This document shows positions 1 through 64,000 of a stretch of 64,000 nucleotides of DNA, piece after piece. Every line of letters starts with the position of its first letter. The first letter of the stretch is position 1. Made by a program: the position numbers and the translations under genes. The DNA lies in the NCBI RefSeq assembly GCF_014653945.1, contig NZ_BNAU01000002.1, positions 1,173,914 to 1,237,913 of the forward strand, in the 5' to 3' direction. The notes under the pieces were generated by a model. The model worked only from the letters and a program-made list of their open reading frames with translations, ran no database searches and was not told the origin of the DNA. The stretch comes from Amycolatopsis deserti (lineage in GTDB: Bacteria > Actinomycetota > Actinomycetes > Mycobacteriales > Pseudonocardiaceae).

Positions 1-158
1 TCGACGCCATCCGCGTGCACGGCGGGTACGGCTACTCCAAGGAATACGACGTCGAACGCTACTTCCGCGACGCTCCGCTGATGATCGTCGGCGAGGGCAC
101 CAACGAGATCCAGCGCAACGTCATCGCCGCCCAGCTCATCGCCCGCAACCGGATCTGA
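1..158 (+). CDS. Acyl-CoA dehydrogenase, C-terminal end (partial)
   Basis: Only the last ~51 residues lie in the window; the reading frame begins at base 3 and ends with TGA at 156-158. The peptide has the acyl-CoA dehydrogenase C-terminal signature: [18 protein letters not shown], then [12 protein letters not shown], the helix that contacts the FAD of the neighbouring subunit. These flavoenzymes introduce the alpha-beta double bond into acyl-CoA thioesters. The SDR starts 9 bp downstream and a MaoC hydratase follows, so this is likely the first oxidation step of a short beta-oxidation-type operon. The substrate cannot be read from the fragment. Confidence 0.93.
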
Positions 159-167
159 GGGAGAGAC

Positions 168-908
168 ATGTCCTTGCTGACCGACCGGACCGCCGTCGTC
201 ACCGGCGCCGCCCAGGGCATCGGGTTCGCCATCGCCGAGCTGTTCGCCGCCCACGGGGCCCGCGTGGTGATCGGCGACCTCGACGGCGACGCGGCCGTCC
301 TCGCCGCCAAGCGCATCGGGGGCCCGGACGTCGCGCGCGGCGTCCGTTGCGACGTGACCGTGGCCGACGACGTGGACGCCCTGCTGGCGGCCGCGGAGTC
401 GGCGTTCGGGCCCGTCGACGTCATGGTCAACAACGCCGGCATCACCCGCGACGCGACGATGCGGACCATGACCGAGGAACAGTTCGACCAGGTGATCGAC
501 GTGCACCTCAAGGGCAGCTGGAACGGCACCCGCAAGGCCGCCGCGATCATGCGGGAACGCAAGCGCGGCGCGATCGTCAACATCTCCTCCCTGTCCGGCA
601 AGGTCGGGATGGCCGGCCAGACGAACTACTCGGCGGCCAAGGCCGGGATCGTCGGCCTGACCAAGGCCGCGGCCAAGGAACTCGCCCACCACGGGGTCCG
701 GGTCAACGCGATCCAGCCCGGCCTGATCCGCACCGCGATGACCGAGGCCATGCCGCAGAAGGTGTGGGACCAGAAGATGGCCGAGATCCCGATGCGGCGT
801 GCCGGCGAGGTGTCCGAAGTGGCCTCCGTCGCCCTGTTCCTCGCCAGCGACCTGTCCTCCTACATGACCGGCACGGTGCTGGAAGTGACCGGCGGACGGT
901 TCATGTGA
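168..908 (+). CDS. SDR family oxidoreductase (FabG-like / 3-hydroxyacyl-CoA dehydrogenase type)
   Basis: A 246-residue classical short-chain dehydrogenase. The cofactor loop TGAAQGIG is at residues 12-19, with Asp37 at the end of strand beta-2, which favours NAD(H). NNAG is at 88-91 and the catalytic set is Ser141, Tyr154 and Lys158. It lies between an acyl-CoA dehydrogenase and a MaoC-type hydratase, which suggests oxidation or reduction of a 3-hydroxyacyl/3-oxoacyl thioester. FabG-type proteins are, however, annotated too broadly to name a substrate. Its stop overlaps the next start (TGATG), indicating translational coupling. The ATG is preceded by GGGAGAGAC. Confidence 0.92.
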
Positions 909-1357
909 TGCGCGTGTTCGCCGGGATCGACGAGGTGAAGGCCGCGCTCGGCGAGGAGCTCGGCCCCAGCGAGCCGCTGGAGATCGACCAGGACCGGATC
1001 GGCGCGTTCGCCGGCGCCACGGGCGACCACCAGTGGATCCACGTCGATCCCGAGCGTGCCGCGAACGGCCCCTTCGGCACCACCATCGCGCACGGGTTCC
1101 TCACGCTGTCGCTGCTCCCGTGGTTCGGGCAGCGGCTGTTCCGGCTGGACTTCGGCACCACGCGGATCAACTACGGCCTGAACAAGGTCCGCTTCCCCAC
1201 GCCGGTGCCCGTGGGATCGCGCCTGACCGCGACGGCGACGTTCACCGACGTCCGCGAGGGCCCGGCCGGTGCCACCCTCACGGTGCGGTACGCGGTCACC
1301 GCCGAGGGCGCGGCCAAGCCGGCGTGCGTGGCCGAAATGCTCCTGCTGGTGGTCTGA
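908..1357 (+). CDS. MaoC family dehydratase (hot-dog enoyl-CoA hydratase)
   Basis: 149 residues, the usual size of a single hot-dog MaoC domain. The hydratase-2 motif is visible: a catalytic Asp/His pair in GATGDHQWIHVDPERA near residues 37-52, followed by GPFGTTIAHGFLTLSLL. This family hydrates enoyl-CoA to (R)-3-hydroxyacyl-CoA or does the reverse. The ATG overlaps the TGA of the upstream SDR, so the two are co-translated. With the acyl-CoA dehydrogenase it completes a partial beta-oxidation set. A strong bidirectional hairpin follows. Confidence 0.92.
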   Translation: MRVFAGIDEVKAALGEELGPSEPLEIDQDRIGAFAGATGDHQWIHVDPERAANGPFGTTIAHGFLTLSLLPWFGQRLFRLDFGTTRINYGLNKVRFPTPVPVGSRLTATATFTDVREGPAGATLTVRYAVTAEGAAKPACVAEMLLLVV

Positions 1358-1363
1358 ACACGC

Positions 1364-1400
1364 GAACGGGCCGGGACGCGCGAGGTGTCCCGGCCCGTTC
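1364..1400. terminator. Bidirectional terminator hairpin
   Basis: A perfect 14-bp stem (GAACGGGCCGGGAC at 1364-1377 pairing with 1387-1400) with a 9-nt loop lies between two convergent genes. There is no T-run, which is common for actinobacterial intrinsic terminators. Confidence 0.8.
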
Positions 1401-1410
1401 TCCCGCGCCG

Positions 1411-2529
1411 TCAGTCGTGCCGGATGACGCCCCGGATGTTCTTGCCCTCGTGCATGTCCCGGTAGCCCTGGGTCACCTCGTCGAGGGTGTAGGTCCGGGT
1501 CACCAGCTCGTCCAGCTTGAGCGCGCCGTCCCGGTACAGCTGCAGCTGGCGGCGGATGTCCCAGGTCGGGTTCGAGTGGCCGAACAGCGTGCCCTGCAGG
1601 CGTTTCTGCGACAGGGCGAGATCGCCGAGCGCCACCTGCGCGCCGACCTCGGCCAGCGGGGCCATCGCGGTCACCACGCACGTGCCGTCCTTGCGGATCG
1701 CGGCGAGCCCCTGCCCCACGTGCTCGGCGGTGAGCACGCCCACGGTGAGGATCGCCGAATCGGCGCCCTGCCCGTTGGTGAACTGGCGGGCCAGCTCGGC
1801 CGCCTCGTCCATCGTCTCCACCGCGTGGGTGGCGCCGAAGGTCGGCGCGCTCTCCCGCTTGAACGGGACCGGGTCCACGGCGATGATCGTCGTCGCGCCC
1901 GCGTGCGCCGCGCCCTGCAGCGCGTTGACGCCGATGCCGCCGGCGCCCATCACGATCACCGTGTCGCCCGGCTGCACCGCGGCGGCGTTGACCGCCGACC
2001 CCCACCCCGTCCCGACGCCGCAGCCGACCAGGCAGGCCTTGTCGAGCGGGATGTCGTCGTCGATCTTGACCACCGAGTCCAGCGACACCGTGGTCGTGGA
2101 GACGAACGTGGAGATGCCGCACATCTGCCCCACCGGCGTGCCGTCCGCGGTGTGCAGCCGGTAGGTGCCGTCCGTCCAGCGCGGGCCGGCGAGGATTCCC
2201 GCCCCCAGGTCGCACAGGGCCTGCCGCCCCGAGGCGCAGAACCGGCAGTGCCCGCACACCGGCACCGCGAGGAAGACGACGTGGTCGCCCTCCTTGATCC
2301 CCTTGCGGTTCGGGTGCGCCTTGGTCACCACACCAGCGCCCTCGTGGCCGCCGGCGAACGGGTACGTGCCGACGGGGATGTCCCCCGTCGCGATGTGGTC
2401 GTCGGAGTGGCACAGCCCCGACGCCACCACCTTCACCTGGACCTCGTCCGGCTGCGGGTCGTCCAGTTCGAGGTCGACGACCTCGTACTCGCCCGGCGCC
2501 TCGCGCACGATCGCCCCACGGGTCAGCAC
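1411..2529 (-). CDS. NDMA-dependent zinc alcohol dehydrogenase (mycofactocin-associated type)
   Basis: 372 residues, medium-chain zinc dehydrogenase. Catalytic-zinc ligands are Cys40 (GLCHSDD) and His62/Glu63 (GGHEGAG). The structural zinc Cys cluster is at 92, 95, 98 and 106. The Rossmann glycine motif GAGGIGVNALQGA is mid-protein. The sequence (RGAIVREAPGEYEVVDLEL, ISTFVSTTTVSLDS) resembles the Rxyl_3153-type family. Those enzymes keep NAD(H) bound and need an external acceptor such as NDMA in vitro; mycofactocin is thought to serve in vivo. It is the last gene of a leftward operon with thiolase, ADH, CoA ligase and cupin. Likely role: oxidation of an alcohol intermediate. No mycofactocin genes lie in the window. 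Confidence 0.9.
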   Translation of the reverse strand: MLTRGAIVREAPGEYEVVDLELDDPQPDEVQVKVVASGLCHSDDHIATGDIPVGTYPFAGGHEGAGVVTKAHPNRKGIKEGDHVVFLAVPVCGHCRFCASGRQALCDLGAGILAGPRWTDGTYRLHTADGTPVGQMCGISTFVSTTTVSLDSVVKIDDDIPLDKACLVGCGVGTGWGSAVNAAAVQPGDTVIVMGAGGIGVNALQGAAHAGATTIIAVDPVPFKRESAPTFGATHAVETMDEAAELARQFTNGQGADSAILTVGVLTAEHVGQGLAAIRKDGTCVVTAMAPLAEVGAQVALGDLALSQKRLQGTLFGHSNPTWDIRRQLQLYRDGALKLDELVTRTYTLDEVTQGYRDMHEGKNIRGVIRHD

Positions 2530-2553
2530 AGTCTGGTCTCCTTCGGTCGTCGT

Positions 2554-3762
2554 TCAGGCGGCGACGAGCGTCGCCGCCAGACCTTGCCCACCGCCGATGC
2601 ACATCGTCGCCAGGCCGCGGCGGCCGCCACGGCGGCGCAGCTCGTGCAGCAGCGTGGTGACCATGCGCATGCCGGTCGCGCCGATCGGGTGGCCGAGCGA
2701 GATGCCCGAGCCGTTGACGTTGAGCCGGTCGTGGTCGTGCCAGCCCCAGCCCTCCAGGACGGCCAGCACCTGCACCGCGAACGCTTCGTTGAGCTCCACC
2801 AGGTCCACGCCGTCGAGCAGGGCCGCGGTGCCGGTGCCGGTGCGCGCCGCCAGCTTGGCGACCGCGGGGACGGGCCCGATGCCCATCCGGGCGGGATCGC
2901 AGCCCGCCGCCGCCCACGCGTCCAGGTATCCCAGTGGTTCCAGGCCGAGCGCCTCCAGCCGGTCCTCGGCGACGACCAGGCACGCGGCGGCCGCGTCGTT
3001 CTGCTGGCTGGCGTTGCCCGCGGTGACGGTGCCGCCGGGGGTCACCGGGCGGAGCCGGGCCAGCGACTCCGGCGTGGCGTCGGGGCGCACGCCCTCGTCG
3101 GTGGTGACCAGCAGCGGGTCGCCCTTGCGCCGCGGCACCTCGACCGGCACCACCTCCGCGTCGAACCGGCCGTCCTTCCAGGCGGCCGCGGCGCGCTGAT
3201 GGCTGCGCGCGGCGTAGGCGTCGGCCCGGTCCCGGTCGATGCCGTAGTCCGCGGCCAGGTTCTCCGCCGTCTCGATCATCCCGGAGATCCGGCCGAACCT
3301 CGCCTCCGGCTGCGACCGCTCCCGGCCCCGGTCGAGCCGGTCGTAGAGCTGCACCGTGCCCGCCCTGGCGCCCCACCGGGTCGCGGTCGAGTAGTACTCG
3401 ATCCGGCTCATCGACTCGACACCGCCGGCGAGGACCACGTCCGCCGCACCGGTCTGGACCATCATCGACGCCGTCACCAGCGCCTGCAGTCCCCCGCCGC
3501 AGCGGCGGTCGAGCTGCATGCCGGGCACGCCGATCGGCAGCCCGGCGTGCAGGGCCACCCAGCGGCCCACGCACGGCACCTCGGAGTTGGCGTAGGACTG
3601 GGCGAAGACCACGTCGTCGATCCGCTCCGGATCGACGCCCGAGGTGGCGACCACCTCGCGGACCACGGCGGCCGCGAGGTCTTCGACGGGCAGGTCGCGC
3701 AGCGCTCCGCCGAACGAGCCGACGGGGGTGCGCAGAGGGCTGACGATCGCGGCGCGTCGCAC
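2554..3762 (-). CDS. Thiolase family protein (acetyl-CoA acetyltransferase type)
   Basis: 402 residues, normal thiolase length. The acyl-accepting Cys88 is in LDRRCGGGLQAL. The His active-site motif GSGISLGHPIGATGMRM and the C-terminal catalytic Cys in MCIGGGQGLA are both present. Thiolases of this class cleave 3-oxoacyl-CoA with CoA to acetyl-CoA plus a shortened acyl-CoA, or condense acetyl-CoA. It sits 24 bp upstream of the NDMA-type ADH gene and 40 bp downstream of another ADH gene, all leftward. With the PaaK-like ligase upstream, degradative thiolysis of an activated keto acid is the more likely role. Confidence 0.93.
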   Translation of the reverse strand: MRRAAIVSPLRTPVGSFGGALRDLPVEDLAAAVVREVVATSGVDPERIDDVVFAQSYANSEVPCVGRWVALHAGLPIGVPGMQLDRRCGGGLQALVTASMMVQTGAADVVLAGGVESMSRIEYYSTATRWGARAGTVQLYDRLDRGRERSQPEARFGRISGMIETAENLAADYGIDRDRADAYAARSHQRAAAAWKDGRFDAEVVPVEVPRRKGDPLLVTTDEGVRPDATPESLARLRPVTPGGTVTAGNASQQNDAAAACLVVAEDRLEALGLEPLGYLDAWAAAGCDPARMGIGPVPAVAKLAARTGTGTAALLDGVDLVELNEAFAVQVLAVLEGWGWHDHDRLNVNGSGISLGHPIGATGMRMVTTLLHELRRRGGRRGLATMCIGGGQGLAATLVAA

Positions 3763-3802
3763 GGGTTCTCCTCGATGGTGTCCGGATGGGGTGGTGGGCG
3801 GG

Positions 3803-4846
3803 TCAGATCTCGAAGACCGCCTTGCCGCCGGTCTGCTTGTCGAACTCCCGGTAGGCGCGCTCGGCGTCGGCGAGCTGCCACCGGTCGGTGAACAGCTTGT
3901 CCACCTCGACGCCGTGCCGGGCGACGAACCGCGCGCAGTCCGCCTGCCCGGCGATGGAGAAGGTGTAGGAGCCGAGGATGGTCAGCTGCTTGCGGATGAC
4001 CTCGGGGCTGACGTTCAGCGTCACCTCACCGCCTTCCCCGACGAACGCGACCCGGCCCCACCGCGCGGCGGCGCGGACCGCGGCGGCGCGGGCCGCCGGC
4101 GCGCCCGAACAGTCCAGTGCGCGGGTCACGCCCTTGCCGCCGGTGAGTTCGCGGATGGCTTCGACGGGGTCGCTCGCGCTGGAGTCGATGGCGTGGGCCG
4201 CGCCGAACTCCGTCGCCTTGGCCACCCGCTCCGCGGCGATGTCCACCGCGATCACCTCGGCCCCCATCGCGGCGGCCAGTTGCACCGCGGACTGCCCGAC
4301 CGGGCCCTGGCCGAAGATCGCGATGGTGTCGCGCGCGGTGAGGTCCAGCCGGACCAGTGCACCGAAGGCGGTGCCGGTCCCGCAGGAGATGGCGGCGCCG
4401 GCGGTGAAGCTCAGTTCGTCCGGGAGCGGGACGAGCGTGCGCGCCGGGACCTTCAGGTAGTCGGCGTGGCCGCCGTGCGCGGTCGCGCCGAAGATCGCCG
4501 CACCCCGCTCGCACATCTGCGTCCAGCCGGTGCGGCACAGGTCGCAGAAACCGCACCCGTCGTAGTGGAAGACCATGACCCGGTCGCCTTCGCGGAAGCG
4601 CGTGACGTCCGGGCCGGCCGCCGCGACGACCCCGCACGGCTCGTGGCCGGCGATGATCCGGGCCCCGTCGCCGGAGAGCCCGAACGCCGCGAGCGCCTCG
4701 CCCGCGGGCGCGCGGTAGAACTTGAGGTCGCTGCCGCACATCCCGGAGGCCTTCATCTCCAGGACGACCTCGCCGGGCCCGGGGACCGGGTCGTCGAACG
4801 AGGCGATCTCCAGCTCGCGTTCACCGTTGAACACCACTCCGCGCAT
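3803..4846 (-). CDS. Zinc-dependent alcohol dehydrogenase family protein
   Basis: 347 residues from the ATG at 4846, the start that matches family N-termini; the frame stays open further upstream but overlaps the ligase gene. Catalytic-zinc residues are Cys37 (GMCGSD) and His68/Glu69 (AGHEPCG). The structural-zinc cysteines are 98, 101, 104 and 112. The Rossmann region reads IFGQGPVGQSAVQLAAAMGAEVIAVD. It is a threonine/sorbitol-dehydrogenase-like member of the MDR superfamily; the substrate is unknown. It starts 2 bp after the PaaK-like ligase stop, so it belongs to the same leftward operon. Confidence 0.92.
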   Translation of the reverse strand: MRGVVFNGERELEIASFDDPVPGPGEVVLEMKASGMCGSDLKFYRAPAGEALAAFGLSGDGARIIAGHEPCGVVAAAGPDVTRFREGDRVMVFHYDGCGFCDLCRTGWTQMCERGAAIFGATAHGGHADYLKVPARTLVPLPDELSFTAGAAISCGTGTAFGALVRLDLTARDTIAIFGQGPVGQSAVQLAAAMGAEVIAVDIAAERVAKATEFGAAHAIDSSASDPVEAIRELTGGKGVTRALDCSGAPAARAAAVRAAARWGRVAFVGEGGEVTLNVSPEVIRKQLTILGSYTFSIAGQADCARFVARHGVEVDKLFTDRWQLADAERAYREFDKQTGGKAVFEI

Positions 4847-4848
4847 CT

Positions 4849-6219
4849 TCAGTCCTTCCGGGTCGCCACGCGTTCGACGAGGGCGACCTTGACGTGGTCC
4901 GGTCGTTTCAGTGAGCCCTCGGGCACCAGCTCGACGAGGCACTTGACGTTCAGCGCCGAGCGGAGGCGGGCTTCCAGGTCCGCGCGCAGGTCCTCCTGAC
5001 GCGCCGGCGGCAGGTCCGCGGCGTGCTCGACCACCAGCGGCAGCGGCCGCTGCGTGGTGTGCCCGGGGAAGTCCGCGCGGATGCGCATCTCGCCCGTCGC
5101 CGCCGGGACGAACCGCTGCACCAGGTCCTTGACGGCCGAGGGGAACACGTTGATGCCGCGCACGATCAGCATGTCGTCGGTGCGGCCGACGCAGCGCACC
5201 TTGTAGCCGGTGCGGCCGCACGAGCAGCCGGTCCCGGTGACGACCACGTGGTCGCGGGTGCGGAAGCGCAGCAACGGCGAGGCCCGCCGCCGCAGCGCGG
5301 TGTAGACCAGCTCGCCGGTGGCCCCTTCGACGGGTTCGACGCGCTGTCCGGTGTCCGGGTCGATCAGCTCGGCGATCATCAGGTCCGGGGACAGGAAGTG
5401 CATGCCGTCCCCGGCCTCGCACTCGCCCCAGTAGGTGCAGGCGATGTCGGTGCCGCCGAGCATCTCGCGCACGGTGGCGCCCCAGAGGCGTTCCAGGTTG
5501 CCGCGCACACTCGGCAGCCCGCCACCGGGTTCACCGCCGACGCTGATCGTGCGGACGCCGAGTTCGGTGGCCGGGCGGCCGACGACGCCGGGTGCCTGTT
5601 CGGCGAGGTGGGCCAGGAAGTAAGGCGTGCCGATGATCCCGGACGGGCGCTGGTCGGCCTGCACGCGCAGCAGCCGCTCGGCGCCGGCCTCCGCCCCGAT
5701 CGGGATGTCGACGACACCCATGTACTGCAGGATCTGCACGATCGGCAGGCCCCCGACGAACCCCTTGCTCATCCCGAAGGCGTGCAGGACCCGGTCGCCG
5801 GGCCGGAACCCGTTGGCGTACAGGGCGCGCGCCCCCAGCTCGCACCACGTGCCCACGTCGCTCGCGGTCAGCCCGACGTAGGACGGGCTGCCCGTGGTGC
5901 CCGAGGACGCCTGGATCTGCACGATCTCCGCGGCGGGCGCGGCCACGTGCCGGCCCAGCGGGGGTGCGGCCGCCAGGCTGTCGCGCAGCTCCTGCTTCTC
6001 GGTGAAGGGCAGGCCCTGGAGATCGTCGACGGTGGTGATGCCGCCCGGATCGACGCCGTGTTCGGCGAACTTGGCCCGGTAGAACTCGCTGTGCGCGGCC
6101 AGGTAGGCGATCTGCTCGCGGAGCCGCTCGTCCTGCACGCGCCGCGCCTGCTCCGCGGGGAGTGTCTCGGCCGCGCTCCAGTGCTCGCCGGAGTGCGGCT
6201 GGCGGGGGAAGGTGTGCAC
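4849..6219 (-). CDS. Phenylacetate-CoA ligase family (PaaK-like) AMP-forming ligase
   Basis: 456 residues, close to the ~430-440 of PaaK. The adenylate-forming P-loop is IQASSGTTGSPSYVG near residues 105-119, the A5 motif is MLGGTDIACTYWGECE, and the hinge region is RTDDMLIVRGINVFPSAV, which is typical of PaaK. A cysteine-containing loop (TGCSCGRTGYKVRCVGR) resembles the metal-binding loop of the family. The reaction is acid + ATP + CoA to acyl-CoA + AMP + PPi, usually on an aryl or arylacetic acid. The cupin gene lies 14 bp upstream and the ADH gene 2 bp downstream. No paa genes accompany it, so phenylacetate itself is not implied. Confidence 0.88.
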   Translation of the reverse strand: MHTFPRQPHSGEHWSAAETLPAEQARRVQDERLREQIAYLAAHSEFYRAKFAEHGVDPGGITTVDDLQGLPFTEKQELRDSLAAAPPLGRHVAAPAAEIVQIQASSGTTGSPSYVGLTASDVGTWCELGARALYANGFRPGDRVLHAFGMSKGFVGGLPIVQILQYMGVVDIPIGAEAGAERLLRVQADQRPSGIIGTPYFLAHLAEQAPGVVGRPATELGVRTISVGGEPGGGLPSVRGNLERLWGATVREMLGGTDIACTYWGECEAGDGMHFLSPDLMIAELIDPDTGQRVEPVEGATGELVYTALRRRASPLLRFRTRDHVVVTGTGCSCGRTGYKVRCVGRTDDMLIVRGINVFPSAVKDLVQRFVPAATGEMRIRADFPGHTTQRPLPLVVEHAADLPPARQEDLRADLEARLRSALNVKCLVELVPEGSLKRPDHVKVALVERVATRKD

Positions 6220-6233
6220 TGCGCCGCCCCTGG

Positions 6234-6761
6234 TCAGCGCTTGGCCGGGAGCATGGTGGTCACGACGGTGGCCGGCTGGTCACCGCGGTTGCTCCAGGAG
6301 TGCTTGTTGCCCCGGTTGATGATCGTGTCACCGGGCCGCAACAGCGTCTCGCCGGTTTCGAACACCGCGTACAGCTCACCCGACACCACCGTGACCACGT
6401 CGACCGTCTCGGTGGCGTGCATACCCATGACCTCCGCGTCGCCGGCGTTGGCGTCCTCACCGTGCAGCGCGTCGATGGAAGCGCTGTAGGTTTCCGGGTC
6501 GATCTCGCTGTCCGGCGGGAACGTGGCCAGCCGCACCACCAGGCCGTTCGCCGGCGGGTCCAGCTCCACCTCCCCGGTCAGCGTGTCGCCGTCGTCCACA
6601 TGGGACGGCAGGCGGTCCACCCGCCACACGTCGTTCACGGTGAACCCGGGCAGCGCCACGCGGGTGGCGGTGTCCTCGTCCACCAGGATGGCCGACCGGC
6701 CGTTCTCGTCGACCCCGGTCACGACCCGGCGCGCCCGCACGTTCGTGTGTTCACCAGCCAT
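6234..6761 (-). CDS. Cupin domain-containing protein
   Basis: 175 residues. The C-terminal half is a single cupin barrel. The first motif includes GMHATETVDVVTVVSGELYA, and the second reads LRPGDTIINRGNKHSWSN with the conserved Pro, Gly, His and Asn. The N-terminal ~85 residues are a conserved-looking extension with no motif I recognise. Proteins of this layout occur next to catabolic operons and may be sensors or small metal enzymes; function not assigned. It is the first gene of the leftward operon ending at the NDMA-type ADH. Its promoter gap holds an AT-rich box and a TTGACA-like hexamer. Confidence 0.85.
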   Translation of the reverse strand: MAGEHTNVRARRVVTGVDENGRSAILVDEDTATRVALPGFTVNDVWRVDRLPSHVDDGDTLTGEVELDPPANGLVVRLATFPPDSEIDPETYSASIDALHGEDANAGDAEVMGMHATETVDVVTVVSGELYAVFETGETLLRPGDTIINRGNKHSWSNRGDQPATVVTTMLPAKR

Positions 6762-6787
6762 CGCCCACTCCTTTGTGCCGCTGTCTT

Positions 6788-6824
6788 GAAATTAAATATA
6801 TTATGTCCTGCGAGCGCATGTCAA
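6788..6824 (-). promoter_or_regulatory. AT-rich box and putative promoter of the cupin operon
   Basis: An AT-rich 21-bp tract occupies 6788-6808; on the minus strand it contains ACATAATATAT. A TTGACA hexamer (minus strand, 6819-6824) lies about 10-20 bp upstream of it, so the box overlaps the likely -10 region. The same 11-mer ACATAATATAT recurs in the box at 24453-24473. Confidence 0.55.
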
Positions 6825-6884
6825 CGTCACCAGCCGACGGCACGCCGCCCGTCGAACTCGGCGAACTGCTGCCGCCGGCGCCGC

Positions 6885-7676
6885 TCAGGCGGGGTCGAAC
6901 TCAATCGTCGCCGGGTCGACCACCGCTCCCCCGCCGTCGGCGACGAGCACGTGCCCGGTCACGATCGAGGCGTCCGGTGAAGCGAGGAACGCGCACACCG
7001 ACGCGATCTCCGCCGGCTCGGCGACCCGGCGCAGCGGCACGTGCGCGGCGACGCGCTCGTAGGCCTGCTCCAGGGTGATCCCCTCGCGCTGGGCGAGGTA
7101 GGTCATCGCTCCCTCACCGAGCGGGGTGCGCACCCAGCCGGGGCACACCCCGTTCACGCGCACGCCCTTGGGCCCGTACTCGCGGGCCAGCCACCGCACC
7201 AGCCCGATCACCCCGGCCTTGGCGGCGCTGTAACCGGCGGTGCCGGGCGGGCCGGACAACAGCCCCGCCGTGGAGGCGATCATCACCAGCGATCCGCGGC
7301 GCCGCACCAGGTGCGGCATGACCTCGCCGGCCAGGAAGAAACCGCCGTGCAGGTTCACGTCGAACGCCGAGAACCACGCCGGGTCGCCCTTCGGGCTCGC
7401 CCCGCCGGAGATCGCGGCGCCCTGCGCGGCCACGACCGCGTCCAGCCCGCCCAGTTCCGCGACGGCCTGCTGCACCACCTCGTGCACGGCGTCGCGCTGG
7501 GTGCCGTCGGCGGGCAGTGCGAGGCCGCCGATTTCGTCGGCCACCTCCTTGAGCCGGTCGGCGTTGATGTCGGTGAGGGCGACCTTGGCCCCGTCCGCGG
7601 CGAAGCGGCGGGCCGTCGCCGAACCCACGCCCCCGGCGGCTCCGCTCACCAGGACCAGTTCCGGTTTCCTGCTCAT
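6885..7676 (-). CDS. SDR family oxidoreductase with variant NNAG motif
   Basis: 263 residues from ATG 7676. The Rossmann motif SGAAGGVG is at residues 11-18 and Asp36 marks NAD(H) preference. The catalytic set Ser135, Tyr149 and Lys153 (YSAAK) is intact. The usual NNAG is replaced by AAQG at 83-86, an uncommon change in a loop that steadies the central sheet. The start overlaps the acyl-CoA synthetase stop by 4 bp (ATGA), so it is the last gene of the long leftward operon 15677-6885. Likely role: oxidising a hydroxy intermediate or reducing a ketone; substrate unknown. Confidence 0.9.
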   Translation of the reverse strand: MSRKPELVLVSGAAGGVGSATARRFAADGAKVALTDINADRLKEVADEIGGLALPADGTQRDAVHEVVQQAVAELGGLDAVVAAQGAAISGGASPKGDPAWFSAFDVNLHGGFFLAGEVMPHLVRRRGSLVMIASTAGLLSGPPGTAGYSAAKAGVIGLVRWLAREYGPKGVRVNGVCPGWVRTPLGEGAMTYLAQREGITLEQAYERVAAHVPLRRVAEPAEIASVCAFLASPDASIVTGHVLVADGGGAVVDPATIEFDPA

Positions 7677-9259
7677 GTCGGCGTCTTCTCTCCGTTCAAT
7701 TCGGATTCGATGTGGGCGAACGCCTCGCGCAACCGGTACTTGAGGATCTTGCCGGAGGCGTTGCGGGGTAGCTCGTCCGAGATGAGGAAGTACTTGGGGA
7801 CCTTGTAGCCGGCCAGCCGTTCCCGGCAGAAGGCGCGCAGCGCGTCCGGTTCCGGCAGCTGCCCGGCCTCGGGCACCACGATCGCGCACCCGACCTCGCC
7901 GTAGCGGGAGTCCGGGACCGCGACGACCGCCGTCTCCAGCACCTGCGGGTGGGCCGCCAGGACCTTCTCCACCTCGGCCGGGTAGATGTTCTCCCCGCCG
8001 CTGCGGATCATGTCCTTGGCGCGGCCGGACAGGTGCAGGAAACCGTCGGCGTTGACGTACCCGAGGTCGCCCGTGCGGCACCACCCGTCGTGGAAGGTGG
8101 CGCGGGTGGCGTCCGGGCGGTTCCAGTACCCCTGGCTCACCGCCGGGGACCGGACCTCGATCTCGCCGACCTCGCCCGCCGCGGCCTCCCGGCCCTCCGG
8201 CGTGACGACCCGCGCCTGGGCGAGCGGCAGCGGGCGGCCGATGCTCTTCGGCTGGGCGAGGAAGTCCCGGTCCTCCAGCGTGGTGGCGATGGCGCCGCCC
8301 TCGGTGAGCCCGTAGACCTGGGTGAGCTTTACCTCCGGCAGCCGGCGCTTGACCTCCTCGGCGACCGAGGGCATGACCATGTCGCCGCCGAGGATGAACC
8401 GGCGCAGCGACGGCGGCAGCACCCGTTCCAGGTCGTCCCGGTGCAGCAGCTCGTTGAGCATGAACGGGAACAGCAGGCAGTCGGTCACCCGCTCCGCCCG
8501 CAACACCGCCAGCAGCCGGTCGACGGTGAAGTTCCCGGAGGGCAGGAAGACCGCCGTGCCGTGCATCAGCAGCGCCGGTGCGACGAACGCCTCGAACCCG
8601 CCGGCGTGGTACAGCGGACCCGGCACGAGCGAGACGGTCTCCTCGCCGAACTGCCACCGCAGCGCCTGCGCCGTCGCGATGGCCACGGTGTTGCCGTGAG
8701 TCCACACCGCACCTTTCGGGCTGCCGGTCGTGCCCGACGTGTAGAGCAGGCTCATCGGGTCGTCCCCGGTCACCTCGGGCAGCTCGTCCGGGGTGAGCGG
8801 CTCCGCCTCGCGGAACACCTCGAACGGCCGCGCCCAGTCCGGCACCGGGTCGCCCGAGTCGGGCAGCACCACGTACGTGCCCACGCCCGCCTGGTCGCGC
8901 ACCGGGTCGAGGCGGCCGGTCAGGCTGCTGTGGACGACGACCACGGAGGTCCCGGAATCGGCCAGGACGAACGCCAGCTCCGCCGGAGCGAGCCGGAAGT
9001 TCAGCCGGACGGTGATCACGCCCAGGCGCGCGGCCGCCAGGAACAGCGGCGGGTACTCCGCGTCGTTGAACAGCAGCAGACCGAGCCGGTCGCCCTTGCG
9101 CAGGCCCAGTTCCCGCAGCGCCCGCGCGTACCGCAGCGTCTTGTCGTGCAGTTCGCCGTAGGTGATCCGGTCCCGGCCGTCGAAGCTGAACGCGATCCGG
9201 TCCGGGCCCGCCGCCGGCACCCGGGCGATCACCGAGTCCAGGATCCAGCTGAAGTTCAT
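7673..9259 (-). CDS. Class I AMP-forming acyl-CoA synthetase
   Basis: 528 residues, typical of medium/long-chain or aryl acyl-CoA synthetases. The P-loop is LYTSGTTGSPKGAVWTHGN near residue 170. The motif QVYGLTEGGA and the hinge DLGYVNADGFLHLSGRAKDMIRS follow, and the catalytic lysine is near the C-terminus in NASGKILKYRLRE. The enzyme makes an acyl adenylate and then the CoA thioester. It overlaps the ALDH gene upstream and the SDR gene downstream by 4 bp each (ATGA). With the aldehyde dehydrogenase it could take an aldehyde to an acyl-CoA. It is clearly distinct from the PaaK-like ligase nearby. Confidence 0.92.
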   Translation of the reverse strand: MNFSWILDSVIARVPAAGPDRIAFSFDGRDRITYGELHDKTLRYARALRELGLRKGDRLGLLLFNDAEYPPLFLAAARLGVITVRLNFRLAPAELAFVLADSGTSVVVVHSSLTGRLDPVRDQAGVGTYVVLPDSGDPVPDWARPFEVFREAEPLTPDELPEVTGDDPMSLLYTSGTTGSPKGAVWTHGNTVAIATAQALRWQFGEETVSLVPGPLYHAGGFEAFVAPALLMHGTAVFLPSGNFTVDRLLAVLRAERVTDCLLFPFMLNELLHRDDLERVLPPSLRRFILGGDMVMPSVAEEVKRRLPEVKLTQVYGLTEGGAIATTLEDRDFLAQPKSIGRPLPLAQARVVTPEGREAAAGEVGEIEVRSPAVSQGYWNRPDATRATFHDGWCRTGDLGYVNADGFLHLSGRAKDMIRSGGENIYPAEVEKVLAAHPQVLETAVVAVPDSRYGEVGCAIVVPEAGQLPEPDALRAFCRERLAGYKVPKYFLISDELPRNASGKILKYRLREAFAHIESELNGEKTPT

Positions 9260-10728
9260 CCCGCACTCCCCGTTCCGCCGGAGGGGCCGAGCAGGATCTG
9301 CTTGAGCTCGGTGAACTCGCAGATCCCCTCCGGCCCGGCCTCGCGTCCCCAGCCCGACCCCTTCATCCCGCCGAACGGGGCGGTGAGCGCCGGGCCGAAC
9401 GCGTTGACCGCGACCGAGCCGGCCCGGATCCGGCGGGCGTAGGCGACGCCCTTGTCACGATCCGCCGTGTAGACGCTCGCGGCGAGGCCGTAGCTGGTGT
9501 CGTTCGCAAGGCGCAGGCCGTCCTCGTCGTCGCGGTAGGTCAGCACCGCCGTCACCGGCCCGAACACCTCGTTGCGGGCCAGGTCGGAGTCCCGCGCCAC
9601 GTCGGTCACGAGCGTCGGCTCGAAGTACCACCCGGCGTCGAACCCGGCAGGCCGCCGGCCACCCGCCACCACGCGCGCGCCGTCGGCCACGGCCCGCGCC
9701 ACGAACCCCTCGGCACGCTCGACCACCGAGGGCGCCGCCACCGGGCCGATCTGCGTGCGCGGGTCCAGCGGGTCCCCGATGCGCAGCCCCTCCCACGCCT
9801 GCCGCAGCAGCTCGACGACCTCGTCGTGGCGCCGCTCCGGCACGAGGATCCGGGACAGCGCGGCGCAGATCTGGCCGGCGCCGCTGGTCGCGCCGGGCAC
9901 CAGCGTCTTCAGCACGACCGTGAGGTCGGCGTCGTCGAGGATCAGCGCCGGGGACTTCCCGCCCAGCTCCAGGTGCGTGCGGGCGAACCGGTGGCGCGTG
10001 GACTCGATGATCTGCTGGGCGGCGGCCCGGCCGCCGGTGAGCGACACCATGTCGACGTGCGGGTTCGCGCTCAGCTCACGGCCGATCTCCACATCGCCGC
10101 AGAGGATGCTCAGCGCGCCGGCCGGGAACCCGGCGCCGGCCGCGCACTCGGCGATGATCCGCATGATCAGCTGCGACTCGACCGCCGCCTTCACCACCAC
10201 CGGGCAGCCCGCGAGCAGCGCGGGCAGCGCCTTGCTCGCCATCGTCACCAGCGGCCCGTTGTAGGCCATGATGGCGGCCACCACGCCCGCCGGCTCGCGG
10301 CGGACCACGACGTCGCCGAGCGCCGATCCGCGGACCGTGTCGCGCAGGATGTCCTCGGCGCTGTCCAGCAGGGTCCGCCACGCCCCCACCGCGGCGAAGC
10401 GGTGCAGGGTGCGGCTGTAGCGGACCGGCATCCCGGACTCGACCGCCCAGACCGTGCCCATGTCGTCCAGGCGCGCCTCCATGGCCGCGCAGAACCGGGC
10501 GCAGATCTCGACCCGGCCGGCCACGGGCATCTCCGCCCACGACGCCAGCCCGTCAGTGCGGGCGGCCTCGACCGCGGCCTGCGCGTGCTTGACCGAGGGC
10601 AGGCCGACCGTCGCGACCGGCCGCCCGGTGCTCGGCGAGACGATCCGGTACTCGCCGTCGGCAGGCACCCACTCCCCCGCCACGAACACCTCGTCGGCGT
10701 GCGGGACGGTCACCCCGGCGACGTCCAT
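9256..10728 (-). CDS. Aldehyde dehydrogenase family protein
   Basis: 490 residues from ATG 10728. Active-site residues are in place: the oxyanion Asn157 (MAYNGP), the general base Glu254 (THLELGGKSP) and nucleophile Cys288 (GAGQICAALSR). The C-terminal motif NEVFGPVTAVLTY is also visible. It oxidises an aldehyde to the acid with NAD(P)+. The start overlaps the stop of the EthD-like gene and the stop overlaps the start of the acyl-CoA synthetase (both ATGA), which is tight translational coupling. The product would be a ready substrate for the synthetase encoded next to it. Confidence 0.93.
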   Translation of the reverse strand: MDVAGVTVPHADEVFVAGEWVPADGEYRIVSPSTGRPVATVGLPSVKHAQAAVEAARTDGLASWAEMPVAGRVEICARFCAAMEARLDDMGTVWAVESGMPVRYSRTLHRFAAVGAWRTLLDSAEDILRDTVRGSALGDVVVRREPAGVVAAIMAYNGPLVTMASKALPALLAGCPVVVKAAVESQLIMRIIAECAAGAGFPAGALSILCGDVEIGRELSANPHVDMVSLTGGRAAAQQIIESTRHRFARTHLELGGKSPALILDDADLTVVLKTLVPGATSGAGQICAALSRILVPERRHDEVVELLRQAWEGLRIGDPLDPRTQIGPVAAPSVVERAEGFVARAVADGARVVAGGRRPAGFDAGWYFEPTLVTDVARDSDLARNEVFGPVTAVLTYRDDEDGLRLANDTSYGLAASVYTADRDKGVAYARRIRAGSVAVNAFGPALTAPFGGMKGSGWGREAGPEGICEFTELKQILLGPSGGTGSAG

Positions 10729-11456
10729 CACGCACCCGCCGCCGGGAAGAACGGGCTCACCGGGCGCAGGAACATCGAGCCGAACGGCGGCCGCATGAAC
10801 TCCGGGAGCACCATCTCGCCGGAGATCAGCTGCCGCTTGACCGACTCCCGCATGGGGTCCAGCGGGCCGGTGGTCTCGTAGATCGCCAGGTGGCTGACCT
10901 CGGGGGTCACCACCCCGGGCAGCGGCTTGACGTCGGAGAGCACGAACCGCTGGGCGCGCACGAAACCGGGCGCGGACAGGATCTGCGGGATGTGCTCCTC
11001 GTCGTACCACTTGTCGTAGGCGGCGGCATCCTCCGGCCGGTGGCTGAACACCAGCCACAGGTGCCGGTCGTCGAGGCTGTCCAGCGCCGCGTGGCGCTCC
11101 GAGTGGTGCGGTTCGCTGACCGGGCGCAGGAACAGCGCCGTGAACGGCTGGACCATGAAGTCCGGCAGCACCATCTCCCCCGACATCAGCATCCGCTTCA
11201 CCTCCTCGCGGAAGCGCGCCGGGCTGCCGTCGAGTTCGTACAGGGCGGCGTGCCCGAAGTCGACCGGCTCGGTGCCGGGCAGCGGTTTGGTGTCCGCGAC
11301 CACGAACCGCTGGGCGCCGACCATCCCCGGCGAGTCCATCACCTGCGGGATGTGCTCCTCGTCGTACCACTTGTCGAAGGTGGCGCGCTCGCCGGTGAAG
11401 GTGGAGAAGGCGAAGAACAGGTTCCGGTCGTCGAAAGCAGGGACAGTTGCAGTCAT
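10728..11456 (-). CDS. Tandem EthD-like (dimeric alpha-beta barrel) domain protein
   Basis: 242 residues made of two homologous halves (about 1-122 and 123-242). Each contains the block KWYDEEHIPQ, an AQRFV strand, a KPLPG turn, a block near EEVKRMLMSGEMVLPDFM / ESVKRQLISGEMVLPEFM, and FLRPVS. The DEEHIP block is typical of EthD-like ferredoxin-fold proteins that usually act as homodimers, so this is an internal duplication giving a fused pseudo-dimer. EthD-like proteins accompany oxidative degradation systems but rarely have proven chemistry. It lies 35 bp after the HyuB-like gene in the same leftward operon. Function not assigned beyond the fold. Confidence 0.82.
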   Translation of the reverse strand: MTATVPAFDDRNLFFAFSTFTGERATFDKWYDEEHIPQVMDSPGMVGAQRFVVADTKPLPGTEPVDFGHAALYELDGSPARFREEVKRMLMSGEMVLPDFMVQPFTALFLRPVSEPHHSERHAALDSLDDRHLWLVFSHRPEDAAAYDKWYDEEHIPQILSAPGFVRAQRFVLSDVKPLPGVVTPEVSHLAIYETTGPLDPMRESVKRQLISGEMVLPEFMRPPFGSMFLRPVSPFFPAAGA

Positions 11457-11491
11457 CGTCGATCCTCGTCGTCGTTGGGGTGCACCGGGTT

Positions 11492-13408
11492 TCAGCGCCG
11501 GGCGCGCAGTTCCGCGGTGGCCTGCTCGTCGATGCGCAGGCCCTCCGGGTCGTGGTGGGGGTCGCCGACGACCACGACGCCGTAGTCGCGTGCCGCGCCT
11601 TCGACGCTGACGTAGGCGTTGCGCACGTCGGCGAGCACGCGTTCCGGGTCGCGGGCGAGCGGGTCGCCCCACCCGCCACCGCCGTTGGTCAGGCAGCGCA
11701 GGACCGTGCCGGGTTCGGTCCGCCACACCGGCCGGCTGGCGAAGTAGTGGTAGACGCCCTCCGGGTCCGGTGCCTTGCTGTCCGGATCGAGCACCCCGGC
11801 GACCGGGATGCTCCCGGCGTACACCTCGGCGGAGGTGCCGAGCAGCTCCCGTGCGTCCTCGCGCGGCGGGAAGAACCACATGGCGCCGTTCGGTCCGGCC
11901 TTGCCGCCGTTCGCACCCACCCCGCTGGGCACCTTCGTCCGGAACGGCGACAGGTAGTGGCTCGCCTCGGACAGCCACAACGTGTCCTTGAGGTTGGCGG
12001 CGCCGCCGCGGAACTCACCGGCCCCGCCGGTGTCGATCGCGTGTTCCTTGCGGAGCATGACCACCGGTGCGTCGTGCTCGATGGTCTCGGTGGCCGGGTC
12101 GAGGTTGTTCAGGAAGAACAGGACGGTGTAGCTGTCGCCGTCGCCTTCCTTCGTCGCGCCCCACGGGCCGTGCTCGCCGCCGCACTGGGTGGCGCTCGTC
12201 CACGGGGTTCCGCCGGCCGTCACCCCGGAGGCGTTGTGGGTGTTGGTCGAGCCGTAGTCGCCGGCCACGCCCTTCTCGCCGAGCACCGGGTTGAGCGCGT
12301 CGAAGATCGCCGACACCACGGCGCCGGAGGCCTCCCAGAACATCATGATCCCGCCGTCCGGGGGCAGGGACGACACCAGCGTGCCGGGTGGCGTGGCGAG
12401 GTCGATGGTGCGCCAGGTGCCCGACGTGAACGGCACCTCGGGGTCCAGCAGCATGGTCAGCGCCACGCCGACGGCGGTCTTGGCGTCCAGCACCCCGCAG
12501 TTGATGCAGGTGCGCGCCTGCGGCGAGGTGCCGGACAGGTCCACCTCGATGTGCTGCCCGCGCTTGCGCAGGGTCACCCGCACCGTGTAGTCGACGGTGT
12601 CGTCCAGGCCGTCGGCGTCGATCAGGGCCGAGCCGGTGTAGTCGCCGTCGGGCACGAGCGCGATCGCGTCGCGCATCCGCTCGGCCGAGGTGTCACAGGC
12701 GTAGGTCAGCGTGCCCAGGTAGGCGTCCAGCCCGTACCGCTCGATGTTCTCCAGCACCAGCTGTTCACCGAGCTTGAGCTGCTGGTGGATGCTCTTGAAG
12801 TCGGGCAGCAGCATGCCGCCCCAGCGGGTGTTGTCGAAGATCAGGCTGAACGTCGAGCGCACCGGCTGGTCCCGCGACCACAGCAGCACGGGCGGGATGA
12901 CGAGCCCGTTTTCGTACACATTGGACTTGGTGGCGGAGAACCCGCCGGGCACGGTGCCGCCCATGTCCAGCTGGTGGGCGCGCATGTTCACGAACGAGAC
13001 GATCTTCCCGCCGGCGAACACCGGGCGGATGAAGCAGACGTCGTTGACGTGGGTGCCGCCGCGGTAGGGGTCGTTGCAGATCAGCACGTCGCCCGGGGAC
13101 AGGTTCTCCGGGCCGAACTCCTCGACGGCGTTGCGCACGGCGTCGCCCAGCGTGCCGAGGAACACCACCAGGCTGTTGCTGACCACGGCCATCGGGTAAC
13201 CGCGTTCCGGCGGACCGCTGATGGTGCAGGCGAAGTCGTACCAGTCGCGGATGATCGGCGAGAACGCCTCCCGCATGAAGCCGGTGGACATGTGCTCGAC
13301 CGCGTACCGCAGGCGGTTGAGGATCACCGCCGAGGTGAAGCGGTCACTGCCGTAGGCGGCGGTGAACTCGTCGTCGGAGATTTCACGCAGGCGCGCGGGC
13401 TCGGTCAT
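11492..13408 (-). CDS. Hydantoinase B/oxoprolinase family protein (HyuB / ketone-carboxylase alpha-like)
   Basis: 638 residues from ATG 13408. Motifs of the HyuB family are visible: SGPPERGYPMAVVSNSLVV, PGDVLICNDPYRGGTHVNDV (the metal-binding Asp/His region), GGMLLPDFKS and GGAGEFRGGA. The family includes subunits of 5-oxoprolinase, N-methylhydantoinase and acetone/acetophenone carboxylases. A GTG at 13417 would overlap the HyuA-like stop, but the SD (CGGAGGAA) is only 2 nt from it and about 11 nt from the ATG, so I prefer the ATG. It works with the HyuA-like partner encoded just upstream. Confidence 0.9.
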   Translation of the reverse strand: MTEPARLREISDDEFTAAYGSDRFTSAVILNRLRYAVEHMSTGFMREAFSPIIRDWYDFACTISGPPERGYPMAVVSNSLVVFLGTLGDAVRNAVEEFGPENLSPGDVLICNDPYRGGTHVNDVCFIRPVFAGGKIVSFVNMRAHQLDMGGTVPGGFSATKSNVYENGLVIPPVLLWSRDQPVRSTFSLIFDNTRWGGMLLPDFKSIHQQLKLGEQLVLENIERYGLDAYLGTLTYACDTSAERMRDAIALVPDGDYTGSALIDADGLDDTVDYTVRVTLRKRGQHIEVDLSGTSPQARTCINCGVLDAKTAVGVALTMLLDPEVPFTSGTWRTIDLATPPGTLVSSLPPDGGIMMFWEASGAVVSAIFDALNPVLGEKGVAGDYGSTNTHNASGVTAGGTPWTSATQCGGEHGPWGATKEGDGDSYTVLFFLNNLDPATETIEHDAPVVMLRKEHAIDTGGAGEFRGGAANLKDTLWLSEASHYLSPFRTKVPSGVGANGGKAGPNGAMWFFPPREDARELLGTSAEVYAGSIPVAGVLDPDSKAPDPEGVYHYFASRPVWRTEPGTVLRCLTNGGGGWGDPLARDPERVLADVRNAYVSVEGAARDYGVVVVGDPHHDPEGLRIDEQATAELRARR

Positions 13409-13413
13409 GGGAC

Positions 13414-15453
13414 TCACTTCCTCCGGATGATCAGTTCGCCGTACCGGCCCACGGTGGCCCGCTGACCCGCGCCCACGTGCGTCGTGGACAGTCCTTCGTG
13501 GACGACCGCCGGACCGTCGAGCACGTCACCGGCGCGCAACGCCGCCCGGTCGTACACCGCGGCCTCCTGCGCGCCCTCGCCGTCGGCGTCGAGGTCGCCG
13601 AGGTAGCGCAGCACGGTCGTGCGGGCCGGAACGAGCGGTTCGCCGTCGCGTCCGGGGATCTCCGGGTAGGTCACCTTCGGGGTGTCCAGCACCGCCCGCA
13701 CGCGGAAGGTCACTCCCTCGACCGGCAGCATCTCGAACCGGTTGCCCGACCGGGCCTCGTAGGTGTCGTGGAACGAGGAGATCATGGTGCCGATCGCGGC
13801 ACCGTCGATGGTGCCCGCCGGCACCGGGACGAACGGCGTCTCCCAGCTCTGGCCGACCAGGTGGGCGTCCATGCTGCGGTGGAACGTCACCCGGGTCCCG
13901 GGGTCGAGGCGTTCGGCCAGCTGCGCCTCCATCTCGGCGAAGAGGGCGTCGATCCGCGGCGCGGCCTCCGGGGTCAGCACCAGGTAGGCGCTCCGGTTGG
14001 CGGTGAAGACCTGGTCGGCGGAGAGCAGGCCGAGAGCCGAGAACAGGCCCGGGTTGGGCGGCACGATCACCTGCTTGCAGTGCACCGTGTCGAGCACCGC
14101 GGGCAGCAGCATCGGGCCGGCCGCCCCGTAGGCGACGAGGCTGTAGTCGCGCGGGTCGACGCCGTTCTTGATGGCGATGTTGAACACGCCTTCGGCCATG
14201 TTGTTCACGGCCATCTCGTAGGCGTAGCGGACGCGCTGCGCGAGCGTGAACTCCGAGTCCAGCGCCTCGAACGCCTGGCGGGACAACGCGGGGTCCAGCG
14301 TCATCTCGCCGCCGGCGAACCCCTGCGGGTCGATGATGCCGATCATCAGGCAGGTGTCGGTGGTGGTCGGCAGGGTGCCGCCGCGGCCGTAGCACGCCGG
14401 GCCGGGCGCGGCTCCCGCGCTGTCCGGCCCCACCTGGATCTCGCCGGCCGGTCCGATCGCGACGATGCTGCCGCCGCCGGCGCCGATGCTGGAGATGTCG
14501 TTGGCCAGCGCGTTGACGACGAGGTCGTGTTCGAGCTCGAAGGTCGTGTTGACGAACGGTTCCCCGCCCGTCACGACGCTGATGTCGCACGAGGTGCCGC
14601 CGACGTCGGCGCAGAGCAGGTCCTTCTCCCCGATCAGCTCGCCGAAGTGCGCGCACGCGACGGTGCCCGCCGCCGGACCGGAGAAGACGATGCGGAACGG
14701 GTGCTCCATCGCCCGTCCGGAGGGGACGAGGGTGGCCGCGCAGTCGGCGAAGTTGAGCTGCCCGGTGAAGCCGAGTTCGGCGAGCCCCTTCTCCAGTCGT
14801 GCCGTGTAATCCGAGTAGATGATCTTCATGAAGGTGTCGATCACCGTCGTGGACGCCCGCGCGTATTCCTTGGCCAGCGGGGAGACGTCACTGGAGATCG
14901 AGCACGGGACATCACCGAGGACCTCGCGCACGAGCTCCCGCAGGCGCACCTCGTGCGCCGGGTTGACGTAGGCGTTGATCAGGCAGATCGCCACGCCCGT
15001 GACGCCGCAGCGCCGCAGCACGTCCAGCTCGGTGCGCGCCTGGGCTTCGTCCAGTTCGAACAGCACCCCGCCGTCGGCGGTGATGCGCTCGCGGATGCCC
15101 CGGCGCAGGTACCGCTGGACCAGGGGCCGGCCGGCGTCGCCGAAGCTGCGGCGCCAGCGCGGGTCCAGGATGGCCGCCGCCGGCCGCCACACCCGTCCCA
15201 TGTCGAGGATGTCCCGGTGCCCCTCGGTGGTGAGGAACCCGATCTTGGGCAGGCGCCGGGTGATCACGGCGTTCAGGCCGTGCGTGCTGGCGTGGTTGAA
15301 CACCGTGGCGCCCTCGACGCCGAGCGTCGCCGCGCCGGCCAGAACGGGCCCGGAGACGTCGGTGTAGTCGGTGGACACCTTCGCGGTCCGGATCCGTCCG
15401 TCCTGCAGGGCCACCACGTCGGTGAACGTGCCGCCCACATCCACTGCGATCAT
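13414..15453 (-). CDS. Hydantoinase/oxoprolinase family protein (HyuA / ketone-carboxylase beta-like)
   Basis: 679 residues from ATG 15453, preceded by CGGAGGAGCC. The N-terminal ASKHA-type phosphate motif IAVDVGGTFTDVVALQDG is at residues 2-19. A second glycine-rich nucleotide motif occurs in CADVGGTSCDISVV, and IGAGGGSIVAIG and PGPACYGRGG follow. HyuA-like subunits bind ATP and phosphorylate the substrate (lactam, hydantoin or ketone enol). Together with the HyuB-like subunit and the small zinc-ribbon gene 14 bp upstream, the set resembles acetone/acetophenone carboxylases more than stand-alone hydantoinases. That assignment is inference; the substrate is unknown. Confidence 0.9.
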   Translation of the reverse strand: MIAVDVGGTFTDVVALQDGRIRTAKVSTDYTDVSGPVLAGAATLGVEGATVFNHASTHGLNAVITRRLPKIGFLTTEGHRDILDMGRVWRPAAAILDPRWRRSFGDAGRPLVQRYLRRGIRERITADGGVLFELDEAQARTELDVLRRCGVTGVAICLINAYVNPAHEVRLRELVREVLGDVPCSISSDVSPLAKEYARASTTVIDTFMKIIYSDYTARLEKGLAELGFTGQLNFADCAATLVPSGRAMEHPFRIVFSGPAAGTVACAHFGELIGEKDLLCADVGGTSCDISVVTGGEPFVNTTFELEHDLVVNALANDISSIGAGGGSIVAIGPAGEIQVGPDSAGAAPGPACYGRGGTLPTTTDTCLMIGIIDPQGFAGGEMTLDPALSRQAFEALDSEFTLAQRVRYAYEMAVNNMAEGVFNIAIKNGVDPRDYSLVAYGAAGPMLLPAVLDTVHCKQVIVPPNPGLFSALGLLSADQVFTANRSAYLVLTPEAAPRIDALFAEMEAQLAERLDPGTRVTFHRSMDAHLVGQSWETPFVPVPAGTIDGAAIGTMISSFHDTYEARSGNRFEMLPVEGVTFRVRAVLDTPKVTYPEIPGRDGEPLVPARTTVLRYLGDLDADGEGAQEAAVYDRAALRAGDVLDGPAVVHEGLSTTHVGAGQRATVGRYGELIIRRK

Positions 15454-15467
15454 CGTCGGCTCCTCCG

Positions 15468-15677
15468 TTACAGCGAATCGGACAGCAGCTGGATCGGACC
15501 GAGGCGTGACCACGGCTCGCGATCGACCGAATACAGGCAGCTCTGGCACTTGACGACCTGGAACCAGCCGCCCTCGGACACCACGGGATAGCGCCGCAGC
15601 TCCTCAGCTCCGCACCGGGGACAGGGACCGTCGACCGGGATCCGCTCGAGAACCGGGTTCTCTCGAATTTCGTTCAT
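15468..15677 (-). CDS. Small zinc-ribbon protein, possible third subunit of the HyuA/HyuB-like enzyme
   Basis: 69 residues from ATG 15677. Two CxxC knuckles, Cys19/Cys22 (PCPRCG) and Cys44/Cys47 (KCQSC), make a zinc ribbon. It is the first gene of the leftward operon, 14 bp before the HyuA-like gene. Acetone carboxylase has a small zinc-containing gamma subunit and acetophenone carboxylase has small accessory subunits, so a role as the small subunit is plausible. This protein is shorter than the acetone carboxylase gamma subunit. No annotation follows from similarity alone. Confidence 0.75.
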   Translation of the reverse strand: MNEIRENPVLERIPVDGPCPRCGAEELRRYPVVSEGGWFQVVKCQSCLYSVDREPWSRLGPIQLLSDSL

Positions 15678-15819
15678 ATCCGCACAACTCCACTGGTGTG
15701 CTCGGTGGTGACCGCGCGTCCTCGCGCTCGTTGGAGAACGTAGGACCGGGGTGACGCGGACCACCATCCCCTGCGCGAAGGCGGGCATCCACTTTCCGAA
15801 GCCGTCGGCAGGAGGCGGA

Positions 15820-15836
15820 GAATATGATATATTCAA
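15820..15836. promoter_or_regulatory. AT-rich near-palindromic box between the carboxylase-like operon and the AraC gene
   Basis: The sequence GAATATGATATATTC (15820-15834) has GAATAT/ATATTC arms around a 3-bp centre. It lies in the divergent gap and could serve either promoter. It is one of about ten AT-rich boxes confined to 6.8-32.3 kb. Confidence 0.5.
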
Positions 15837-15867
15837 CGCCGGCACGACGGAGTGCGAGGAGGCAACC

Positions 15868-16839
15868 ATGCCCGACACCCAGGACGGCCAGGCTCCCCTC
15901 ACCTTCCACACGGACGACCTCGACATCGCGCGTGAGCAGGTGAGCCGGACCTTCGCCAGCCACGACGTCCACGTGGCGAACAGCCGGGACCTGAACTTCC
16001 GGCTCGAGCTCGCGCCGTCTCCGCGTCTGACCATCGGGCGGATGTCCTACGGCGCCGACACCACGATCCTCGGGCCGCCGATGCGGCTCTGCTACCACGT
16101 CAACCTGCCGGTGACGGGCCGGAGCACGGTCGAGCAGAACGGCGTTCGCCGGAGCTTCGTCGCCGGTGAGGCCGGCGTGGCGTTCGTCCCCCAGGCGCCG
16201 GTGATGGTGCAGTGGAGCGCCGATTCCTGGCAGTACCACGTCAAGCTGCCCAAGGACCTCCTCGAGGCGCACGCCGCCAAGCTCACCGGGCACACGGCGG
16301 GGGGCGAGATCCGCTTCGACCTCACGTTCGGGCTCGGTTCCGGTCCCGGCCAGGCCCTCGTCGCCACCGCGGGCTTTCTGTACGCCGAACTCACCCGTCC
16401 GGGTGGGATCGGGACGATCCCGGCCGCGTGCCACGAGCTGGAGTCCGCGTTGATGACCCAGCTGCTGATGACGCTGCCCAGCCAGATCAGCCCGGCCCTG
16501 CACAGCAAGCCCGCGCACACCCGGCTGTCGAAGATCCGCGAGGTCGTGGACTACATCGACAACCACCCCGGGGACGAGATCACCACGGCCGACCTCGCCG
16601 CGATGGCCGGGGTCAGCGCCCGCGCCCTGCAGGCCGGGTTCCAGGAGGTGGTCGGCATGTCCCCGACCGCGTACCTGCGCGGCGTCCGCCTGGACCGGGT
16701 GCACCTGGAGCTGCTCGGCGGCGCTCCCGGCACGGTCACCGAGATCGCGGCGCGGTGGGGCTTCTTCCACCCCGGCCGGTTCGCCCGCCAATACCGGGAG
16801 CGCTTCGGGCAACTACCCTCCGACACCGCCCGGCGATAA
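15868..16839 (+). CDS. AraC family transcriptional regulator
   Basis: 323 residues from ATG 15868, which has GAGGAGG 6 nt upstream. The N-terminal ~200 residues match the AraC-binding-like domain found before AraC HTHs (LSYHVNLPVTGRS-like barrel, VAGEAGVAFVPQ). Two C-terminal helix-turn-helices follow: ITTADLAAMAGVSARALQAGFQ and a second around GTVTEIAARWGFFHPGRFARQYRERFG. It is divergent from the zinc-ribbon/HyuA/HyuB operon, a classic arrangement for its activator. Its final codons are duplicated in the repeats that follow. Confidence 0.93.
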   Translation: MPDTQDGQAPLTFHTDDLDIAREQVSRTFASHDVHVANSRDLNFRLELAPSPRLTIGRMSYGADTTILGPPMRLCYHVNLPVTGRSTVEQNGVRRSFVAGEAGVAFVPQAPVMVQWSADSWQYHVKLPKDLLEAHAAKLTGHTAGGEIRFDLTFGLGSGPGQALVATAGFLYAELTRPGGIGTIPAACHELESALMTQLLMTLPSQISPALHSKPAHTRLSKIREVVDYIDNHPGDEITTADLAAMAGVSARALQAGFQEVVGMSPTAYLRGVRLDRVHLELLGGAPGTVTEIAARWGFFHPGRFARQYRERFGQLPSDTARR

Positions 16840-17150
16840 CCGGCGGTCAGGCCGAGCGGTCCCCCAGCCCCCGCGCCGCGGCCGACCACTCTGGAACGCA
16901 GTAGGACCTCCACCCGGCCACTCCACCGGGAACGCTTCGGGCAACTGCCCTCCCACACCACCCGACGATCACGCACGCTCAGACCGAGCGGCCCCCAGCC
17001 CACGCACCGCAGCCGACCACTCTGGAACGCAGTAGGACCTCCACCCGGCCACTCGGACACCACCCGCCCGATGACCCGCGGTCAGGCCGAGCGGTCCCCC
17101 AGCCCCCGCGCCTCCGACCACTCGTGGACCAGCTTGCGCAGGTCCAGCTC
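16797..17150. repeat. Imperfect tandem repeats copying the 3' ends of both flanking genes
   Basis: Two and a half copies of a ~132-bp unit. Each full copy starts with the AraC 3' end (GCTTCGGGCAACT) and continues into the 3' end of the convergent CoA-transferase gene (CCGAGCGGTCCCCCAGCCC). Copies start near 16797 and 16929. A shortened third copy from ~17055 merges into the real CoA-transferase end. The segment GACCACTCTGGAACGCAGTA is identical in the first two. The 242-bp gap between the genes contains nothing else. Confidence 0.85.
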
Positions 17151-18533
17151 GTCCGCCGACGGCGCCTGGGGCTCGCGGGCCGGTGTCCGGCTGAACCGGG
17201 GCGCCGGGCGCGGGTGCAGCACGTCGCCGACCCGGGTGAACACCCCGCGCCCGGCGTTGTGCGGGTGGTCGGCCGCCTCGTCGAAGGTCAGCACCGGGGT
17301 CACGCACGCGTCGGTGCCCGCGTAGATCTCCACCCATTCGTCGCGGGACTTGCGCGCCAGGGCGGCGGCGATCAGCTGCCGCAACCGGGGCCAGGCGTCC
17401 CGGTCGTCCTGTGCGGGCCAGTCCTCCGTGCCGACGCCGAGCCGGGCCACGAACTCCCGGTAGAAGTCGGGTTCGAGAGCCCCGACCGCCAGGTAACGCC
17501 CGTCGGCGCACCGGTAGGTGTCGTAGAACGGCGCGCCCGAGTCCAGGTAGTTGGTGCCCGGGTCGTCGCTGTAGCGTCCGGCCGCCCGCAGGCCCTGGAT
17601 CTTCGCCGTCAGCAGCGCGACCCCGTCGACCATCGCGGCGTCGACCACCTGGCCACGCCCCGAGGACCGCGCCTCCAGCACCGCGCACACGATGCCGTAC
17701 GCCGCGACCAGCGCCCCGCCCGCGTAGTCGCCGAGCAGGTTGATCGGCGGCCGCGGAGCCTCGCCGGCCCGCGCCATCGCGTGCAGCGCACCGGTCTGCG
17801 CCACGTAGTTGATGTCGTGACCCGCCTCGCGCGCGAGCGGACCGGTCTGGCCGTAGCCGGTCAGCCGCGCGTAGACGATCGCCGGATTGCGCCGCAGCAG
17901 CACCTCCGGTCCGAGCCCGAGGCGTTCGGCCACCCCGGGCCGGTAGCCCTCGATGAACACGTCCGCGGCGCCGGCCAGGCGCAGCACGTCCTCGACGCCC
18001 TCGGCACTCTTCAGATCCGCCGCGACGGCCCCGACGCCCCGGTTGGCGAGGTCGTGCTCGGGGCGCAGCCCGTCGGTCTGGCCGAGGGCGCGGGCGCGCC
18101 GGTTCGGCGGACGCGTGACCCGCACGACCTCCGCGCCCATGTCCGCCAGGAGCATGCTCGCGAAGGGCGTCGGACCCATCCCCGCCAACGCGACGACCCG
18201 CACCCCGGACAAGGGCCCGCCCACGGGCGCTTCCTCACGACCTGGGTGCGGCCCGCCCACCGGGCCGTCCTCACGGCCAGCGTGCAGCCCACCCACCGGG
18301 GCGTCCTCGCGGCCAGCGTGCAGCCCACCCACCGGGCCGTCCTCACGGCCAGCGTGCAGCCCACCCACCGGGGCGTCCTCACGGCCAGCGTGCAGCCCAC
18401 CCACCGGGGCGTCCTCACGGCCAGCGTGCAGCCCACCCACCGGAGCGCCCTCACCACCGGCGTACGACCCGCCCACCGGAGCATCCTCGCAGCTGGCGCC
18501 CCCCTCGCGACGGGCGTGCGGTTCGGGCGTCAT
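17082..18533 (-). CDS. CaiB/BaiF (family III) CoA-transferase with N-terminal 12-residue repeats
   Basis: 483 residues from ATG 18533. The family III domain starts near residue 102 with GPLSGVRVVALAGMGPTPFASMLLADMGAEVVRVTRP, the form seen in alpha-methylacyl-CoA racemases. It includes RYLAVGALEPDFYREF and EIYAGTDACVTPVLTFDEA, also typical of that branch. The family transfers CoA between acids or epimerises 2-methylacyl-CoA. Ahead of the domain lie seven copies of a 12-residue unit like APVGGLHAGRED. These are absent from family members, which start close to the GPLSG motif. The true start could therefore be further downstream. An AT-rich box precedes it. Confidence 0.88.
   Translation of the reverse strand: MTPEPHARREGGASCEDAPVGGSYAGGEGAPVGGLHAGREDAPVGGLHAGREDAPVGGLHAGREDGPVGGLHAGREDAPVGGLHAGREDGPVGGPHPGREEAPVGGPLSGVRVVALAGMGPTPFASMLLADMGAEVVRVTRPPNRRARALGQTDGLRPEHDLANRGVGAVAADLKSAEGVEDVLRLAGAADVFIEGYRPGVAERLGLGPEVLLRRNPAIVYARLTGYGQTGPLAREAGHDINYVAQTGALHAMARAGEAPRPPINLLGDYAGGALVAAYGIVCAVLEARSSGRGQVVDAAMVDGVALLTAKIQGLRAAGRYSDDPGTNYLDSGAPFYDTYRCADGRYLAVGALEPDFYREFVARLGVGTEDWPAQDDRDAWPRLRQLIAAALARKSRDEWVEIYAGTDACVTPVLTFDEAADHPHNAGRGVFTRVGDVLHPRPAPRFSRTPAREPQAPSADELDLRKLVHEWSEARGLGDRSA
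18195..18482 (-). repeat. 36-bp in-frame minisatellite
   Basis: Seven 36-bp units (18231-18482) encode APVGG(LHAGRED)-type dodecapeptides, and an eighth diverged unit (18195-18230) encodes APVGGPLSGVRV, the start of the CoA-transferase domain. Units 2, 3, 4 and 6 are identical in protein; units 5 and 7 start with Gly. The reading frame is kept throughout. Confidence 0.9.
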
Positions 18534-18584
18534 CGTCTGCTCCCTCGCGGTGTCGTCCTGCGTCAAAGCGCCATGCTCGTGCAC

Positions 18585-18603
18585 GAAATATAATATTGTC
18601 AAC
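18585..18603. promoter_or_regulatory. AT-rich box, CoA-transferase side of the divergent gap
   Basis: GAAATATAATATTGTCAAC resembles the other AT-rich boxes of this region. On the minus strand it begins with GTTGACA, a possible -35 element, 52 bp or more ahead of the CoA-transferase start. Confidence 0.5.
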
Positions 18604-18625
18604 CGATGTACCAGGGCTTCCAGCC

Positions 18626-18646
18626 TTGACATATGAAATTTCATGC
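18626..18646. promoter_or_regulatory. TTGACA element with ATGAAATTTCAT palindrome, MFS side
   Basis: A TTGACA hexamer (18626-18631) is followed at once by the perfect 12-bp palindrome ATGAAATTTCAT (18633-18644). It is about 70 bp upstream of the MFS start. The palindrome would cover the spacer of a promoter read rightwards, an operator-like position. Confidence 0.5.
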
Positions 18647-18713
18647 ACGATCGTTCCTTCTATCGGGCGGCTCCGCCCGCTCCCCACCCCCAACACCGTG
18701 AGAGAGGTGTCCA

Positions 18714-20030
18714 ATGACGGCCACCGAAGGCAGCGTGCCGGCCCGGACGATGCGGCGTATCGCGATCGCCAGCGGTACCGGCACGGTCATCGAGTACTAC
18801 GACTTCTTCATCTTCGCGACCGCGGCTGCCCTGGTCTTCCCCAAGGTGTTCTTCCCCGCCCTGGGCTCGGCCGCCGGCACCGTCGCCTCGTTCGCCACGC
18901 TCGGCGTCGCGTTCGTGGCCCGCCCGCTCGGGTCGATCCTCTTCGGACACTTCGGCGACCGGCTCGGCCGCAAGCGGACCCTGGTCACCACGCTGCTCAT
19001 CATGGGACTGGCGACCGCGCTGGTCGGGCTGATGCCGACGGCGAACCAGATCGGGGTGGCGGCCCCGATCCTCGTCGTGGTGCTGCGGGTCCTGCAGGGA
19101 CTCGCGCTCGGCGGCGAGTGGACGGGCGCGACGCTGATGGCGGCGGAGAGCGCTCCGCGGTCGCGGCGCGGTTTCTGGTCGATGTTCGGCTCACTGGGCG
19201 GCTCGATCGGTTTCGTCCTGGCGAGCGCGACGTTCCTGCTGACCGGGGCGACCATGAGCGAGCACGCGTTCGCCAGTTACGGCTGGCGCATCCCGTTCCT
19301 GGCGAGTTTCATCCTGGTGGCGGTCGGGCTGTTCGTCCGGCTCGCGGTGGACGAGACGCCGGTGTTCAAGGGCGAGGTCGCGCGGGGCGGCACCTCCGGC
19401 GCCCCGTTCGTGGAGGCCCTCAAGAGCCAGCCCCGCGAGATCGTCTTCGCCTCGGGCGTCCTGGTGATGGTGTTCGCGTTCTACTACCTGGCCGTCGGGT
19501 ACCTCATCAACTACGGCACCCACGTGCTGAAGCTGAGCCGCCCCACGGTCCTGTCGATCGGCATCCTCTCCGGCGCGGTGTTCGGGATCGCGATCGTGCT
19601 GGGCGCGGCGATCTCGGACCGGGTCGGCCGACGGCGCATCATCCTGGCCGGCAACGCCGTCGCGCTGGTGTGGGCCCTCGTGCTGTTCCCCATACTGGAC
19701 AACGCTTCGGCGGTCACGTTCGCCGTGGGTTCGTGCGTGACCACCTTCATCGCCGGGTTCGCCTACGGCCCGGTGGGGGCGTTCATGCCGGAGCTCTTCC
19801 GCACGCGGTACCGCTACAGCGCGACCGGCTTCACCTACAACGTGGCCGGCGTCCTCGGCGGCGCAGTGCCCCCGCTGGTCGCGGCCGCCATCACGGCGTC
19901 CTTCGGCGGATGGGCGTTCGGCCTGTTCCTCGCCGTGCTCTGCCTGATCAGCCTGGGATGCACCCTCGCCCTGCGCGAGACCCGGCACGCCGAGATGGAC
20001 CAGCCGGCCGAGAAGGTGGCCCTGAAGTAG
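18714..20030 (+). CDS. MFS transporter, metabolite:H+ symporter (MHS) family
   Basis: 438 residues with about 12 hydrophobic segments. Family marks: ATASGTGTVIEYYDFFIF-like start (here RIAIASGTGTVIEYYDFFIF), the loop 2-3 motif GHFGDRLGRKRTL and the motif VLRVLQGLALGGEWTGA, then a large central loop after VDETPVF. MHS proteins import organic acids such as shikimate, ketoglutarate, citrate or aromatic acids with protons in the inner membrane. It is divergent from a CoA-transferase gene, so it probably takes up the acid the cluster degrades. The ATG has GAGAGGTGTCC upstream. Confidence 0.93.
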   Translation: MTATEGSVPARTMRRIAIASGTGTVIEYYDFFIFATAAALVFPKVFFPALGSAAGTVASFATLGVAFVARPLGSILFGHFGDRLGRKRTLVTTLLIMGLATALVGLMPTANQIGVAAPILVVVLRVLQGLALGGEWTGATLMAAESAPRSRRGFWSMFGSLGGSIGFVLASATFLLTGATMSEHAFASYGWRIPFLASFILVAVGLFVRLAVDETPVFKGEVARGGTSGAPFVEALKSQPREIVFASGVLVMVFAFYYLAVGYLINYGTHVLKLSRPTVLSIGILSGAVFGIAIVLGAAISDRVGRRRIILAGNAVALVWALVLFPILDNASAVTFAVGSCVTTFIAGFAYGPVGAFMPELFRTRYRYSATGFTYNVAGVLGGAVPPLVAAAITASFGGWAFGLFLAVLCLISLGCTLALRETRHAEMDQPAEKVALK

Positions 20031-20107
20031 TCCCGGCGGCGATGGCGGGGCCGGCTCGGTGAGTGGATCCACCGGGTCGCCCCGGCCGCCGTTCATCACT
20101 GGAACCC

Positions 20108-20154
20108 AGTCTCGGCCGGGCCGCGGAACCTGCAACCGCGGCCCGGCCGAGACT
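20108..20154 (+). terminator. Strong terminator hairpin after the MHS transporter
   Basis: A perfect 19-bp stem (AGTCTCGGCCGGGCCGCGG at 20108-20126 with 20136-20154) and a 9-nt loop. It lies 78 bp after the transporter stop, with no T-run. The rest of the 242-bp gap to the next gene holds no feature I can support. Confidence 0.85.
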
Positions 20155-20272
20155 GTTCATCTGGTTCGGTGCGCCCGCCTCTACTCGGCCAGGACGTTGG
20201 TGGCGGCGGGTGGCGAGCCCAGGGCCGCGCTCAGCGCCATCAAGCCCCACTGCCCCTGGTCGGCGACCCGCG

Positions 20273-20545
20273 TCAAGCGGCGTCGCGCACGGACTCCAGC
20301 GCGGCGATGCCCGCCGAAGTCACGAGGGCGCGGACCCGCTGCCCGACACGCCCCGGGTGCGCCGGTGCCACCAGACCGCGCCGGGCCAGCAGGTGCGCGG
20401 TGTACTGATCGCAGCACGGCAGCCCGTCGAAGAACATGTCGGGTTCACTGCTCAGGACCATCTCGGCCCGGCCGGTGGCGGCCGCCCGCAGCATGGCGAG
20501 CGCCCGGCGGCTCAGGGCCTCGTCCTGGCGTGTTCCCGGGCTCAT
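20273..20545 (-). CDS. Small hypothetical protein, winged-helix-like
   Basis: 90 residues with a good SD (GGCGGAGGCGAGC before ATG 20545) and a well-formed promoter. The C-terminal half (AHLLARRGLVAPAHPGRVGQRVRALVTSAGIAALE) has the pattern of a winged-helix recognition helix and wing, as in small MarR/PadR-like proteins. The N-terminal part (LSSEPDMFFDGLPCCDQYTAHLL) includes a CC pair. A short regulator is likely, but I cannot name a family. It is a single leftward gene between convergent and tail-to-head neighbours. Confidence 0.65.
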   Translation of the reverse strand: MSPGTRQDEALSRRALAMLRAAATGRAEMVLSSEPDMFFDGLPCCDQYTAHLLARRGLVAPAHPGRVGQRVRALVTSAGIAALESVRDAA

Positions 20546-20576
20546 GCTCGCCTCCGCCTCGATCGCAGCCGCAGCA

Positions 20577-20616
20577 GAATTTTTTATATTTTATGGAGGT
20601 AAGCGGTAAGGGTCAA
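20577..20616 (-). promoter_or_regulatory. AT-rich box and promoter of the small winged-helix-like gene
   Basis: On the minus strand TTGACC (20611-20616) is followed after exactly 17 bp by TAAAAT (20588-20593). This is a near-consensus sigma-70 type promoter. The -10 lies inside the AT-rich tract 20577-20596, one of the repeated boxes of the region. Confidence 0.65.
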
Positions 20617-20695
20617 CCCCGGCCAGACGTGGTTCACGGCGACCGCGGCGCAGTCGCCCCGGTCGCCGTGATCACGGTCGCGGTTCGTGACCCGC

Positions 20696-21592
20696 TCAGC
20701 CCTTGCTCAAGTTCTTGGTGAAGAACTCGTCCAGCTTCTCGATCGCCTGGGTGACGTACGGTTCCTTGTCGTACAGATCGACGTGGCTGGCGCCCTCGAT
20801 CTGGACGAGCTCCGCGTTGTCACCCGCCCGCGACACCGCGTCCTGGCTGACCGGCAGCGTCATCGCCCTGGTGCCGGCGATCATCAGCAGCGGGCGCGGC
20901 GCGATCTTGTCCACATCGCGGTACGCCGCGAACTGCGCCAGCTTGTCGGCGCTGCGGACCGCGATCTTGTTCGTCGCCCGCGGGTGCTGGGCACGAGGGG
21001 TCTTGTAGTAGTCGACGAACTCGGCGATCGCCTCGGGCGTCGACTCGTCGGGCGCCTCGGGCAGCAGCGAGATCGTCGGCGCCTCGCCACCGGCGGCCTC
21101 CACGTTCCGGGCCTCCGCGGCCGCGTCCAGCAACTGGTCGAAGGCCTTGTCGTCCCCGCCCGTGAGCCAGGCCGGCACATCGGCGGCGCTGACCGTGGCC
21201 ACCGCCTGCATGCGGCGGTCGGTCTGGGCGCTGTACACCACGTAACCACCCGAACCGCAGATGCCCAGGATGCCGATCCGCGCCGGGTCGACGTCGTCCC
21301 GGGTGGTCAGGTACGACACCGCGTTGCGGAAGTCGTCCGCGCGCTGGATGGGGTCTTCCAGGCCGTGCGGCTCCCCCTCGCTCTCCCCCTGGTACGCCGC
21401 GTCGAACGCCAGGGTCACGAAGCCGCGCTCGGCCAGGCGGCGGGCGTAGAGCCCGGCGGCCTGTTCCTTGACCCCTGTGGTCGGGTGACCGACCACGACG
21501 GCCGGCCGCCGCTCCGGCGTCGCGGTGTCCGGCGTGTAGACGTGCCCGGCCACCATCAGGCCGTTGCTGGGAAAACGCACGTCGGTCTTCAT
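20696..21592 (-). CDS. Alpha/beta hydrolase with cysteine at the nucleophile elbow
   Basis: 298 residues from ATG 21592, which is preceded by CGGAGGTGACTTC. The fold is clear: VVVGHPTTGVKEQ (oxyanion strand), AFDAAYQGESEG, elbow GICGSGGYV with Cys where most have Ser, DKIAPRPLLMIAGTRA and the final His in GASHVDLYD. The elbow cysteine recalls dienelactone hydrolase and the related YcjY-like branch. Substrate unknown; it could hydrolyse a lactone or an ester intermediate. It is divergent from the GntR gene across a 235-bp gap containing one of the AT-rich boxes. Confidence 0.87.
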   Translation of the reverse strand: MKTDVRFPSNGLMVAGHVYTPDTATPERRPAVVVGHPTTGVKEQAAGLYARRLAERGFVTLAFDAAYQGESEGEPHGLEDPIQRADDFRNAVSYLTTRDDVDPARIGILGICGSGGYVVYSAQTDRRMQAVATVSAADVPAWLTGGDDKAFDQLLDAAAEARNVEAAGGEAPTISLLPEAPDESTPEAIAEFVDYYKTPRAQHPRATNKIAVRSADKLAQFAAYRDVDKIAPRPLLMIAGTRAMTLPVSQDAVSRAGDNAELVQIEGASHVDLYDKEPYVTQAIEKLDEFFTKNLSKG

Positions 21593-21753
21593 GGCTGAAG
21601 TCACCTCCGGGTGACGGGTCTGGGATCTCGTGCGGGTGCCGGTTCGCAGCACCCGTGGTTCCACGGTCTCCGATCCGGCCGGACGGGAGAAGGACCAACG
21701 TCATCCCAGGACAGAACCGTCCCCCTCAGCGGCGGGAGGCCGGCCAACATCGC

Positions 21754-21772
21754 GTATTGAGTATGATGTATC
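21754..21772. promoter_or_regulatory. AT-rich box between the hydrolase and GntR genes
   Basis: GTATTGAGTATGATGTATC, about 55 bp before the GntR start. On the minus strand it reads GATACATCATACTC; its GATACAT segment recurs in the box at 24453-24473 (GATACATAATAT). This is weaker than the other boxes but in an autoregulatory position. Confidence 0.45.
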
Positions 21773-21827
21773 GCCGGTGCGTTACCATCGACCAGGTGCG
21801 GGTTCCGGTGGCCGGACGGGAGTGACG

Positions 21828-22529
21828 ATGACGGAGAACGTGATGCCGATGCGCGGACGAGGGCCGGCCAGGCAGCAACTGCCCGAGGAAGTGGCTTCGT
21901 ACGTGCGGGAGCTGATCATCTCGGGCGAGGTGCGGCCGGGCGAGTTCCTCCGGCTCGAGCCCATCGCGGAAGCCGTCGGAGTGAGCAACACCCCGGTGCG
22001 CGAGGGTCTGCTGTCACTGCGCAGCGAGGGGTTCGTCGAACTGGTCCCGCGCCGCGGGTTCGTGGTCGCGCCGTTCAGCGAACAGGACGTGCGGGACCTG
22101 TTCTGGACGCAGGCTCAGCTCGCCGGCGAGCTGACCGCCCGCGCCGCTCGCAAGATCACCGCGGACGGGCTGGCGCGCCTGGAGGCCAACGTCGACGAGT
22201 TCATGAAGGCGCTCGCCGAGGGACGCGAGGACCGGGTGGCCGAAATCGGTCACCAGTTCCACCGGGAGATCAACCTCGCAGCCGACTCGCACCGACTGGC
22301 CAGGTTGCTGAACTCCGTGGTCAAGCACCTGCCGAACCGCTTCTACGCCGAGATCGAAGGCACCGTGACGGGCAGCCAGGAGGCCCATCCGCTCATCCTC
22401 GAGGCCATTCGCAAGCGTGCCGCGCGGAAGGCGCAGTCGCTGATGGCCGAGCACATCCTCGACAGCGGCGAACACCTGGTCGAGATGTTGCGCAAGCGCG
22501 GGGTGTGGGCCGAGACCTCCAGCGCCTGA
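21828..22529 (+). CDS. GntR family transcriptional regulator (FadR/FCD subfamily)
   Basis: 233 residues from ATG 21828. The winged HTH spans residues ~15-80: LPEEVASYVRELIISGEVRPGEFLRLEPIAEAVGVSNTPVREGLLSLRSEGFVELVPRRGFVVAPFSEQD. An all-helical FCD ligand-binding domain follows, with the metal-binding Asp/His pattern in EIGHQFHREINLAADSHRL. FCD regulators bind organic-acid or acyl-CoA effectors and short AT-containing palindromes. It is a strong candidate for the regulator of the AT-rich boxes around it, including one ahead of its own gene. That link is inference. Confidence 0.92.
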   Translation: MTENVMPMRGRGPARQQLPEEVASYVRELIISGEVRPGEFLRLEPIAEAVGVSNTPVREGLLSLRSEGFVELVPRRGFVVAPFSEQDVRDLFWTQAQLAGELTARAARKITADGLARLEANVDEFMKALAEGREDRVAEIGHQFHREINLAADSHRLARLLNSVVKHLPNRFYAEIEGTVTGSQEAHPLILEAIRKRAARKAQSLMAEHILDSGEHLVEMLRKRGVWAETSSA

Positions 22530-22543
22530 TCCGGCCACGACAG

Positions 22544-22561
22544 CACCGGCCCGGGCCGGTG
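22544..22561. terminator. Terminator palindrome between convergent GntR and XRE genes
   Basis: CACCGGCCCGGGCCGGTG is a perfect 18-bp palindrome that can form a 7-bp stem with a 4-nt loop. It lies in the 34-bp gap between two convergent regulator genes. Confidence 0.6.
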
Positions 22562-22563
22562 GG

Positions 22564-23430
22564 TCACTCCGGACGCCCGGCCGTGAGGTGCCGCGCGTCC
22601 GCGGCCCAGGACGCCAGGATCCGCAAGCCGTCGTGTGACGGTGTGCCGGGTTCGGCCGTCCAGACGACGAGTTGCTGGTCGGGGTCGGTCGTGCAGGTCA
22701 GCGTGTCCCAGTCCAGGGTGAGCTCACCGGCCACCGGGTGGCGCATGAGCTTCGTGCCCACCGTCCGCGTGGTCACGTGGTGCCCGGCCCACCACCGGCG
22801 GAACTGTTCGTCCCGCACCGCGAGTTCACCGACGAGCTCGGCGAGCTGCGGGTCGTTCGGATGCCGCGCGGCCTCCATGCGCACCTGTGCGACGCACATG
22901 GACGCGACGTCCTCCCACCGCGGGTACAGCGCCCGCAGGGACGGTTCGGTGAACACCAGGCGCAGGTAGTTGCGCCGTTTCGCGGGGATGCTCGAGAAGT
23001 CCATGACCAGGGCGGCCGCCATCGGGTTCCAGGCCAGGATGTCCATCCGGCGACCGAGGACCACCGCCGGCGTGGTGGGCAGGTCCTCGAGCAGGCGCCG
23101 CAGCTGGGGCTCCACCTTCTGCGCACTGCGGCGGCGCGGCCGGGCCGCTTCCTTGCCGGCGAGTTCGAACATGTAGGCGCGCTCGTCGTCACCCAGCTGC
23201 AGTACGCGCCCGAGGGCGTCCAGCACCGGCACCGAAGCCTGTATCCGGCCCTGCTCGAGCCGGCTGTAGTAGTCGACGCTGATCGACGCCAGGTGTGCGA
23301 CCTCCTCACGGCGCAGTCCCCGCACCCGGCGGTTGCCGCCGGCGGGCAGCCCCACCGCCCGCGGCGTCAGGTCCGCACGGCGCGCTTTGAGGAACTCGCC
23401 CAGCTGGCTCGCCCGAGGATTCCGTGGCAT
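22564..23430 (-). CDS. XRE-type helix-turn-helix regulator with MmyB-like ligand-binding domain
   Basis: 288 residues. The N-terminal HTH reads LGEFLKARRADLTPRAVGL...RRVRGLRREEVAHLASISVDYYSRLEQGR, the usual opening of this actinobacterial family. The C-terminal MmyB-like domain has ILAWNPMAAALVMDF, FTEPSLRALYPRWEDVA and LTLDWDTLTC. Such regulators respond to small hydrophobic molecules and often control a divergent enzyme gene. Here that gene is the alpha/beta hydrolase at 23568. The 137-bp divergent gap includes an AT-rich box. Confidence 0.93.
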   Translation of the reverse strand: MPRNPRASQLGEFLKARRADLTPRAVGLPAGGNRRVRGLRREEVAHLASISVDYYSRLEQGRIQASVPVLDALGRVLQLGDDERAYMFELAGKEAARPRRRSAQKVEPQLRRLLEDLPTTPAVVLGRRMDILAWNPMAAALVMDFSSIPAKRRNYLRLVFTEPSLRALYPRWEDVASMCVAQVRMEAARHPNDPQLAELVGELAVRDEQFRRWWAGHHVTTRTVGTKLMRHPVAGELTLDWDTLTCTTDPDQQLVVWTAEPGTPSHDGLRILASWAADARHLTAGRPE

Positions 23431-23512
23431 GTCGTCCAGTGTGGCGGATGCCAGGGCGCCACGGGAGGGAAGAACCTCTCCCCCGTTCGACTGTCACACT
23501 CAACAGACCCAG

Positions 23513-23535
23513 GAATACTTAATATTTTTGGTATC
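23513..23535. promoter_or_regulatory. AT-rich box between the XRE gene and the alpha/beta hydrolase
   Basis: The 23-bp tract begins GAATACTTAATATTTTTGG and ends GTATC; ATAC/GTAT arms flank an AT core. It is 33 bp upstream of the hydrolase start, so it covers or abuts that promoter's -10 region. Confidence 0.5.
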
Positions 23536-23567
23536 ATCCGAGTGAAGTCGACACACGGGAGGCGGCG

Positions 23568-24431
23568 GTGACACCAGGGGAAACCGTTCGACGCGAGCAC
23601 GTGCGGTTCGCCGGACACCAGGGCGTCACGCTGGCCGCCGATCGCTGGGCGCCCTCGGGTGCCGAGCGGCGGACGGTGCTCCTGCTGCCCGGCGGCGGAC
23701 AGACCCGGCGGTCCTGGAGCCGGACGGCGGAGCGACTCGCCGCCGAGGGCTGGCCGGCCATCGCCATGGACGCACGCGGCCACGGCGACAGCGAATGGTC
23801 CCCCGCCGGCGCGTACGGGCTGGACGATTTCGTCGCCGATCTGCACGCCGTCGTGGACCAGCTGGGCGCGCCGCCGGTGGTCGTCGGCGCCTCGCTGGGT
23901 GGCCGGACCGCGCTGGCGGCCGAGGGCGAAAGCCCCGGGTTGCTCGCCGGCCTGGTGCTGGTGGACATCACCCACCGGGTCGACCGGACCGGCCAGGCAC
24001 GAGTGCGCAGGTTCCTGGAGAGCGCGCCGAACGGGTTCGGCTCGCTCGACGAGGCCGCGGCCGCGGTCGACGCGTACCGGCCACGCCGGGGCACCCGCCG
24101 CAATCTCGACGGCCTCCGGAAGAACCTCCGCCGGCGCGCGGACGGCCGCTGGTACTGGCACTGGGATCCCGGTTTCCTCACCTTCGCCGCGGACGCCCGC
24201 AACTCCGACGAAACGCGCCTGACGCAGGCCGCCCGGCACGTCACCATCCCCACACTCCTCGTCCGGGGCCGGCACTCGGACATCGTGCCGCCGGCCGCGG
24301 CGGCCGAACTGCTCGAGCTGATCCCCTCGGCCGAGCTCGTCGAGGTCGCCGCGGGACACATGATCGCGGGCGACGACAACGACGTCTTCACCGCGCGCCT
24401 GTGCGAATTCCTCGCCAAGCGGGTGCCGTAG
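23568..24431 (+). CDS. Alpha/beta fold hydrolase
   Basis: 287 residues from a GTG at 23568 with GGGAGG 5 nt upstream. Catalytic signs: oxyanion strand LLLPGGGQTRRSW, MDARGHGDS, nucleophile elbow GASLGGRTAL (Ser in GxSxG), acid in RGRHSDIVPP and His in VAAGHMIAGDDND. The pattern resembles epoxide hydrolase/C-C hydrolase/haloperoxidase-type members, but the substrate is not evident. It is divergent from the XRE regulator and is followed by an AT-rich box and a CoA-transferase gene in the same direction. Confidence 0.9.
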   Translation: MTPGETVRREHVRFAGHQGVTLAADRWAPSGAERRTVLLLPGGGQTRRSWSRTAERLAAEGWPAIAMDARGHGDSEWSPAGAYGLDDFVADLHAVVDQLGAPPVVVGASLGGRTALAAEGESPGLLAGLVLVDITHRVDRTGQARVRRFLESAPNGFGSLDEAAAAVDAYRPRRGTRRNLDGLRKNLRRRADGRWYWHWDPGFLTFAADARNSDETRLTQAARHVTIPTLLVRGRHSDIVPPAAAAELLELIPSAELVEVAAGHMIAGDDNDVFTARLCEFLAKRVP

Positions 24432-24452
24432 TCGGCCGACCTTTCCGCGCTT

Positions 24453-24473
24453 TGATACATAATATATAGTATG
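24453..24473 (+). promoter_or_regulatory. AT-rich box upstream of the second CoA-transferase
   Basis: The 21-bp tract starts TGATACATAATATATAGTA; GATAC/GTAT arms make it near-palindromic. It lies 46 bp before the CoA-transferase start. It shares ACATAATATAT exactly with the box of the cupin operon. Confidence 0.55.
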
Positions 24474-24519
24474 GCAGGCCGTCACCCTCAGTCCTGCACC
24501 CGAACGCGAGGTCACCGCA

Positions 24520-25743
24520 GTGAGCGCAGCGAACCCGAGCAGCACCCCGAACCCCGCCCCGCTCGCCGGACTGCGGATAGTGGAACTGTCGAGCTACGTG
24601 GCGACGCCCCTGTGCGGGATGACGCTCGCCCAGCTGGGCGCCGACGTGATCCGGGTGGAGCCGCTCGGCGGTGCGGCCGACCGGACCCGGCTGCCGTTGG
24701 CGCCGACCGGCACGAGCCTCTACTGGACGGGCCTGAACAAGGGCAAGCGGGCGATCGCGGTGAACCTGTCCGCACCGGCAGGCAAGGATCTCGTCGCCCG
24801 TCTGGCGGCCGAACGTGGAATCGTGCTCACGAACTCCGAACGGGTCGTGTCACCGGCGGATCTGCGCGCGCGACGTCCCGATCTCATCCACGTCCTGCTC
24901 ACCGGTCGCCAGGACGGTGGTTCGGCCGTCGACTACACCGTGAACGCCGAGTGCGGGTTCCCGCTGGCCACCGGCCCCGCGGGCGGCGACTCGCCGGTGA
25001 ACCACCTGCTGCCGGCCTGGGACGTCGCGGCCGGGCTGTACCTGGCGGTCGGCCTGCTCAGCGCGGTCCGCGAACACGCGCGGACCGGCCGGCCGCAGAA
25101 CGTGCGCGTCGCGCTGGAAGACGTCGCCCTCGGCGTCACGGGCAACCTGGGTTACCTCGCCCAGGCCCAGATCACCGGCGAAGCACGCGAGCCGGACGGC
25201 AACTTCGTCTACGGCACCTTCGGCAAGGACTTCCTCACCGCGGACGGCATCCGGGTCATGGTCGTCGCGCTCACCCCGCGGCACTGGCGCGACCTGGTCG
25301 CCATGACCGAATCCGCCGAGGTGATCAAGGCGATCGAGACCTCTCGGTCGGCCGATTTCGACGACGAGGGCGACCGGTACCGCCATCGGCACCTCCTGGC
25401 GGCGGTGCTGGGCGACTGGTTCGCGACGCGCCCCTACGCGGAGGTGGCAGCCGCCTTGAGCGAGACCCGCGTCGTCTGGTCGCGGTTCCGCACCTTCACC
25501 GAACTCGCCTCCTCCGGCCTCCTGCGCGACAACCCCCTGTTCAACGAGCTGGACCAGCCGGGCGTGGGGCGCCACCTCGCTCCTGGATCGCCGCTGGTCG
25601 TCGGTGACAACCGGGCGCCGGCGGTGCCCGCGCCCGCGGTCGGCGAGCACACCCACGAGCTGCTGCGCGAGGAGATCGGGCTGGACGAGCGCGACATCGA
25701 CCGGCTGGTCCGCGAAGGCGTCATCGAACCGCGCGGCGCCTGA
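24520..25743 (+). CDS. CaiB/BaiF (family III) CoA-transferase
   Basis: 407 residues from GTG 24520, with a weak GAGGT upstream. The family III start motif APLAGLRIVELSSYVATPLCGMTLAQLGADVIRVEPLGG is at residues 10-50. NKGKRAIAVNLSAPAGKDLV, then TYGTFGKDFLTADG-like and SRFRTFTEL segments follow. The catalytic Asp usually found at about position 170 is not evident to me: this stretch (VNAECGFPLATGPAG) differs from the canonical form. The mesaconyl-CoA C1-C4 transferase and 2-methylfumaryl-CoA branch is a possible relative. CoA donor and acceptor are unknown. It is likely a single-gene unit ending at a strong hairpin. Confidence 0.88.
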   Translation: MSAANPSSTPNPAPLAGLRIVELSSYVATPLCGMTLAQLGADVIRVEPLGGAADRTRLPLAPTGTSLYWTGLNKGKRAIAVNLSAPAGKDLVARLAAERGIVLTNSERVVSPADLRARRPDLIHVLLTGRQDGGSAVDYTVNAECGFPLATGPAGGDSPVNHLLPAWDVAAGLYLAVGLLSAVREHARTGRPQNVRVALEDVALGVTGNLGYLAQAQITGEAREPDGNFVYGTFGKDFLTADGIRVMVVALTPRHWRDLVAMTESAEVIKAIETSRSADFDDEGDRYRHRHLLAAVLGDWFATRPYAEVAAALSETRVVWSRFRTFTELASSGLLRDNPLFNELDQPGVGRHLAPGSPLVVGDNRAPAVPAPAVGEHTHELLREEIGLDERDIDRLVREGVIEPRGA

Positions 25744-25746
25744 GAC

Positions 25747-25784
25747 GGCCGGGGCCCGGCCCGGCGTGAGGACGGGCCCCGGCC
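25747..25784. terminator. Terminator hairpin between convergent genes
   Basis: A 12-bp perfect stem (GGCCGGGGCCCG at 25747-25758 with 25773-25784) and a 14-nt loop, between a CoA-transferase and the MmgE/PrpD gene. Confidence 0.75.
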
Positions 25785-25791
25785 GGGCGGG

Positions 25792-27186
25792 TCAGGCGAT
25801 CAACAGTGCGGCCAGCGTCGCCGCGGGCATCGCCGGATCGTCCTCGACGATGGCCCGCAGCAGCGCTGCGCTGCGCTCAGCTCCCAGGGCCGACAGCGTG
25901 AGATCCCGGAACTTGGCGTCGAGGTCGTGCTGCGACATCGGGTTCTCGGCCGTGCCGAGCGGGCTGTCGACGAACAGGTTCTCCCGGGTGCCGTCGGTGT
26001 AGGTGACGGTGATGTCGGCGACCCACTTGCCGCGGTGGGCCGCATCGAGCTCCGGCCGCGGGGTGATGTGGACGCGCCGGGCGAGCTTGTCCACCTCGCT
26101 GCCGTCGGACAGGTCGAGTCGTCCGGCCAGGAAGTCGTGGTGGGTGGTGAAGCCGTTGCCCCGGCCGAGCACCGCGAGGGCGAACTGGAACGGCAGGCTG
26201 TACTGCAGGTTCTCGATCGACTGCGGGGAGTACGCGTGCGCGTTGCGGTTGCCGACGATGATGTTCCCGCCGGCTTGGATCCCCAGTTCGACGGTGTCGA
26301 TCTCCGCGGCGCGGTCCGCCAGCCGGCGCGCGCCGTCGATGTAGGCGTGGTTGATGCCGCAGCAGCAGTACGGCTTGATCCAGATGCGGGTGATCTCGAA
26401 CGGCCGGCCCGGGGCGAACGCGGCGGCGGCGTCCTCCCCCGCGGAACGCCCGAGGAAAGTGCGGTAGAAGCCCTTGCCACCGCTGAGGAACTCCGCGGGA
26501 CCGGTGATGCCCGCCTCGGCCATCTCCGCCGAGCGGATGCCGTTGCGGGTACCGATGCCGGCGTGCACCCGCTTCACGGACCCACCGGACGAGGTGTATT
26601 CGGTGGTTCCGGCGCAGTGGCTCATCGCGATCGACAACGCGTGGTGGATCCGTTCGCGGTCGAAACCGCGCATCTTCGCGACCACGGCGGCGGCACCGAA
26701 CGCGGAGAGCACCGCGTGCGGGTGGAACCCGCGCTCCAGCAGATCCGGCGCGGCGAGCACACCGAGCCGGGTGTAGACCTCGTACCCGGCGACGATGCCC
26801 AGCAGCACCTCGCGCATCGTCGCGCCGATCTCCTCCCCCACGGCCAGCGCGGTGGGGACCACGCAGCTGCCGGGGTGGCTCGAGCTCGCGCGGTGGGCGT
26901 CGTCGTACTCGAAGCCGTGGCCGAACGAGGCGTTGACGAACGCCGCGTCGGCGGCACTCATCCGGTCACCGGCGACGGTCACCCGGGCCGACCCGGGCGC
27001 GTGCGACGCCCGCGTGAGCCGCAGGACCGTCTGGCTCCAGGGCAACGCGGCGCAACCCACCTGAACAGCCAGCTGGTCCTGCAGGAGCCGCCGCGCGCCG
27101 CGGACCACTTCGGCCGGGAGTGTTTCGTAGCGCAGCTCGTCGACCAGGTGCACCACGGCTGCTTCGAGCGGCGGGGCTTCCGGCAT
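25792..27186 (-). CDS. MmgE/PrpD family protein (first paralogue)
   Basis: 464 residues, the normal length of the family (2-methylcitrate dehydratase PrpD, cis-aconitate decarboxylase, related lyases). Typical stretches include FVNASFGHGFEYDDAHRASSSHPGSCVVPTALAVGE, IVAGYEVYTRLG, GFHPHAVLSAFGAAAVVAKMRGF and IWIKPYCCCGINHAYIDGA, where PrpD-like proteins have KPYPxCxxxH. It lies 66 bp downstream of a second MmgE/PrpD gene. A neighbouring CoA-transferase, CitE-like lyase and dehydratase suggest a branched di- or tricarboxylic acid substrate. The specific reaction cannot be assigned. Confidence 0.9.
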   Translation of the reverse strand: MPEAPPLEAAVVHLVDELRYETLPAEVVRGARRLLQDQLAVQVGCAALPWSQTVLRLTRASHAPGSARVTVAGDRMSAADAAFVNASFGHGFEYDDAHRASSSHPGSCVVPTALAVGEEIGATMREVLLGIVAGYEVYTRLGVLAAPDLLERGFHPHAVLSAFGAAAVVAKMRGFDRERIHHALSIAMSHCAGTTEYTSSGGSVKRVHAGIGTRNGIRSAEMAEAGITGPAEFLSGGKGFYRTFLGRSAGEDAAAAFAPGRPFEITRIWIKPYCCCGINHAYIDGARRLADRAAEIDTVELGIQAGGNIIVGNRNAHAYSPQSIENLQYSLPFQFALAVLGRGNGFTTHHDFLAGRLDLSDGSEVDKLARRVHITPRPELDAAHRGKWVADITVTYTDGTRENLFVDSPLGTAENPMSQHDLDAKFRDLTLSALGAERSAALLRAIVEDDPAMPAATLAALLIA

Positions 27187-27252
27187 GGGCTTCTCACTTT
27201 CCTTCGCAACGCACCACGCGCTGGTGCGGTGACGTACCGATGTGTGGAACAG

Positions 27253-28677
27253 CTACCGGGGCGGGCGCACGCAGTCCATGAGCGTGCTGACGTCCGCCAC
27301 CGCCTCCAGTCCGAGGACCGCGTCGACCACGGCCGCCACGTTCGATTCGGGCAGGACGCCGTCGGCGTTGTGCCGGAACTTGGCGACCAGGTCCTCGGTC
27401 GTCATCCGCGTGGCGGGGTCGGGCGACGGCACGCCCTTGGGGTAGCTGCGCTCCCCGACGAACGTCTTCCCGCGCGCGGTCACCTCGACCCGGGACGGGC
27501 GCGCCGCGGGGTGGCCGCTGATCGCCGACACGTAGTCCGCGTGCGGCTCGTAGGACACCTTCTCCATCAGCTCGAGGACCGACCGGCTGTGCACCAGTTC
27601 CGGGTCCAGCCAGTCCCTGCCCGGCGGTACCCGGTGCGCCCCCACCGCGAGCCCGTGCGCGATGCTGAACTCGGCGTCCCGGGGTTCGGCGATCGTGCGG
27701 TTGAGCCACACGGGCTGCTGCACGAACGGCTCCCCCCACGTCTTGATGGAGTCGATCTCCTCCGGCGCGAGGTCGTGGGTCTCGACGATCTCGCGCAGCG
27801 CGTCGAGCGGGGCGTGCAGGATCCGGCAGTGCGGGTACGGTTTGTAGGCCTGTTCGGTGACGAACTTCCAGTCGCTGCCCAGATCGGCAGTGATCCGCTC
27901 GGGTTCCCAGCGGGTGGTGCCGATGAAGCGCGGCCAGCCGAACTCCGCGTCGTCGAGGATCCGCAGATCGCCGCGGTGCCCGAACTCGGCCAGGTGCGCG
28001 GCGGTCAGCGCCGTCTGCGGGAGGGTCCCCGCGAGCATGTACTTGATCGTCGTGCTCGGCGTGTGCATCATCCACGCCCGCATGGCGTTGACCGGGGCGG
28101 TGCTGGCCGCGATGCCCAGTGCGTGGGCCAGCGTCTCCTCGGACAGTCCCTTCACCATCGCGACCGCGGCGGTCGCGCCGAACACCGTGCTGCTGTACCC
28201 GTAGACCGGCGGGATCGTGACCTCGCCGTCCTTGATGTCGCGCAGGTAGTCGGTCGCCTTGCCGATCCGGTACGACATCTCGTGCGCCACAGCCAGTGCC
28301 GCGATCAGGTCCTTCCCCGGCCGGTGGCCCGCTTCGGCCACGGCCAGGGCACCGGGCACCACGTACGGGGTGACGTGACCCGGCGGGACGACGGCGTCCA
28401 TGTCGAGGGCGTTGACGAGGTCGGCGTTGGCGAACGCGGCGCCGAAGATCGAGACCTTGTCGGCGGTACCGATCAGCGTGGCGTCGCCGCTCGCGCCGCC
28501 GAGCAGCGACGCGAACTCGATGGCCTTGCGCGCACCGGGTTCGGCCACCGCGGCCAGCGCGCATCCGAGCGAGTCCAGCAGGATCCGCTTGCACTCCTCG
28601 ACCACGTCGTCCGGCAGGGCCGCGAACCCGCTGCGGCTGCTGAACTCGGCCAGGCGCTCGACGAGGGTCTGGGACAT
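27253..28677 (-). CDS. MmgE/PrpD family protein (second paralogue)
   Basis: 474 residues. Family stretches: ILLDSLGCALAAVAEPGARKAIEFA, AAFANADLVNALDMDAVVPPGHVTPYVVPGALAVAE, AVAHEMSYRIGKATDYL, AYKPYPHCRILHAPLDALREI and SAISGHPAARPSRVEVTARG. The KPYPHC motif is closer to the canonical PrpD pattern than in the downstream paralogue, so the two have diverged. It is the first gene of the leftward MmgE pair and carries the AT-rich box just upstream. Possible activities include dehydration or decarboxylation of a branched tricarboxylate; unproven. Confidence 0.9.
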   Translation of the reverse strand: MSQTLVERLAEFSSRSGFAALPDDVVEECKRILLDSLGCALAAVAEPGARKAIEFASLLGGASGDATLIGTADKVSIFGAAFANADLVNALDMDAVVPPGHVTPYVVPGALAVAEAGHRPGKDLIAALAVAHEMSYRIGKATDYLRDIKDGEVTIPPVYGYSSTVFGATAAVAMVKGLSEETLAHALGIAASTAPVNAMRAWMMHTPSTTIKYMLAGTLPQTALTAAHLAEFGHRGDLRILDDAEFGWPRFIGTTRWEPERITADLGSDWKFVTEQAYKPYPHCRILHAPLDALREIVETHDLAPEEIDSIKTWGEPFVQQPVWLNRTIAEPRDAEFSIAHGLAVGAHRVPPGRDWLDPELVHSRSVLELMEKVSYEPHADYVSAISGHPAARPSRVEVTARGKTFVGERSYPKGVPSPDPATRMTTEDLVAKFRHNADGVLPESNVAAVVDAVLGLEAVADVSTLMDCVRPPR

Positions 28678-28691
28678 CGCTTCTCCGTTCT

Positions 28692-28720
28692 CACATTAAT
28701 ATATTTTATGTAAACTCAAC
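28692..28720 (-). promoter_or_regulatory. AT-rich box upstream of the MmgE/PrpD operon
   Basis: The tract CACATTAATATATTTTATG (from 28692) runs to 28715. On the minus strand it reads ACATAAAATATATTAATG after a GTTGAG hexamer (28715-28720). It starts 15 bp upstream of the second MmgE/PrpD start, very close for a promoter. TAAAATATATT is shared with the box at 29046-29069. Confidence 0.55.
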
Positions 28721-28833
28721 CCGGGGTGACTGTCAAGGGATGGCGGCCGCCGGCGGATCCACGAGCCGGCTCACGATGGCGAGAAGTTCCCCGGCGGAGC
28801 TCGCCCGGGACGACTCAGGATGACGCCAAGGCC

Positions 28834-28983
28834 CCCGCAGGGCTCCCCGGCAGGGCTCCCCGGCAGGGCTCCCCGACAGGGCTCCCCAGCGGGGCTCCCC
28901 AGCGGGACTACCCGGTGGGGCTCCCAGTGGGACTTCCCGGTGGGGCTCCCCGGCAGGGATCCCCGGCAGGGCTTCCCCACGGG
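28834..28983. repeat. 13-bp minisatellite in the MmgE / CoA-transferase divergent gap
   Basis: About 11 imperfect copies of GGCAGGGCTCCCC; the first copies are nearly identical and later ones drift to GGTGGGGCTCCC and GGTGGGACTTCCC. As 13 is not a multiple of three it is not coding. It fills most of the 427-bp gap between 28678 and 29104, whose two ends carry AT-rich boxes. Confidence 0.85.
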
Positions 28984-29045
28984 AGCTCGCCGACGACCCG
29001 CGTCGCACACCGCGGCGGCGGCGCAGGGTGGCCACCCTTGTCGCT

Positions 29046-29069
29046 GAAATATATTTTACTTAGTATTGC
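29046..29069 (+). promoter_or_regulatory. AT-rich box upstream of the third CoA-transferase
   Basis: GAAATATATTTTACTTAG (from 29046) continues to 29069. It lies 35 bp before the start codon and shares AATATATTTTA with the box on the other side of the same divergent gap. Confidence 0.55.
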
Positions 29070-29104
29070 TGACGAGCGTACTTCTCATCGGAGCGAGGTC
29101 CACC

Positions 29105-30277
29105 ATGCAGCACAAGCCGCTCACGGGCATCAGGATCCTGGAGATCGGCGGGTACATCTCCCTTCCCTACGGCACCTCACTCCTGTGCGCGCTGGGAGCC
29201 GAGGTCGTCAAGGTCGAGAAACCGGGAGACGGTGAGGACTTCCGGCGCCGGGACAACAACCGCAGCGTGTACTTCATCCAGGTGAACGCGGGCAAGCGCA
29301 GCCTGGCCGTCGACCTGAAGCGCCCGGAGGGTGTGGCGCTGGTGAAGAAGCTGATCCCACGGTTCGACGTGGTCCTGGAGAACATGCGGCCCGGCAAGCT
29401 GGCCGCGCTCGGGCTCGGGCCGGACGACTGCCGCGCCCTGCGGCCGGACCTGGTCTACGGATCGGTGACCGGGTTCGGCAGCGGCGGGCCGCTCGCCTCA
29501 CGCCCGGCCTACGACACGATCGGCCACGCCTTCGGGGGCCTCTACTCCCTGTTCAGCGATGCCGGGAACTACCAGCTCGCGGGCGGGCTCTGCGCCGACC
29601 TCGTCACCGGCCTCGCCACCGCGACCGGCGTGCTCGCCGCCCTGGTCGGTCGCGCTTCATCGGGCACCGGACAACACGTCGAGACCTCGATCATGGAGGC
29701 GGTCAGCACGCTGACCACCGACGCCATCACGCAGTACTTCGAGACCGGGACCGACCCGGACCGGCAGAGCAGGCATCCGCAGGCCCAGAACTTCTGCGTC
29801 AAGACCGCCTCGGGCGAGTTCCTCGCGCTCCACCTGTCGTCGTCGCAGAAGTTCTGGCGGTCGCTGTGCGCCGCGATGAGCCGGCCGGACCTCCCCGAGG
29901 ACCCGCGGTTCGCCGAGTTCCGCCACCGCGAGCGGAACTACTTCGAGCTGGTGAAGATCGTGGAGGCCGAGTTCGCCACGAAACCGAAGGACGAGTGGGA
30001 GAAGCGGCTCACCGAGTACGACGTCCCGTTCGCGCCGGTGCTGACCATGTCCGGCTACATCGAGCACCCGCAGGTGAAATGGCTCGATCTGATCGAGCCG
30101 GAGCGGAACGGCGTATCGCTGGTCCGGCCTCCCTGGCGGTTCGAGGGGGCCCGCCCGGAGCGTGGTGGCGACGCCCCCCGCGTCGGGCAGCACAGCCGCG
30201 AGGTCGCGTCCGAGATCTGTGACGACGCCGAGATCGACGAGCTCGTCGCGGCCGGCGTGTTGTACGTGGAGTCCTGA
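29105..30277 (+). CDS. CaiB/BaiF (family III) CoA-transferase
   Basis: 390 residues from ATG 29105, with GCGAGG upstream; an in-frame earlier ATG at 29066 would overlap the AT-rich box. The family III N-terminus KPLTGIRILEIGGYISLPYGTSLLCALGAEVVKVEKPGDGEDFR is present. So are VNAGKRSLAVDLKRPEGVAL and SVTGFGSGGPLASRPAYDTIGHAFGG, whose Asp in AYD is the usual catalytic aspartate. It is convergent with a CitE-like lyase/dehydratase pair. Such CoA-transferases activate itaconate, mesaconate or oxalate using succinyl-CoA or another donor. The context favours a C5-branched acid, by inference. Confidence 0.92.
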   Translation: MQHKPLTGIRILEIGGYISLPYGTSLLCALGAEVVKVEKPGDGEDFRRRDNNRSVYFIQVNAGKRSLAVDLKRPEGVALVKKLIPRFDVVLENMRPGKLAALGLGPDDCRALRPDLVYGSVTGFGSGGPLASRPAYDTIGHAFGGLYSLFSDAGNYQLAGGLCADLVTGLATATGVLAALVGRASSGTGQHVETSIMEAVSTLTTDAITQYFETGTDPDRQSRHPQAQNFCVKTASGEFLALHLSSSQKFWRSLCAAMSRPDLPEDPRFAEFRHRERNYFELVKIVEAEFATKPKDEWEKRLTEYDVPFAPVLTMSGYIEHPQVKWLDLIEPERNGVSLVRPPWRFEGARPERGGDAPRVGQHSREVASEICDDAEIDELVAAGVLYVES

Positions 30278-30281
30278 GGGC

Positions 30282-30317
30282 GGGGCGAGCATCGAGGGCT
30301 TCCTCGATGCTCGCCCC
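30282..30317. terminator. Terminator hairpin between convergent genes
   Basis: A perfect 16-bp stem (GGGGCGAGCATCGAGG at 30282-30297 with 30302-30317) and a 4-nt loop, located 4 bp after the CoA-transferase stop and 5 bp before the end of the CitE-like gene. Confidence 0.85.
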
Positions 30318-30322
30318 TGCGG

Positions 30323-31111
30323 CTACGCCCGGGCCAGGATCGCCTGGGCGCGCAGGATCACCGGACGGTCCACCATCTGACCGTTGTGGACGGCGACCGA
30401 CCCGTCGGTCACCGAAGCCAGCACCTCCTCGGCCCACCGGATCTCGGCTTCCGTCGGGGTGAAGGCGGCGTTCACCGGGCCCGCCTGGCGGGGGTGGATG
30501 CAGAGCTTGCCGGTGAACCCGAGCTCGATCGCGTGCTCCAGGTCGGCGCGCAGCACTGCCTCGTCGTCCAGGGCGGTGGTGACCCCGTCGATCGGGGCGC
30601 CGCGTCCGGCCGCCGCGGCGGCGAGCACCACCGCCGACCGCGCGTGCCGCAGCGCGGCGTGCGAGCGGTGGTCGACACCGATCTGCGCCGCCAGATCGAT
30701 GCTGCCGAACGCGGGCCGCACGACCGGGTCCGCGGCACACACCTCGGCGGCGAGCAACACCCCCGTCGCCGTCTCGATCAGCGGGATCACTTCGGTACCC
30801 GACCGGTCCGCGACCAGGTTCAGCACCGCCCGGTCCTCGGCCTTGGGCACCATCACGGCGCGAGCCCGCCCCGCGACCGCGGTGAGGTCGTCGGAGAACC
30901 ACGGCGTTCCGGATCCGTTGATCCGGACCACGGCCTCATGCCCATCCGCCAGCCAGGACCGGACGTGCTCCCGGGCTTCCGCCTTGCTCTCGGGACCGAC
31001 GGCGTCCTCCAGGTCCAGCACGACCACGTCGGCACCGGAGGCGGCAGCCTTGGCGAACCGGTCCGGCCGGTGGCCGGGCACGAACAGGAAACTCCTCGCA
31101 CTTGTCAGCAT
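30323..31111 (-). CDS. CitE-like CoA ester lyase (HpcH/HpaI family)
   Basis: 262 residues from ATG 31111, shorter than the ~290 of many CitE-like proteins. Signature segments: ARSFLFVPGHRPDRFAKAAASGADVVVLDLEDAVGPESKAEAR with the Mg-binding acidic cluster, VRINGSGTPWFSDDL, MVPKAEDRAVL, IETATGVLLAAEVC and AFGSIDLAAQIG, plus KLCIHPRQAGPVNAAF. These enzymes cleave malyl-, citramalyl- or beta-methylmalyl-CoA. The start overlaps the stop of the FAS1-like dehydratase gene by 4 bp (ATGA). The pair would hydrate an unsaturated C5-CoA and split it to pyruvate or glyoxylate plus an acyl-CoA. Confidence 0.92.
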   Translation of the reverse strand: MLTSARSFLFVPGHRPDRFAKAAASGADVVVLDLEDAVGPESKAEAREHVRSWLADGHEAVVRINGSGTPWFSDDLTAVAGRARAVMVPKAEDRAVLNLVADRSGTEVIPLIETATGVLLAAEVCAADPVVRPAFGSIDLAAQIGVDHRSHAALRHARSAVVLAAAAAGRGAPIDGVTTALDDEAVLRADLEHAIELGFTGKLCIHPRQAGPVNAAFTPTEAEIRWAEEVLASVTDGSVAVHNGQMVDRPVILRAQAILARA

Positions 31112-31932
31112 CAGGCGCTCCGGACCGTTCCAGTCGCCGTCCGGCGGCCGTAGATGTCCCGCACCGAAGTGGTGGTCCGGTCCCCCTCCGGCACCGCGCC
31201 GGCCACCATCCCCTGGTGGTCGAACAGGGGCGAGACCAGACGGTAGTCGAACACCAGGTCGCCGCCGCAGCCGGCGGCACGCGCGACTTCGGCCATCGCC
31301 AGCGCCTGGAGCGGGCCGTGGGTCAGCAGCCCGGGATAGCCCTCGGTGTCGCGGGCGTAGTCCCGGTCGTAGTGGATGCGGTGCGCGTTGTAGGTCAGCG
31401 CCGAGAAGCGGAACAGCAACGTCGGCGACACCTCGATCGCCCACTCACCGGGCCCGGGAGGAACCACCTCCCCCTCTTCCGTCTCGGACGCGGCACCCGA
31501 GGTCGCCGGCCGATAGACGATGTCCTGCTGCTCGTCCACCACGATCCGGCCGTCCTGCTCGATCAGGTGCTCGACGACGACGAACGTGAGCGGCCCCGTC
31601 CGGCCCTGCTTGTCCTGAACCGACAGCACCCGGGTGCGCCGCGTCGCGGGCACGCCGCACCGCAGTGCCCCTCGAGTACGAACCCGGCCACCGGCCCACA
31701 TCCGGCGGCGACCCGGCCCGGGGGGCGCCGGGACACAGTTGCGCGCCGGGTGCCCGTCCGGTCCCAGATCGGCCTGCGCGGGCCGTTCCAGCAGGTACAG
31801 CCAGTGCCACAGCGGCGGCAACCCCTCACCGCCGTCGAGGTCGGGAACCGGGACGTCGAGCAGCGCGCCCAGCGCCAATGCGGGCCCGGGTAGCAGGAGC
31901 TCGGTGCGTTCGACGATGTCTGCTGACGACAT
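31111..31932 (-). CDS. FAS1-like / MaoC-type dehydratase (mesaconyl-C4-CoA hydratase-like)
   Basis: 273 residues from ATG 31932, which follows GAGGAAGGTC; the ATG at 31944 lacks an SD. It is a double hot-dog protein. The N-terminal half is the FAS1-like dehydratase domain (LPPLWHWLYLLERPAQADLGPDGHP). The C-terminal half carries the hydratase motif RFSALTYNAHRIHYDRDYARDTEGYPGLLTHGPLQALAM, a form shared with mesaconyl-C4-CoA hydratase and itaconyl-CoA hydratase. It is translationally coupled to the CitE-like lyase. Predicted reaction: addition of water to a mesaconyl-, itaconyl- or methylfumaryl-type CoA ester. Confidence 0.87.
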   Translation of the reverse strand: MSSADIVERTELLLPGPALALGALLDVPVPDLDGGEGLPPLWHWLYLLERPAQADLGPDGHPARNCVPAPPGPGRRRMWAGGRVRTRGALRCGVPATRRTRVLSVQDKQGRTGPLTFVVVEHLIEQDGRIVVDEQQDIVYRPATSGAASETEEGEVVPPGPGEWAIEVSPTLLFRFSALTYNAHRIHYDRDYARDTEGYPGLLTHGPLQALAMAEVARAAGCGGDLVFDYRLVSPLFDHQGMVAGAVPEGDRTTTSVRDIYGRRTATGTVRSA

Positions 31933-32252
31933 GACCTTCCTCATCGGATCTTGTGACAGTTGACGAGAGATGGCGGACGACGGCGTGTCCCGGCCGGATC
32001 GTTCCCGAGCGCCGCCGAGCGGAGTCCACATCGGTCGTGTCGGAGCCACTCACGGCACGCTCGCTGTCGCGTCTCGGTGGCTCAACCCTATTCTCCGGAA
32101 TTCAGGTGGAGTAGTTAGACCCGTCACAAGTGGTCTCGGACGCCCGGGTCGCGGGCCCGCCGGCGCACTCGTCCACGATTACTGCGTCAACCGGTGGGAG
32201 TTCGGCTCCGGCCGCGTCGGCGGGTTTGCCCCTCGCTTGCCTCATCCCTTTA
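31933..32252. other. Intergenic stretch without recognisable genes
   Basis: About 320 bp upstream of the dehydratase gene. It has lower GC than the flanks in its middle (around 32070-32120), with no coding sequence, hairpin or repeat I can support. The promoter of the leftward dehydratase/lyase pair must lie in its left part. Confidence 0.5.
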
Positions 32253-32267
32253 GAAATATTTTATACC
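32253..32267 (+). promoter_or_regulatory. AT-rich box upstream of the dienelactone hydrolase remnant
   Basis: GAAATATTTTATACC, the right-most of the AT-rich boxes, 14 bp ahead of the surviving hydrolase reading frame. It suggests the decayed gene once belonged to the same regulon, or that a deletion joined a regulon promoter to the gene fragment. Confidence 0.45.
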
Positions 32268-32281
32268 CTCGCTAGTGGAGC

Positions 32282-32600
32282 GTGGATCCGCCCACAACCT
32301 GGCTTCGAGGCTTGGCCAGGACGGCGCTGGCCGAGTGCGGCGGGCCTGGCGTGGGAGCGATCGGGCTGTGTTTCACCGGCCACTTCGCGCTCCCCATGAC
32401 ATTCGAACCGGCCGTCATCGCGCCTGTGGTCAACCATCCCTCGCTGCCGCTGGACGACCCGCCGGACTGGAAATCAGCGACGGGGACGACGCGATGGTGC
32501 GCGAGCGCATCGAGCGTGATGGCGCTCCTGGGCGACCTTCCTCACCGACCGGCTCAGCCACGACGATCCGCGGGGACGAGAAACGCGTTGATCGGCGCGG
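32282..32600 (+). pseudogene. Dienelactone hydrolase family remnant, truncated and frameshifted
   Basis: The first frame encodes WLRGLARTALAECGGPGVGAIGLCFTGHFALPMTFEPAVIAPVVNHPSLPL, a clear dienelactone-hydrolase segment with the nucleophile-elbow Cys in GLCFTG. Near 32460 the match moves to another frame (LEISDGDDAMVRERIERDG). It moves again near 32520 (TFLTDRLSHDD), following the order found in intact family members. The N-terminal half, including the oxyanion strand, is missing. The gene is therefore inactive. Downstream, to 32760, a frame ending SWNSPVTDDL has no relative that I recognise. Confidence 0.7.
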
Positions 32601-32863
32601 ACGAACCCACGCCGGCACCGACGAAGTCGATGCGCTGGGCCGGGCTGCAGTGGAGCTGCACCTACCCCGACGAGGACCCGCGCATCGAAATCGACCCCGA
32701 CTTCGGCGCCCTGCACGAAGTGCGGGGCAGCTGGAACTCGCCGGTCACAGATGACCTCTGACTGACGTCATGGTCGAGTCGACGCTGACCGCTCTGCAAC
32801 GACGCTGGGAGCAGGCCGCGGGTCACCCCTTCGCCAGGCTCCCACCTGCTCCCCGCAAACACC

Positions 32864-32898
32864 GACGGCCCGCCGACGATGATCGTCGACAGGCCGTC
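32864..32898 (-). terminator. Hairpin downstream of tRNA-Val
   Basis: GACGGCC (32864-32870) pairs with GGCCGTC (32892-32898), and an inner GACGAT/ATCGTC stem extends it. It is 21 bp beyond the 3' end of the leftward tRNA gene. Confidence 0.7.
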
Positions 32899-32918
32899 TG
32901 AACAGCTGAAACATCCGG

Positions 32919-32990
32919 TGGGCGATACTGGGATCGAACCAGTGACCTCTTCGGTGTGAACGAAGCGCTCTCCCCCTGAGCTAATCGCCC
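32919..32990 (-). tRNA. tRNA-Val (anticodon CAC)
   Basis: On the minus strand a full cloverleaf can be drawn. The acceptor stem is GGGCGAT/ATCGCCC, the D-arm GCTC/GAGC, and the anticodon stem CTTCG/CGAAG with loop TTCACAC, giving anticodon CAC. The T-arm is ACTGG-TTCGATC-CCAGT. The discriminator base is A at 32919. A complete CCA is not encoded (ACC followed by G). Confidence 0.95.
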
Positions 32991-33047
32991 GGTGTGCCGA
33001 AATCCTAGCGGATCCCGGCCGGCCCCCGTGCACCTACCCCAGTGCAC

Positions 33048-34100
33048 CTACCCCAGTCGCCGGGTCACGCGGTCCCGCGCCGCGTTCGCTTCGGCCTGCA
33101 GGCGGGCCACGATCTCCGCCGCCGGGCCCTCCGGCGCGACCGAGTACGTCTGCCCGCCCCACAGGTTCACGCCCTCCGGATCGCCGGCGGCGTGCGCGGC
33201 CGCCCGCACCGGCTTGGTCAGGTGGTGCACCTGGGGATACGCCGACGGCGCGTACGGCGAGTGCTCGGTCAGGAACCGGTTCACCAGGCCCCGCGCCGGG
33301 CGGCCGCTGAACGCCCGCGTGATCGCGGTGACCCGCCCGCCCTCGGCCAGCGCCTTGCGGTGCGCGAGCTGCGTCCCGGCCTCGTCGGCGCGCAGGAACG
33401 CGGTGCCCAGCTGCGCCGCGTCGGCCCCGGCGGCCAGCACGGCGGCCACGTCCGCGCCGTGCACCAGACCGCCCGCGGCGATCAGCGGCAGGTCGACCGC
33501 GGTCCCGACCAGCCGCAGCAACGCCAGCAGCCCGTACACCTCTCCCCCGGCCGGGTGCTCCGGGTCGTCGACGAACAACCCGCGGTGCGCGCCCGCCTCG
33601 AACCCCTGCACGCACAGCGCGTCCGCACCGATCTCGGCCGCCCGCACGGCCTCCTCCGGAGTGGTGACCGTCACGATCACTCGCGAGCCAGCCCCCTGCA
33701 GCCGCCGCACGTCCTCAGTGGACGGAAGCCCGAACGTGAACGACACGAACGGGATCCCCTGCATCACCAGGAGATCGACTTTCGCCGGGTAGTCGTCGTC
33801 CTCCCAGCGCGGGTCGCCGGGCTCGACCTCGTAGTGCCGCGCCTCCTCCTCGATCCGCCGCACGTAGGGCGCGAGGTCCACACCGGACTCCGCACCGGGC
33901 ACGAACAGGTTGACCCCGAACGGCCGGTCCGTCAGCTCCCGCGTCCGGGTGATCCGCTCACGGAGCGCGTCCGCGGTCAGGTACCCGGCAGCGAGGAACC
34001 CGGAGCCGCCGGCCTCGGCCACCGCGGCGACCAGTTCCGGCGTCGTCGGCCCACCGGCCATCGGCGCCACCAGGACGGGGACACGCAACTCTTCGAACAT
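33048..34100 (-). CDS. Nitronate monooxygenase (NPD/2-nitropropane dioxygenase family)
   Basis: 350 residues. FMN-binding TIM-barrel motifs: LVAPMAGGPTTPELVAAVAEAGGSGFLAAGYLT at the N-terminus, then DALCVQGFEAGAHRG, LPLIAAGGLVHGADVAAVLAAGADAAQLGTAFL. The catalytic His of the family is in GFEAGAHRG. Nitronate monooxygenases oxidise toxic propionate-3-nitronate and other nitronates. It is a monocistronic-looking leftward gene, starting with ATG 34100 next to a fragment of a TetR gene. Confidence 0.93.
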   Translation of the reverse strand: MFEELRVPVLVAPMAGGPTTPELVAAVAEAGGSGFLAAGYLTADALRERITRTRELTDRPFGVNLFVPGAESGVDLAPYVRRIEEEARHYEVEPGDPRWEDDDYPAKVDLLVMQGIPFVSFTFGLPSTEDVRRLQGAGSRVIVTVTTPEEAVRAAEIGADALCVQGFEAGAHRGLFVDDPEHPAGGEVYGLLALLRLVGTAVDLPLIAAGGLVHGADVAAVLAAGADAAQLGTAFLRADEAGTQLAHRKALAEGGRVTAITRAFSGRPARGLVNRFLTEHSPYAPSAYPQVHHLTKPVRAAAHAAGDPEGVNLWGGQTYSVAPEGPAAEIVARLQAEANAARDRVTRRLG

Positions 34101-34109
34101 GCCCCCACC

Positions 34110-34202
34110 CTAGGGTTTCCGGCCGCGCGCGTACGCCTCGAGCCCGTCCAGCAGGCGCTGCACCCCGAACTGAGGCCGGACCGAAGAGGCCTTGGCTTCG
34201 CT
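34110..34202 (-). pseudogene. TetR/AcrR regulator C-terminal fragment
   Basis: The minus-strand frame ending at 34110 reads EAKASSVRPQFGVQRLLDGLEAYARGRKP before a stop. The FGVQRLLDGLEAY stretch is the typical last helix of many TetR regulators. Only about 30 residues survive; upstream, this frame runs into the DUF5360 gene in a different frame. It probably was cut off by the arrival of the DUF5360/TetR pair. The short match makes this a modest call. Confidence 0.5.
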
Positions 34203-34585
34203 CAGGCGGTAGTTGGCTGCCCTGCCCGCTTTCGCATGGAGGCGATCGCGAGGCCGAGGGGCATGAGTACGAGCCAGAGGTTGACCAGCCACCACGAGGC
34301 ATCCCAGGTGGCGTAGAGGACGAAGAAGCTGATCGCCATGAGTCCCGCCGCGTGGGTGAACGCGAGTGCGGTCGCGTACGTCGGGGTCGCCCATTTGTGC
34401 TGCTTCGGCAGGAGTGACCATGTCAGTCCGGCGATGATCGCCAACAGGTCGAGCGGGAAGAACGACCAGTTCCACGCCTTGAGCCACTCTCCCTCACCGA
34501 CCGAGATGATGCCGCAAGCGGTGAGCGTCCAATAGACGACGAGACCGAGATCCGTGATGACGAGAAAGACCTTGCGAGTTTTCAC
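34202..34585 (-). CDS. DUF5360 (YvaD-like) integral membrane protein
   Basis: 127 residues from GTG 34585, with GGAGGG 5 nt upstream. Four hydrophobic segments are visible, beginning VFLVITDLGLVVYWTLTACGII. The WNWSFFPLDLLAIIAGL stretch is characteristic of the family of B. subtilis YvaD. The biochemical function of the family is unknown. It is divergent from a TetR regulator gene across a gap with a perfect 24-bp palindrome, as expected for a TetR-repressed membrane or efflux-related gene. GC content is lower than in the neighbours. Confidence 0.82.
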   Translation of the reverse strand: MKTRKVFLVITDLGLVVYWTLTACGIISVGEGEWLKAWNWSFFPLDLLAIIAGLTWSLLPKQHKWATPTYATALAFTHAAGLMAISFFVLYATWDASWWLVNLWLVLMPLGLAIASMRKRAGQPTTA

Positions 34586-34686
34586 GGTGTCCCTCCGATG
34601 AGGCGTTCGTTGATCTGGAGAGCCCGGCGAAGACCTCGGCACCTGATCACGTCGAATGAGAACCCCCCGTGCACGCTGACCACCGT

Positions 34687-34710
34687 ACTGTACCGGACGT
34701 CCGGTACAGT
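34687..34710. promoter_or_regulatory. Perfect 24-bp palindromic TetR operator
   Basis: The half-site ACTGTACCGGAC (34687-34698) is followed directly by its reverse complement (34699-34710), with no spacer. It is centred 42 bp from the TetR start and 114 bp from the DUF5360 start, and is therefore the likely operator controlling both genes. Confidence 0.8.
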
Positions 34711-34740
34711 AGTGGGAGAGTCGATCGGAGAGGTGACGCA

Positions 34741-35280
34741 GTGGTCGATCAAGCCCGATCCGCACGCGATCGCGTGCTGGACGCGACCGAGCGCGTGCTG
34801 GTACGTGATGGCGGAGACGCGGTGACGATCGCGGCGGTCGCTCGCGAGGCCGGCGTGAGCAAGGGCGGCCTCTTCTACCACTTCGCGTCCAAGGAACTGC
34901 TCATCGAGGGGCTGATCGCGCGGTACGTTGCCTCGTTCGACGAGTTGATCGCCACCGCTGGGGATGAGCCAGGAGCGGCGACACTGGCCTATCTGCGTTC
35001 AGCCGAACAGCAGGGAGGGCCGGCCTCACAGCCCGTGATCGCGCTACTGGCGGCCGCAGTCGTCAACCCACGAGCACTCGAAACGCTCCGCGATCGCTAC
35101 CAACGCTGGCAGCACCGGCTGAACGATGACGGCCTGGCGAGCGACGTCGCCACGACCATACGCTTCGCCGTCGACGGCCTCTGGCTTGCCGACACCCTCG
35201 ACCTTGCGCCCGCGCGGGGCAAAGCCCGCCAGCAGGTCATAGAGCGCCTTCGAACACTGATCCAAAACCACGACACCTGA
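34741..35280 (+). CDS. TetR/AcrR family transcriptional regulator
   Basis: 179 residues from GTG 34741 with GGAGAGG 7 nt upstream; an in-frame ATG at 34669 would include the operator, so it is rejected. The N-terminal HTH is RVLDATERVLVRDGGDAVTIAAVAREAGVSKGGLFYHFASKELLIEGLI. The C-terminal part (TetR_C-like, VNPRALETLRDRYQRWQHRL) has the usual helical ligand domain. It is expected to bind the perfect palindrome just upstream and to repress itself and the DUF5360 gene. Confidence 0.93.
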   Translation: MVDQARSARDRVLDATERVLVRDGGDAVTIAAVAREAGVSKGGLFYHFASKELLIEGLIARYVASFDELIATAGDEPGAATLAYLRSAEQQGGPASQPVIALLAAAVVNPRALETLRDRYQRWQHRLNDDGLASDVATTIRFAVDGLWLADTLDLAPARGKARQQVIERLRTLIQNHDT

Positions 35281-35345
35281 ACGATGAAGAACTGACAAGG
35301 CAGACCCTTCACGACTCCGTGGGGCGCCGTTCGCTCGGTGATCAC

Positions 35346-35598
35346 ATGCCGCGCGCATGGCACTGGTCTTCGTGCCGTACCTGAGCAGCGCGTTCGTGCC
35401 GCCGAGCTCGATGCCGGGCGGGCTGCGCGCGGTCGTGGAGCACCAGCCGGCGACGCTGGTGGTGGACAGCGTCCGGAACCTGCTGCGGGGCGCCCCGCCG
35501 AGTACTCGGTGTGGCCGGCGCTGGTGTGGTCGGGTGGGATCACCCTGGTCGCGGTGCCGATCGCCGGCGCGCTGTTCCGGCGGCGCGCGCGGCGCTAG
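35346..35598 (+). pseudogene. ABC-2 type transporter permease C-terminal remnant, frameshifted
   Basis: One frame reads ALVFVPYLSSAFVPPSSMPGGLRAVVEHQP followed by ATLVVDSVRNLLRG. A shifted frame then continues AEYSVWPALVWSGGITLVAVPIAGALFRRRARR to the stop. Joined, these form the last ~80 residues of a DrrB-like ABC-2 permease (SSAFVP...MP motif, final TM, RRR tail). A one-base shift lies near 35500. The N-terminal two-thirds are missing, cut where the DUF5360/TetR segment begins. Confidence 0.75.
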
Positions 35599-35607
35599 CT
35601 TGACCCC

Positions 35608-36051
35608 ATGACGAACCTCGACGCCGTCCGCTCGCTCGCCGCCCAGGAAACCGGTCTCGCCACCGTCGCGGTCGCGCGGGCGGACGGCACGGTGCACGCT
35701 TCGGTCGTCAACGCCGGGGTCCTCGACGATCCGGTGTCCGGCCGTCCGGCGGTCGCGTTCGTGGCGCACGGCAGGGCGAAGAAGCTGGAGCTGCTGCGCG
35801 ACCGCGGCAACGCCACGATCGTGTTCCGCCGCGGCTGGGTGTGGGCCGCGGTGCAGGGCCCGGCGCGGCTGATCGGCCCGGACCACCCGGACGCGGGCTT
35901 CGACCCGGCCGGCCTGCCCCGCCTGCTGCGCGACATCTTCACCGCGGCCGGCGGCACCCACGACGACTGGGACACCTACGACCGGGTGATGGCCGAAGAG
36001 CGGCGGTGCGCGGTGTTCGTCGAGGCGGCCCGGATCACCGGCACCGCCTGA
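35608..36051 (+). CDS. Pyridoxamine 5'-phosphate oxidase-like / F420-type flavin-split-barrel protein
   Basis: 147 residues. Split-barrel signs: LATVAVARADGTVHASVVNAGVLDDPVSGRPAVAFVAHGRAKKLELLRDRGNATIVFRRGWVWAAVQGPARLIGPDHP. This is the layout of the actinobacterial TIGR03618-like deazaflavin/F420-binding group. Such proteins reduce or oxidise small molecules with F420 or FMN; the substrate is unknown. It starts 9 bp after the ABC permease remnant and its stop lies 6 bp from the convergent lepA stop. Confidence 0.85.
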   Translation: MTNLDAVRSLAAQETGLATVAVARADGTVHASVVNAGVLDDPVSGRPAVAFVAHGRAKKLELLRDRGNATIVFRRGWVWAAVQGPARLIGPDHPDAGFDPAGLPRLLRDIFTAAGGTHDDWDTYDRVMAEERRCAVFVEAARITGTA

Positions 36052-36057
36052 CCGGCG

Positions 36058-37908
<1,851 letters not shown>

Positions 37909-38010
37909 TCGGGTCCTCGGCTCGTCGTGGGGTACACCTCCATGTTCCCATGCCCGATTTCCGGGTCATCCCCGATGCCGGTGAGCGGTGGCGAGTGCTG
38001 ACCTGGAGGT

Positions 38011-38610
38011 ATGAGCACAACCTTCGAGCAGATCCTCGACCGGGCCTTCGGTCACCCCCGTGGCCTGCTGGGCCGCATCGGCGGGACGGTGATGGCGCAC
38101 GCGAACGGCGCGACGGAACGGCACGTGGTGGACGTGGCGAGGCTCACCCCGGACGAGACGGTGCTGGTGGTCGGGCCGGGTCCCGGGGTGGGTTTGCGGC
38201 TGGCCGGCCAGCGGGCCGCGGTGGCCCACGGGGTCGATCCGTCGCCGGACATGCTGGCGCTGGCCCAGGCCCGCTGCGCGGCGGAGATCGAGGCCGGCCG
38301 CGTCCGGCTGGCGCGCGGCTCGGCGGAGCGGACGGGCCTGGAGCCGGCTTCCGTGGACGTCGTGATGAGCGTGAACAACGTCCAACTGTGGGACGACCGG
38401 CACGCCGGCTTTCTGGAGTCGCTCCGGGTGCTGCGCCCGGGTGGCCGGCTGATCCTGTCCGCGCACGAGAAGTGGCTGCCGGTGCCGAGGCACGCGCTGG
38501 CGGCGGAGCTGGTGGCGGCGGGGTTCACCGACCTGCAGACGTGGGTGTGGCAACCCCCGGGCGTCACCGCGCCCCTGGCAGCCCAACTCCGCGCACGACG
38601 CCCGGACTGA
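38011..38610 (+). CDS. Class I SAM-dependent methyltransferase
   Basis: 199 residues. SAM-binding motif I is VLVVGPGPGVGLRLAG near residues 52-67, followed by HGVDPSPDMLALAQARC (motif II acidic) and VDVVMSVNNVQLWDDR. It has the small UbiE/COQ5-like core with no cap domain; the acceptor is unknown. The ATG at 38011 has a GGAGG only 1 nt away, which is poor spacing, so a downstream start or leaderless translation is possible. It is divergent from lepA (102-bp gap). Confidence 0.88.
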   Translation: MSTTFEQILDRAFGHPRGLLGRIGGTVMAHANGATERHVVDVARLTPDETVLVVGPGPGVGLRLAGQRAAVAHGVDPSPDMLALAQARCAAEIEAGRVRLARGSAERTGLEPASVDVVMSVNNVQLWDDRHAGFLESLRVLRPGGRLILSAHEKWLPVPRHALAAELVAAGFTDLQTWVWQPPGVTAPLAAQLRARRPD

Positions 38611-38839
38611 CCGGGCTCACTGAGAACCGACGCCGGCCAGAGCCCTGCAGGGGCCGCGCCACCACTCCGCACACACCGTTCCAGCCGAGCCAACTCCAGC
38701 CACTCACAGCACCCATCTGCCCCGCCACCACATTTCGACACCCGGCGCGGTGCTCCTCCCCCGCGATCGGCGGAAGGAGCCCCTAGGGACGTCGGTCGGC
38801 CGCCCACCGTCACCGCAGCGGATCCGGCCGCCACGCCCC

Positions 38840-38943
38840 CCGACCGTCAGCAGGAGCCCCGAAGGGCCCTCCCGTCACCCCACGCAGCCACTCCCCTCCC
38901 CCGACCGGCAACAGGAGCCCCCGAATTGCCCTCCCGGCACCCT
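38840..38943. repeat. Two imperfect ~42-bp direct repeats
   Basis: Copies at 38840-38880 and 38901-38943 share CCGAC(C)G(T/G)CA(G/A)CAGGAGCCCC and a CCCTCCCGGCACC-like end. A shorter related piece lies near 38763. They fill the 342-bp gap between the methyltransferase and the VOC gene, in which I find no coding sequence. Confidence 0.65.
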
Positions 38944-38952
38944 CCGCGGGAG

Positions 38953-39333
38953 TCACTGCGCGCGGATGTCCGTCCGCAGTGGATGGTCCGGCGGGATCTC
39001 CACCAGCACGATCGACGTGCCGTCCGGGTCGGAGATGCGCGCCTCGTCCAGGCCCCACGGTTCCCGGCGGGCCTCGCGGTCCGGTTGGACCCCCCGCTCG
39101 GCCAGCTCGGCGAGCGTGGCCTTGAGGTCGCGGACCTGGAACCACAGCTCGACGTCCGGGCTGGTGCCCTTCTCGCCGCGGCCGACGACCTCCAGGTAGC
39201 CCTGGCCGGTGAAGAACACGGTGCCGCCGGGGAACGTGCGGTAGATCGCCAGGCCGAGCACGTCCCGGTAGAACGCCGTGGTCTTCTCGGGGTCGCGGGG
39301 GTGGATCAGCACGCGGCTGCTCAGCACGTCCAT
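38953..39333 (-). CDS. VOC family protein (glyoxalase/bleomycin-resistance fold)
   Basis: 126 residues, one VOC domain pair: SSRVLIHPRDPEKTTAFYRDVLGLAIYRTFPGGTVFFTGQGYLEVVGRG in the first half and LWFQVRDLKATLAELAERGVQ, WGLDEARISDPDGTSIVLVEIP in the second. Metal-ligand positions are partly kept (His7, Glu residues). The family covers glyoxalases, epimerases and resistance proteins; no substrate is evident. It is tail-to-head with the EamA transporter gene, both leftward or nearly so (23 bp apart). Confidence 0.85.
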   Translation of the reverse strand: MDVLSSRVLIHPRDPEKTTAFYRDVLGLAIYRTFPGGTVFFTGQGYLEVVGRGEKGTSPDVELWFQVRDLKATLAELAERGVQPDREARREPWGLDEARISDPDGTSIVLVEIPPDHPLRTDIRAQ

Positions 39334-39355
39334 ACCTCCTCCCTACCCCACCCGG

Positions 39356-40219
39356 TCAGGAAGCCGCAATCGCGGCGATCCCGGCCAGGACCACGACCGA
39401 GCCGACCAGGCGGCGGACCGGGTGCGGCTCGTCCAGCACGAGCCAGGCGGCGAGCCCGCCCAGCACGATGCTCACCTCCCGCGCGGGTGCGACCAGGCTG
39501 ATCGGCGCCATGCGCATCGCGTACAGCACCAGCACGTAGGCGACCGGCGACAGCACCCCCACGAGCACCGCCTCCCGCCAGTGCGACCGCCACAGCGCCC
39601 CGATCCGGCCGCCCGCTCGCAGGGCTGCGGGCGCGAGCAGCAGGCTCTGCAGCACCGCCCCGGCGGCGAAGTAGGGCAGCGGCGGGACGGCGACGGCGTT
39701 GACGGCGTGGTCGTCCCAGAGCGTGTAGGCGGCGATGGTGACGCCGGTGAGCAGCCCGTAGCAGACCCCGGCCCGGCGGGCACGCGCGTCCCCCGCCGAG
39801 CGCGCGCCGAGCCCGATCACCAGCACCCCGGCCACGACCAGGAACGCCCCGGTGAGCCCGAGCCACCCCGGCCGCTCGCCGAGCAGGACGACGGCCGCGA
39901 GCACGGACAGCAGCGGACCGCTCCCCCGCGCCAGCGGGTAGACGACGGACAGGTCACCGACCCGGTAACCCCGCTGCAGCACGACGCCGTAGGCGATGTG
40001 GAAGACCGCGGTGACCAGCGCCGCGGGCAACCAGGTCCACTGTGGACGCTGCCCCTCGGCCACCAGTGCGACGACCGCGACGGGGGCGCAGATCACCGCC
40101 GAGACGGTGTAGTAGAGGAACACGAAGCGGGCCCCGGCATCGACCCGTTTGGCGGCGAGGTTCCACCCGGCGTGCACCACGGCGGCGACGAGGACGAACC
40201 CGAGCGCGGTGCCGTTCAC
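39356..40219 (-). CDS. EamA/DMT family transporter
   Basis: 287 residues from GTG 40219, with GGGAGGGGG just upstream; an earlier GTG at 40249 lacks an SD. About ten hydrophobic helices in two EamA repeats: LGFVLVAAVVHAGWNLAAKR...VVYPLARGSGPLLSVLAAVVLLGERPGWLG and VCYGLLTGVTIAAYTLWDD...ISLVAPAREVSIVLGGLAAWLVLDEPHPVRRLVGS. These carry the family's end-of-repeat LGE and LDE signatures. It is an exporter/importer of small metabolites; substrate unknown. It is divergent from rpsT. Confidence 0.92.
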   Translation of the reverse strand: MNGTALGFVLVAAVVHAGWNLAAKRVDAGARFVFLYYTVSAVICAPVAVVALVAEGQRPQWTWLPAALVTAVFHIAYGVVLQRGYRVGDLSVVYPLARGSGPLLSVLAAVVLLGERPGWLGLTGAFLVVAGVLVIGLGARSAGDARARRAGVCYGLLTGVTIAAYTLWDDHAVNAVAVPPLPYFAAGAVLQSLLLAPAALRAGGRIGALWRSHWREAVLVGVLSPVAYVLVLYAMRMAPISLVAPAREVSIVLGGLAAWLVLDEPHPVRRLVGSVVVLAGIAAIAAS

Positions 40220-40370
40220 CTGCCCCCTCCCAGCCAGTGCGAGTGCCACGGTAGCGCCCTGCTAACCTTGACGGTCGTTGCCGTGTGGCATTCCGCCAGG
40301 GAGGAAACCCGCACGCCGGGGCCGGTACAGCGCGGCAGCGAACCCACCGACAGATCGAAGGAGCGCCTTC

Positions 40371-40631
40371 ATGGCCAACATCAAGTCCCAGATCAAGCGC
40401 ATCAAGACCAACGAGAAGGCGCGCCTGCGCAACCAGTCGGTCAAGTCCTCGGTGAAGACCGCGATCCGCAAGTTCCGCGAGGCCGCCGAGTCGGGCGACA
40501 AGGCCAAGGCCGTCGAGCTGCAGCAGGTGGCCGCTCGCGCCCTGGACAAGGCCGCCAGCAAGGGCGTCATCCACGCGAACCAGGCCGCCAACAAGAAGTC
40601 GGCGATGGCCAAGCGCGTCAACCAGCTCTGA
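40371..40631 (+). CDS. rpsT: 30S ribosomal protein S20
   Basis: 86 residues, [21 protein letters not shown] at the start, lysine/arginine-rich helices and [23 protein letters not shown] at the end, all characteristic of bS20. It is preceded by GAAGGAG and followed by a T-rich intrinsic terminator. Its location beside holA is conserved in actinobacteria. Confidence 0.98.
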
Positions 40632-40650
40632 GCTTGATCTTTCCGAGGGA

Positions 40651-40681
40651 CGGGCATCCGGCAGGGTGCCCGCCCTTTTTT
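40651..40681 (+). terminator. Rho-independent terminator of rpsT
   Basis: CGGGCATCC (40651-40659), a 4-nt loop and GGGTGCCCG (40664-40672), with one G-U pair, followed by CCC and six T residues. This is the most canonical intrinsic terminator in the window. The rest of the gap to holA (40682-40960) has no feature I can support. Confidence 0.9.
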
Positions 40682-40960
40682 GCTGGTTATCGCCGTTCGT
40701 GCGGCCGCCATCCCCACTGCCCGCAGGCCCACGCAGTAACGCCCGCTGCTTCCACCTAGGCTCGCCGCCGTTTGCGGCTGTCCGGGCACGTGACGGACCT
40801 CTCGCTCTTCCGGCGCAGCCCCCGTGCAAGGTGGAATCGCAGGGCGCCGCACCAACACTCGAAGCCACGGTGACCGGACTCGAACCCCGCCGGGTTCGCC
40901 CTGCTCGCACGTTGCCCCGGGGCCGCCACTTAGCGCTCGAAACCGCGGTGACGGTCCGGC

Positions 40961-41941
40961 TCAGCGCTTGTCGCGGGCAGCGGCGAGCTCCAGCACCGCT
41001 CGCTCCAGCGCGTAGGCCGGGTCCGCGGCCTGGCCCTTGACCTCGGCGTTCACCCTCGCCACCACGGCCATCGCCTCGGCGAGGCCGGCTTGCGTCCAGC
41101 CGCGGGACTGGCCCTGCGCCTTGCGGATCTTCCACGGCGGCATTCCCAGCTCACCGGCCATCTGGTTCGGGTTGCCGCGCCCCGCCGCCGACACCCGGGC
41201 GATGGTGCGCACCGCGTCGGCGAGGGCGTCGGCGATCAGGACGTGCGCCACGCCGATCTGCAGCGCCCACCGCATCGCCTCAAGCGCCGCGCCACGCTCC
41301 CCCGCGACGGCCTTCTCCGCCACGGCGAAGCCGGTCACGTCCGCGCGGCCGCGGTGGTAGCGGCGCACGGCCTCCTCGTCGACCCGCCCGCCGGAGTCGG
41401 CCACCAGCTGCGACGCCGCCGCGGCCAGCTCGCGCAGGTCGGACCCGACGGCGTCGATCAGCGCCGCCACACCCGCCGGGTCGATCTTGCCGCCGGCCTG
41501 CCGGACCTCGTTGCGGACGAACGACTCCCGATCCGCCGGCCGGGTGATCTTCGGGCACTCGGTGACCTGGGCGCCAGCCTTGCGCAACGCCGCGGGCAGC
41601 GACTTGGCCGCCTTGCTGCGCCCGCCACCGGTGTGCACGACGACGAGGACGACGCCGTCGGCCGGCATCTTCGCGTAGGCCAGCACCGCGTCGGCCAGCT
41701 CCTGGCCGATGTCCTGCGCGCCCTCCAGCACGATGACCCGCCCCTCGCTGAACAGCGACGGGCTGACCAGCTCGGCGAGGGCGGGCGGCGTGAGGTCGGG
41801 CACCCGGACCTTCGTCATCTCGGCCGTCGGGTCCTCCCGGCGGGCCTGCTCCAGCGCGCCCCGGACGGCGCGTTCGACGAGCAGCTCCTCTTCGCCGAGC
41901 ACGAGCTGCAGGGGGGCGGAGGTGGTTGCCGGCGCGGTCAC
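40961..41941 (-). CDS. holA: DNA polymerase III subunit delta
   Basis: 326 residues. N-terminal AAA+-like domain: LQLVLGEEELLVERAVRGAL and SLFSEGRVIVLEGAQDIGQELADAVLAYAKMPADGVVLVVVHTGGGRSKAAK. The helical C-terminal collar includes FAVAEKAVAGERGAALEAMRWALQIGVAHVLIADALADAVR and a PPWKIRKAQGQSRGW segment typical of actinobacterial HolA. It loads the beta clamp as part of the clamp-loader complex. It is the neighbour of rpsT and the com genes, as in mycobacteria. Confidence 0.95.
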   Translation of the reverse strand: MTAPATTSAPLQLVLGEEELLVERAVRGALEQARREDPTAEMTKVRVPDLTPPALAELVSPSLFSEGRVIVLEGAQDIGQELADAVLAYAKMPADGVVLVVVHTGGGRSKAAKSLPAALRKAGAQVTECPKITRPADRESFVRNEVRQAGGKIDPAGVAALIDAVGSDLRELAAAASQLVADSGGRVDEEAVRRYHRGRADVTGFAVAEKAVAGERGAALEAMRWALQIGVAHVLIADALADAVRTIARVSAAGRGNPNQMAGELGMPPWKIRKAQGQSRGWTQAGLAEAMAVVARVNAEVKGQAADPAYALERAVLELAAARDKR

Positions 41942-42079
41942 GGTTCAGATCCTCCCACGGCCCACCGACAGCTCCGGAGCGTGATGAAACCCGCAGGGGC
42001 ATGGCGTGGCCCGCGCGGTGTGCCGTATGTTGTCAACCAGGCATCGCGCGAGCGCGTGAGCCACCACAATCGAATACCG

Positions 42080-42208
42080 CTCATCCAGAGGGGCAGAGGG
42101 AACGGCCCGACGAAGCCCCGGCAACCGGCGTCAGCCTGTCATCTCGATTCCGCGAGGTAGCTGACGATCACGGTGCCAATTCCGGCCCGCGTCAGCGGGA
42201 CAGATGAG
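42080..42208 (+). promoter_or_regulatory. SAM riboswitch (S-box, SAM-I type) in the thrC leader
   Basis: The leader has the S-box core in order: closing helix CTCATC (42080-42085) / GATGAG (42203-42208), then CAGAGGGGCAGAGGGAACGG, CCCGACGAAGCCCCGGCAACCGG, a variable stem (GTCAGC...GCTGAC) and ACGGTGCCAATTCC. It ends directly at the ribosome binding region (GAGGAAAGGA), 16 nt before the thrC ATG. There is no terminator stem between the P1 helix and the start. So I infer translational control: SAM-bound P1 would cover or crowd the SD. Confidence 0.85.
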
Positions 42209-42223
42209 GAAAGGAACCTCGCG

Positions 42224-43489
42224 ATGACTGCAGCCCTCGATTCGGCCACCACCCGCCGCACCGTCGACCTCGGCCCGGCCGTGGAACTGGTCTCCAAGGA
42301 AGAGGGGCACCGCCAGCCGCTCGCCCCGGAGTTCGTCTCCGCCGAGGACTTCTCGCCGCTCGAGGTCGCCTACGACTTCGGCCGCGTGCGCCGCGAGGAC
42401 ATCCAGGCCGGCCCGCGCAACATCTGGCGCTACAAGAAGCTGCTCCCGGTGCCCTCGAACGTCGAGGAGATCCCGAACACCGAGCCCGGCTGTACCAGGC
42501 TGGTGAAGGCCGACCGGCTCGCCAAGGCTCTCGGCGTGAAGAGCCTGTGGGTCAAGGACGACACCGGCAACCCCACCCACTCGTTCAAGGACCGCGTCGT
42601 CGCCGTCGCCCTGGCCGCGGCTCGCGAGTTCGGCTTCGACACCCTGGCCTGCCCGTCCACCGGCAACCTGGCCAACGCCGTCGCCGCGGCCGCCGCCCGC
42701 GCCGGCTGGCAGTCCGTGGTGCTGATCCCGTCCTCGCTCGAGCGCGCGAAGGTGCTGACCACCGCGGTGTACGACGGCAACCTCATCGCCGTCGACGGCA
42801 ACTACGACGACGTGAACCGCCTGGCCACCGAGCTGGCCGCCGAGCACGAGAACTGGGCGTTCGTGAACGTCAACGTGCGCCCCTACTACTCCGAGGGCTC
42901 GAAGACGCTGGCCTACGAGGTCGCCGAGCAGCTCGGCTGGCGGATCCCCGAGCAGATCGTCGTGCCGATCGCCTCGGGCTCGCAGCTGACCAAGGTGGAC
43001 AAGGGCTTCCGCGAGTTCGCCAAGCTCGGCCTGGTCGACGACACCCCGTACAAGGTCTTCGGCGCTCAGGCGGCCGGCTGCTCGCCGGTCTCCACGGCCT
43101 TCCGCAACGGCCACGACGTCGTCCAGCCGGTCAAGCCGGACACCATCGCCCGCTCGCTGGCGATCGGCAACCCCGCCGACGGCCCGTACGTGCTCGACAC
43201 CGTCCGCCGCACCGGCGGCGCGATCGAGGACGTGACCGACGAAGAGGTCGTCGAGGGCATCCGCCTGCTGGCCCGCACCGAGGGCATCTTCACCGAGACC
43301 GCCGGTGGTGTCACCGTCGCGACGGCGAAGAAGCTCATCGAGGCCGGTAAGATCGACCCGGACGCCGAGACCGTCCTCCTCATCACCGGCGACGGCCTGA
43401 AGACCCTGGACGCGATCGAGAACGAGGTCGGCCCGAAGGCGACGGTCCCGCCGTCGGCGGCGGCCGTGCACGCGGCGCTGGGTCTCTGA
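42224..43489 (+). CDS. thrC: Threonine synthase
   Basis: 421 residues from ATG 42224 with AAGGA 8 nt upstream. The PLP-lysine is in DTGNPTHSFKDRVVAVAL. CPSTGNLANAVAAAAARAGW (PLP-phosphate loop) and VPIASGSQLTKVDKGFREFA follow, and a SGD-like motif near the C-terminus (LITGDGLKTLD) fits. It converts O-phosphohomoserine to threonine and phosphate. The SAM riboswitch makes sense because the thrC step competes with methionine/SAM synthesis for the same homoserine branch; the riboswitch ties threonine flux to SAM level. Confidence 0.96.
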   Translation: MTAALDSATTRRTVDLGPAVELVSKEEGHRQPLAPEFVSAEDFSPLEVAYDFGRVRREDIQAGPRNIWRYKKLLPVPSNVEEIPNTEPGCTRLVKADRLAKALGVKSLWVKDDTGNPTHSFKDRVVAVALAAAREFGFDTLACPSTGNLANAVAAAAARAGWQSVVLIPSSLERAKVLTTAVYDGNLIAVDGNYDDVNRLATELAAEHENWAFVNVNVRPYYSEGSKTLAYEVAEQLGWRIPEQIVVPIASGSQLTKVDKGFREFAKLGLVDDTPYKVFGAQAAGCSPVSTAFRNGHDVVQPVKPDTIARSLAIGNPADGPYVLDTVRRTGGAIEDVTDEEVVEGIRLLARTEGIFTETAGGVTVATAKKLIEAGKIDPDAETVLLITGDGLKTLDAIENEVGPKATVPPSAAAVHAALGL

Positions 43490-43502
43490 TCAAAGTTCCA
43501 CC

Positions 43503-45854
43503 TCACTTCCCCCGGCGCACCAGCGCCGGACCGGACTGATCGGGGATCACCGCGGTATCGCCGTCGGTGTCCGTGCGGGCGACGAGCGCGCCGTCCGTGG
43601 TCAGGGTGTCGAGTGTCGTGCGGTTCGGGTGGCCGTAACGGTTGCCCGGGCCGACGCTCACCAGCGCCAGCCGCGCGGACACCGCGGCCAGGAACTGGGG
43701 CAGTGAGAACCTGCTGCCGTGGTGCGGCACCTTCAGGATCTCGGCGTGCAGATCCGTTCCGGCGGCCAGCAGGTCGGCCTGGGCGGCCAGTTCTACATCA
43801 CCCGTCAGCAGCACTCCGCCCGCCGCCGTGTGCGCCCGTAGCACGACCGAGCCGTTGTTGATCTGTGTTCCGTCGTCGTCCTCTCCTTCCGACACGTATC
43901 GGGGACCCAGCACCTCGAGGCTCAGCGCCGGCCACTCGAGCCGCCGCCCCAGGTCCAGTTCGAGCAGCGGCACCCCGTGCCGCGCGGCGATCCGGCCGGC
44001 CTGCCGCCACGCCCAGTCGGGCTGCCGCCCGGGCCCCACCGCGATGGCGCCCACCGAGCGCCCCTCGAACACCGAGTCCAGCCCGCCGATGTGGTCGGCG
44101 TGCAGGTGGCTCAGCACCACCAGCGGCACCCGCTCGACGCCCAGCCGGTCCAGGCACCGGTCCGCCGGCCCCGGCTCGGGCCCGGCGTCCACCACGATCG
44201 CCCGTCCGGGCTCCCCGGTGGCCAGCACGAGGCTGTCGCCCTGACCGACGTCGCACGCGACGACCGCCCAACCCGGCGGCGGCCAGCCGGGCGTGATCAC
44301 CCTGCCCGGGACGACGACCAGCAGCACCCCGGCGAGCACCAGCGCCAGCAACACCCGCAACCGCCGCCGGCGCAGCGCCAGCACCACGGCGACGGCGATC
44401 ACCAGCGCGAGGAACCCGCCCCACCAGCCGCTGGGCCACGCCAGCACCGCCCCGGGCACCTCCGACGCCCGCCGCGCCACGAGGATCAACCAGCCCGCCT
44501 CCGGCCCGGCCAGCCGGACGACCACTTCGCCACCGGCAGGCCACGCGGTGGCGACGACCGTCGCGAGCGCTCCGAACACCGTCGCCGGGGCGACGACCGG
44601 CGCGGCCAGCACGTTCGCCGCCACGCTGACCAGGCTCAGCTGTCCGGCCATCCCGGCCACGACGGGGGCGGTCACCACGAACGCCGCCGCGGGCACGGCC
44701 AGCCCCTCCGCGAAACCCGGCGGAACGCCACGTCGCTGGAGGACTTCCGCCCACCGCGGCGCGAGGAGCACCAGCCCGGCCGTCGCGATCACCGAGAGCG
44801 CGAATCCGAAGCTCACAGCCATCGCCGGATCCCACGCCACGAGCACGCACGTCGCCGCGGCCAGTGCGGGCACGACCGATCGCTCCCGCCCCAACGCCAG
44901 CGCCAGCAGGGCGATCCCGCCCATGACCCCGGCCCGCAGAACGCTCGGCTCGCCGCCCGCCAGGACCACGAACCCGGCCAGCGCCAACCCGGACAATGCC
45001 GCTGACAGCCGTGGCCCCGCTCGCAGCAGCCGCAACAGCAGGAGGACGGCGCCGCACACGATCGCGACGTTGGACCCGCTGACGGCCATGAGGTGCGTCA
45101 GCCCGGCGTCGGTGAACTCGCGGTCGAGCCGTTCGGACAGCCCGCTCGTATCGCCCACGACGAGACCCGGCACCAGCCCGGCCTGCTCCTCCGGCAGGAC
45201 GGCGCACGCCTGCCGGAGCGCGTCCCGCATCGACTCGGCGGCCCGCTGCCACCAAGGGGCCTCCGTGGCCTCCGCAGGCGGTCCGCGCACATAGATCGCG
45301 GCCACGGTCAGATCGGCGTCCCGAGGCGGCGCCAGCTCACCGCTCGCGGTGATCTCCTGGCCGGGGATGACCTCGCTCCAGGTCGCGAACGGCGCGAGGA
45401 GCGCGACCCTGCCGGAGGAAACCACCGGCTGCGCGCCGCGTTCCGCGTGCAGGACCTCAGCCGCGATCACCACCGACCTCGGCCCCGCCTGCTGATCCGC
45501 GTATCCGGCCGAACGGACCGGTTTCGGTCGTTCGGTCACCAGCACGTGCAGGGTCACCTCGGTGCCGCGCTGCGCGAGGCCGCGGAGGGGATCGTGCTCC
45601 GCCCGGCTCAGGCGGAGGCCGAGCGGCCCGGCCAGCAGGAGACCGGCCACGAGCAGCGCAGCCGCACCCGGCCACCAGCGCGACCGGCCCGGACGCAGCC
45701 TGATCAGCAGCACCACGGACACCAGCACTGCCGCGACGCCGCTTGCCAGGGCCAGCCACCACGTCCACAACAGACCGAGCAACGCCCCGAGCCACAGCGT
45801 CAGCGCGGCTGGTACCAGACGGAAGTCGTGCCGCACAACGGGTTCGGTGATCAC
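43503..45854 (-). CDS. comEC: ComEC/Rec2 family DNA-uptake channel protein
   Basis: 783 residues from GTG 45854, overlapping the comEA stop (GTGA). The N-terminus has two or three TM segments and a DUF4131-like soluble part. The Competence domain follows with many TM helices (LVVGDTSGLSERLDREFTDAGLTHLMAVSGSNVAIVCG is the typical entry). A C-terminal metallo-beta-lactamase domain has LSHLHADHIGGLDS (HxHxDH) and KVPHHGSRFS. In competent bacteria it is the inner-membrane channel for incoming ssDNA. Natural transformation is not established for most actinobacteria carrying it. Confidence 0.95.
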   Translation of the reverse strand: MITEPVVRHDFRLVPAALTLWLGALLGLLWTWWLALASGVAAVLVSVVLLIRLRPGRSRWWPGAAALLVAGLLLAGPLGLRLSRAEHDPLRGLAQRGTEVTLHVLVTERPKPVRSAGYADQQAGPRSVVIAAEVLHAERGAQPVVSSGRVALLAPFATWSEVIPGQEITASGELAPPRDADLTVAAIYVRGPPAEATEAPWWQRAAESMRDALRQACAVLPEEQAGLVPGLVVGDTSGLSERLDREFTDAGLTHLMAVSGSNVAIVCGAVLLLLRLLRAGPRLSAALSGLALAGFVVLAGGEPSVLRAGVMGGIALLALALGRERSVVPALAAATCVLVAWDPAMAVSFGFALSVIATAGLVLLAPRWAEVLQRRGVPPGFAEGLAVPAAAFVVTAPVVAGMAGQLSLVSVAANVLAAPVVAPATVFGALATVVATAWPAGGEVVVRLAGPEAGWLILVARRASEVPGAVLAWPSGWWGGFLALVIAVAVVLALRRRRLRVLLALVLAGVLLVVVPGRVITPGWPPPGWAVVACDVGQGDSLVLATGEPGRAIVVDAGPEPGPADRCLDRLGVERVPLVVLSHLHADHIGGLDSVFEGRSVGAIAVGPGRQPDWAWRQAGRIAARHGVPLLELDLGRRLEWPALSLEVLGPRYVSEGEDDDGTQINNGSVVLRAHTAAGGVLLTGDVELAAQADLLAAGTDLHAEILKVPHHGSRFSLPQFLAAVSARLALVSVGPGNRYGHPNRTTLDTLTTDGALVARTDTDGDTAVIPDQSGPALVRRGK

Positions 45855-46606
45855 GACACCGTCACCTGGTCCCGCAGCCTGGACAGCCGCGTCTCGCCGA
45901 TGCCCTCGACCTCGCGCAGCTCGTCGACGGATCGGAAGGTGCCGTGCTGGGTGCGCCAGTCGATGATGCGCTGGGCGGTGACCTCACCGATCCCCGGCAG
46001 CGCGTCGAGTTGTTCCGCCGTGGCCGTGTTCAGGTCCACGAGCGCCGGGGCGCCGCCGGCCGCGGCCGGTTGCGACGCGCCGGGTGGTGGCGGCACGCCG
46101 ACGTAGATCTGCTCGCCATCGGTCAGCTTCCGCGCGAGGTTCAGCGCCGTGACGTCGGTGCCCTCGATCGCGCCTCCGGCCGCGCGCAGGGCGTCCGCGA
46201 CGCGTGCGCCGCCGGGGACGGTGACCAATCCCGGATTGCGCACCTTGCCCACGACGCTGATCACCAGCGAACTTTCGGCGACCCGGCTCGCGGACGCGGC
46301 GACCGGCGGGGGCCGGTCCGGAGCCGCGGGCAGCACCGGCGCGTGTTCGACCGGCGGACTGCCACCGAGGAGCGCGATCGAGGTGCCGACGAGCACCAGG
46401 ACCGCGACGAGCGCCAGGAGGACCGTGGTCAGGCGACGCCGCTGCGGGCTGCCGGTGAGCGAGGACGGCACCCAGCGCTCGACCAGCCGTCCGACGGCGC
46501 CCGGTGGCCCGGTGTCCTGGTCGGCCGTGAGGGCGTGACCGGCGAGCTGCTCGAGCCTGCGGTTGACGGGAATGCCCGGCGATTCCGGGGCTGATCGTTC
46601 GAACAC
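45851..46606 (-). CDS. comEA: ComEA-like helix-hairpin-helix DNA-binding protein
   Basis: 251 residues from GTG 46606 (VFERSAPES...). One TM helix is near residue 75 (LTTVLLALVAVLVLVGTSIALL). An SLBB-like segment follows (SLVISVVGKVRNPGLVTVPGGARVADALRAAGG). The C-terminal double HhH reads LVDLNTATAEQLDALPGIGEVTAQRIIDWRTQHGTFRSVDELREVEGIGETRLSRLRD. It is a membrane-anchored DNA receptor that passes DNA to ComEC, encoded 4 bp upstream. The start has no clear SD, so the N-terminus is tentative. Confidence 0.92.
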   Translation of the reverse strand: MFERSAPESPGIPVNRRLEQLAGHALTADQDTGPPGAVGRLVERWVPSSLTGSPQRRRLTTVLLALVAVLVLVGTSIALLGGSPPVEHAPVLPAAPDRPPPVAASASRVAESSLVISVVGKVRNPGLVTVPGGARVADALRAAGGAIEGTDVTALNLARKLTDGEQIYVGVPPPPGASQPAAAGGAPALVDLNTATAEQLDALPGIGEVTAQRIIDWRTQHGTFRSVDELREVEGIGETRLSRLRDQVTVS

Positions 46607-47079
46607 GCATTCGACGCTAGGGGGCGCGGGAAGGAGGGAGAAGCGGGAATCGAGGAGGCTGTGGACAAGTGGGGGTCTGTGGACAAGTGGCGCGTTCCGC
46701 CGCGGTGGCGCGGCTTTCTGTCGGTGACACGTGGCAGGCTGGAACGTTTGCGTCTCGGCTACTCCGACCGCGCAGCCAACTTCCCCGAGAGCACGAGAGG
46801 TAGCGCGGAAGAGGATCAGCACAACACGAAAGAACCCGGATCTGATCTCCGTCCATTCCTGCTCTTGCTTCTCATGGGGAGATCACGCAGAAGAACGCCT
46901 TGCCGGAACAACGCGAACGGTCTGTTGATGGGCTGCAACTAGGAGATTGTTCCGGGTCACCCCAGAACGGAAACCACCTTGGTCGTCCTCTGCCTTTTGA
47001 CGAGCATCTTCAGTTTTTCCCACTTGTGGGATTTGAAGGACAGCCGTTTCCGCCCTGATGGCGACTGCCACGTTCCTCG
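46607..47079. other. 473-bp gap with lower GC and inverted repeats
   Basis: No protein-coding gene I recognise. The stretch 46780-47060 has clearly lower GC than its surroundings. It contains two inverted repeats: CCGGAACAA/TTGTTCCGG (46903-46911 and 46947-46955, 35-nt loop), and a hairpin CTTCA...TCCCAC-TT-GTGGGA...TGAAG at 47008-47038. An untranslated RNA or a decayed insert is possible; nothing firmer can be said. Confidence 0.4.
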
Positions 47080-47943
47080 TCAAGTAGTTCCCGGTCCACC
47101 CGGATTTCGTTGCACCACAACGCCGACCACACCAGGCCCGGTGTGCGCACCGATCACCGCGCCCAGTTCGGACACCACGCAGCCCTCGGTGACGCTCAGC
47201 CGCTCTTCGATGCGGTTCGCCAGCTCGACCGCGCGCTCCGGTGACGCGAGGTGGTGCACGGCGACCTCCACCGGTTCCCCGCGGGCGGCCTCCTCGGCGA
47301 GTTCGACCAGGCGCGCGATGGCGCGGTTCATCGTCCGCACCTTCTCCAGCGGTTTGATCCGGCCGTCGTCGAGGTGCAGTACCGGCTTCATGGCCAGCGC
47401 GGTGCCCAGCAGCGCCGCCGCCGCGCCGATCCGCCCGCCGCGCCGCAGGTACTCCAGGGTCTCGACCACGAACAGCGTCTCCGAGCAACGCACCGCCGCC
47501 GTCGCGGCCGCTTCGACCTCCTTCGCCGAAGCGCCGGCCGACGCCGCGCGCGCCGCGTGCAACGCCGCGAACCCGAGGCCCATCGCCGTCCCGCGCGAAT
47601 CGACGACCCGCACGCGGTCCGGCCCCACCTCCTGCGCCGCCAGCACCGCGGACTCCCAGGTCCCGGAGATCTCGCTGGACAGGTGGATCGAGACGACCGA
47701 GTCCGCGCCCTCCTCCAGCGCTTCCCGGAACGCCGCGGCGAACTCGCCGGGCGTCGGCCGGGACGTGGTCACGATCCGGCGCTGCCCCAGCGCCTCGGCG
47801 AGCGCCGACGCCCCCACCTCGACGCCGTCCAGTGCCGCGAGCCCGTCGATGAGCACGTGCAGCGGGACGACGCGCAGGGCGTAGCGCTCGGCGAAGCCCT
47901 CAGGCAGATGGGCGGTGGAATCCGTGATGACGGCGACCGGCAC
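47080..47943 (-). CDS. DegV family fatty-acid-binding protein
   Basis: 287 residues, normal DegV length. It starts VAVITDSTAHLPEGFAERYALRVVPLHVLIDG; a fatty-acid headgroup pocket in TTSRPTPGEFAAAFREALEEGADSVVSIHLSSEISGTWESAVLAA and VVDSRGTAMGLGFAALHAARAA is typical. FVVETLEYLRRGGRIGAAAALLGTALAMKPVLHLDDG carries the family signature. DegV (FakB-like) proteins bind a single fatty acid and, in Firmicutes, present it to a kinase; the role in actinobacteria is open. It is conserved next to the octT/gpgP/comEA block in mycobacteria. Confidence 0.94.
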   Translation of the reverse strand: MPVAVITDSTAHLPEGFAERYALRVVPLHVLIDGLAALDGVEVGASALAEALGQRRIVTTSRPTPGEFAAAFREALEEGADSVVSIHLSSEISGTWESAVLAAQEVGPDRVRVVDSRGTAMGLGFAALHAARAASAGASAKEVEAAATAAVRCSETLFVVETLEYLRRGGRIGAAAALLGTALAMKPVLHLDDGRIKPLEKVRTMNRAIARLVELAEEAARGEPVEVAVHHLASPERAVELANRIEERLSVTEGCVVSELGAVIGAHTGPGVVGVVVQRNPGGPGTT

Positions 47944-47953
47944 GACCGCCAGC

Positions 47954-48688
47954 CTACGTGCCGGCCGGCGATCCGCCGGGGGCCAGGAGCGGACCGATCA
48001 ACCCTGCCATCGCCTTGCCGACGAGCGCGTGCCCCTCCCAGCCCCAGTGCATGCCGTCCGGGTTGCCGCGCCCGCTCAGGACGTGCTCCCCCACCACCTC
48101 GGCCAGGTTCAGCAGCGGTACGCCCACCCGCCGCGACCAGGCGGCGATGGCGGCGGCCGTCTCTTCCCGCCCGGTGTGCACGTTGCCGTAGGACGAGGCA
48201 CGGTGGACGCTGGGCAGGACGGCCACGATCGGCATCTCCGGCCGCAGGATGCGCAGCGCGTAGACCGCCCGGTCGAGGTAGTGCACCGTCAGCTTCGCCG
48301 GCAGGACCCGCGGGCGTCCGCGCAACGCGACCGCCAGCCGAGGCTGGGCCGCCAGGTACGCCTTCCGGACGGTGCGCCGGAACCGCGCCGGCCGCAGGTA
48401 CCGCAGGCCACCGCGCAGGTAGGTCGGCAACGGCGAAGGCAGCGTGTCCATGCTACCGACGGCCAGCACCACGGCGTCGGCGTGCTTCAGATCGGCCCAC
48501 ACCCGGGGGTCGCCGATCATCGCCCACCACGCGTCGCGCGCGGTCCAGCCCGCGGACGCCACGAGGTCCGCGGTCCCGCCGAGAGCCGCGGCGGCGATGT
48601 TCGGCCACAGACGCGGCTCGTCGGCCGCGCAGGGGCTCTCCGGGCCCTGGAAACTCAGCGAGTCACCGAAGACCAGCAGCCGCGGCAT
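47954..48688 (-). CDS. octT: SGNH-hydrolase-fold diglucosylglycerate octanoyltransferase (OctT-like)
   Basis: 244 residues from ATG 48688. The SGNH fold is evident: block I LLVFGDSLSFQG (nucleophile Ser10), a Gly/Asn block near LAVGSMDTLPS, and block V in GNPDGMHWGWEGH (Asp/His). It lies between degV and a gpgP-like phosphatase, the same place as mycobacterial OctT, which octanoylates diglucosylglycerate for methylglucose lipopolysaccharide synthesis. Orthology is inferred from fold plus synteny. The gene is 1 bp from the preceding gpgP stop. Confidence 0.8.
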   Translation of the reverse strand: MPRLLVFGDSLSFQGPESPCAADEPRLWPNIAAAALGGTADLVASAGWTARDAWWAMIGDPRVWADLKHADAVVLAVGSMDTLPSPLPTYLRGGLRYLRPARFRRTVRKAYLAAQPRLAVALRGRPRVLPAKLTVHYLDRAVYALRILRPEMPIVAVLPSVHRASSYGNVHTGREETAAAIAAWSRRVGVPLLNLAEVVGEHVLSGRGNPDGMHWGWEGHALVGKAMAGLIGPLLAPGGSPAGT

Positions 48689-48689
48689 C

Positions 48690-49301
48690 TCAGCCGAGCA
48701 TTCCGGCGTTGTAGGCGTGCAGCCGCCAGCGGTCGTCGCGCAGGCCCAGCTCGACCCAGTGGCAGTTGCCGATCCCACCGAGCTGCGGCCACGCCTCCAC
48801 CGGCAGGTCCAGGAGCTTGCCGGTGAGGGCGGTGATCAAGCCGCCGTGCGCGGCCAGCAGCACCGTCTCACCCGGGTCGTCGCCGGCCAGCAGGTCGTTG
48901 ACGACCTCGGAGGCGCGCTCTGCGACCTCGACGCGGGATTCGCCGCCCGGGGGCGCCCAGGTGGCGTCCACGCGCCAGATGGCGCGGTCGCCGGGCCAGC
49001 CCTCGTCGACCTCGGCGCCGGTCAGGCCCTGCCATTCACCCAGGTGGGTCTCCCGCAGGCGCTTGTCGATGCGCAGCGGCACCCCGATCGCCTCGGTGAG
49101 CACGGTCGCGGTGTCCATGGCCCGGTGCAGGTCGGACGAGATGACCAGGTCGGGCTGGAAACGCGCGAGCGCGGGCGCGGCGAAGCGGGCCTGGTTCCAG
49201 CCCACCTCGGTCAGCGCCGAGTCCAGGTGGCCCTGCATGCGCCCGGCGGCGTTGTAGTCGGTCTCCCCGTGCCGCCACATCACGAGGCGGCGGAAGCTCA
49301 C
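48690..49301 (-). CDS. gpgP: Histidine phosphatase, probable glucosyl-3-phosphoglycerate phosphatase
   Basis: 203 residues from GTG 49301, which overlaps the rsfS stop (GTGA). The histidine-phosphatase RHG motif is LVMWRHGETDYNAAGRMQGHLDSALTEVG with His as phospho-acceptor. SDLHRAMDTATVL follows, then LRETHLGEWQGLTG with the acid, and VLLAAHGGLITAL with the second His. Genes in this position are often labelled phosphoglycerate mutase. In mycobacteria the syntenic protein dephosphorylates glucosyl-3-phosphoglycerate to glucosylglycerate. The following octT-like gene supports that assignment. Confidence 0.85.
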   Translation of the reverse strand: MSFRRLVMWRHGETDYNAAGRMQGHLDSALTEVGWNQARFAAPALARFQPDLVISSDLHRAMDTATVLTEAIGVPLRIDKRLRETHLGEWQGLTGAEVDEGWPGDRAIWRVDATWAPPGGESRVEVAERASEVVNDLLAGDDPGETVLLAAHGGLITALTGKLLDLPVEAWPQLGGIGNCHWVELGLRDDRWRLHAYNAGMLG

Positions 49302-49687
49302 GAGGCGTCCCCGGCGTCGACGGCCTCGGTGAGCCCGTCGACCTCGATGCGCGGGCAGTCCTTCCAGAGCCGCTCGATGCCGTAGAAGGAGCGCTCCTCG
49401 TCGTGCTGCACGTGGACCACGACGTCGACGAAGTCGAGCAGGACCCAGCGGCCCTCGCGCGCGCCCTCGCGGCGGACCGGCTTGTGCCCGGCCTCCCGCA
49501 GCTTCTCCTCGACGTTGTCCACGATGGCCCCCACCTGGCGCTCGTTGGGCGCCGAGGCGATGACGAACACGTCGGTGATGACGAGTTGCTCGGAGACGTC
49601 CAGCACCACCACGTCGGTGGCCTTCTTGTCCGCGGCGGCGTGTGCCGCCACGGTCGCGATGTCTCGTGCCTGGGACGTCGCTGCCAC
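49298..49687 (-). CDS. rsfS: Ribosomal silencing factor RsfS
   Basis: 129 residues. DUF143/RsfS signature: KKATDVVVLDVSEQLVITDVFVIASAPNERQVGAIVDNVEEKLREAG, then GRWVLLDFVDVVVHVQHDEERSFYGIERLWKDCP. RsfS binds L14 (uL14) and blocks subunit joining when nutrients are low. It precedes gpgP with overlapping codons and follows nadD, the conserved actinobacterial order. Confidence 0.96.
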   Translation of the reverse strand: MAATSQARDIATVAAHAAADKKATDVVVLDVSEQLVITDVFVIASAPNERQVGAIVDNVEEKLREAGHKPVRREGAREGRWVLLDFVDVVVHVQHDEERSFYGIERLWKDCPRIEVDGLTEAVDAGDAS

Positions 49688-49760
49688 TCCTGTGCTCCCT
49701 CATCCTGAGACCGTCGGTCCACCGAGGGTACCTGCCGCCGTCCACGGCCCCGGCGGCGTG

Positions 49761-50354
49761 TCAGGCGGGCTTGCGGTACAGCCCCCGCTTGTCGATGTAC
49801 CGGACCACGCCGTCGGGCACCAGGTACCAGATCGGTTCGCCGTGCTCGACGCGGTCCCGGCAGCCGGTCGACGAGATCGCCATCGCGGTGACCTCGACCA
49901 GGCTCACCTTGCCGCTGGGCAGGTGGTGGTCGTTGAGCTTGTACCCGGGCCTGGTGACGCCGATGAAATGCGCCAGCGTGAACAGCTCGTCGGCGTTGTG
50001 CCAGGTCAGGATCTGTTCGAGCGCGTCGGCGCCGGTGATGAAGAAGAGCTCGTCCTCGGGGTACTCGGCCTTCAGGTCGCGCAGGGTGTCGACGGTGTAG
50101 GTCTCGCCGCCGCGGTCGATGTCCACCCGGCTCACCGAGAAGACCGGGTTCGAGGCGGTGGCGATGACCGTCATGAGGTAGCGGTCCTCGGCCCGGGTGA
50201 CCTGCCTGCCGGACTTCTGCCACGGCTGGCCGGTCGGCACGAAGATCACTTCGTCGAGGTCGAACCGGGACTGCACCTCACTGGCCGCGACGAGGTGGCC
50301 GTGGTGGACGGGGTCGAAAGTGCCGCCCATGACCCCGATTCGGCGTGGTGACAT
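49761..50354 (-). CDS. nadD: Nicotinate-nucleotide adenylyltransferase
   Basis: 197 residues from ATG 50354 ([27 protein letters not shown]). The nucleotidyltransferase [11 protein letters not shown] motif is at residues 10-20. [28 protein letters not shown] and the C-terminal [28 protein letters not shown] (ISST/xRxR) are all present. It makes deamido-NAD from nicotinate mononucleotide and ATP. No clear SD supports the exact start. Confidence 0.95.
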
Positions 50355-50596
50355 GAACGGATCGTAGAAGCGCGAGTGCGCGGGTACTGCCCCGCTCCCC
50401 GGTAACAGCACCCGCGCACTTCGCTCCGCCGGCGGTTCGAGGGGAACCTCCGGAGGCCCCGACAGCCAGGAGACTCCGCCGTTCGGGTGTCCTGATGCGA
50501 GCATTCGTTGTGTTCTGCGTCACATTACTCGACGACTGGTCCACTCGTGCGGTACTCGGCTCGGTTTCGTCGGAGCCTTGGGGTAGACGTGGACCC

Positions 50597-52702
50597 GTGG
50601 ACCTTCACCTCCTGCGCGAACGAGCCGAAACGCTGCTCCGGGCATTGGCCGGGGACGGCGCGACCCTGCGCGACGACCAGTGGACAGCCATCGAAGCGCT
50701 GGTCGCCCACCGCAGGCGCGCCCTCGTCGTGCAGCGCACCGGCTGGGGCAAGTCGGCCGTGTACTTCCTGGCCACCGCCCTGCTGCGCGAGCGCGGAGCG
50801 GGCCCGACGGTGATCATCTCGCCGCTGCTGGCGCTGATGCGCAACCAGATCGCCGCCGCCGGGCGAGCCGGCATCCACGCGGCGACGATGAACTCGGCCA
50901 ACCAGCAGGAGTGGGACGACGTGCAGGCGCGCATCGCGGCCGGCGAGATCGACGTGCTGCTGGTGAGCCCGGAGCGGCTGAACAACCCGGACTTCCGCGA
51001 CACGGTGCTGCCCAAGTTGACCACGACGGCCGGGTTGCTGGTGGTCGACGAGGCGCACTGCATCTCCGACTGGGGCCACGACTTCCGGCCCGACTACCGG
51101 CGCCTGCGCACCCTGCTGGCGGGGCTGCCGGAGGGGGTGCCCGTGCTGGCGACCACCGCGACCGCCAACGACCGGGTGGTCACCGACGTCGCCGAGCAAC
51201 TCGGGCTCGGGCAGGGCGGCGACACGCTGGTGCTGCGCGGGCCGCTCGACCGGGAGAGCCTGCACCTGTCGGTGGCGAAGCTGCCCACCCCGCAGGCACG
51301 GCTGGCCTGGCTCGCGGACCGGCTCGGCGAGCTGCCGGGGTCCGGCATCATCTACACGCTCACCGTCGCGGCTGCGCACGACATCGCGGAGATGCTGCGC
51401 GAGCGCGGGTTCCCGGTCGCGGCGTACACGGGCAAGACCGATCCGGCCGAACGCGAGGCGGCGGAGGACGACCTGCTCGCCAACCGGGTCAAGGCGCTGG
51501 TGGCGACTTCCGCGCTGGGCATGGGTTTCGACAAGCCGGATCTGGGGTTCGTCGTCCATGTCGGAGCGCCGTCCTCGCCGATCGCCTACTACCAGCAGGT
51601 CGGGCGCGCCGGGCGTGGCGTGCGCCGGGCCGAGGTGATCCTGCTGCCGGGTCAGGAGGACGCCGAGATCTGGCGGTACTTCTCCTCGCTCGCCTTCCCG
51701 GACGAGCAGAGGGTCAACCAGGTGCTCAACGCGCTCGCGTACGCCGACCGGCCATTGTCGACGGTGGCGCTCGAGCCGATGGTCGAACTGTCCCGGTCGC
51801 GGCTGGAGATGGTGCTGAAGGTGCTCGACGTGGACGGCGCGGTGCGGCGCGTGAAGGGCGGCTGGGAGGCGACCGGGCAGGACTGGCACTACGAGCGCGA
51901 ACGGTACGAGCGCGTCGCCCAGGCGCGGCGGGCGGAGCAACAGGCGATGCTGGAGTACCAGGACACCACGTCGTGCCGGATGGAGTTCCTGCGCCGCCAG
52001 CTCGACGACCCGTTCGCCGAGCCGTGTGGGCGGTGCGACAACTGCACCGGCGAGCACCGGGACCTGACGGTATCGGCGGAGGCGGTCGAGAAGACCGATG
52101 AGCGGCTCCGGCGGCCGGGGGTCGAGGTGAGCCCGCGCCGCCAGTGGCCGACGGGCATGGGGTCGCTCGACGTGCCGCTGTCCGGACGGATCGGGAAGGG
52201 CGAGCTGGCCGAGCCGGGGCGGACGCTGGGCCGGCTGACGGACGTCGGGTGGGGCGGCCCGTTGCGGGAGCTGGTCGGCGAGCGGGCGACGGACGGTGCG
52301 GTTCCGGAGGCGGTTTTCCAGGCGTGTGTTCAGGTTCTGGCGGCCTGGCGGTGGGAGCAGCGACCGGTGGCCGTGGTAGCGCTGCCGTCCGCGACCAGGC
52401 CGCGTCTGGTGCACGACCTCGCGACCCGGCTAGCGCACATCGGGCGGCTGCGCTTCCTCGGCGCGCTGGAAAGCCGGGGTGGCCGACCTCGACGGGCGAA
52501 CAGCGCGCAACGGGTGGCGGATCTGTGGCAATTGCTTGCGGTGCCGGGTGATGTGGCCGCCGAGTTGTCCGCTGTGGATGGTCCGGTGTTGCTTGTGGAC
52601 GATCTGGTGGACACCGGCTGGACGATGACGCTGGCCGCGCGGCTGCTGCGCCAGGGCGGGGCGCCGGCCGTGCTGCCGTTCGCACTGGCGAGCACGAACT
52701 GA
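50597..52702 (+). CDS. RecQ-type DEAD/DEAH helicase with C-terminal phosphoribosyltransferase-like domain
   Basis: 701 residues from GTG 50597; the frame is open to 50495 but that part has no homology. Helicase motif I is VQRTGWGKSAVYF (residues ~45-57), where most RecQ have TGxGKS. Motif Ia ISPLLALM, motif II VVDEAHCISDWGHDFRPDYRRL and motif VI QVGRAGRG are intact. The RecQ zinc region TTSCRMEFLRRQL...CGRCDNC has four cysteines. The last ~170 residues end in SAVDGPVLLVDDLVDTGWTMTLAARLLRQGGAPAVLPFALA, a PRPP-loop motif of phosphoribosyltransferases. Helicase role: ATP-driven 3'-5' DNA unwinding. The function of the fused part is unknown. Confidence 0.9.
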   Translation: MDLHLLRERAETLLRALAGDGATLRDDQWTAIEALVAHRRRALVVQRTGWGKSAVYFLATALLRERGAGPTVIISPLLALMRNQIAAAGRAGIHAATMNSANQQEWDDVQARIAAGEIDVLLVSPERLNNPDFRDTVLPKLTTTAGLLVVDEAHCISDWGHDFRPDYRRLRTLLAGLPEGVPVLATTATANDRVVTDVAEQLGLGQGGDTLVLRGPLDRESLHLSVAKLPTPQARLAWLADRLGELPGSGIIYTLTVAAAHDIAEMLRERGFPVAAYTGKTDPAEREAAEDDLLANRVKALVATSALGMGFDKPDLGFVVHVGAPSSPIAYYQQVGRAGRGVRRAEVILLPGQEDAEIWRYFSSLAFPDEQRVNQVLNALAYADRPLSTVALEPMVELSRSRLEMVLKVLDVDGAVRRVKGGWEATGQDWHYERERYERVAQARRAEQQAMLEYQDTTSCRMEFLRRQLDDPFAEPCGRCDNCTGEHRDLTVSAEAVEKTDERLRRPGVEVSPRRQWPTGMGSLDVPLSGRIGKGELAEPGRTLGRLTDVGWGGPLRELVGERATDGAVPEAVFQACVQVLAAWRWEQRPVAVVALPSATRPRLVHDLATRLAHIGRLRFLGALESRGGRPRRANSAQRVADLWQLLAVPGDVAAELSAVDGPVLLVDDLVDTGWTMTLAARLLRQGGAPAVLPFALASTN

Positions 52703-53609
52703 GGGGAGGAATGGGATTGATGAGATATCGGTAATCGGCTGTTTCGCAGGCATGGCAGGGATCCCGGAACTGGAGGGCGGTGGTGGGCTTCCGCCCGGCC
52801 ACCCGTGCACCTTCGGTGCGGTGCGTGGTGTGCCAGCCTCCCGGGCGTCCGCACATCGCGGCCGCGAGCGGCCGTGGCAATTCGGGTTCGCTAGGCTACA
52901 GGCCGGCGATGCGGCCGGGCGCCGCGATAGTCACCCACGCTAGGCAGGCACGATGTGGAGGCCGCCCGCGCCAAGAGGCAACGGGTCAACGCCGGCTGGG
53001 CCGACCGGGGACGGCCGGGGCGGTCTGATCGCCATCGGCGCCGGCCGGGGCGCTGGGTGAGACCACCCGCGCCAGGCGGGCAGCGTGTAGGCCAGCCGTG
53101 TTAGGCGCCCAGCGTGTCACGACCGCCTGCGCCGGGCTGCACGGCGCCTCCTCGACCGCGCCGCAGCGGCGCGGTAATCGGCGACTGAGTGGTCCGGGCA
53201 GCGTGGGGCGAGCGTTCACGGCGGGGCGCGGTGCGCCCGCCACCTCCGCCCGGCCGCACAGCGCCTCCCCCAGCCGCGCCGCCGGCGGCACGCTCACCAG
53301 CGCCAACATCGTCCGAGCAACGCGCGGTGCGCACCCACCGCAGGGCGCGGTGCGCCCGCGACCTGCGCCAGGCCGCACAGCGCCTCCCCCAGCCCGCCGC
53401 GGGCGGCACGCTCACCGGCGCCGGCATCATTCCGGCAGCGCGCGGCGAGCGCCCCGGGCGGGGGTGTGATGCATCCGCCGCGTGGGTGTCACTCGCGCAC
53501 GCCCATGCAGAAAAGTGCAGCTCAGCCCCTTCCGGGCGGAAAGCGATCTTTCGGTCTGGGCCGAGGTGTGGCATTGTCCCACCCCATCGGGTGAACGTGG
53601 AGGTACGCC
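52703..53609. other. 907-bp gap without recognisable genes
   Basis: A long GC-rich stretch between the helicase and the MHS transporter. Open frames here overlap each other on both strands and encode Arg/Ala/Pro-rich sequence without any motif, so I do not call them genes. The right half is built largely of the imperfect ~120-bp repeat listed separately. No promoter of the transporter gene is evident beyond its SD. Confidence 0.55.
53222..53455. repeat. Two imperfect ~115-bp direct repeats
   Basis: Copy 1 at 53222-53335 and copy 2 at 53342-53455 share GGCGCGGTGCGCCCGC, GGCCGCACAGCGCCTCCCCC and GGCGGCACGCTCACC in the same order, offset by about 119 bp. A weaker third version may lie near 53160-53215. 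The sequence is not coding by any frame I trust. Confidence 0.75.
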
Positions 53610-54899
53610 GTGGTTGAGTCGAAGGTGGGCACGCAAGTCCGGCACCGGCTGCCCGTCCGGAAGTTGTTCGCGGCCAGCGTCGGCAACGCGCTGGAGTGGT
53701 TCGACTGGACGATCTACGCGACGTTCAGCATCTACTTCGCCACCGCGTTCTTCCCCGCGGGCAACGACCTGCTCGCCCAGATCAACACCTTCGCCACCTA
53801 CGCGCTCGCCTTCTTCTTCCGGCCCCTCGGCGGCCTGTTGCTCGGCCGGTTCGCCGACGTCCGCGGCCGCAAGCCGGCCATGATCCTCACCATCACGCTC
53901 ATGGCGGGCGGCTCCATCGTCATCGCGATCCTGCCGACCTTCCAACAGGTCGGCTGGCTGGCCCCGATCCTGCTGCTCCTCGCCCGCATCGCGCAGGGGC
54001 TCTCCCTCGGCGGCGAAGTCTCCAACGCCTCCGCCTACCTCGGCGAGATCGCGCCCCCGAAGTGGCGCGGCCGCTACTCGTCCTTCTTCTACATCTCCAC
54101 CGGCTCCGCCGTGCTCCTCGCCTCGGTGCTCGGTTTCGTCCTCGCCCGCACCGTGGACAAGGCCGACATGAGCTCCTGGGGCTGGCGCATCCCGTTCCTG
54201 CTCGGCGGCGTCCTCGGCATCGTCGGCCTGTGGCTGCGCCGCAGCCTGTCCGAGACCGAACAGTTCGAGCAGAACAAGAGCCGCGCCCAGCGCGTCCGCC
54301 GCCCCCTGCTCACCACCCTGCGCGAACACCCCAAGGCCGTTGTCCAGCTCGTCGGCATCAGCATGCTCTCGACGCTGTGCTACTACACGTTCTTCAGCGC
54401 CCTCACGCCGTTCGCGGTCAAGACCCGCCACGTCAACGACGTCGACGTCTTCCTCGCCCTGTCCATCGGCACCGCGCTGTTCGTCGCGCTCCAGTACCCC
54501 TTCGGCGCGCTCTCCGACCGCATCGGGCGCAAGCCCCAGCTGTTCGTCTGGTCCGCGGCCACCGCGATCCTCATCGTGCCGCTGTCCACACTGGTCAAAC
54601 CCGGCCTGGGCAACCTGCTCGTCGTCTTCTGCGTCGGCCTCGGGCTCTACGCGGCGCTGTCCAGCCTCGCCCCGGCGATCATGAGCGAGCTGTTCCCCAC
54701 CGAGCTGCGCGGCCTCGGCATCGGCGCCTGGTACAACCTCACCGTCGCCGTGTTCGGCGGCACCGCTCCCCTGGTCATCAGCGCGCTCTCCGCCGCCGGG
54801 GCGTCGATCCTGTTCTTCTGGTACGTCGCGGCCGGCGCGGTGATCGCGTTCCTGGTGCTCCTCACCCTGCCCGAGACGAAGGGCTCCGAACTGCGCTAA
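53610..54899 (+). CDS. MFS transporter, metabolite:H+ symporter (MHS) family
   Basis: 429 residues from GTG 53610 with GGAGG 6 nt upstream. 12 TM segments. MHS features: [31 protein letters not shown] at the start, the motif [48 protein letters not shown], and a central loop after [12 protein letters not shown]. It imports an organic acid or osmolyte with protons in the inner membrane. The stop codon overlaps the convergent proB stop by a few bases. It has no linked catabolic gene, so the substrate is unclear. Confidence 0.93.
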
Positions 54900-56005
54900 C
54901 GGCGGAAGGGCACCAGATCGTCGGCGTGCACGACCTCGCGGCGCTGCTCCTCCGGCAGCTCGTGGCTGGACCGGCCGATCAGCTCGGGCAGCTCCCCCGC
55001 GTCGAACGCCACGACGCCGCGCGCGACCACACGCTGCGCCGGGTCGACCAGCTCCACCACGTCGCCCGCCTCGAAGTCACCGTCCACACCGGTGATTCCG
55101 GCGGCCAGCAGCGACCGGCGGCGCCGCACGACGGCGGCCACCGCACCGTCGTCGAGATGCAGGCGACCGCGGGTCCCGGCCGCGTGGCCGAGCCAGAAAC
55201 GGCGCGCGGACAGCCGGCTGTCGGCCGCCCGGAACGCGGTGCCGACCTCGGCGGTGGACAACGCCCGGGCAGCGTCGGAAGCCGCGGCCAGCAGCACCGG
55301 AATTCCCGCCGACGCCGCCGTGCGCGCCGCCGCCAGCTTGGACACCATGCCGCCGGTGCCGAGGCCCGAGCTGGACATGCCGACGGCGATGCCCTCCAGG
55401 TCCGCGGGCCCGGTGACCTCGGGGATGCGCCGCGTCGAGCCGGACCGCGGATCCCCGTCGTACAGGCCGTCCACATCGGACAGCAGGACCAGCGCGTCGG
55501 CGCCGATCAGGTGTGCCACCAGCGCGGCCAGCCGGTCGTTGTCGCCGAACTTGATCTCCTCGGTGGCCACCGTGTCGTTCTCGTTGACCACCGGCACCGC
55601 GCCCAGCGCGAGCAGGCGGGAGAACGTCCGCTGCGCGTTGCGGTAGTGCGCGCGCCGCACCACATCGTCGGACGTGAGCAGCACCTGGCCCACGGTCAGC
55701 GCGTACCGCCCGAACGACTCCGCGTAGGCGTGCGCGAGCTGCAGCTGACCGACGCTCGCGGCGGCCTGCTGGGTGGCGAGGTCCCGCGGGCGCTTGCCGA
55801 GCGCTAGCGGCGCCAGCCCGGCGCCGATCGCGCCGGAGGACACCAGCACGATCTGGCTGCCCCGCGCGATCCGCGCCGCGATGGCGTCGACCAGCGCGTT
55901 CAGCCGCGTCACGTCGAGCCCGTCGCCTGCGGTGGTCAGCGCCGACGAACCGACCTTGACGACCAGCCGTTCGGCCGCCGCGACGGCTTTGCGGGCCACG
56001 CTCAT
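54896..56005 (-). CDS. proB: Glutamate 5-kinase
   Basis: 369 residues from ATG 56005, which overlaps the obgE stop (ATGA). Amino-acid-kinase domain: [79 protein letters not shown] and [32 protein letters not shown]-terminal PUA domain follows ([23 protein letters not shown]). It catalyses the first step of proline synthesis, glutamate to glutamyl-5-phosphate, with proline feedback. Position after obgE is conserved in actinobacteria. Confidence 0.96.
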
Positions 56006-57459
56006 CGTGCTGTCGCGTCCTCGTCCTCGGGCTGGTCCGGCCCGTCGCGCCGGATGCGCCGGGCTTCCTTGCGCTCGGCGGCCGACACGCGGTTGTTCTG
56101 CTCCAGCCGCACGTCGGTGCCCCGGCCGGTCATGTGCGCCGCCACGCCCGGCGTGGACGGCTCCCACTCGAACGTGATGTCGCCGATCGTCACCGGGCAG
56201 CCCGGCTCCGCGCCGCGCTTGGCTAGCGCGTCCTCGACGCCCAGCCGGTTGAGCCGGTCGGCGAGGTAGCCCACGGCTTCATCGTTGCCGAAGTCGGTCT
56301 GCCGGATCCACCGCTCGGGACGCGCGCCCCGCACGATGAAGCCGCCCGGCTCCTCGGGGTCCTCCTCGATGGTGAAGCCGGAGTCGTCGACCGCCACCGG
56401 CCGCAGCACGATCCGCGTCGGCTCCGCCGCCGGCTGCGCGGCCCGGTACTTCTCGACCTCCCTGGCCAGCGCGTACGTCAGCTCGCGCAGGCCCTGGCGG
56501 GTCACCGTGGAGACCTCGAACACCGGCAGACCCCGCGACTCGAACTCGGGGCGCACCATCTCGGCCAGCTCGGCGGCGTCGGGCACGTCGATCTTGTTGA
56601 GCACCACGACCCGCGGCCGCGAGTCCAGGTCGCCGCCCAGTGCCGGGGTGTAGCGCGCCAGCTCGGCCTCGAGGGCGTCCACGTCGGACACCGGGTCGCG
56701 GCCCGGGTCGTAGGTGGCGCAGTCGACGACGTGCACCAGCACGGCACAGCGCTCGATGTGGCGGAGGAAGTCCAGGCCGAGGCCCTTGCCCTCGCTGGCG
56801 CCGGGGATCAGGCCCGGCACGTCCGCCATGGTGAACACGGTGTCGCCCGCGTTGACCACGCCGAGGTTCGGCACGAGCGTGGTGAACGGGTAGTCGGCGA
56901 TCTTCGGCTTGGCCGCGGACAGCACCGAGATCAGCGACGACTTGCCCGCGGACGGGAAACCGAGCAGGCCCGCGTCGGCGACCGAGCGCAGCTCCAGCAC
57001 CAGGCTGCGCTGCTCGCCGGGCTCGCCGAGGAGGGCGAAGCCGGGCGCCTTGCGGGCTTTGGACGCCAGCGCCGCGTTGCCGAGGCCGCCGCGCCCGCCC
57101 TGGGCGGCGACGAACGTCGTGCCCGGGCCGACCAGGTCCGCGAGGACCTCGCCGTCCTCGGACATCACGACCGTGCCGTCGGGCACCTTGAGTTCCAGGG
57201 TCTCGCCGGCCGCGCCGGCGCGGTGGCTGCCCTGGCCCTGGCGGCCGTTGGTGGCCTTCGCGTGCGGGTGGAAGTGGAAGTCGAGCAGCGTGTGCACGTT
57301 CGGGTCGACGACGAGCCGTACGTCGCCGCCGTTTCCGCCGTTGCCCCCGTCGGGGCCGCCGAGCGGCTTGAACTTCTCGCGGTGGATCGAGGCACAGCCG
57401 TGCCCGCCGTCGCCCGCGGCGACGTGGATCACCGCGCGGTCAACGAACCGGGACGCCAT
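56002..57459 (-). CDS. obgE: GTPase ObgE/CgtA
   Basis: 485 residues. The N-terminal Obg fold is glycine-rich ([36 protein letters not shown]). The G domain carries [50 protein letters not shown] and VLNKIDVPD. The C-terminal OCT domain ([43 protein letters not shown]) occurs in Gram-positive Obg. The protein binds 50S and (p)ppGpp, and supports ribosome assembly. It is downstream of rpmA across a terminator-like hairpin. Confidence 0.98.
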
Positions 57460-57499
57460 CGTGAAGCCTCTTCTCGTTTTTCGGAGGGATATCAGCCAT

Positions 57500-57553
57500 C
57501 TTCAGCAACAAGGGGCGGGACCGGATCTGTTCCGGGCCCGCCCCTCGCTGAAG
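57500..57553 (-). terminator. Hairpin between rpmA and obgE
   Basis: AGGGGCGGG (57511-57519) pairs with CCCGCCCCT (57537-57545) and CCGGA with TCCGG (57521-57525/57531-57535), leaving a 5-nt loop. Outer CTTCAGC/GCTGAAG arms extend it. It lies within the rplU-rpmA-obgE-proB transcript direction, so it may end rpmA mRNA partially and set a lower obgE level. Confidence 0.7.
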
Positions 57554-57577
57554 GTGCTGGGTTGTCTAGCCGGACCC

Positions 57578-57835
57578 TCAGGCCTCGGCCGGGACGATGT
57601 TGACCGTCTTGCGGCCACGCTTCGAGCCGAACTCCACGGTGCCCGCCGAGAGGGCGAACAGCGTGTCGTCGCCGCCGCGGCCGACGTTCAGGCCGGGGTG
57701 GAACTTGGTGCCGCGCTGGCGGACCAGGATCTCACCGGCGTTCACGAGCTGACCACCGTAGCGCTTGACGCCGAGGTACTGGGGGTTGGAGTCGCGCCCG
57801 TTGCGGGAGCTGGACGCACCCTTCTTGTGTGCCAT
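57578..57835 (-). CDS. rpmA: 50S ribosomal protein L27
   Basis: 85 residues beginning [62 protein letters not shown], an exact L27 pattern with no N-terminal cleavage extension as in Firmicutes. It sits 15 bp downstream of rplU in the standard pair. Confidence 0.99.
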
Positions 57836-57850
57836 GGCTCCTGCAGCTCC

Positions 57851-58165
57851 TTACTTCGTGATTCCGGTGACCTCGACGCGGGTCAGCTGCTGACGGTGAC
57901 CCTGCCGCTTGTGGTACCCGGTCTTGTTCTTGAACTTGTGGATGCGGATCTTGGGACCCTTGGTCTGCTCGACGACCTTGCCGGTGACCGAGATCTTCGC
58001 GAGTGCTTCGGCATCCGCCGTGACATCGCTGCCGTCGACGTACAGCACGGCGGGGAAAGAGTGCTCGGTGCCCGGCTTGCCCTCGAGCTTCTCGACCTCG
58101 ACGACGTCGCCGACGGCCACCTTGTACTGCTTGCCGCCGGTCTTGACGATCGCGTACGCCGACAC
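57851..58165 (-). CDS. rplU: 50S ribosomal protein L21
   Basis: 104 residues, [29 protein letters not shown] at the start and [33 protein letters not shown] at the end, as expected for bL21. It is the first gene of rplU-rpmA. Confidence 0.99.
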
Positions 58166-58276
58166 GGAAGTCTCCTGCTAACTCGACAATGGGTGAGGGC
58201 TTGCGCCACGTCCCGCTGTGTGCGGTCCGGTGATCGCGCCATAGCCCGTCCGGGGACGGGCCGTCTTACAGGTTAC

Positions 58277-58311
58277 GTGACGCCCCGGTGCCGGTTGACA
58301 CCGGGGCTCAC
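58277..58311 (-). terminator. Terminator hairpin after rne
   Basis: GCCCCGGTG (58282-58290) and CACCGGGGC (58299-58307) form a perfect 9-bp stem with an 8-nt loop, lengthened by GTGA/TCAC. It lies 10 bp beyond the rne stop and ahead of the rplU promoter region. Confidence 0.75.
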
Positions 58312-58320
58312 GAAGGTGGA

Positions 58321-61300
58321 TCAGCTCTGGTCCGACGCGTGCACCGGCGGGCCGGCCGGGCGGGACGCCGCGCGGCGCGGGCGCCTGCTGGCCGTCCGGG
58401 TGGCCGGGGTGGGCACGCTGACCTCCGGAGACGCCTCGGTCGCGTCGTCCGGTCCGGTGGCGGCCGTGGTGGTCGCCACGGGGCCGGCCGGGACGGTGAC
58501 GGGCTGAGCCGGCTCGGCGGACGTCTGGACGGGCTCCGGCGGCGCCGCGGGCCTGCGGGCGACGCGTCGCGTCCGGGAGCGGGCGGGCTTCGCCTGCTCG
58601 CCGGTGGACGGCTGACCGGGGTGCGCCTCGGCCTGGGCCGCGGGCTCGGCCTGCGGCTCGGGCTGAGCCTGCGCCGTGGAGTCGGGCGCGCCCGCGGACT
58701 GCTGGGCCGCGGCCTCGGGCCGGGCCTGCGCCGCGGTGCCGGCCTGTGCAGCGGGCTCGGCCTCGGGCTGCGGCTGCGCCTCGGCGCGGGCGTGCGCCGT
58801 GGGCTCCGCCGTCTCCCCCGGTCCGGCCTGGGCCGCGGGCTGACCCGCTGTCGCAGGCTGAGCCTGCGCGGCGGTCGCGGCCTGCCCGGTGCGCCGAGCA
58901 GCGCTCTCGGGCTCGGTCTCCCGCTCGGGCTGGGGCGCCGTCTCGGGCTGGACCGTCGCGGTCGGCTGGGTCCGGGCCTCGGGCTGGGCCGCCTCGGCTC
59001 CTGTCGTCACCTCGGGCTCGGCCGCGGCCTCGCGGCGTGCCCTCGACCCGGACCGGCGCCGGGACGAGGTGGACGGCACGGCGGCCTCGGCGGGGGCCAC
59101 GTCGGCCGGAGCCGCGCCGTTCTCGGCGCTCGTGTCCGTCTTCTCGCCGCCCTCGGTCTTCGTCGAGGCGATCTTCGCGGCCTTGGCCATCGCCTCGACG
59201 GCCGAGATCGTGCTCTCCCGCTGCACCGGCGACGGCTCGGGCGTCTTCTCCGCCTGCGGCTCCTCGGCCTTGGCCCGGCCCCGCGACCGGCGCGAACCAC
59301 CGCCACCGCCGCCGTGCTGGTGACCGCCGCCGTTGCCGCCGTTGCCCGACTTGACCGGCTCGGTGGAGACGATGACGCCGCGGCCCTTGCAGTGCTCGCA
59401 CGTCGTGGAGAACGCCTCGAGCAGGCCGGTGCCGATCTTCTTCCGCGTCATCTGCACCAGGCCCAGCGACGTGACCTCGGCGACCTGGTGACGGGTGCGG
59501 TCCCGGCCCAGGCACTCGGTCAGCCGCTTGAGCACCAGCTCGCGGTTGGACTCCAGCACCATGTCGATGAAGTCGATCACGATGATGCCGCCGATGTCGC
59601 GCAGCCGCAGCTGCCGCACGATCTCCTCGGCCGACTCCAGGTTGTTGCGGGTGACCGTCTCCTCGAGGTTGCCGCCCGAACCGGTGAACTTGCCGGTGTT
59701 GACGTCGATCACCGTCATCGCCTCGGTGCGGTCGATGACCAGGTAACCGCCCGAGGGCAGCCACACCTTGCGGTCCAGCGCCTTGGTGAGCTGCTCGTCG
59801 ATGCGGTGCTCGGCCAGCACGTCACCGGTGCCGACGTAGCGCTTGAGCCGCGGGGTGAGGTCCGGCGCGACGTGCTCGACGTAGGCGCGGATGGTCTCCC
59901 ACGCGGTGTCGCCCTGGACCTCGAGCGAGACGAAGTCCTCGGTGAACAGGTCGCGGACCACCTTGACCAGCAGGTCCGGCTCCTCGTACAGCATCACCGG
60001 GGCGGAGGACTTCTTGCCGGAGGACGCCGCGTCGGCCTTCTCCTTGACGACCTCCCACTGGGCCTTCAGCCGCCGGACGTCGCGCTCCAGCTCCTCCTCG
60101 CTGATGCCCTCCGACGCGGTGCGGATGATCACGCCGGCGTCCTCGGGGACGATCCGCTTGAGGATGTCCTTGAGCCGCCGCCGCTCGTTCTCCGGCAGCT
60201 TGCGCGAGATGCCCGTGGCGCCGCCCGAGGGCATGTAGACCAGGAAGCGGCCGGGCAGCGAGATCTGGGTGGTCAGCCGGGCGCCCTTGTGCCCGACCGG
60301 GTCCTTGGTGACCTGCACCAGCACGTTGTCGCCGGTGGACAGGGCCTGCTCGATCTTGCGGGACTTGCCCTCCAGGCCGGCGGCGTCCCAGTCGACCTCG
60401 CCGGCGTAGAGCACGGCGTTGCGGCCGCGGCCGATGTCGACGAACGCGGCCTCCATCGAGGGCAGCACGTTCTGCACGCGGCCCAGGTAGACGTTGCCGA
60501 CGATCGAGCCGCTGCCCTGGGAGGTCACGAAGTGCTCGACCAGGACACCGTCCTCGAGCACGCCGATCTGGGTGTGCTCGCCGCGCTCGGCGACGACCAT
60601 GGTGCGCTCGACCGACTCGCGGCGGGCCAGGAACTCGGCCTCGGACAGGATCGGCGCGCGGCGGCGGCCCGCCTCGCGGCCGTCGCGGCGGCGCTGGCGC
60701 TTGGCCTCCAGGCGGGTCGAGCCGCGGACGCTGCGCACCCCGTCCGAGCTGCTGCCGTTCTTGTCCTCGGCCTTGGCCTCGCGAACGTGGACGACGGTGT
60801 TCGGCGGGTCGTCGGGGGTGGTGGACTCGGCGGCGTCGCCGTCCGAACCCTTCCGGCGGCGACGGCGGCGACGGCGCCGGCTCGAGCCCTCGGTCTCGTC
60901 GGTGTCCTCGGACGGCTCGCCCTCGTCGGCGGTGTCCTCGTCCTCGGCCTTGGCGGCCTCCTCGGCCGGCCTGGGCTCCTCGGCCTCGGTGATCTCGCCG
61001 GTCTCGGTGGCGTTCTCGTCGCCGCCCTTGCCCCGGCCACGGCCGCGACGGCCCCGGCGGCGGCGACGGCGGCCCGCGCCGTCCTCGCCCTCGTCGGCGT
61101 CCTCGTCCGGCTTGGCCTCGGCGACCGGCTCGGCCTTGGGCGCGGGCTCCTCGATGGCACCGGCCTCCGGCGGCAGGAACACCGGAGACGGGGCCGCGAA
61201 GACCGGCATGTGCGGCGGGCGCTTCGGCTGCCGCGCGGGCTCGGGCTCGGCGACCGGCTCGGGCGCCGCGGCGGCGGGTGTGGTCTCGGGTTCGGGCTCC

Positions 61301-61668
61301 GGCGTCGCCTGGGTGGCGGGCTCGGGGGTGGCCGGCGTCTCGACGACCGGCTCGGGCGTGCTCTCCGGGACGGCGTCCTCGGCGGGGGCGACCGCCTCCG
61401 GGGCGGCCGCCTGCTCGGCCGCCTGCTCCTCGGCCGGGGCGAGCGCCTCGGCGACCTTGACCGCGACCTCCCGCGGCACGCTCGACTGGGCGCTGCGCGC
61501 CGTCTCACCCAGCTCGGTGAGCTTCGCCAGCACGGCCCGGCTGTTGGAGCCGAGCAGCTTCGCCAGGGCGTGCACCCGGACGCGGGGCGGCAACTCGCCC
61601 AGCGGGCCGGTTGCGGGTAGGGCGGTGTTCCCGCCGGTGTTCTCGGCGGGTGTGTCCGCGTTCGACAT
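58321..61668 (-). CDS. rne: Ribonuclease E/G family protein
   Basis: 1115 residues from ATG 61668, with CGGAGGAG 4-5 nt upstream. The N-terminal ~300 residues are low-complexity Pro/Glu/Ala and Arg-rich. The S1 domain follows (GSIVGNVYLGRVQNVLPSMEAAFVDIGRGRNAVLYAGEVDWD). The RNase E/G core includes the catalytic Asp in GGIIVIDFIDMVLESNRELV and the Zn-link CEHCKGRGV, where four chains are clamped by two zincs. The C-terminal ~280 residues are Ala/Glu/Gln-rich and disordered, probably a degradosome scaffold. The enzyme initiates mRNA decay and rRNA processing. Confidence 0.97.
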   Translation of the reverse strand: MSNADTPAENTGGNTALPATGPLGELPPRVRVHALAKLLGSNSRAVLAKLTELGETARSAQSSVPREVAVKVAEALAPAEEQAAEQAAAPEAVAPAEDAVPESTPEPVVETPATPEPATQATPEPEPETTPAAAAPEPVAEPEPARQPKRPPHMPVFAAPSPVFLPPEAGAIEEPAPKAEPVAEAKPDEDADEGEDGAGRRRRRRGRRGRGRGKGGDENATETGEITEAEEPRPAEEAAKAEDEDTADEGEPSEDTDETEGSSRRRRRRRRRKGSDGDAAESTTPDDPPNTVVHVREAKAEDKNGSSSDGVRSVRGSTRLEAKRQRRRDGREAGRRRAPILSEAEFLARRESVERTMVVAERGEHTQIGVLEDGVLVEHFVTSQGSGSIVGNVYLGRVQNVLPSMEAAFVDIGRGRNAVLYAGEVDWDAAGLEGKSRKIEQALSTGDNVLVQVTKDPVGHKGARLTTQISLPGRFLVYMPSGGATGISRKLPENERRRLKDILKRIVPEDAGVIIRTASEGISEEELERDVRRLKAQWEVVKEKADAASSGKKSSAPVMLYEEPDLLVKVVRDLFTEDFVSLEVQGDTAWETIRAYVEHVAPDLTPRLKRYVGTGDVLAEHRIDEQLTKALDRKVWLPSGGYLVIDRTEAMTVIDVNTGKFTGSGGNLEETVTRNNLESAEEIVRQLRLRDIGGIIVIDFIDMVLESNRELVLKRLTECLGRDRTRHQVAEVTSLGLVQMTRKKIGTGLLEAFSTTCEHCKGRGVIVSTEPVKSGNGGNGGGHQHGGGGGGSRRSRGRAKAEEPQAEKTPEPSPVQRESTISAVEAMAKAAKIASTKTEGGEKTDTSAENGAAPADVAPAEAAVPSTSSRRRSGSRARREAAAEPEVTTGAEAAQPEARTQPTATVQPETAPQPERETEPESAARRTGQAATAAQAQPATAGQPAAQAGPGETAEPTAHARAEAQPQPEAEPAAQAGTAAQARPEAAAQQSAGAPDSTAQAQPEPQAEPAAQAEAHPGQPSTGEQAKPARSRTRRVARRPAAPPEPVQTSAEPAQPVTVPAGPVATTTAATGPDDATEASPEVSVPTPATRTASRRPRRAASRPAGPPVHASDQS

Positions 61669-62168
61669 ACATCTCCTCCGCCCCCGGGCGCGTCCCAGCC
61701 GCTTGGGCTGGCGGACGCGGCCGCACAGGGGCCCTTCCTGTCTGGTCCGCCGGGGTGGTCACCGCCGGCGGGAATCCTGTGCCTCGTCTCGCCCCGACGG
61801 TGCCGGGGTCCGGCACCCGCCGATGGCAGGTCCGCTCGGTGACGGGCCGTCCGAGCCGGCGGTTCCCGCCCGCCTGCCTGCTCGTCGAGCCACCCAGGTG
61901 GTTCCTGGCGGCGACGACCTGGCGCTCTTCCAGCCTGTCTCCGGACCGCAACCCCCGGACGGACCGCAGGTCGCGGGCGTGTCGGCGGAAGCAGCCAAGC
62001 CGAGTATCCCACACGGTGCGTCCGGTGCGGCGTACTCGGTGCCAACACGCGCGTGACCACGGCCGGGCGAACTTGCGCGTCGCGCTTGTCGGCGCCGCGC
62101 GGGGTGGCTTAGCGTGCGGCAGGAAGCCGACGGCCCCCGGCCGCTGTTCGCCCTGTTGGAGGTCCCCG
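61669..62168. other. 500-bp gap: rne 5' leader region and peptidase promoter
   Basis: No coding sequence I support. Next to the rne start is a strong hairpin: GCGTCC (61690-61695)/GGACGC (61713-61718) stacked on CAGCC/GGCTG. Several further GC-rich inverted segments run up to ~61990, compatible with a long structured rne leader. A lower-GC patch near 61990-62060 (leftward) is the likeliest promoter region. The peptidase start is set by GGAGG at 62158-62162. Confidence 0.45.
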
Positions 62169-63503
62169 TTGCCCGGCTTCGGACGATCACTGGTGGCAGC
62201 GGCGTGCGCCGTCCTGGTGATGACGCCGGTCCGGACCGCGGCGGCGGAGCCGGAGCGGGCGTGCGCGGACAGCGGGCGCGACGTGCGCTACCTGGTCGTC
62301 TTCGACCGGGACACGCCGTCGGCGGCGGCCCGCGACCAGGTGAGCGCCGCGTGCGGGGACCTGACCGGCTACTACCCGCAGATCGGGGTGGGTGTCGCCA
62401 CCTCCGGCGACCCGGGTTTCGCGCCGCGGATGGGGCCGGGCCGGGTCTACAGCGCGCAGGACGAGCGGCGGACCGGGCAGCGGTCGGTGCGGCCGGGGCT
62501 GCGGGCAACCACGCCGTCGGACGTGCCGGCCGCCGACCGCTCCGGTGAGCAGTGGAACCTGGCCGCGGTGGGCGGTCCCGGCGCCGGCAGCCCGGACGTC
62601 GTGGTCGGTGTCCTGGACTCCGGGATCGATCCGGACCACCCCGATCTCGCGGCCGCGGTGGACCGGGACGACTCGGCGGGCTGCGTCGGCGGGGTCGCCG
62701 ACCCGAACGAGCGCGCGTGGCGGGCCACGACGTCGGGACACGGCACGCACGTCGCCGGGATCATCGCGGCGGCCGACGACGGCCGGGGCATCACCGGGGT
62801 GGCGCCGGGGACGCGGGTGGCGTCGGTGAAGGTCATCGACGACCGCGGGCTGGTCACGCCGGAGGCCGTGGTGTGCGGGCTGATGTGGGCGGCCGAGCAC
62901 CGGATGGCGGTCACCAACAGCAGCTTCGCGATCAACACGTGGGGCCCGTCGTGCACCTGGTCACCGGCGCGCGAGGTGGTGCGCGAAGCGATCAGCCGGG
63001 CGGTGGCGTACTCGGCTTCGCGGGGCACGGTGAACGTGGCCGCCGCGACGAACGACGCCGTGGAACTGACGCCGGCGTCCCGAGCGGGCGGATGCGACGC
63101 GCTCCCGGCGGCGGTGCGGGACGTGGTGACCGTGTCCGCGGTCGGGCCGGACGAGGTGAAGGCCCGGTACAGCTCGTACGGGCTCGGGGTGGTGGACCTG
63201 ACCGCGCCAGGCGGCGACGGCGGCTCGTGCGTGCTGTCCACGACGCCCGGCGGGTACGGCGAACTGTGCGGCACGTCGATGGCGGCGCCGCACGTGGCCG
63301 GCGCGGCGGCGGTGCTCGCGGCCGAGCGGCCCGGGTCGACGGCCCGGCAGCTGCGACGGGCGCTGGCGGAACGGGCGCGGCCGGTGCCGTGCCCCGCGGA
63401 CTACGACCTCACCGGGGACGGGCGGCAGGACGCGTTCTGCGCCGGGTACACCGGCTACAACGGGTTCTACGGGCACGGAATGGTGCGCGTCAGCGCCGGC
63501 TGA
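62169..63503 (+). CDS. Secreted S8 (subtilisin-like) serine peptidase
   Basis: 444 residues from a TTG at 62169, chosen because GGAGG ends 6 nt before it and it opens a signal peptide: basic MPGFGRS, then hydrophobic LVAAACAVLVM, then a TPVRTAAA-type signal peptidase site. Catalytic residues: Asp in VVVGVLDSGIDPDHPDL, His in TSGHGTHVAGIIAAADD, Ser in GTSMAAPHVAGAAAV. Multiple cysteines suggest disulphides. There is no TM tail, so it differs from mycosins. A large inserted loop and PADYDLTGDGRQDAFCAGY near the C-terminus are unusual. It probably acts outside the cell on proteins. Confidence 0.9.
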   Translation: MPGFGRSLVAAACAVLVMTPVRTAAAEPERACADSGRDVRYLVVFDRDTPSAAARDQVSAACGDLTGYYPQIGVGVATSGDPGFAPRMGPGRVYSAQDERRTGQRSVRPGLRATTPSDVPAADRSGEQWNLAAVGGPGAGSPDVVVGVLDSGIDPDHPDLAAAVDRDDSAGCVGGVADPNERAWRATTSGHGTHVAGIIAAADDGRGITGVAPGTRVASVKVIDDRGLVTPEAVVCGLMWAAEHRMAVTNSSFAINTWGPSCTWSPAREVVREAISRAVAYSASRGTVNVAAATNDAVELTPASRAGGCDALPAAVRDVVTVSAVGPDEVKARYSSYGLGVVDLTAPGGDGGSCVLSTTPGGYGELCGTSMAAPHVAGAAAVLAAERPGSTARQLRRALAERARPVPCPADYDLTGDGRQDAFCAGYTGYNGFYGHGMVRVSAG

Positions 63504-63510
63504 CGGTGGC

Positions 63511-63900
63511 CGCGCCCCGGATGGCCAGGACCGCGCCACCAAGTAGGCGACCTGACCGGCCATGCCGGGCGCAGGGCGACCCGAGGCGACCGCGCGGCAA
63601 CGGGCGCGGCCAGTGCCACGCCCGGCGGGCTACCCCTCACCCAGCACGGCTCAGCGCAGGAGCAGCCCACTGACTCGGCGAGCTGCGCTCCAGATGCCCA
63701 GGACAGCCAGTGCGACGAGGTAGGCGACGTGGCCGACCATGCCGGGGTGCAAGGTGGTCCAGCGCTTCCGCGCGACAGCGGACCGGGTCTCAACGCAGGA
63801 GCAGTCCGCTGAGGCGGCGCGCCGCGCCCCAGATGCCGAGGGCCGCCAGCGCCACGAGGTAGGCGACGTGGCCGATCATGCCCGGGTGCAGGGCGCCGAC
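63511..63900. repeat. Degenerate tandem copies of the ABC permease 3' end (and peptidase 3' end)
   Basis: The last ~100 bp of the ABC-2 permease gene (from 63794, CGCAGGAGCAG through TAGGCGACGTGGCC) recur near 63655 with ~80 percent identity. A more decayed copy lies at 63511. The segment at 63587-63640 also resembles bases 63361-63412 of the peptidase gene (ACGGGCGCGGCC(A/G)GTGCC). This fills the 286-bp gap between the convergent genes. Confidence 0.75.
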
Positions 63901-64000
63901 GGCGAGCTCGCGCATCAGCTGGATGCCGTGGTAGAGCGGGGAGCACTGCACGACGACCTGCACCGCGCCGGGGTAGACCGACAGCGGGTAGAACGTGGTG
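63790..64000 (-). CDS. ABC-2 type transporter permease, C-terminal end (partial)
   Basis: The minus-strand frame enters from beyond the window and ends at TGA 63790. The visible ~69 residues read TTFYPLSVYPGAVQ, then CSPLYHGIQLMRELAVGALHPGMIGHVAYLVALAALGIWGAARRLSGLLLR. The FYPLSVYP...SPLYHGIxLMR stretch and final helix with a basic tail are those of DrrB/NodJ-like ABC-2 permeases. It probably exports a polysaccharide, lipid or drug with an ATPase encoded outside the window. Confidence 0.88.
   Translation of the reverse strand, partial: TTFYPLSVYPGAVQVVVQCSPLYHGIQLMRELAVGALHPGMIGHVAYLVALAALGIWGAARRLSGLLLR

Follow-up and report, generated by a model that had tools for sequence, protein, structure and literature searches.

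Why does a stretch of Amycolatopsis deserti DNA with a GC content of 71.8% carry a series of short AT-rich tracts in the gaps before its catabolic genes, and which protein might read them? The window considered here is the whole analysed stretch of 64,000 nucleotides (positions 1,173,914 to 1,237,913 of contig NZ_BNAU01000002.1, referred to as C2). The initial annotation of this DNA had proposed one regulon under a GntR/FCD or AraC protein, with silencing or a foreign-DNA signature as the alternative. The evidence presented below argues that the boxes are very probably operators of the GntR/FCD protein encoded at 21828-22529 (referred to as GntR#2), which would control, and most likely repress, a horizontally moved degradation island.

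The AT-Rich Boxes and Their Distribution

Tracts with at least 14 A/T per 20 nucleotides form 11 clusters in the window, 10 of which fall at the places noted earlier, confirming their AT-rich character against a GC-rich background, while the remaining cluster lies at 52716. A weaker tract, the box at 21754, stays below this threshold and yet matches the motif. One palindrome, approximately ACATAATATATTATGT, fits all 11 listed box positions (Table 1); the common consensus first proposed holds in that all positions share a motif, but its asymmetric form is better written as a palindrome. The long exact cores were also recovered, with ACATAATATAT occurring at two places in the whole genome, namely the boxes at 6788 and 24453, and with TAAAATATATT, as its reverse complement AATATATTTTA, being common to the boxes at 28692 and 29046. 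The statement that almost every promoter gap is boxed is fair for 15-32 kb, but 1-15 kb holds one box.

Table 1. Positions of the boxes, regulators, and tRNA gene (window coordinates unless prefixed C2).
Feature	Position	Strand	Match (bits)	Context
GntR#1, second GntR/FCD paralogue	C2:1170969-1171700			outside the window, about 2.2 kb to its left
Box	6789..6808	-	28.8	before cupin/PaaK-like genes; overlapped by TTGACA-18-TATATT
Box	15820..15839	+	21.8	before AraC gene
AraC-type regulator	15868..16839	+		near box 15820..15839
Box 1	18579..18598	-	20.2	between CoA-transferase III and MFS transporter
Box 2	18629..18648	+	19.7	between CoA-transferase III and MFS transporter
Box	20577..20596	-	22.8	before 90-aa ORF; overlapped by TTGACC-17-TAAAAT
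Box	21752..21771	+	18.9	GntR#2 own promoter; centre 66 bp before ATG
GntR#2, GntR/FCD regulator (P0002, 233 aa)	21828..22529	+		proposed box binder
Box	23515..23534	+	23.4	before alpha/beta hydrolase; 94 bp from MmyB-like regulator start
Box	24455..24474	+	28.7	before CoA-transferase III (2-methylfumaryl-CoA isomerase-like)
Box	28692..28711	-	23.2	before MmgE/PrpD gene
Box	29049..29068	+	20.8	before CoA-transferase III; about 46 bp before in-frame ATG at 29105
Box	32247..32266	+	16.1	weakest in window; outside the island part common to two other genomes; regulon membership least certain
tRNA-Val (CAC)	32917..32990	-		right edge of island

The boxes are real and cluster far beyond chance. Runs of 14 A/T occur at 13 positions genome-wide, representing six distinct tracts, five of which lie within C2:1160187-1202622. 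Searching all 7.74 Mb for ATAATATATTTTA with up to 3 mismatches gave 33 matches, corresponding to 16 distinct sites in C2:1134992-1206177 and 3 elsewhere. The left end of the array lies about 39 kb before the window, and those 39 kb hold 8 further sites. With a window-trained matrix, no site of at least 14 bits was found in the 93 kb to the right, and 120 kb of the same genome outside the island yielded three such matches, the best at 22.2 bits. In this genome the pattern scans covered the whole sequence and the matrix scans 1.22 of 7.74 Mb.

Box sites also change less than their flanks, with 22/360 changes in the sites versus 164/1440 in the flanks for genome G016, and 31/360 versus 184/1440 for genome G018 (18 of 19 sites comparable). 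An exact 12-mer was present in 3 of 19 genus genomes and in 20 of 390 family genomes, a set that contains those 19, with at least five matches in three only, a survey that under-counts because G001 and G002 score 0 yet possess the regulator and diverged boxes.

Association of the Palindrome with GntR#2

Pfam assigns to GntR#2, on the longer ORF 21630-22529, a GntR domain (PF00392; 54.6 bits against a cut-off of 27, 8.3e-15) and an FCD domain (PF07729; 62.1 bits against 24.3, 9.1e-17). The structure model (12 sequences, mean pLDDT 82.9, pTM 0.76) has an N-terminal helix-helix-helix-strand-strand arrangement, i.e., the GntR winged helix, and its leading Foldseek matches are GntR/FCD proteins, in line with an all-helical FCD domain at its C terminus. 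Residues H145, H187, and H209, candidates for the conserved histidines of the FCD metal site, are present in 19/19 aligned proteins.

Relatives of GntR#2 were found at no fewer than 73 loci, mostly actinobacterial. De novo EM applied to 340-bp stretches, of which 320 bp lie upstream and 20 within the gene, from 63 of these loci (10 near-duplicates among the 73 having been removed) returned the palindromic 16-mer acatnATATATnatgt with an estimated occupancy of 0.87; the palindromic 20-mer gave a log-likelihood gain of 310 versus 40.8 and 40.1 for two shuffles. This upstream analysis and the scan with a matrix built from non-Amycolatopsis upstreams are the only unbiased motif evidence, and a separate EM on the AT-rich tracts is not counted as such since those tracts were chosen beforehand. 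When the matrix, derived from 55 non-Amycolatopsis upstreams, was applied to 1.22 Mb of this genome, ranks 1-12 were all island boxes, and the 80 kb island held 18 sites of at least 16 bits (19 of at least 14 bits) compared with 4 (9) in the other 1.14 Mb. The cross-genus association of motif and regulator supports the initial annotation's assignment of the boxes to one regulon under the GntR/FCD protein, which is the best-supported candidate binder on these sequence comparisons.

Sites of at least 12 bits occur within 400 bp upstream of 62 of the 73 listed regulators, most of which trained the matrix, and are absent from the other 11; with the window-trained matrix, 9 of the 73 listed loci have no match of at least 17 bits. 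Across 1.39 Mb of regulator neighbourhoods, 305 sites of at least 16 bits were counted versus 6, 6, and 3 in three shuffles. Of these, 232 fall between -60 and 150 bp relative to an ORF start and 68 deep inside ORFs as called by a crude gene finder, where 70% of bases lie. The operator of GntR#2 itself (18.9 bits) is among the weaker boxes.

The independent matrix detected no site of at least 14 bits at three control loci with FCD relatives about 46% identical (L073-L075), although the window-trained matrix does match beside these outgroups' own regulators at L073 (21.0 bits) and L075 (17.0 bits); at paralogue locus L072 the independent matrix gave three sites. Five box-bearing stretches (L048, L050, L051, L060, and L066) lack GntR#2 within 20 kb. 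GntR#2 was found on a neighbouring contig stretch for all of these except L051, which belongs to the same genome as L050 on another contig.

Alternative Explanations

The paralogue GntR#1 might be the main binder, or the boxes might form a two-regulator code read by both paralogues. GntR#1 lies inside the island and is flanked by boxes on either side, including at its own promoter, its relatives adjoin boxes in L049, L052, L053, and L054, and L060 and L066 each combine GntR#1 with three sites in 20 kb devoid of GntR#2. Moreover, an ATACTTTRTC-like element upstream of GntR#1 relatives resembles the GATAC/GTAT arms of the boxes which, together with the GntR#1 promoter boxes, suggests that the boxes may serve two proteins. 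Relatives of GntR#1 with at least 50% identity, however, occur in just 5 of the 73 listed regulator neighbourhoods, and the control loci carrying GntR#1 but no GntR#2 (L069-L071) had no site of at least 14 bits, which disfavours GntR#1 as sole master. This reading is judged unlikely as a whole, and box sharing would be compatible with GntR#2 as the operator-binding protein.

Far less probable is control by the AraC protein, the LuxR-GAF protein, or the MmyB-like protein, all three of which are island-encoded with a box nearby. Relatives with at least 35% identity lie in 9, 7, and 9 of the 73 listed loci, respectively (flanks of up to 10 kb on each side), and these low counts disfavour all three, including the AraC regulator of the initial annotation. 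AraC-type sites are usually direct repeats, unlike the palindromic box motif. A dedicated sigma factor, for which the boxes would be promoter elements rather than operators, is similarly improbable. The first 33 kb contain four sigma-70-like matches, every one of which overlaps a box, three of them in gene orientation. This agrees with the proposed position of the boxes over the -10 but carries less weight, since any AT-rich box looks much like a -10 element. The motif, by contrast, shows symmetry and has a GntR protein as its conserved partner, and Pfam found no sigma-factor family among the island proteins scanned (part of the ORFs). Least probable of all are Lsr2-like silencing and a simple foreign-DNA signature of AT-rich tracts. 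Taken as a whole, the cluster is indeed a transferred island and the tracts are AT-rich, but foreign origin leaves the shared palindrome unexplained; the island, at 70-73% GC per 10 kb, equals its surroundings and is not extended lower-GC DNA. Rather, the tracts are about 20 bp long and better conserved than their flanks, and the palindrome they share is discrete, follows one regulator, and is recovered by a matrix from other genera.

A Candidate Recognition Code and Comparison with Known Systems

GntR#2 remains the preferred binder, and its putative operator departs from the family pattern. A TKGT/ACMA core is usual but not defining in the FadR subfamily, with NanR and BioR named as exceptions in PMC4494728. 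The TKGT-N2-3-ACMA core was found in 0/19 island boxes and 0/305 neighbourhood sites; the looser GT-N2-3-AC is present in 3/19 and 41/305, respectively. The operator can be read as the common FCD core T-N-G-T-N2-A-C-N-A in which A:T has taken the place of the G:C pairs.

The closest structural comparison is with Atu1419 of Agrobacterium fabrum (VanR group, FCD; PDB 6z74/6za3), which is the first Foldseek match of GntR#2 by E-value and one of three PDB sequence matches at 1e-10 or better, the likeness comprising winged helix and FCD domain. According to PMC7797058, its palindrome overlaps the -10, and its operator, ATGTATACAT, differs in an essential G that is read by Arg45, where GntR#2 has Asn and the pair is A:T. 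Asn54 of GntR#2 is aligned to position 45 in the Atu1419 chain and is present in 12/12 aligned clade members, while the aligned residue is Lys in 4/4 GntR#1 proteins and Pro, Pro, and Arg in three outgroups. At the operator pair equivalent to the essential G, 84% of 261 distinct sites have A and 7% have G, figures that describe the motif rather than test it independently, as site selection had used the same matrix.

The G:C to A:T change fits the Arg-to-Asn change at the G-reading residue, and the DNA code of GntR#2 seems to have been rewritten to A/T only. On balance, we lean toward a scenario in which an FCD clade in Actinobacteria, and perhaps Betaproteobacteria, switched its code by a single Arg-to-Asn change in the recognition helix, from T-N-G-T-N2-A-C-N-A to T-N-A-T-N2-A-T-N-A, yielding an insulated regulon able to pass from species to species along with its degradation genes; regulator and operator array would be insulated because an A/T-only operator rarely arises by chance at 70% GC.

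AlkR of Pseudomonas aeruginosa (VanR group; PDB 9isw) is also among the Foldseek matches of GntR#2. According to PMC12042122, it is an FCD repressor of a degradation gene whose palindrome covers the -10 regions and which long-chain acyl-CoA releases; its operator, ATTGTCAGACAAT, differs in retaining a GT...AC core, and it is described for one main target, whereas the boxes here form an island-wide array. BioR, listed within the FadR subfamily, offers the palindrome TTATMKATAA without the common core (PMC4494728); the comparison of the two palindromes shows a half-site that differs from that of the boxes. The putative GntR#2 operator system is an AT-only variant within the known FCD (VanR-like) family. 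Open-licence literature yielded no description of the motif or regulon, which is weak ground for calling it undescribed.

A Proposed Regulon on a Mobile Degradation Island

Briefly, two GntR#2 subunits would bind one palindrome near or over the core promoter, most likely repressing a dozen or more island promoters for organic-acid/acyl-CoA degradation, among them that of its own gene; the protein would come off once its FCD domain had bound a pathway acid or a CoA ester. Regulator and operators would travel together on the moving island. For this large and uncharacterised degradation island, the model predicts a regulator, an operator, and a list of targets, and the same prediction extends to related sets of enzymes in many soil actinobacteria. 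The model also presents a candidate for natural co-change of a single residue and a single base pair in a transcription-factor family, and the AT-only code suggests a reason why a regulon of this type could function immediately on arrival in a new GC-rich host.

The cluster is a horizontally moved, tRNA-associated genomic island. Two related genomes carry it elsewhere in their sequence with 92-98% identity, synteny with four relatives starts at window positions 32832-32847 beside tRNA-Val, and the island DNA is absent from the 20-40 kb around lepA in these four. None of the 10 proteins compared with NCBIfam reached a curated cut-off.

The box at 18579..18598 falls in the longest ORF of CoA-transferase III, the start of which is uncertain. 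The AraC gene is likely a target rather than a master, and its relatives in L049, L052, L053, and L054 have a similar box in front of the gene.

Extent and Conservation of the Box Array

The AT-rich boxes placed by the initial annotation were borne out, with ten clusters of at least 14 A/T in 20 at those positions; one further window cluster, at 14 A/T in 20 (position 52716), had no match in the motif matrix scans. Across the genome (7.74 Mb, 24 contigs), five of the six distinct runs of 14 A/T lie in the box region, and a 13-mer search allowing up to three mismatches returned 16 distinct sites in C2:1134992-1206177 (C2, contig NZ_BNAU01000002.1) and three in the rest of the genome. The window spans C2:1173914-1237913, and the array starts about 39 kb to its left, in a stretch with the GC content of its surroundings. 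Comparison of sites with their flanks in two congeners (18 of 19 sites comparable) gave 22/360 site and 164/1440 flank differences for G016, and 31/360 and 184/1440 for G018. With 7 and 4 letters changed in these genomes, box 20577 still reaches 25.1 and 23.1 bits. G018 has lost site C2:1144138, and box 32247 had no counterpart in this comparison.

Box centres lie 24-67 bp upstream of the nearest start codon for nine window genes, and 76 and 126 bp upstream for the MFS gene. These distances take ATG 29105 as the start of the 29066 ORF, and the start assigned to 17082-18644 is uncertain. Several boxes outside the window, to its left, touch the first codons of the longest ORF, starts that are probably over-called. 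The first 33 kb contain four sigma-70-like matches, each overlapping a box (shuffle means 0.6 and 0.5) and three of them oriented as the nearby gene, which fits weakly with a repressor blocking polymerase, since AT-rich boxes resemble -10 elements anyway.

Assignment of the Proposed Regulator

A profile search of genome contigs with a 12-sequence alignment of GntR#2, the GntR/FCD protein, yielded 84 relatives, the best 80 of which were kept, corresponding to 73 loci. EM on regulator upstream regions, picked without reference to AT content, returned the box palindrome. A matrix from other genera (55 non-Amycolatopsis upstreams; 1.22 Mb of this genome scanned) recovered boxes scoring at least 14 bits, 11 of them inside the window and 8 to its left; outside the island, the best matches scored 20.8 and 16.2 bits (both at L072, the locus of a GntR paralogue), 18.3 bits (L156), and 16.0 bits (C2:1061217). 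The upstream motif and this recovery uphold the single regulon originally proposed, with GntR#2 as the predicted regulator. Of the two candidates named then, GntR/FCD or AraC, the former is supported and the latter is not, AraC relatives (at least 35% identity) occurring in 9/73 loci (flanks only). Counted likewise in flanks only, LuxR-GAF and MmyB-like relatives (at least 35%) occur in 7/73 and 9/73 loci, and relatives of the paralogue GntR#1 (at least 50%) in 5/73.

In a 25-genome check, an exact box match and a close GntR#2 relative (58-73% identity) lie no more than 20 kb apart in G108, G115, G118, G126, G128, G145, G148, G174, G353, and G357, while in G120 the relative is on another contig; no close relative was found in G149, G385, G068, G084, G196, and G217, which carry one exact box match each. 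At L048, L050, L051, L060, and L066, sites occur in 20 kb stretches that contain no GntR#2, which is found in the neighbouring stretch for all except L051. With the independent matrix, no site of at least 14 bits was detected in L069-L071 (GntR#1 without GntR#2) or L073-L075 (an FCD relative about 46% identical); the window-trained matrix gave one match each in L073 (21.0 bits) and L075 (17.0 bits), beside their own FCD regulator. It is possible that GntR#1 uses the boxes as well as GntR#2. By eye, an ATACTTTRTC-like element (GATACTTTGTC, AATACTTCATCC, AATACTTTATCAG) is common to upstreams of GntR#1 relatives (L069, L070, L071, L060, L066), and is perhaps the GntR#1 operator and the origin of the GATAC/GTAT arms noticed initially.

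The consensus core of 261 distinct sites of at least 18 bits, chosen by the matrix itself, is T-N-A-T-A-T-A-T-N-A, with A in 84% and G in 7% at the canonical-G position. In Agrobacterium fabrum Atu1419, which Foldseek places first by E-value among structural matches, Arg45 is described as reading the G of operator ATGTATACAT, and a G-to-A change as abolishing binding (PMC7797058). Asn54 of GntR#2, present in 12/12 aligned clade members, aligns with chain residue 45; Asn54 and mostly A stand here in place of Arg45 and G. Asn and Gln are reported to tend to favour A (PMC4494728). We infer a causal link between the residue change and the base change.

Island Content, Edges, and Mobility

Features of the island and its surroundings (window positions unless prefixed C2)
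Feature	Position	Remark
GntR#1	C2:1170969-1171700	paralogue
GntR#2	21828-22529	proposed box binder
2-methylfumaryl-CoA isomerase-like	24520-25743	378 bits vs cut-off 725 (NCBIfam)
End of part common to G016/G018	30279-30381	
Gene of possibly native type	31111-32049	
Synteny start	32832-32847	4/4 fetched relatives
tRNA-Val	32917-32990	adjoins synteny start

The island encodes CoA transferases, acyl-CoA dehydrogenases, CoA ligases, a CitE-like lyase, MmgE/PrpD, hydantoinase A/B, SDRs, aldehyde dehydrogenases, and transporters. Its regulators are two GntR/FCD proteins together with AraC, LuxR-GAF, and MmyB-like proteins. NCBIfam matches, all below cut-off (reached by 0/10 island proteins submitted), suggest CoA chemistry of branched C5 acids.

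The exact box array occurs in 2/18 other genus members, G016 and G018, which share collinear pieces 92-98% identical with the island (the two longest 45 and 47 kb, at 98.1% and 97.7%) and carry it at other chromosomal places: lepA adjoins the array here, and lies at 0.41 Mb with the island at 6.6 Mb in G016, and at 4.24 and 3.26 Mb in G018. Their lepA is 95% and 94% identical to that of the window genome; lepA is closer in G008 (96%) and G015 (97%), where the exact box search found no match. At the equivalent location in G015, about 18 kb stands where this genome has about 82 kb (C2:1124955-1206760). The right edge of this roughly 80 kb island lies at window 30.3-32.84 kb, beside tRNA-Val, which accounts for the absence of boxes past 32.3 kb seen initially. 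Box 32247 falls outside the common part, which stops before it. The FCD relative (about 46% identity) lies near a 77-79% relative of the 31111-32049 protein in L073, L074, and L075, which makes it possible that this gene is part of a native type of locus and not of the island.

GntR#2 relatives (51-54% identity) were also seen in metagenome bins labelled Ramlibacter (two), Comamonadaceae, and Proteobacteria (L141, L143, L145, L147), each with 1-3 motif matches and relatives of island enzymes, which suggests transfer across phyla, contamination of the bins being possible. In G001 and G002 (L056-L059), four GntR#2 copies lie within about 20 kb in each, with diverged boxes near, and the search reported an internal stop in one copy of each.
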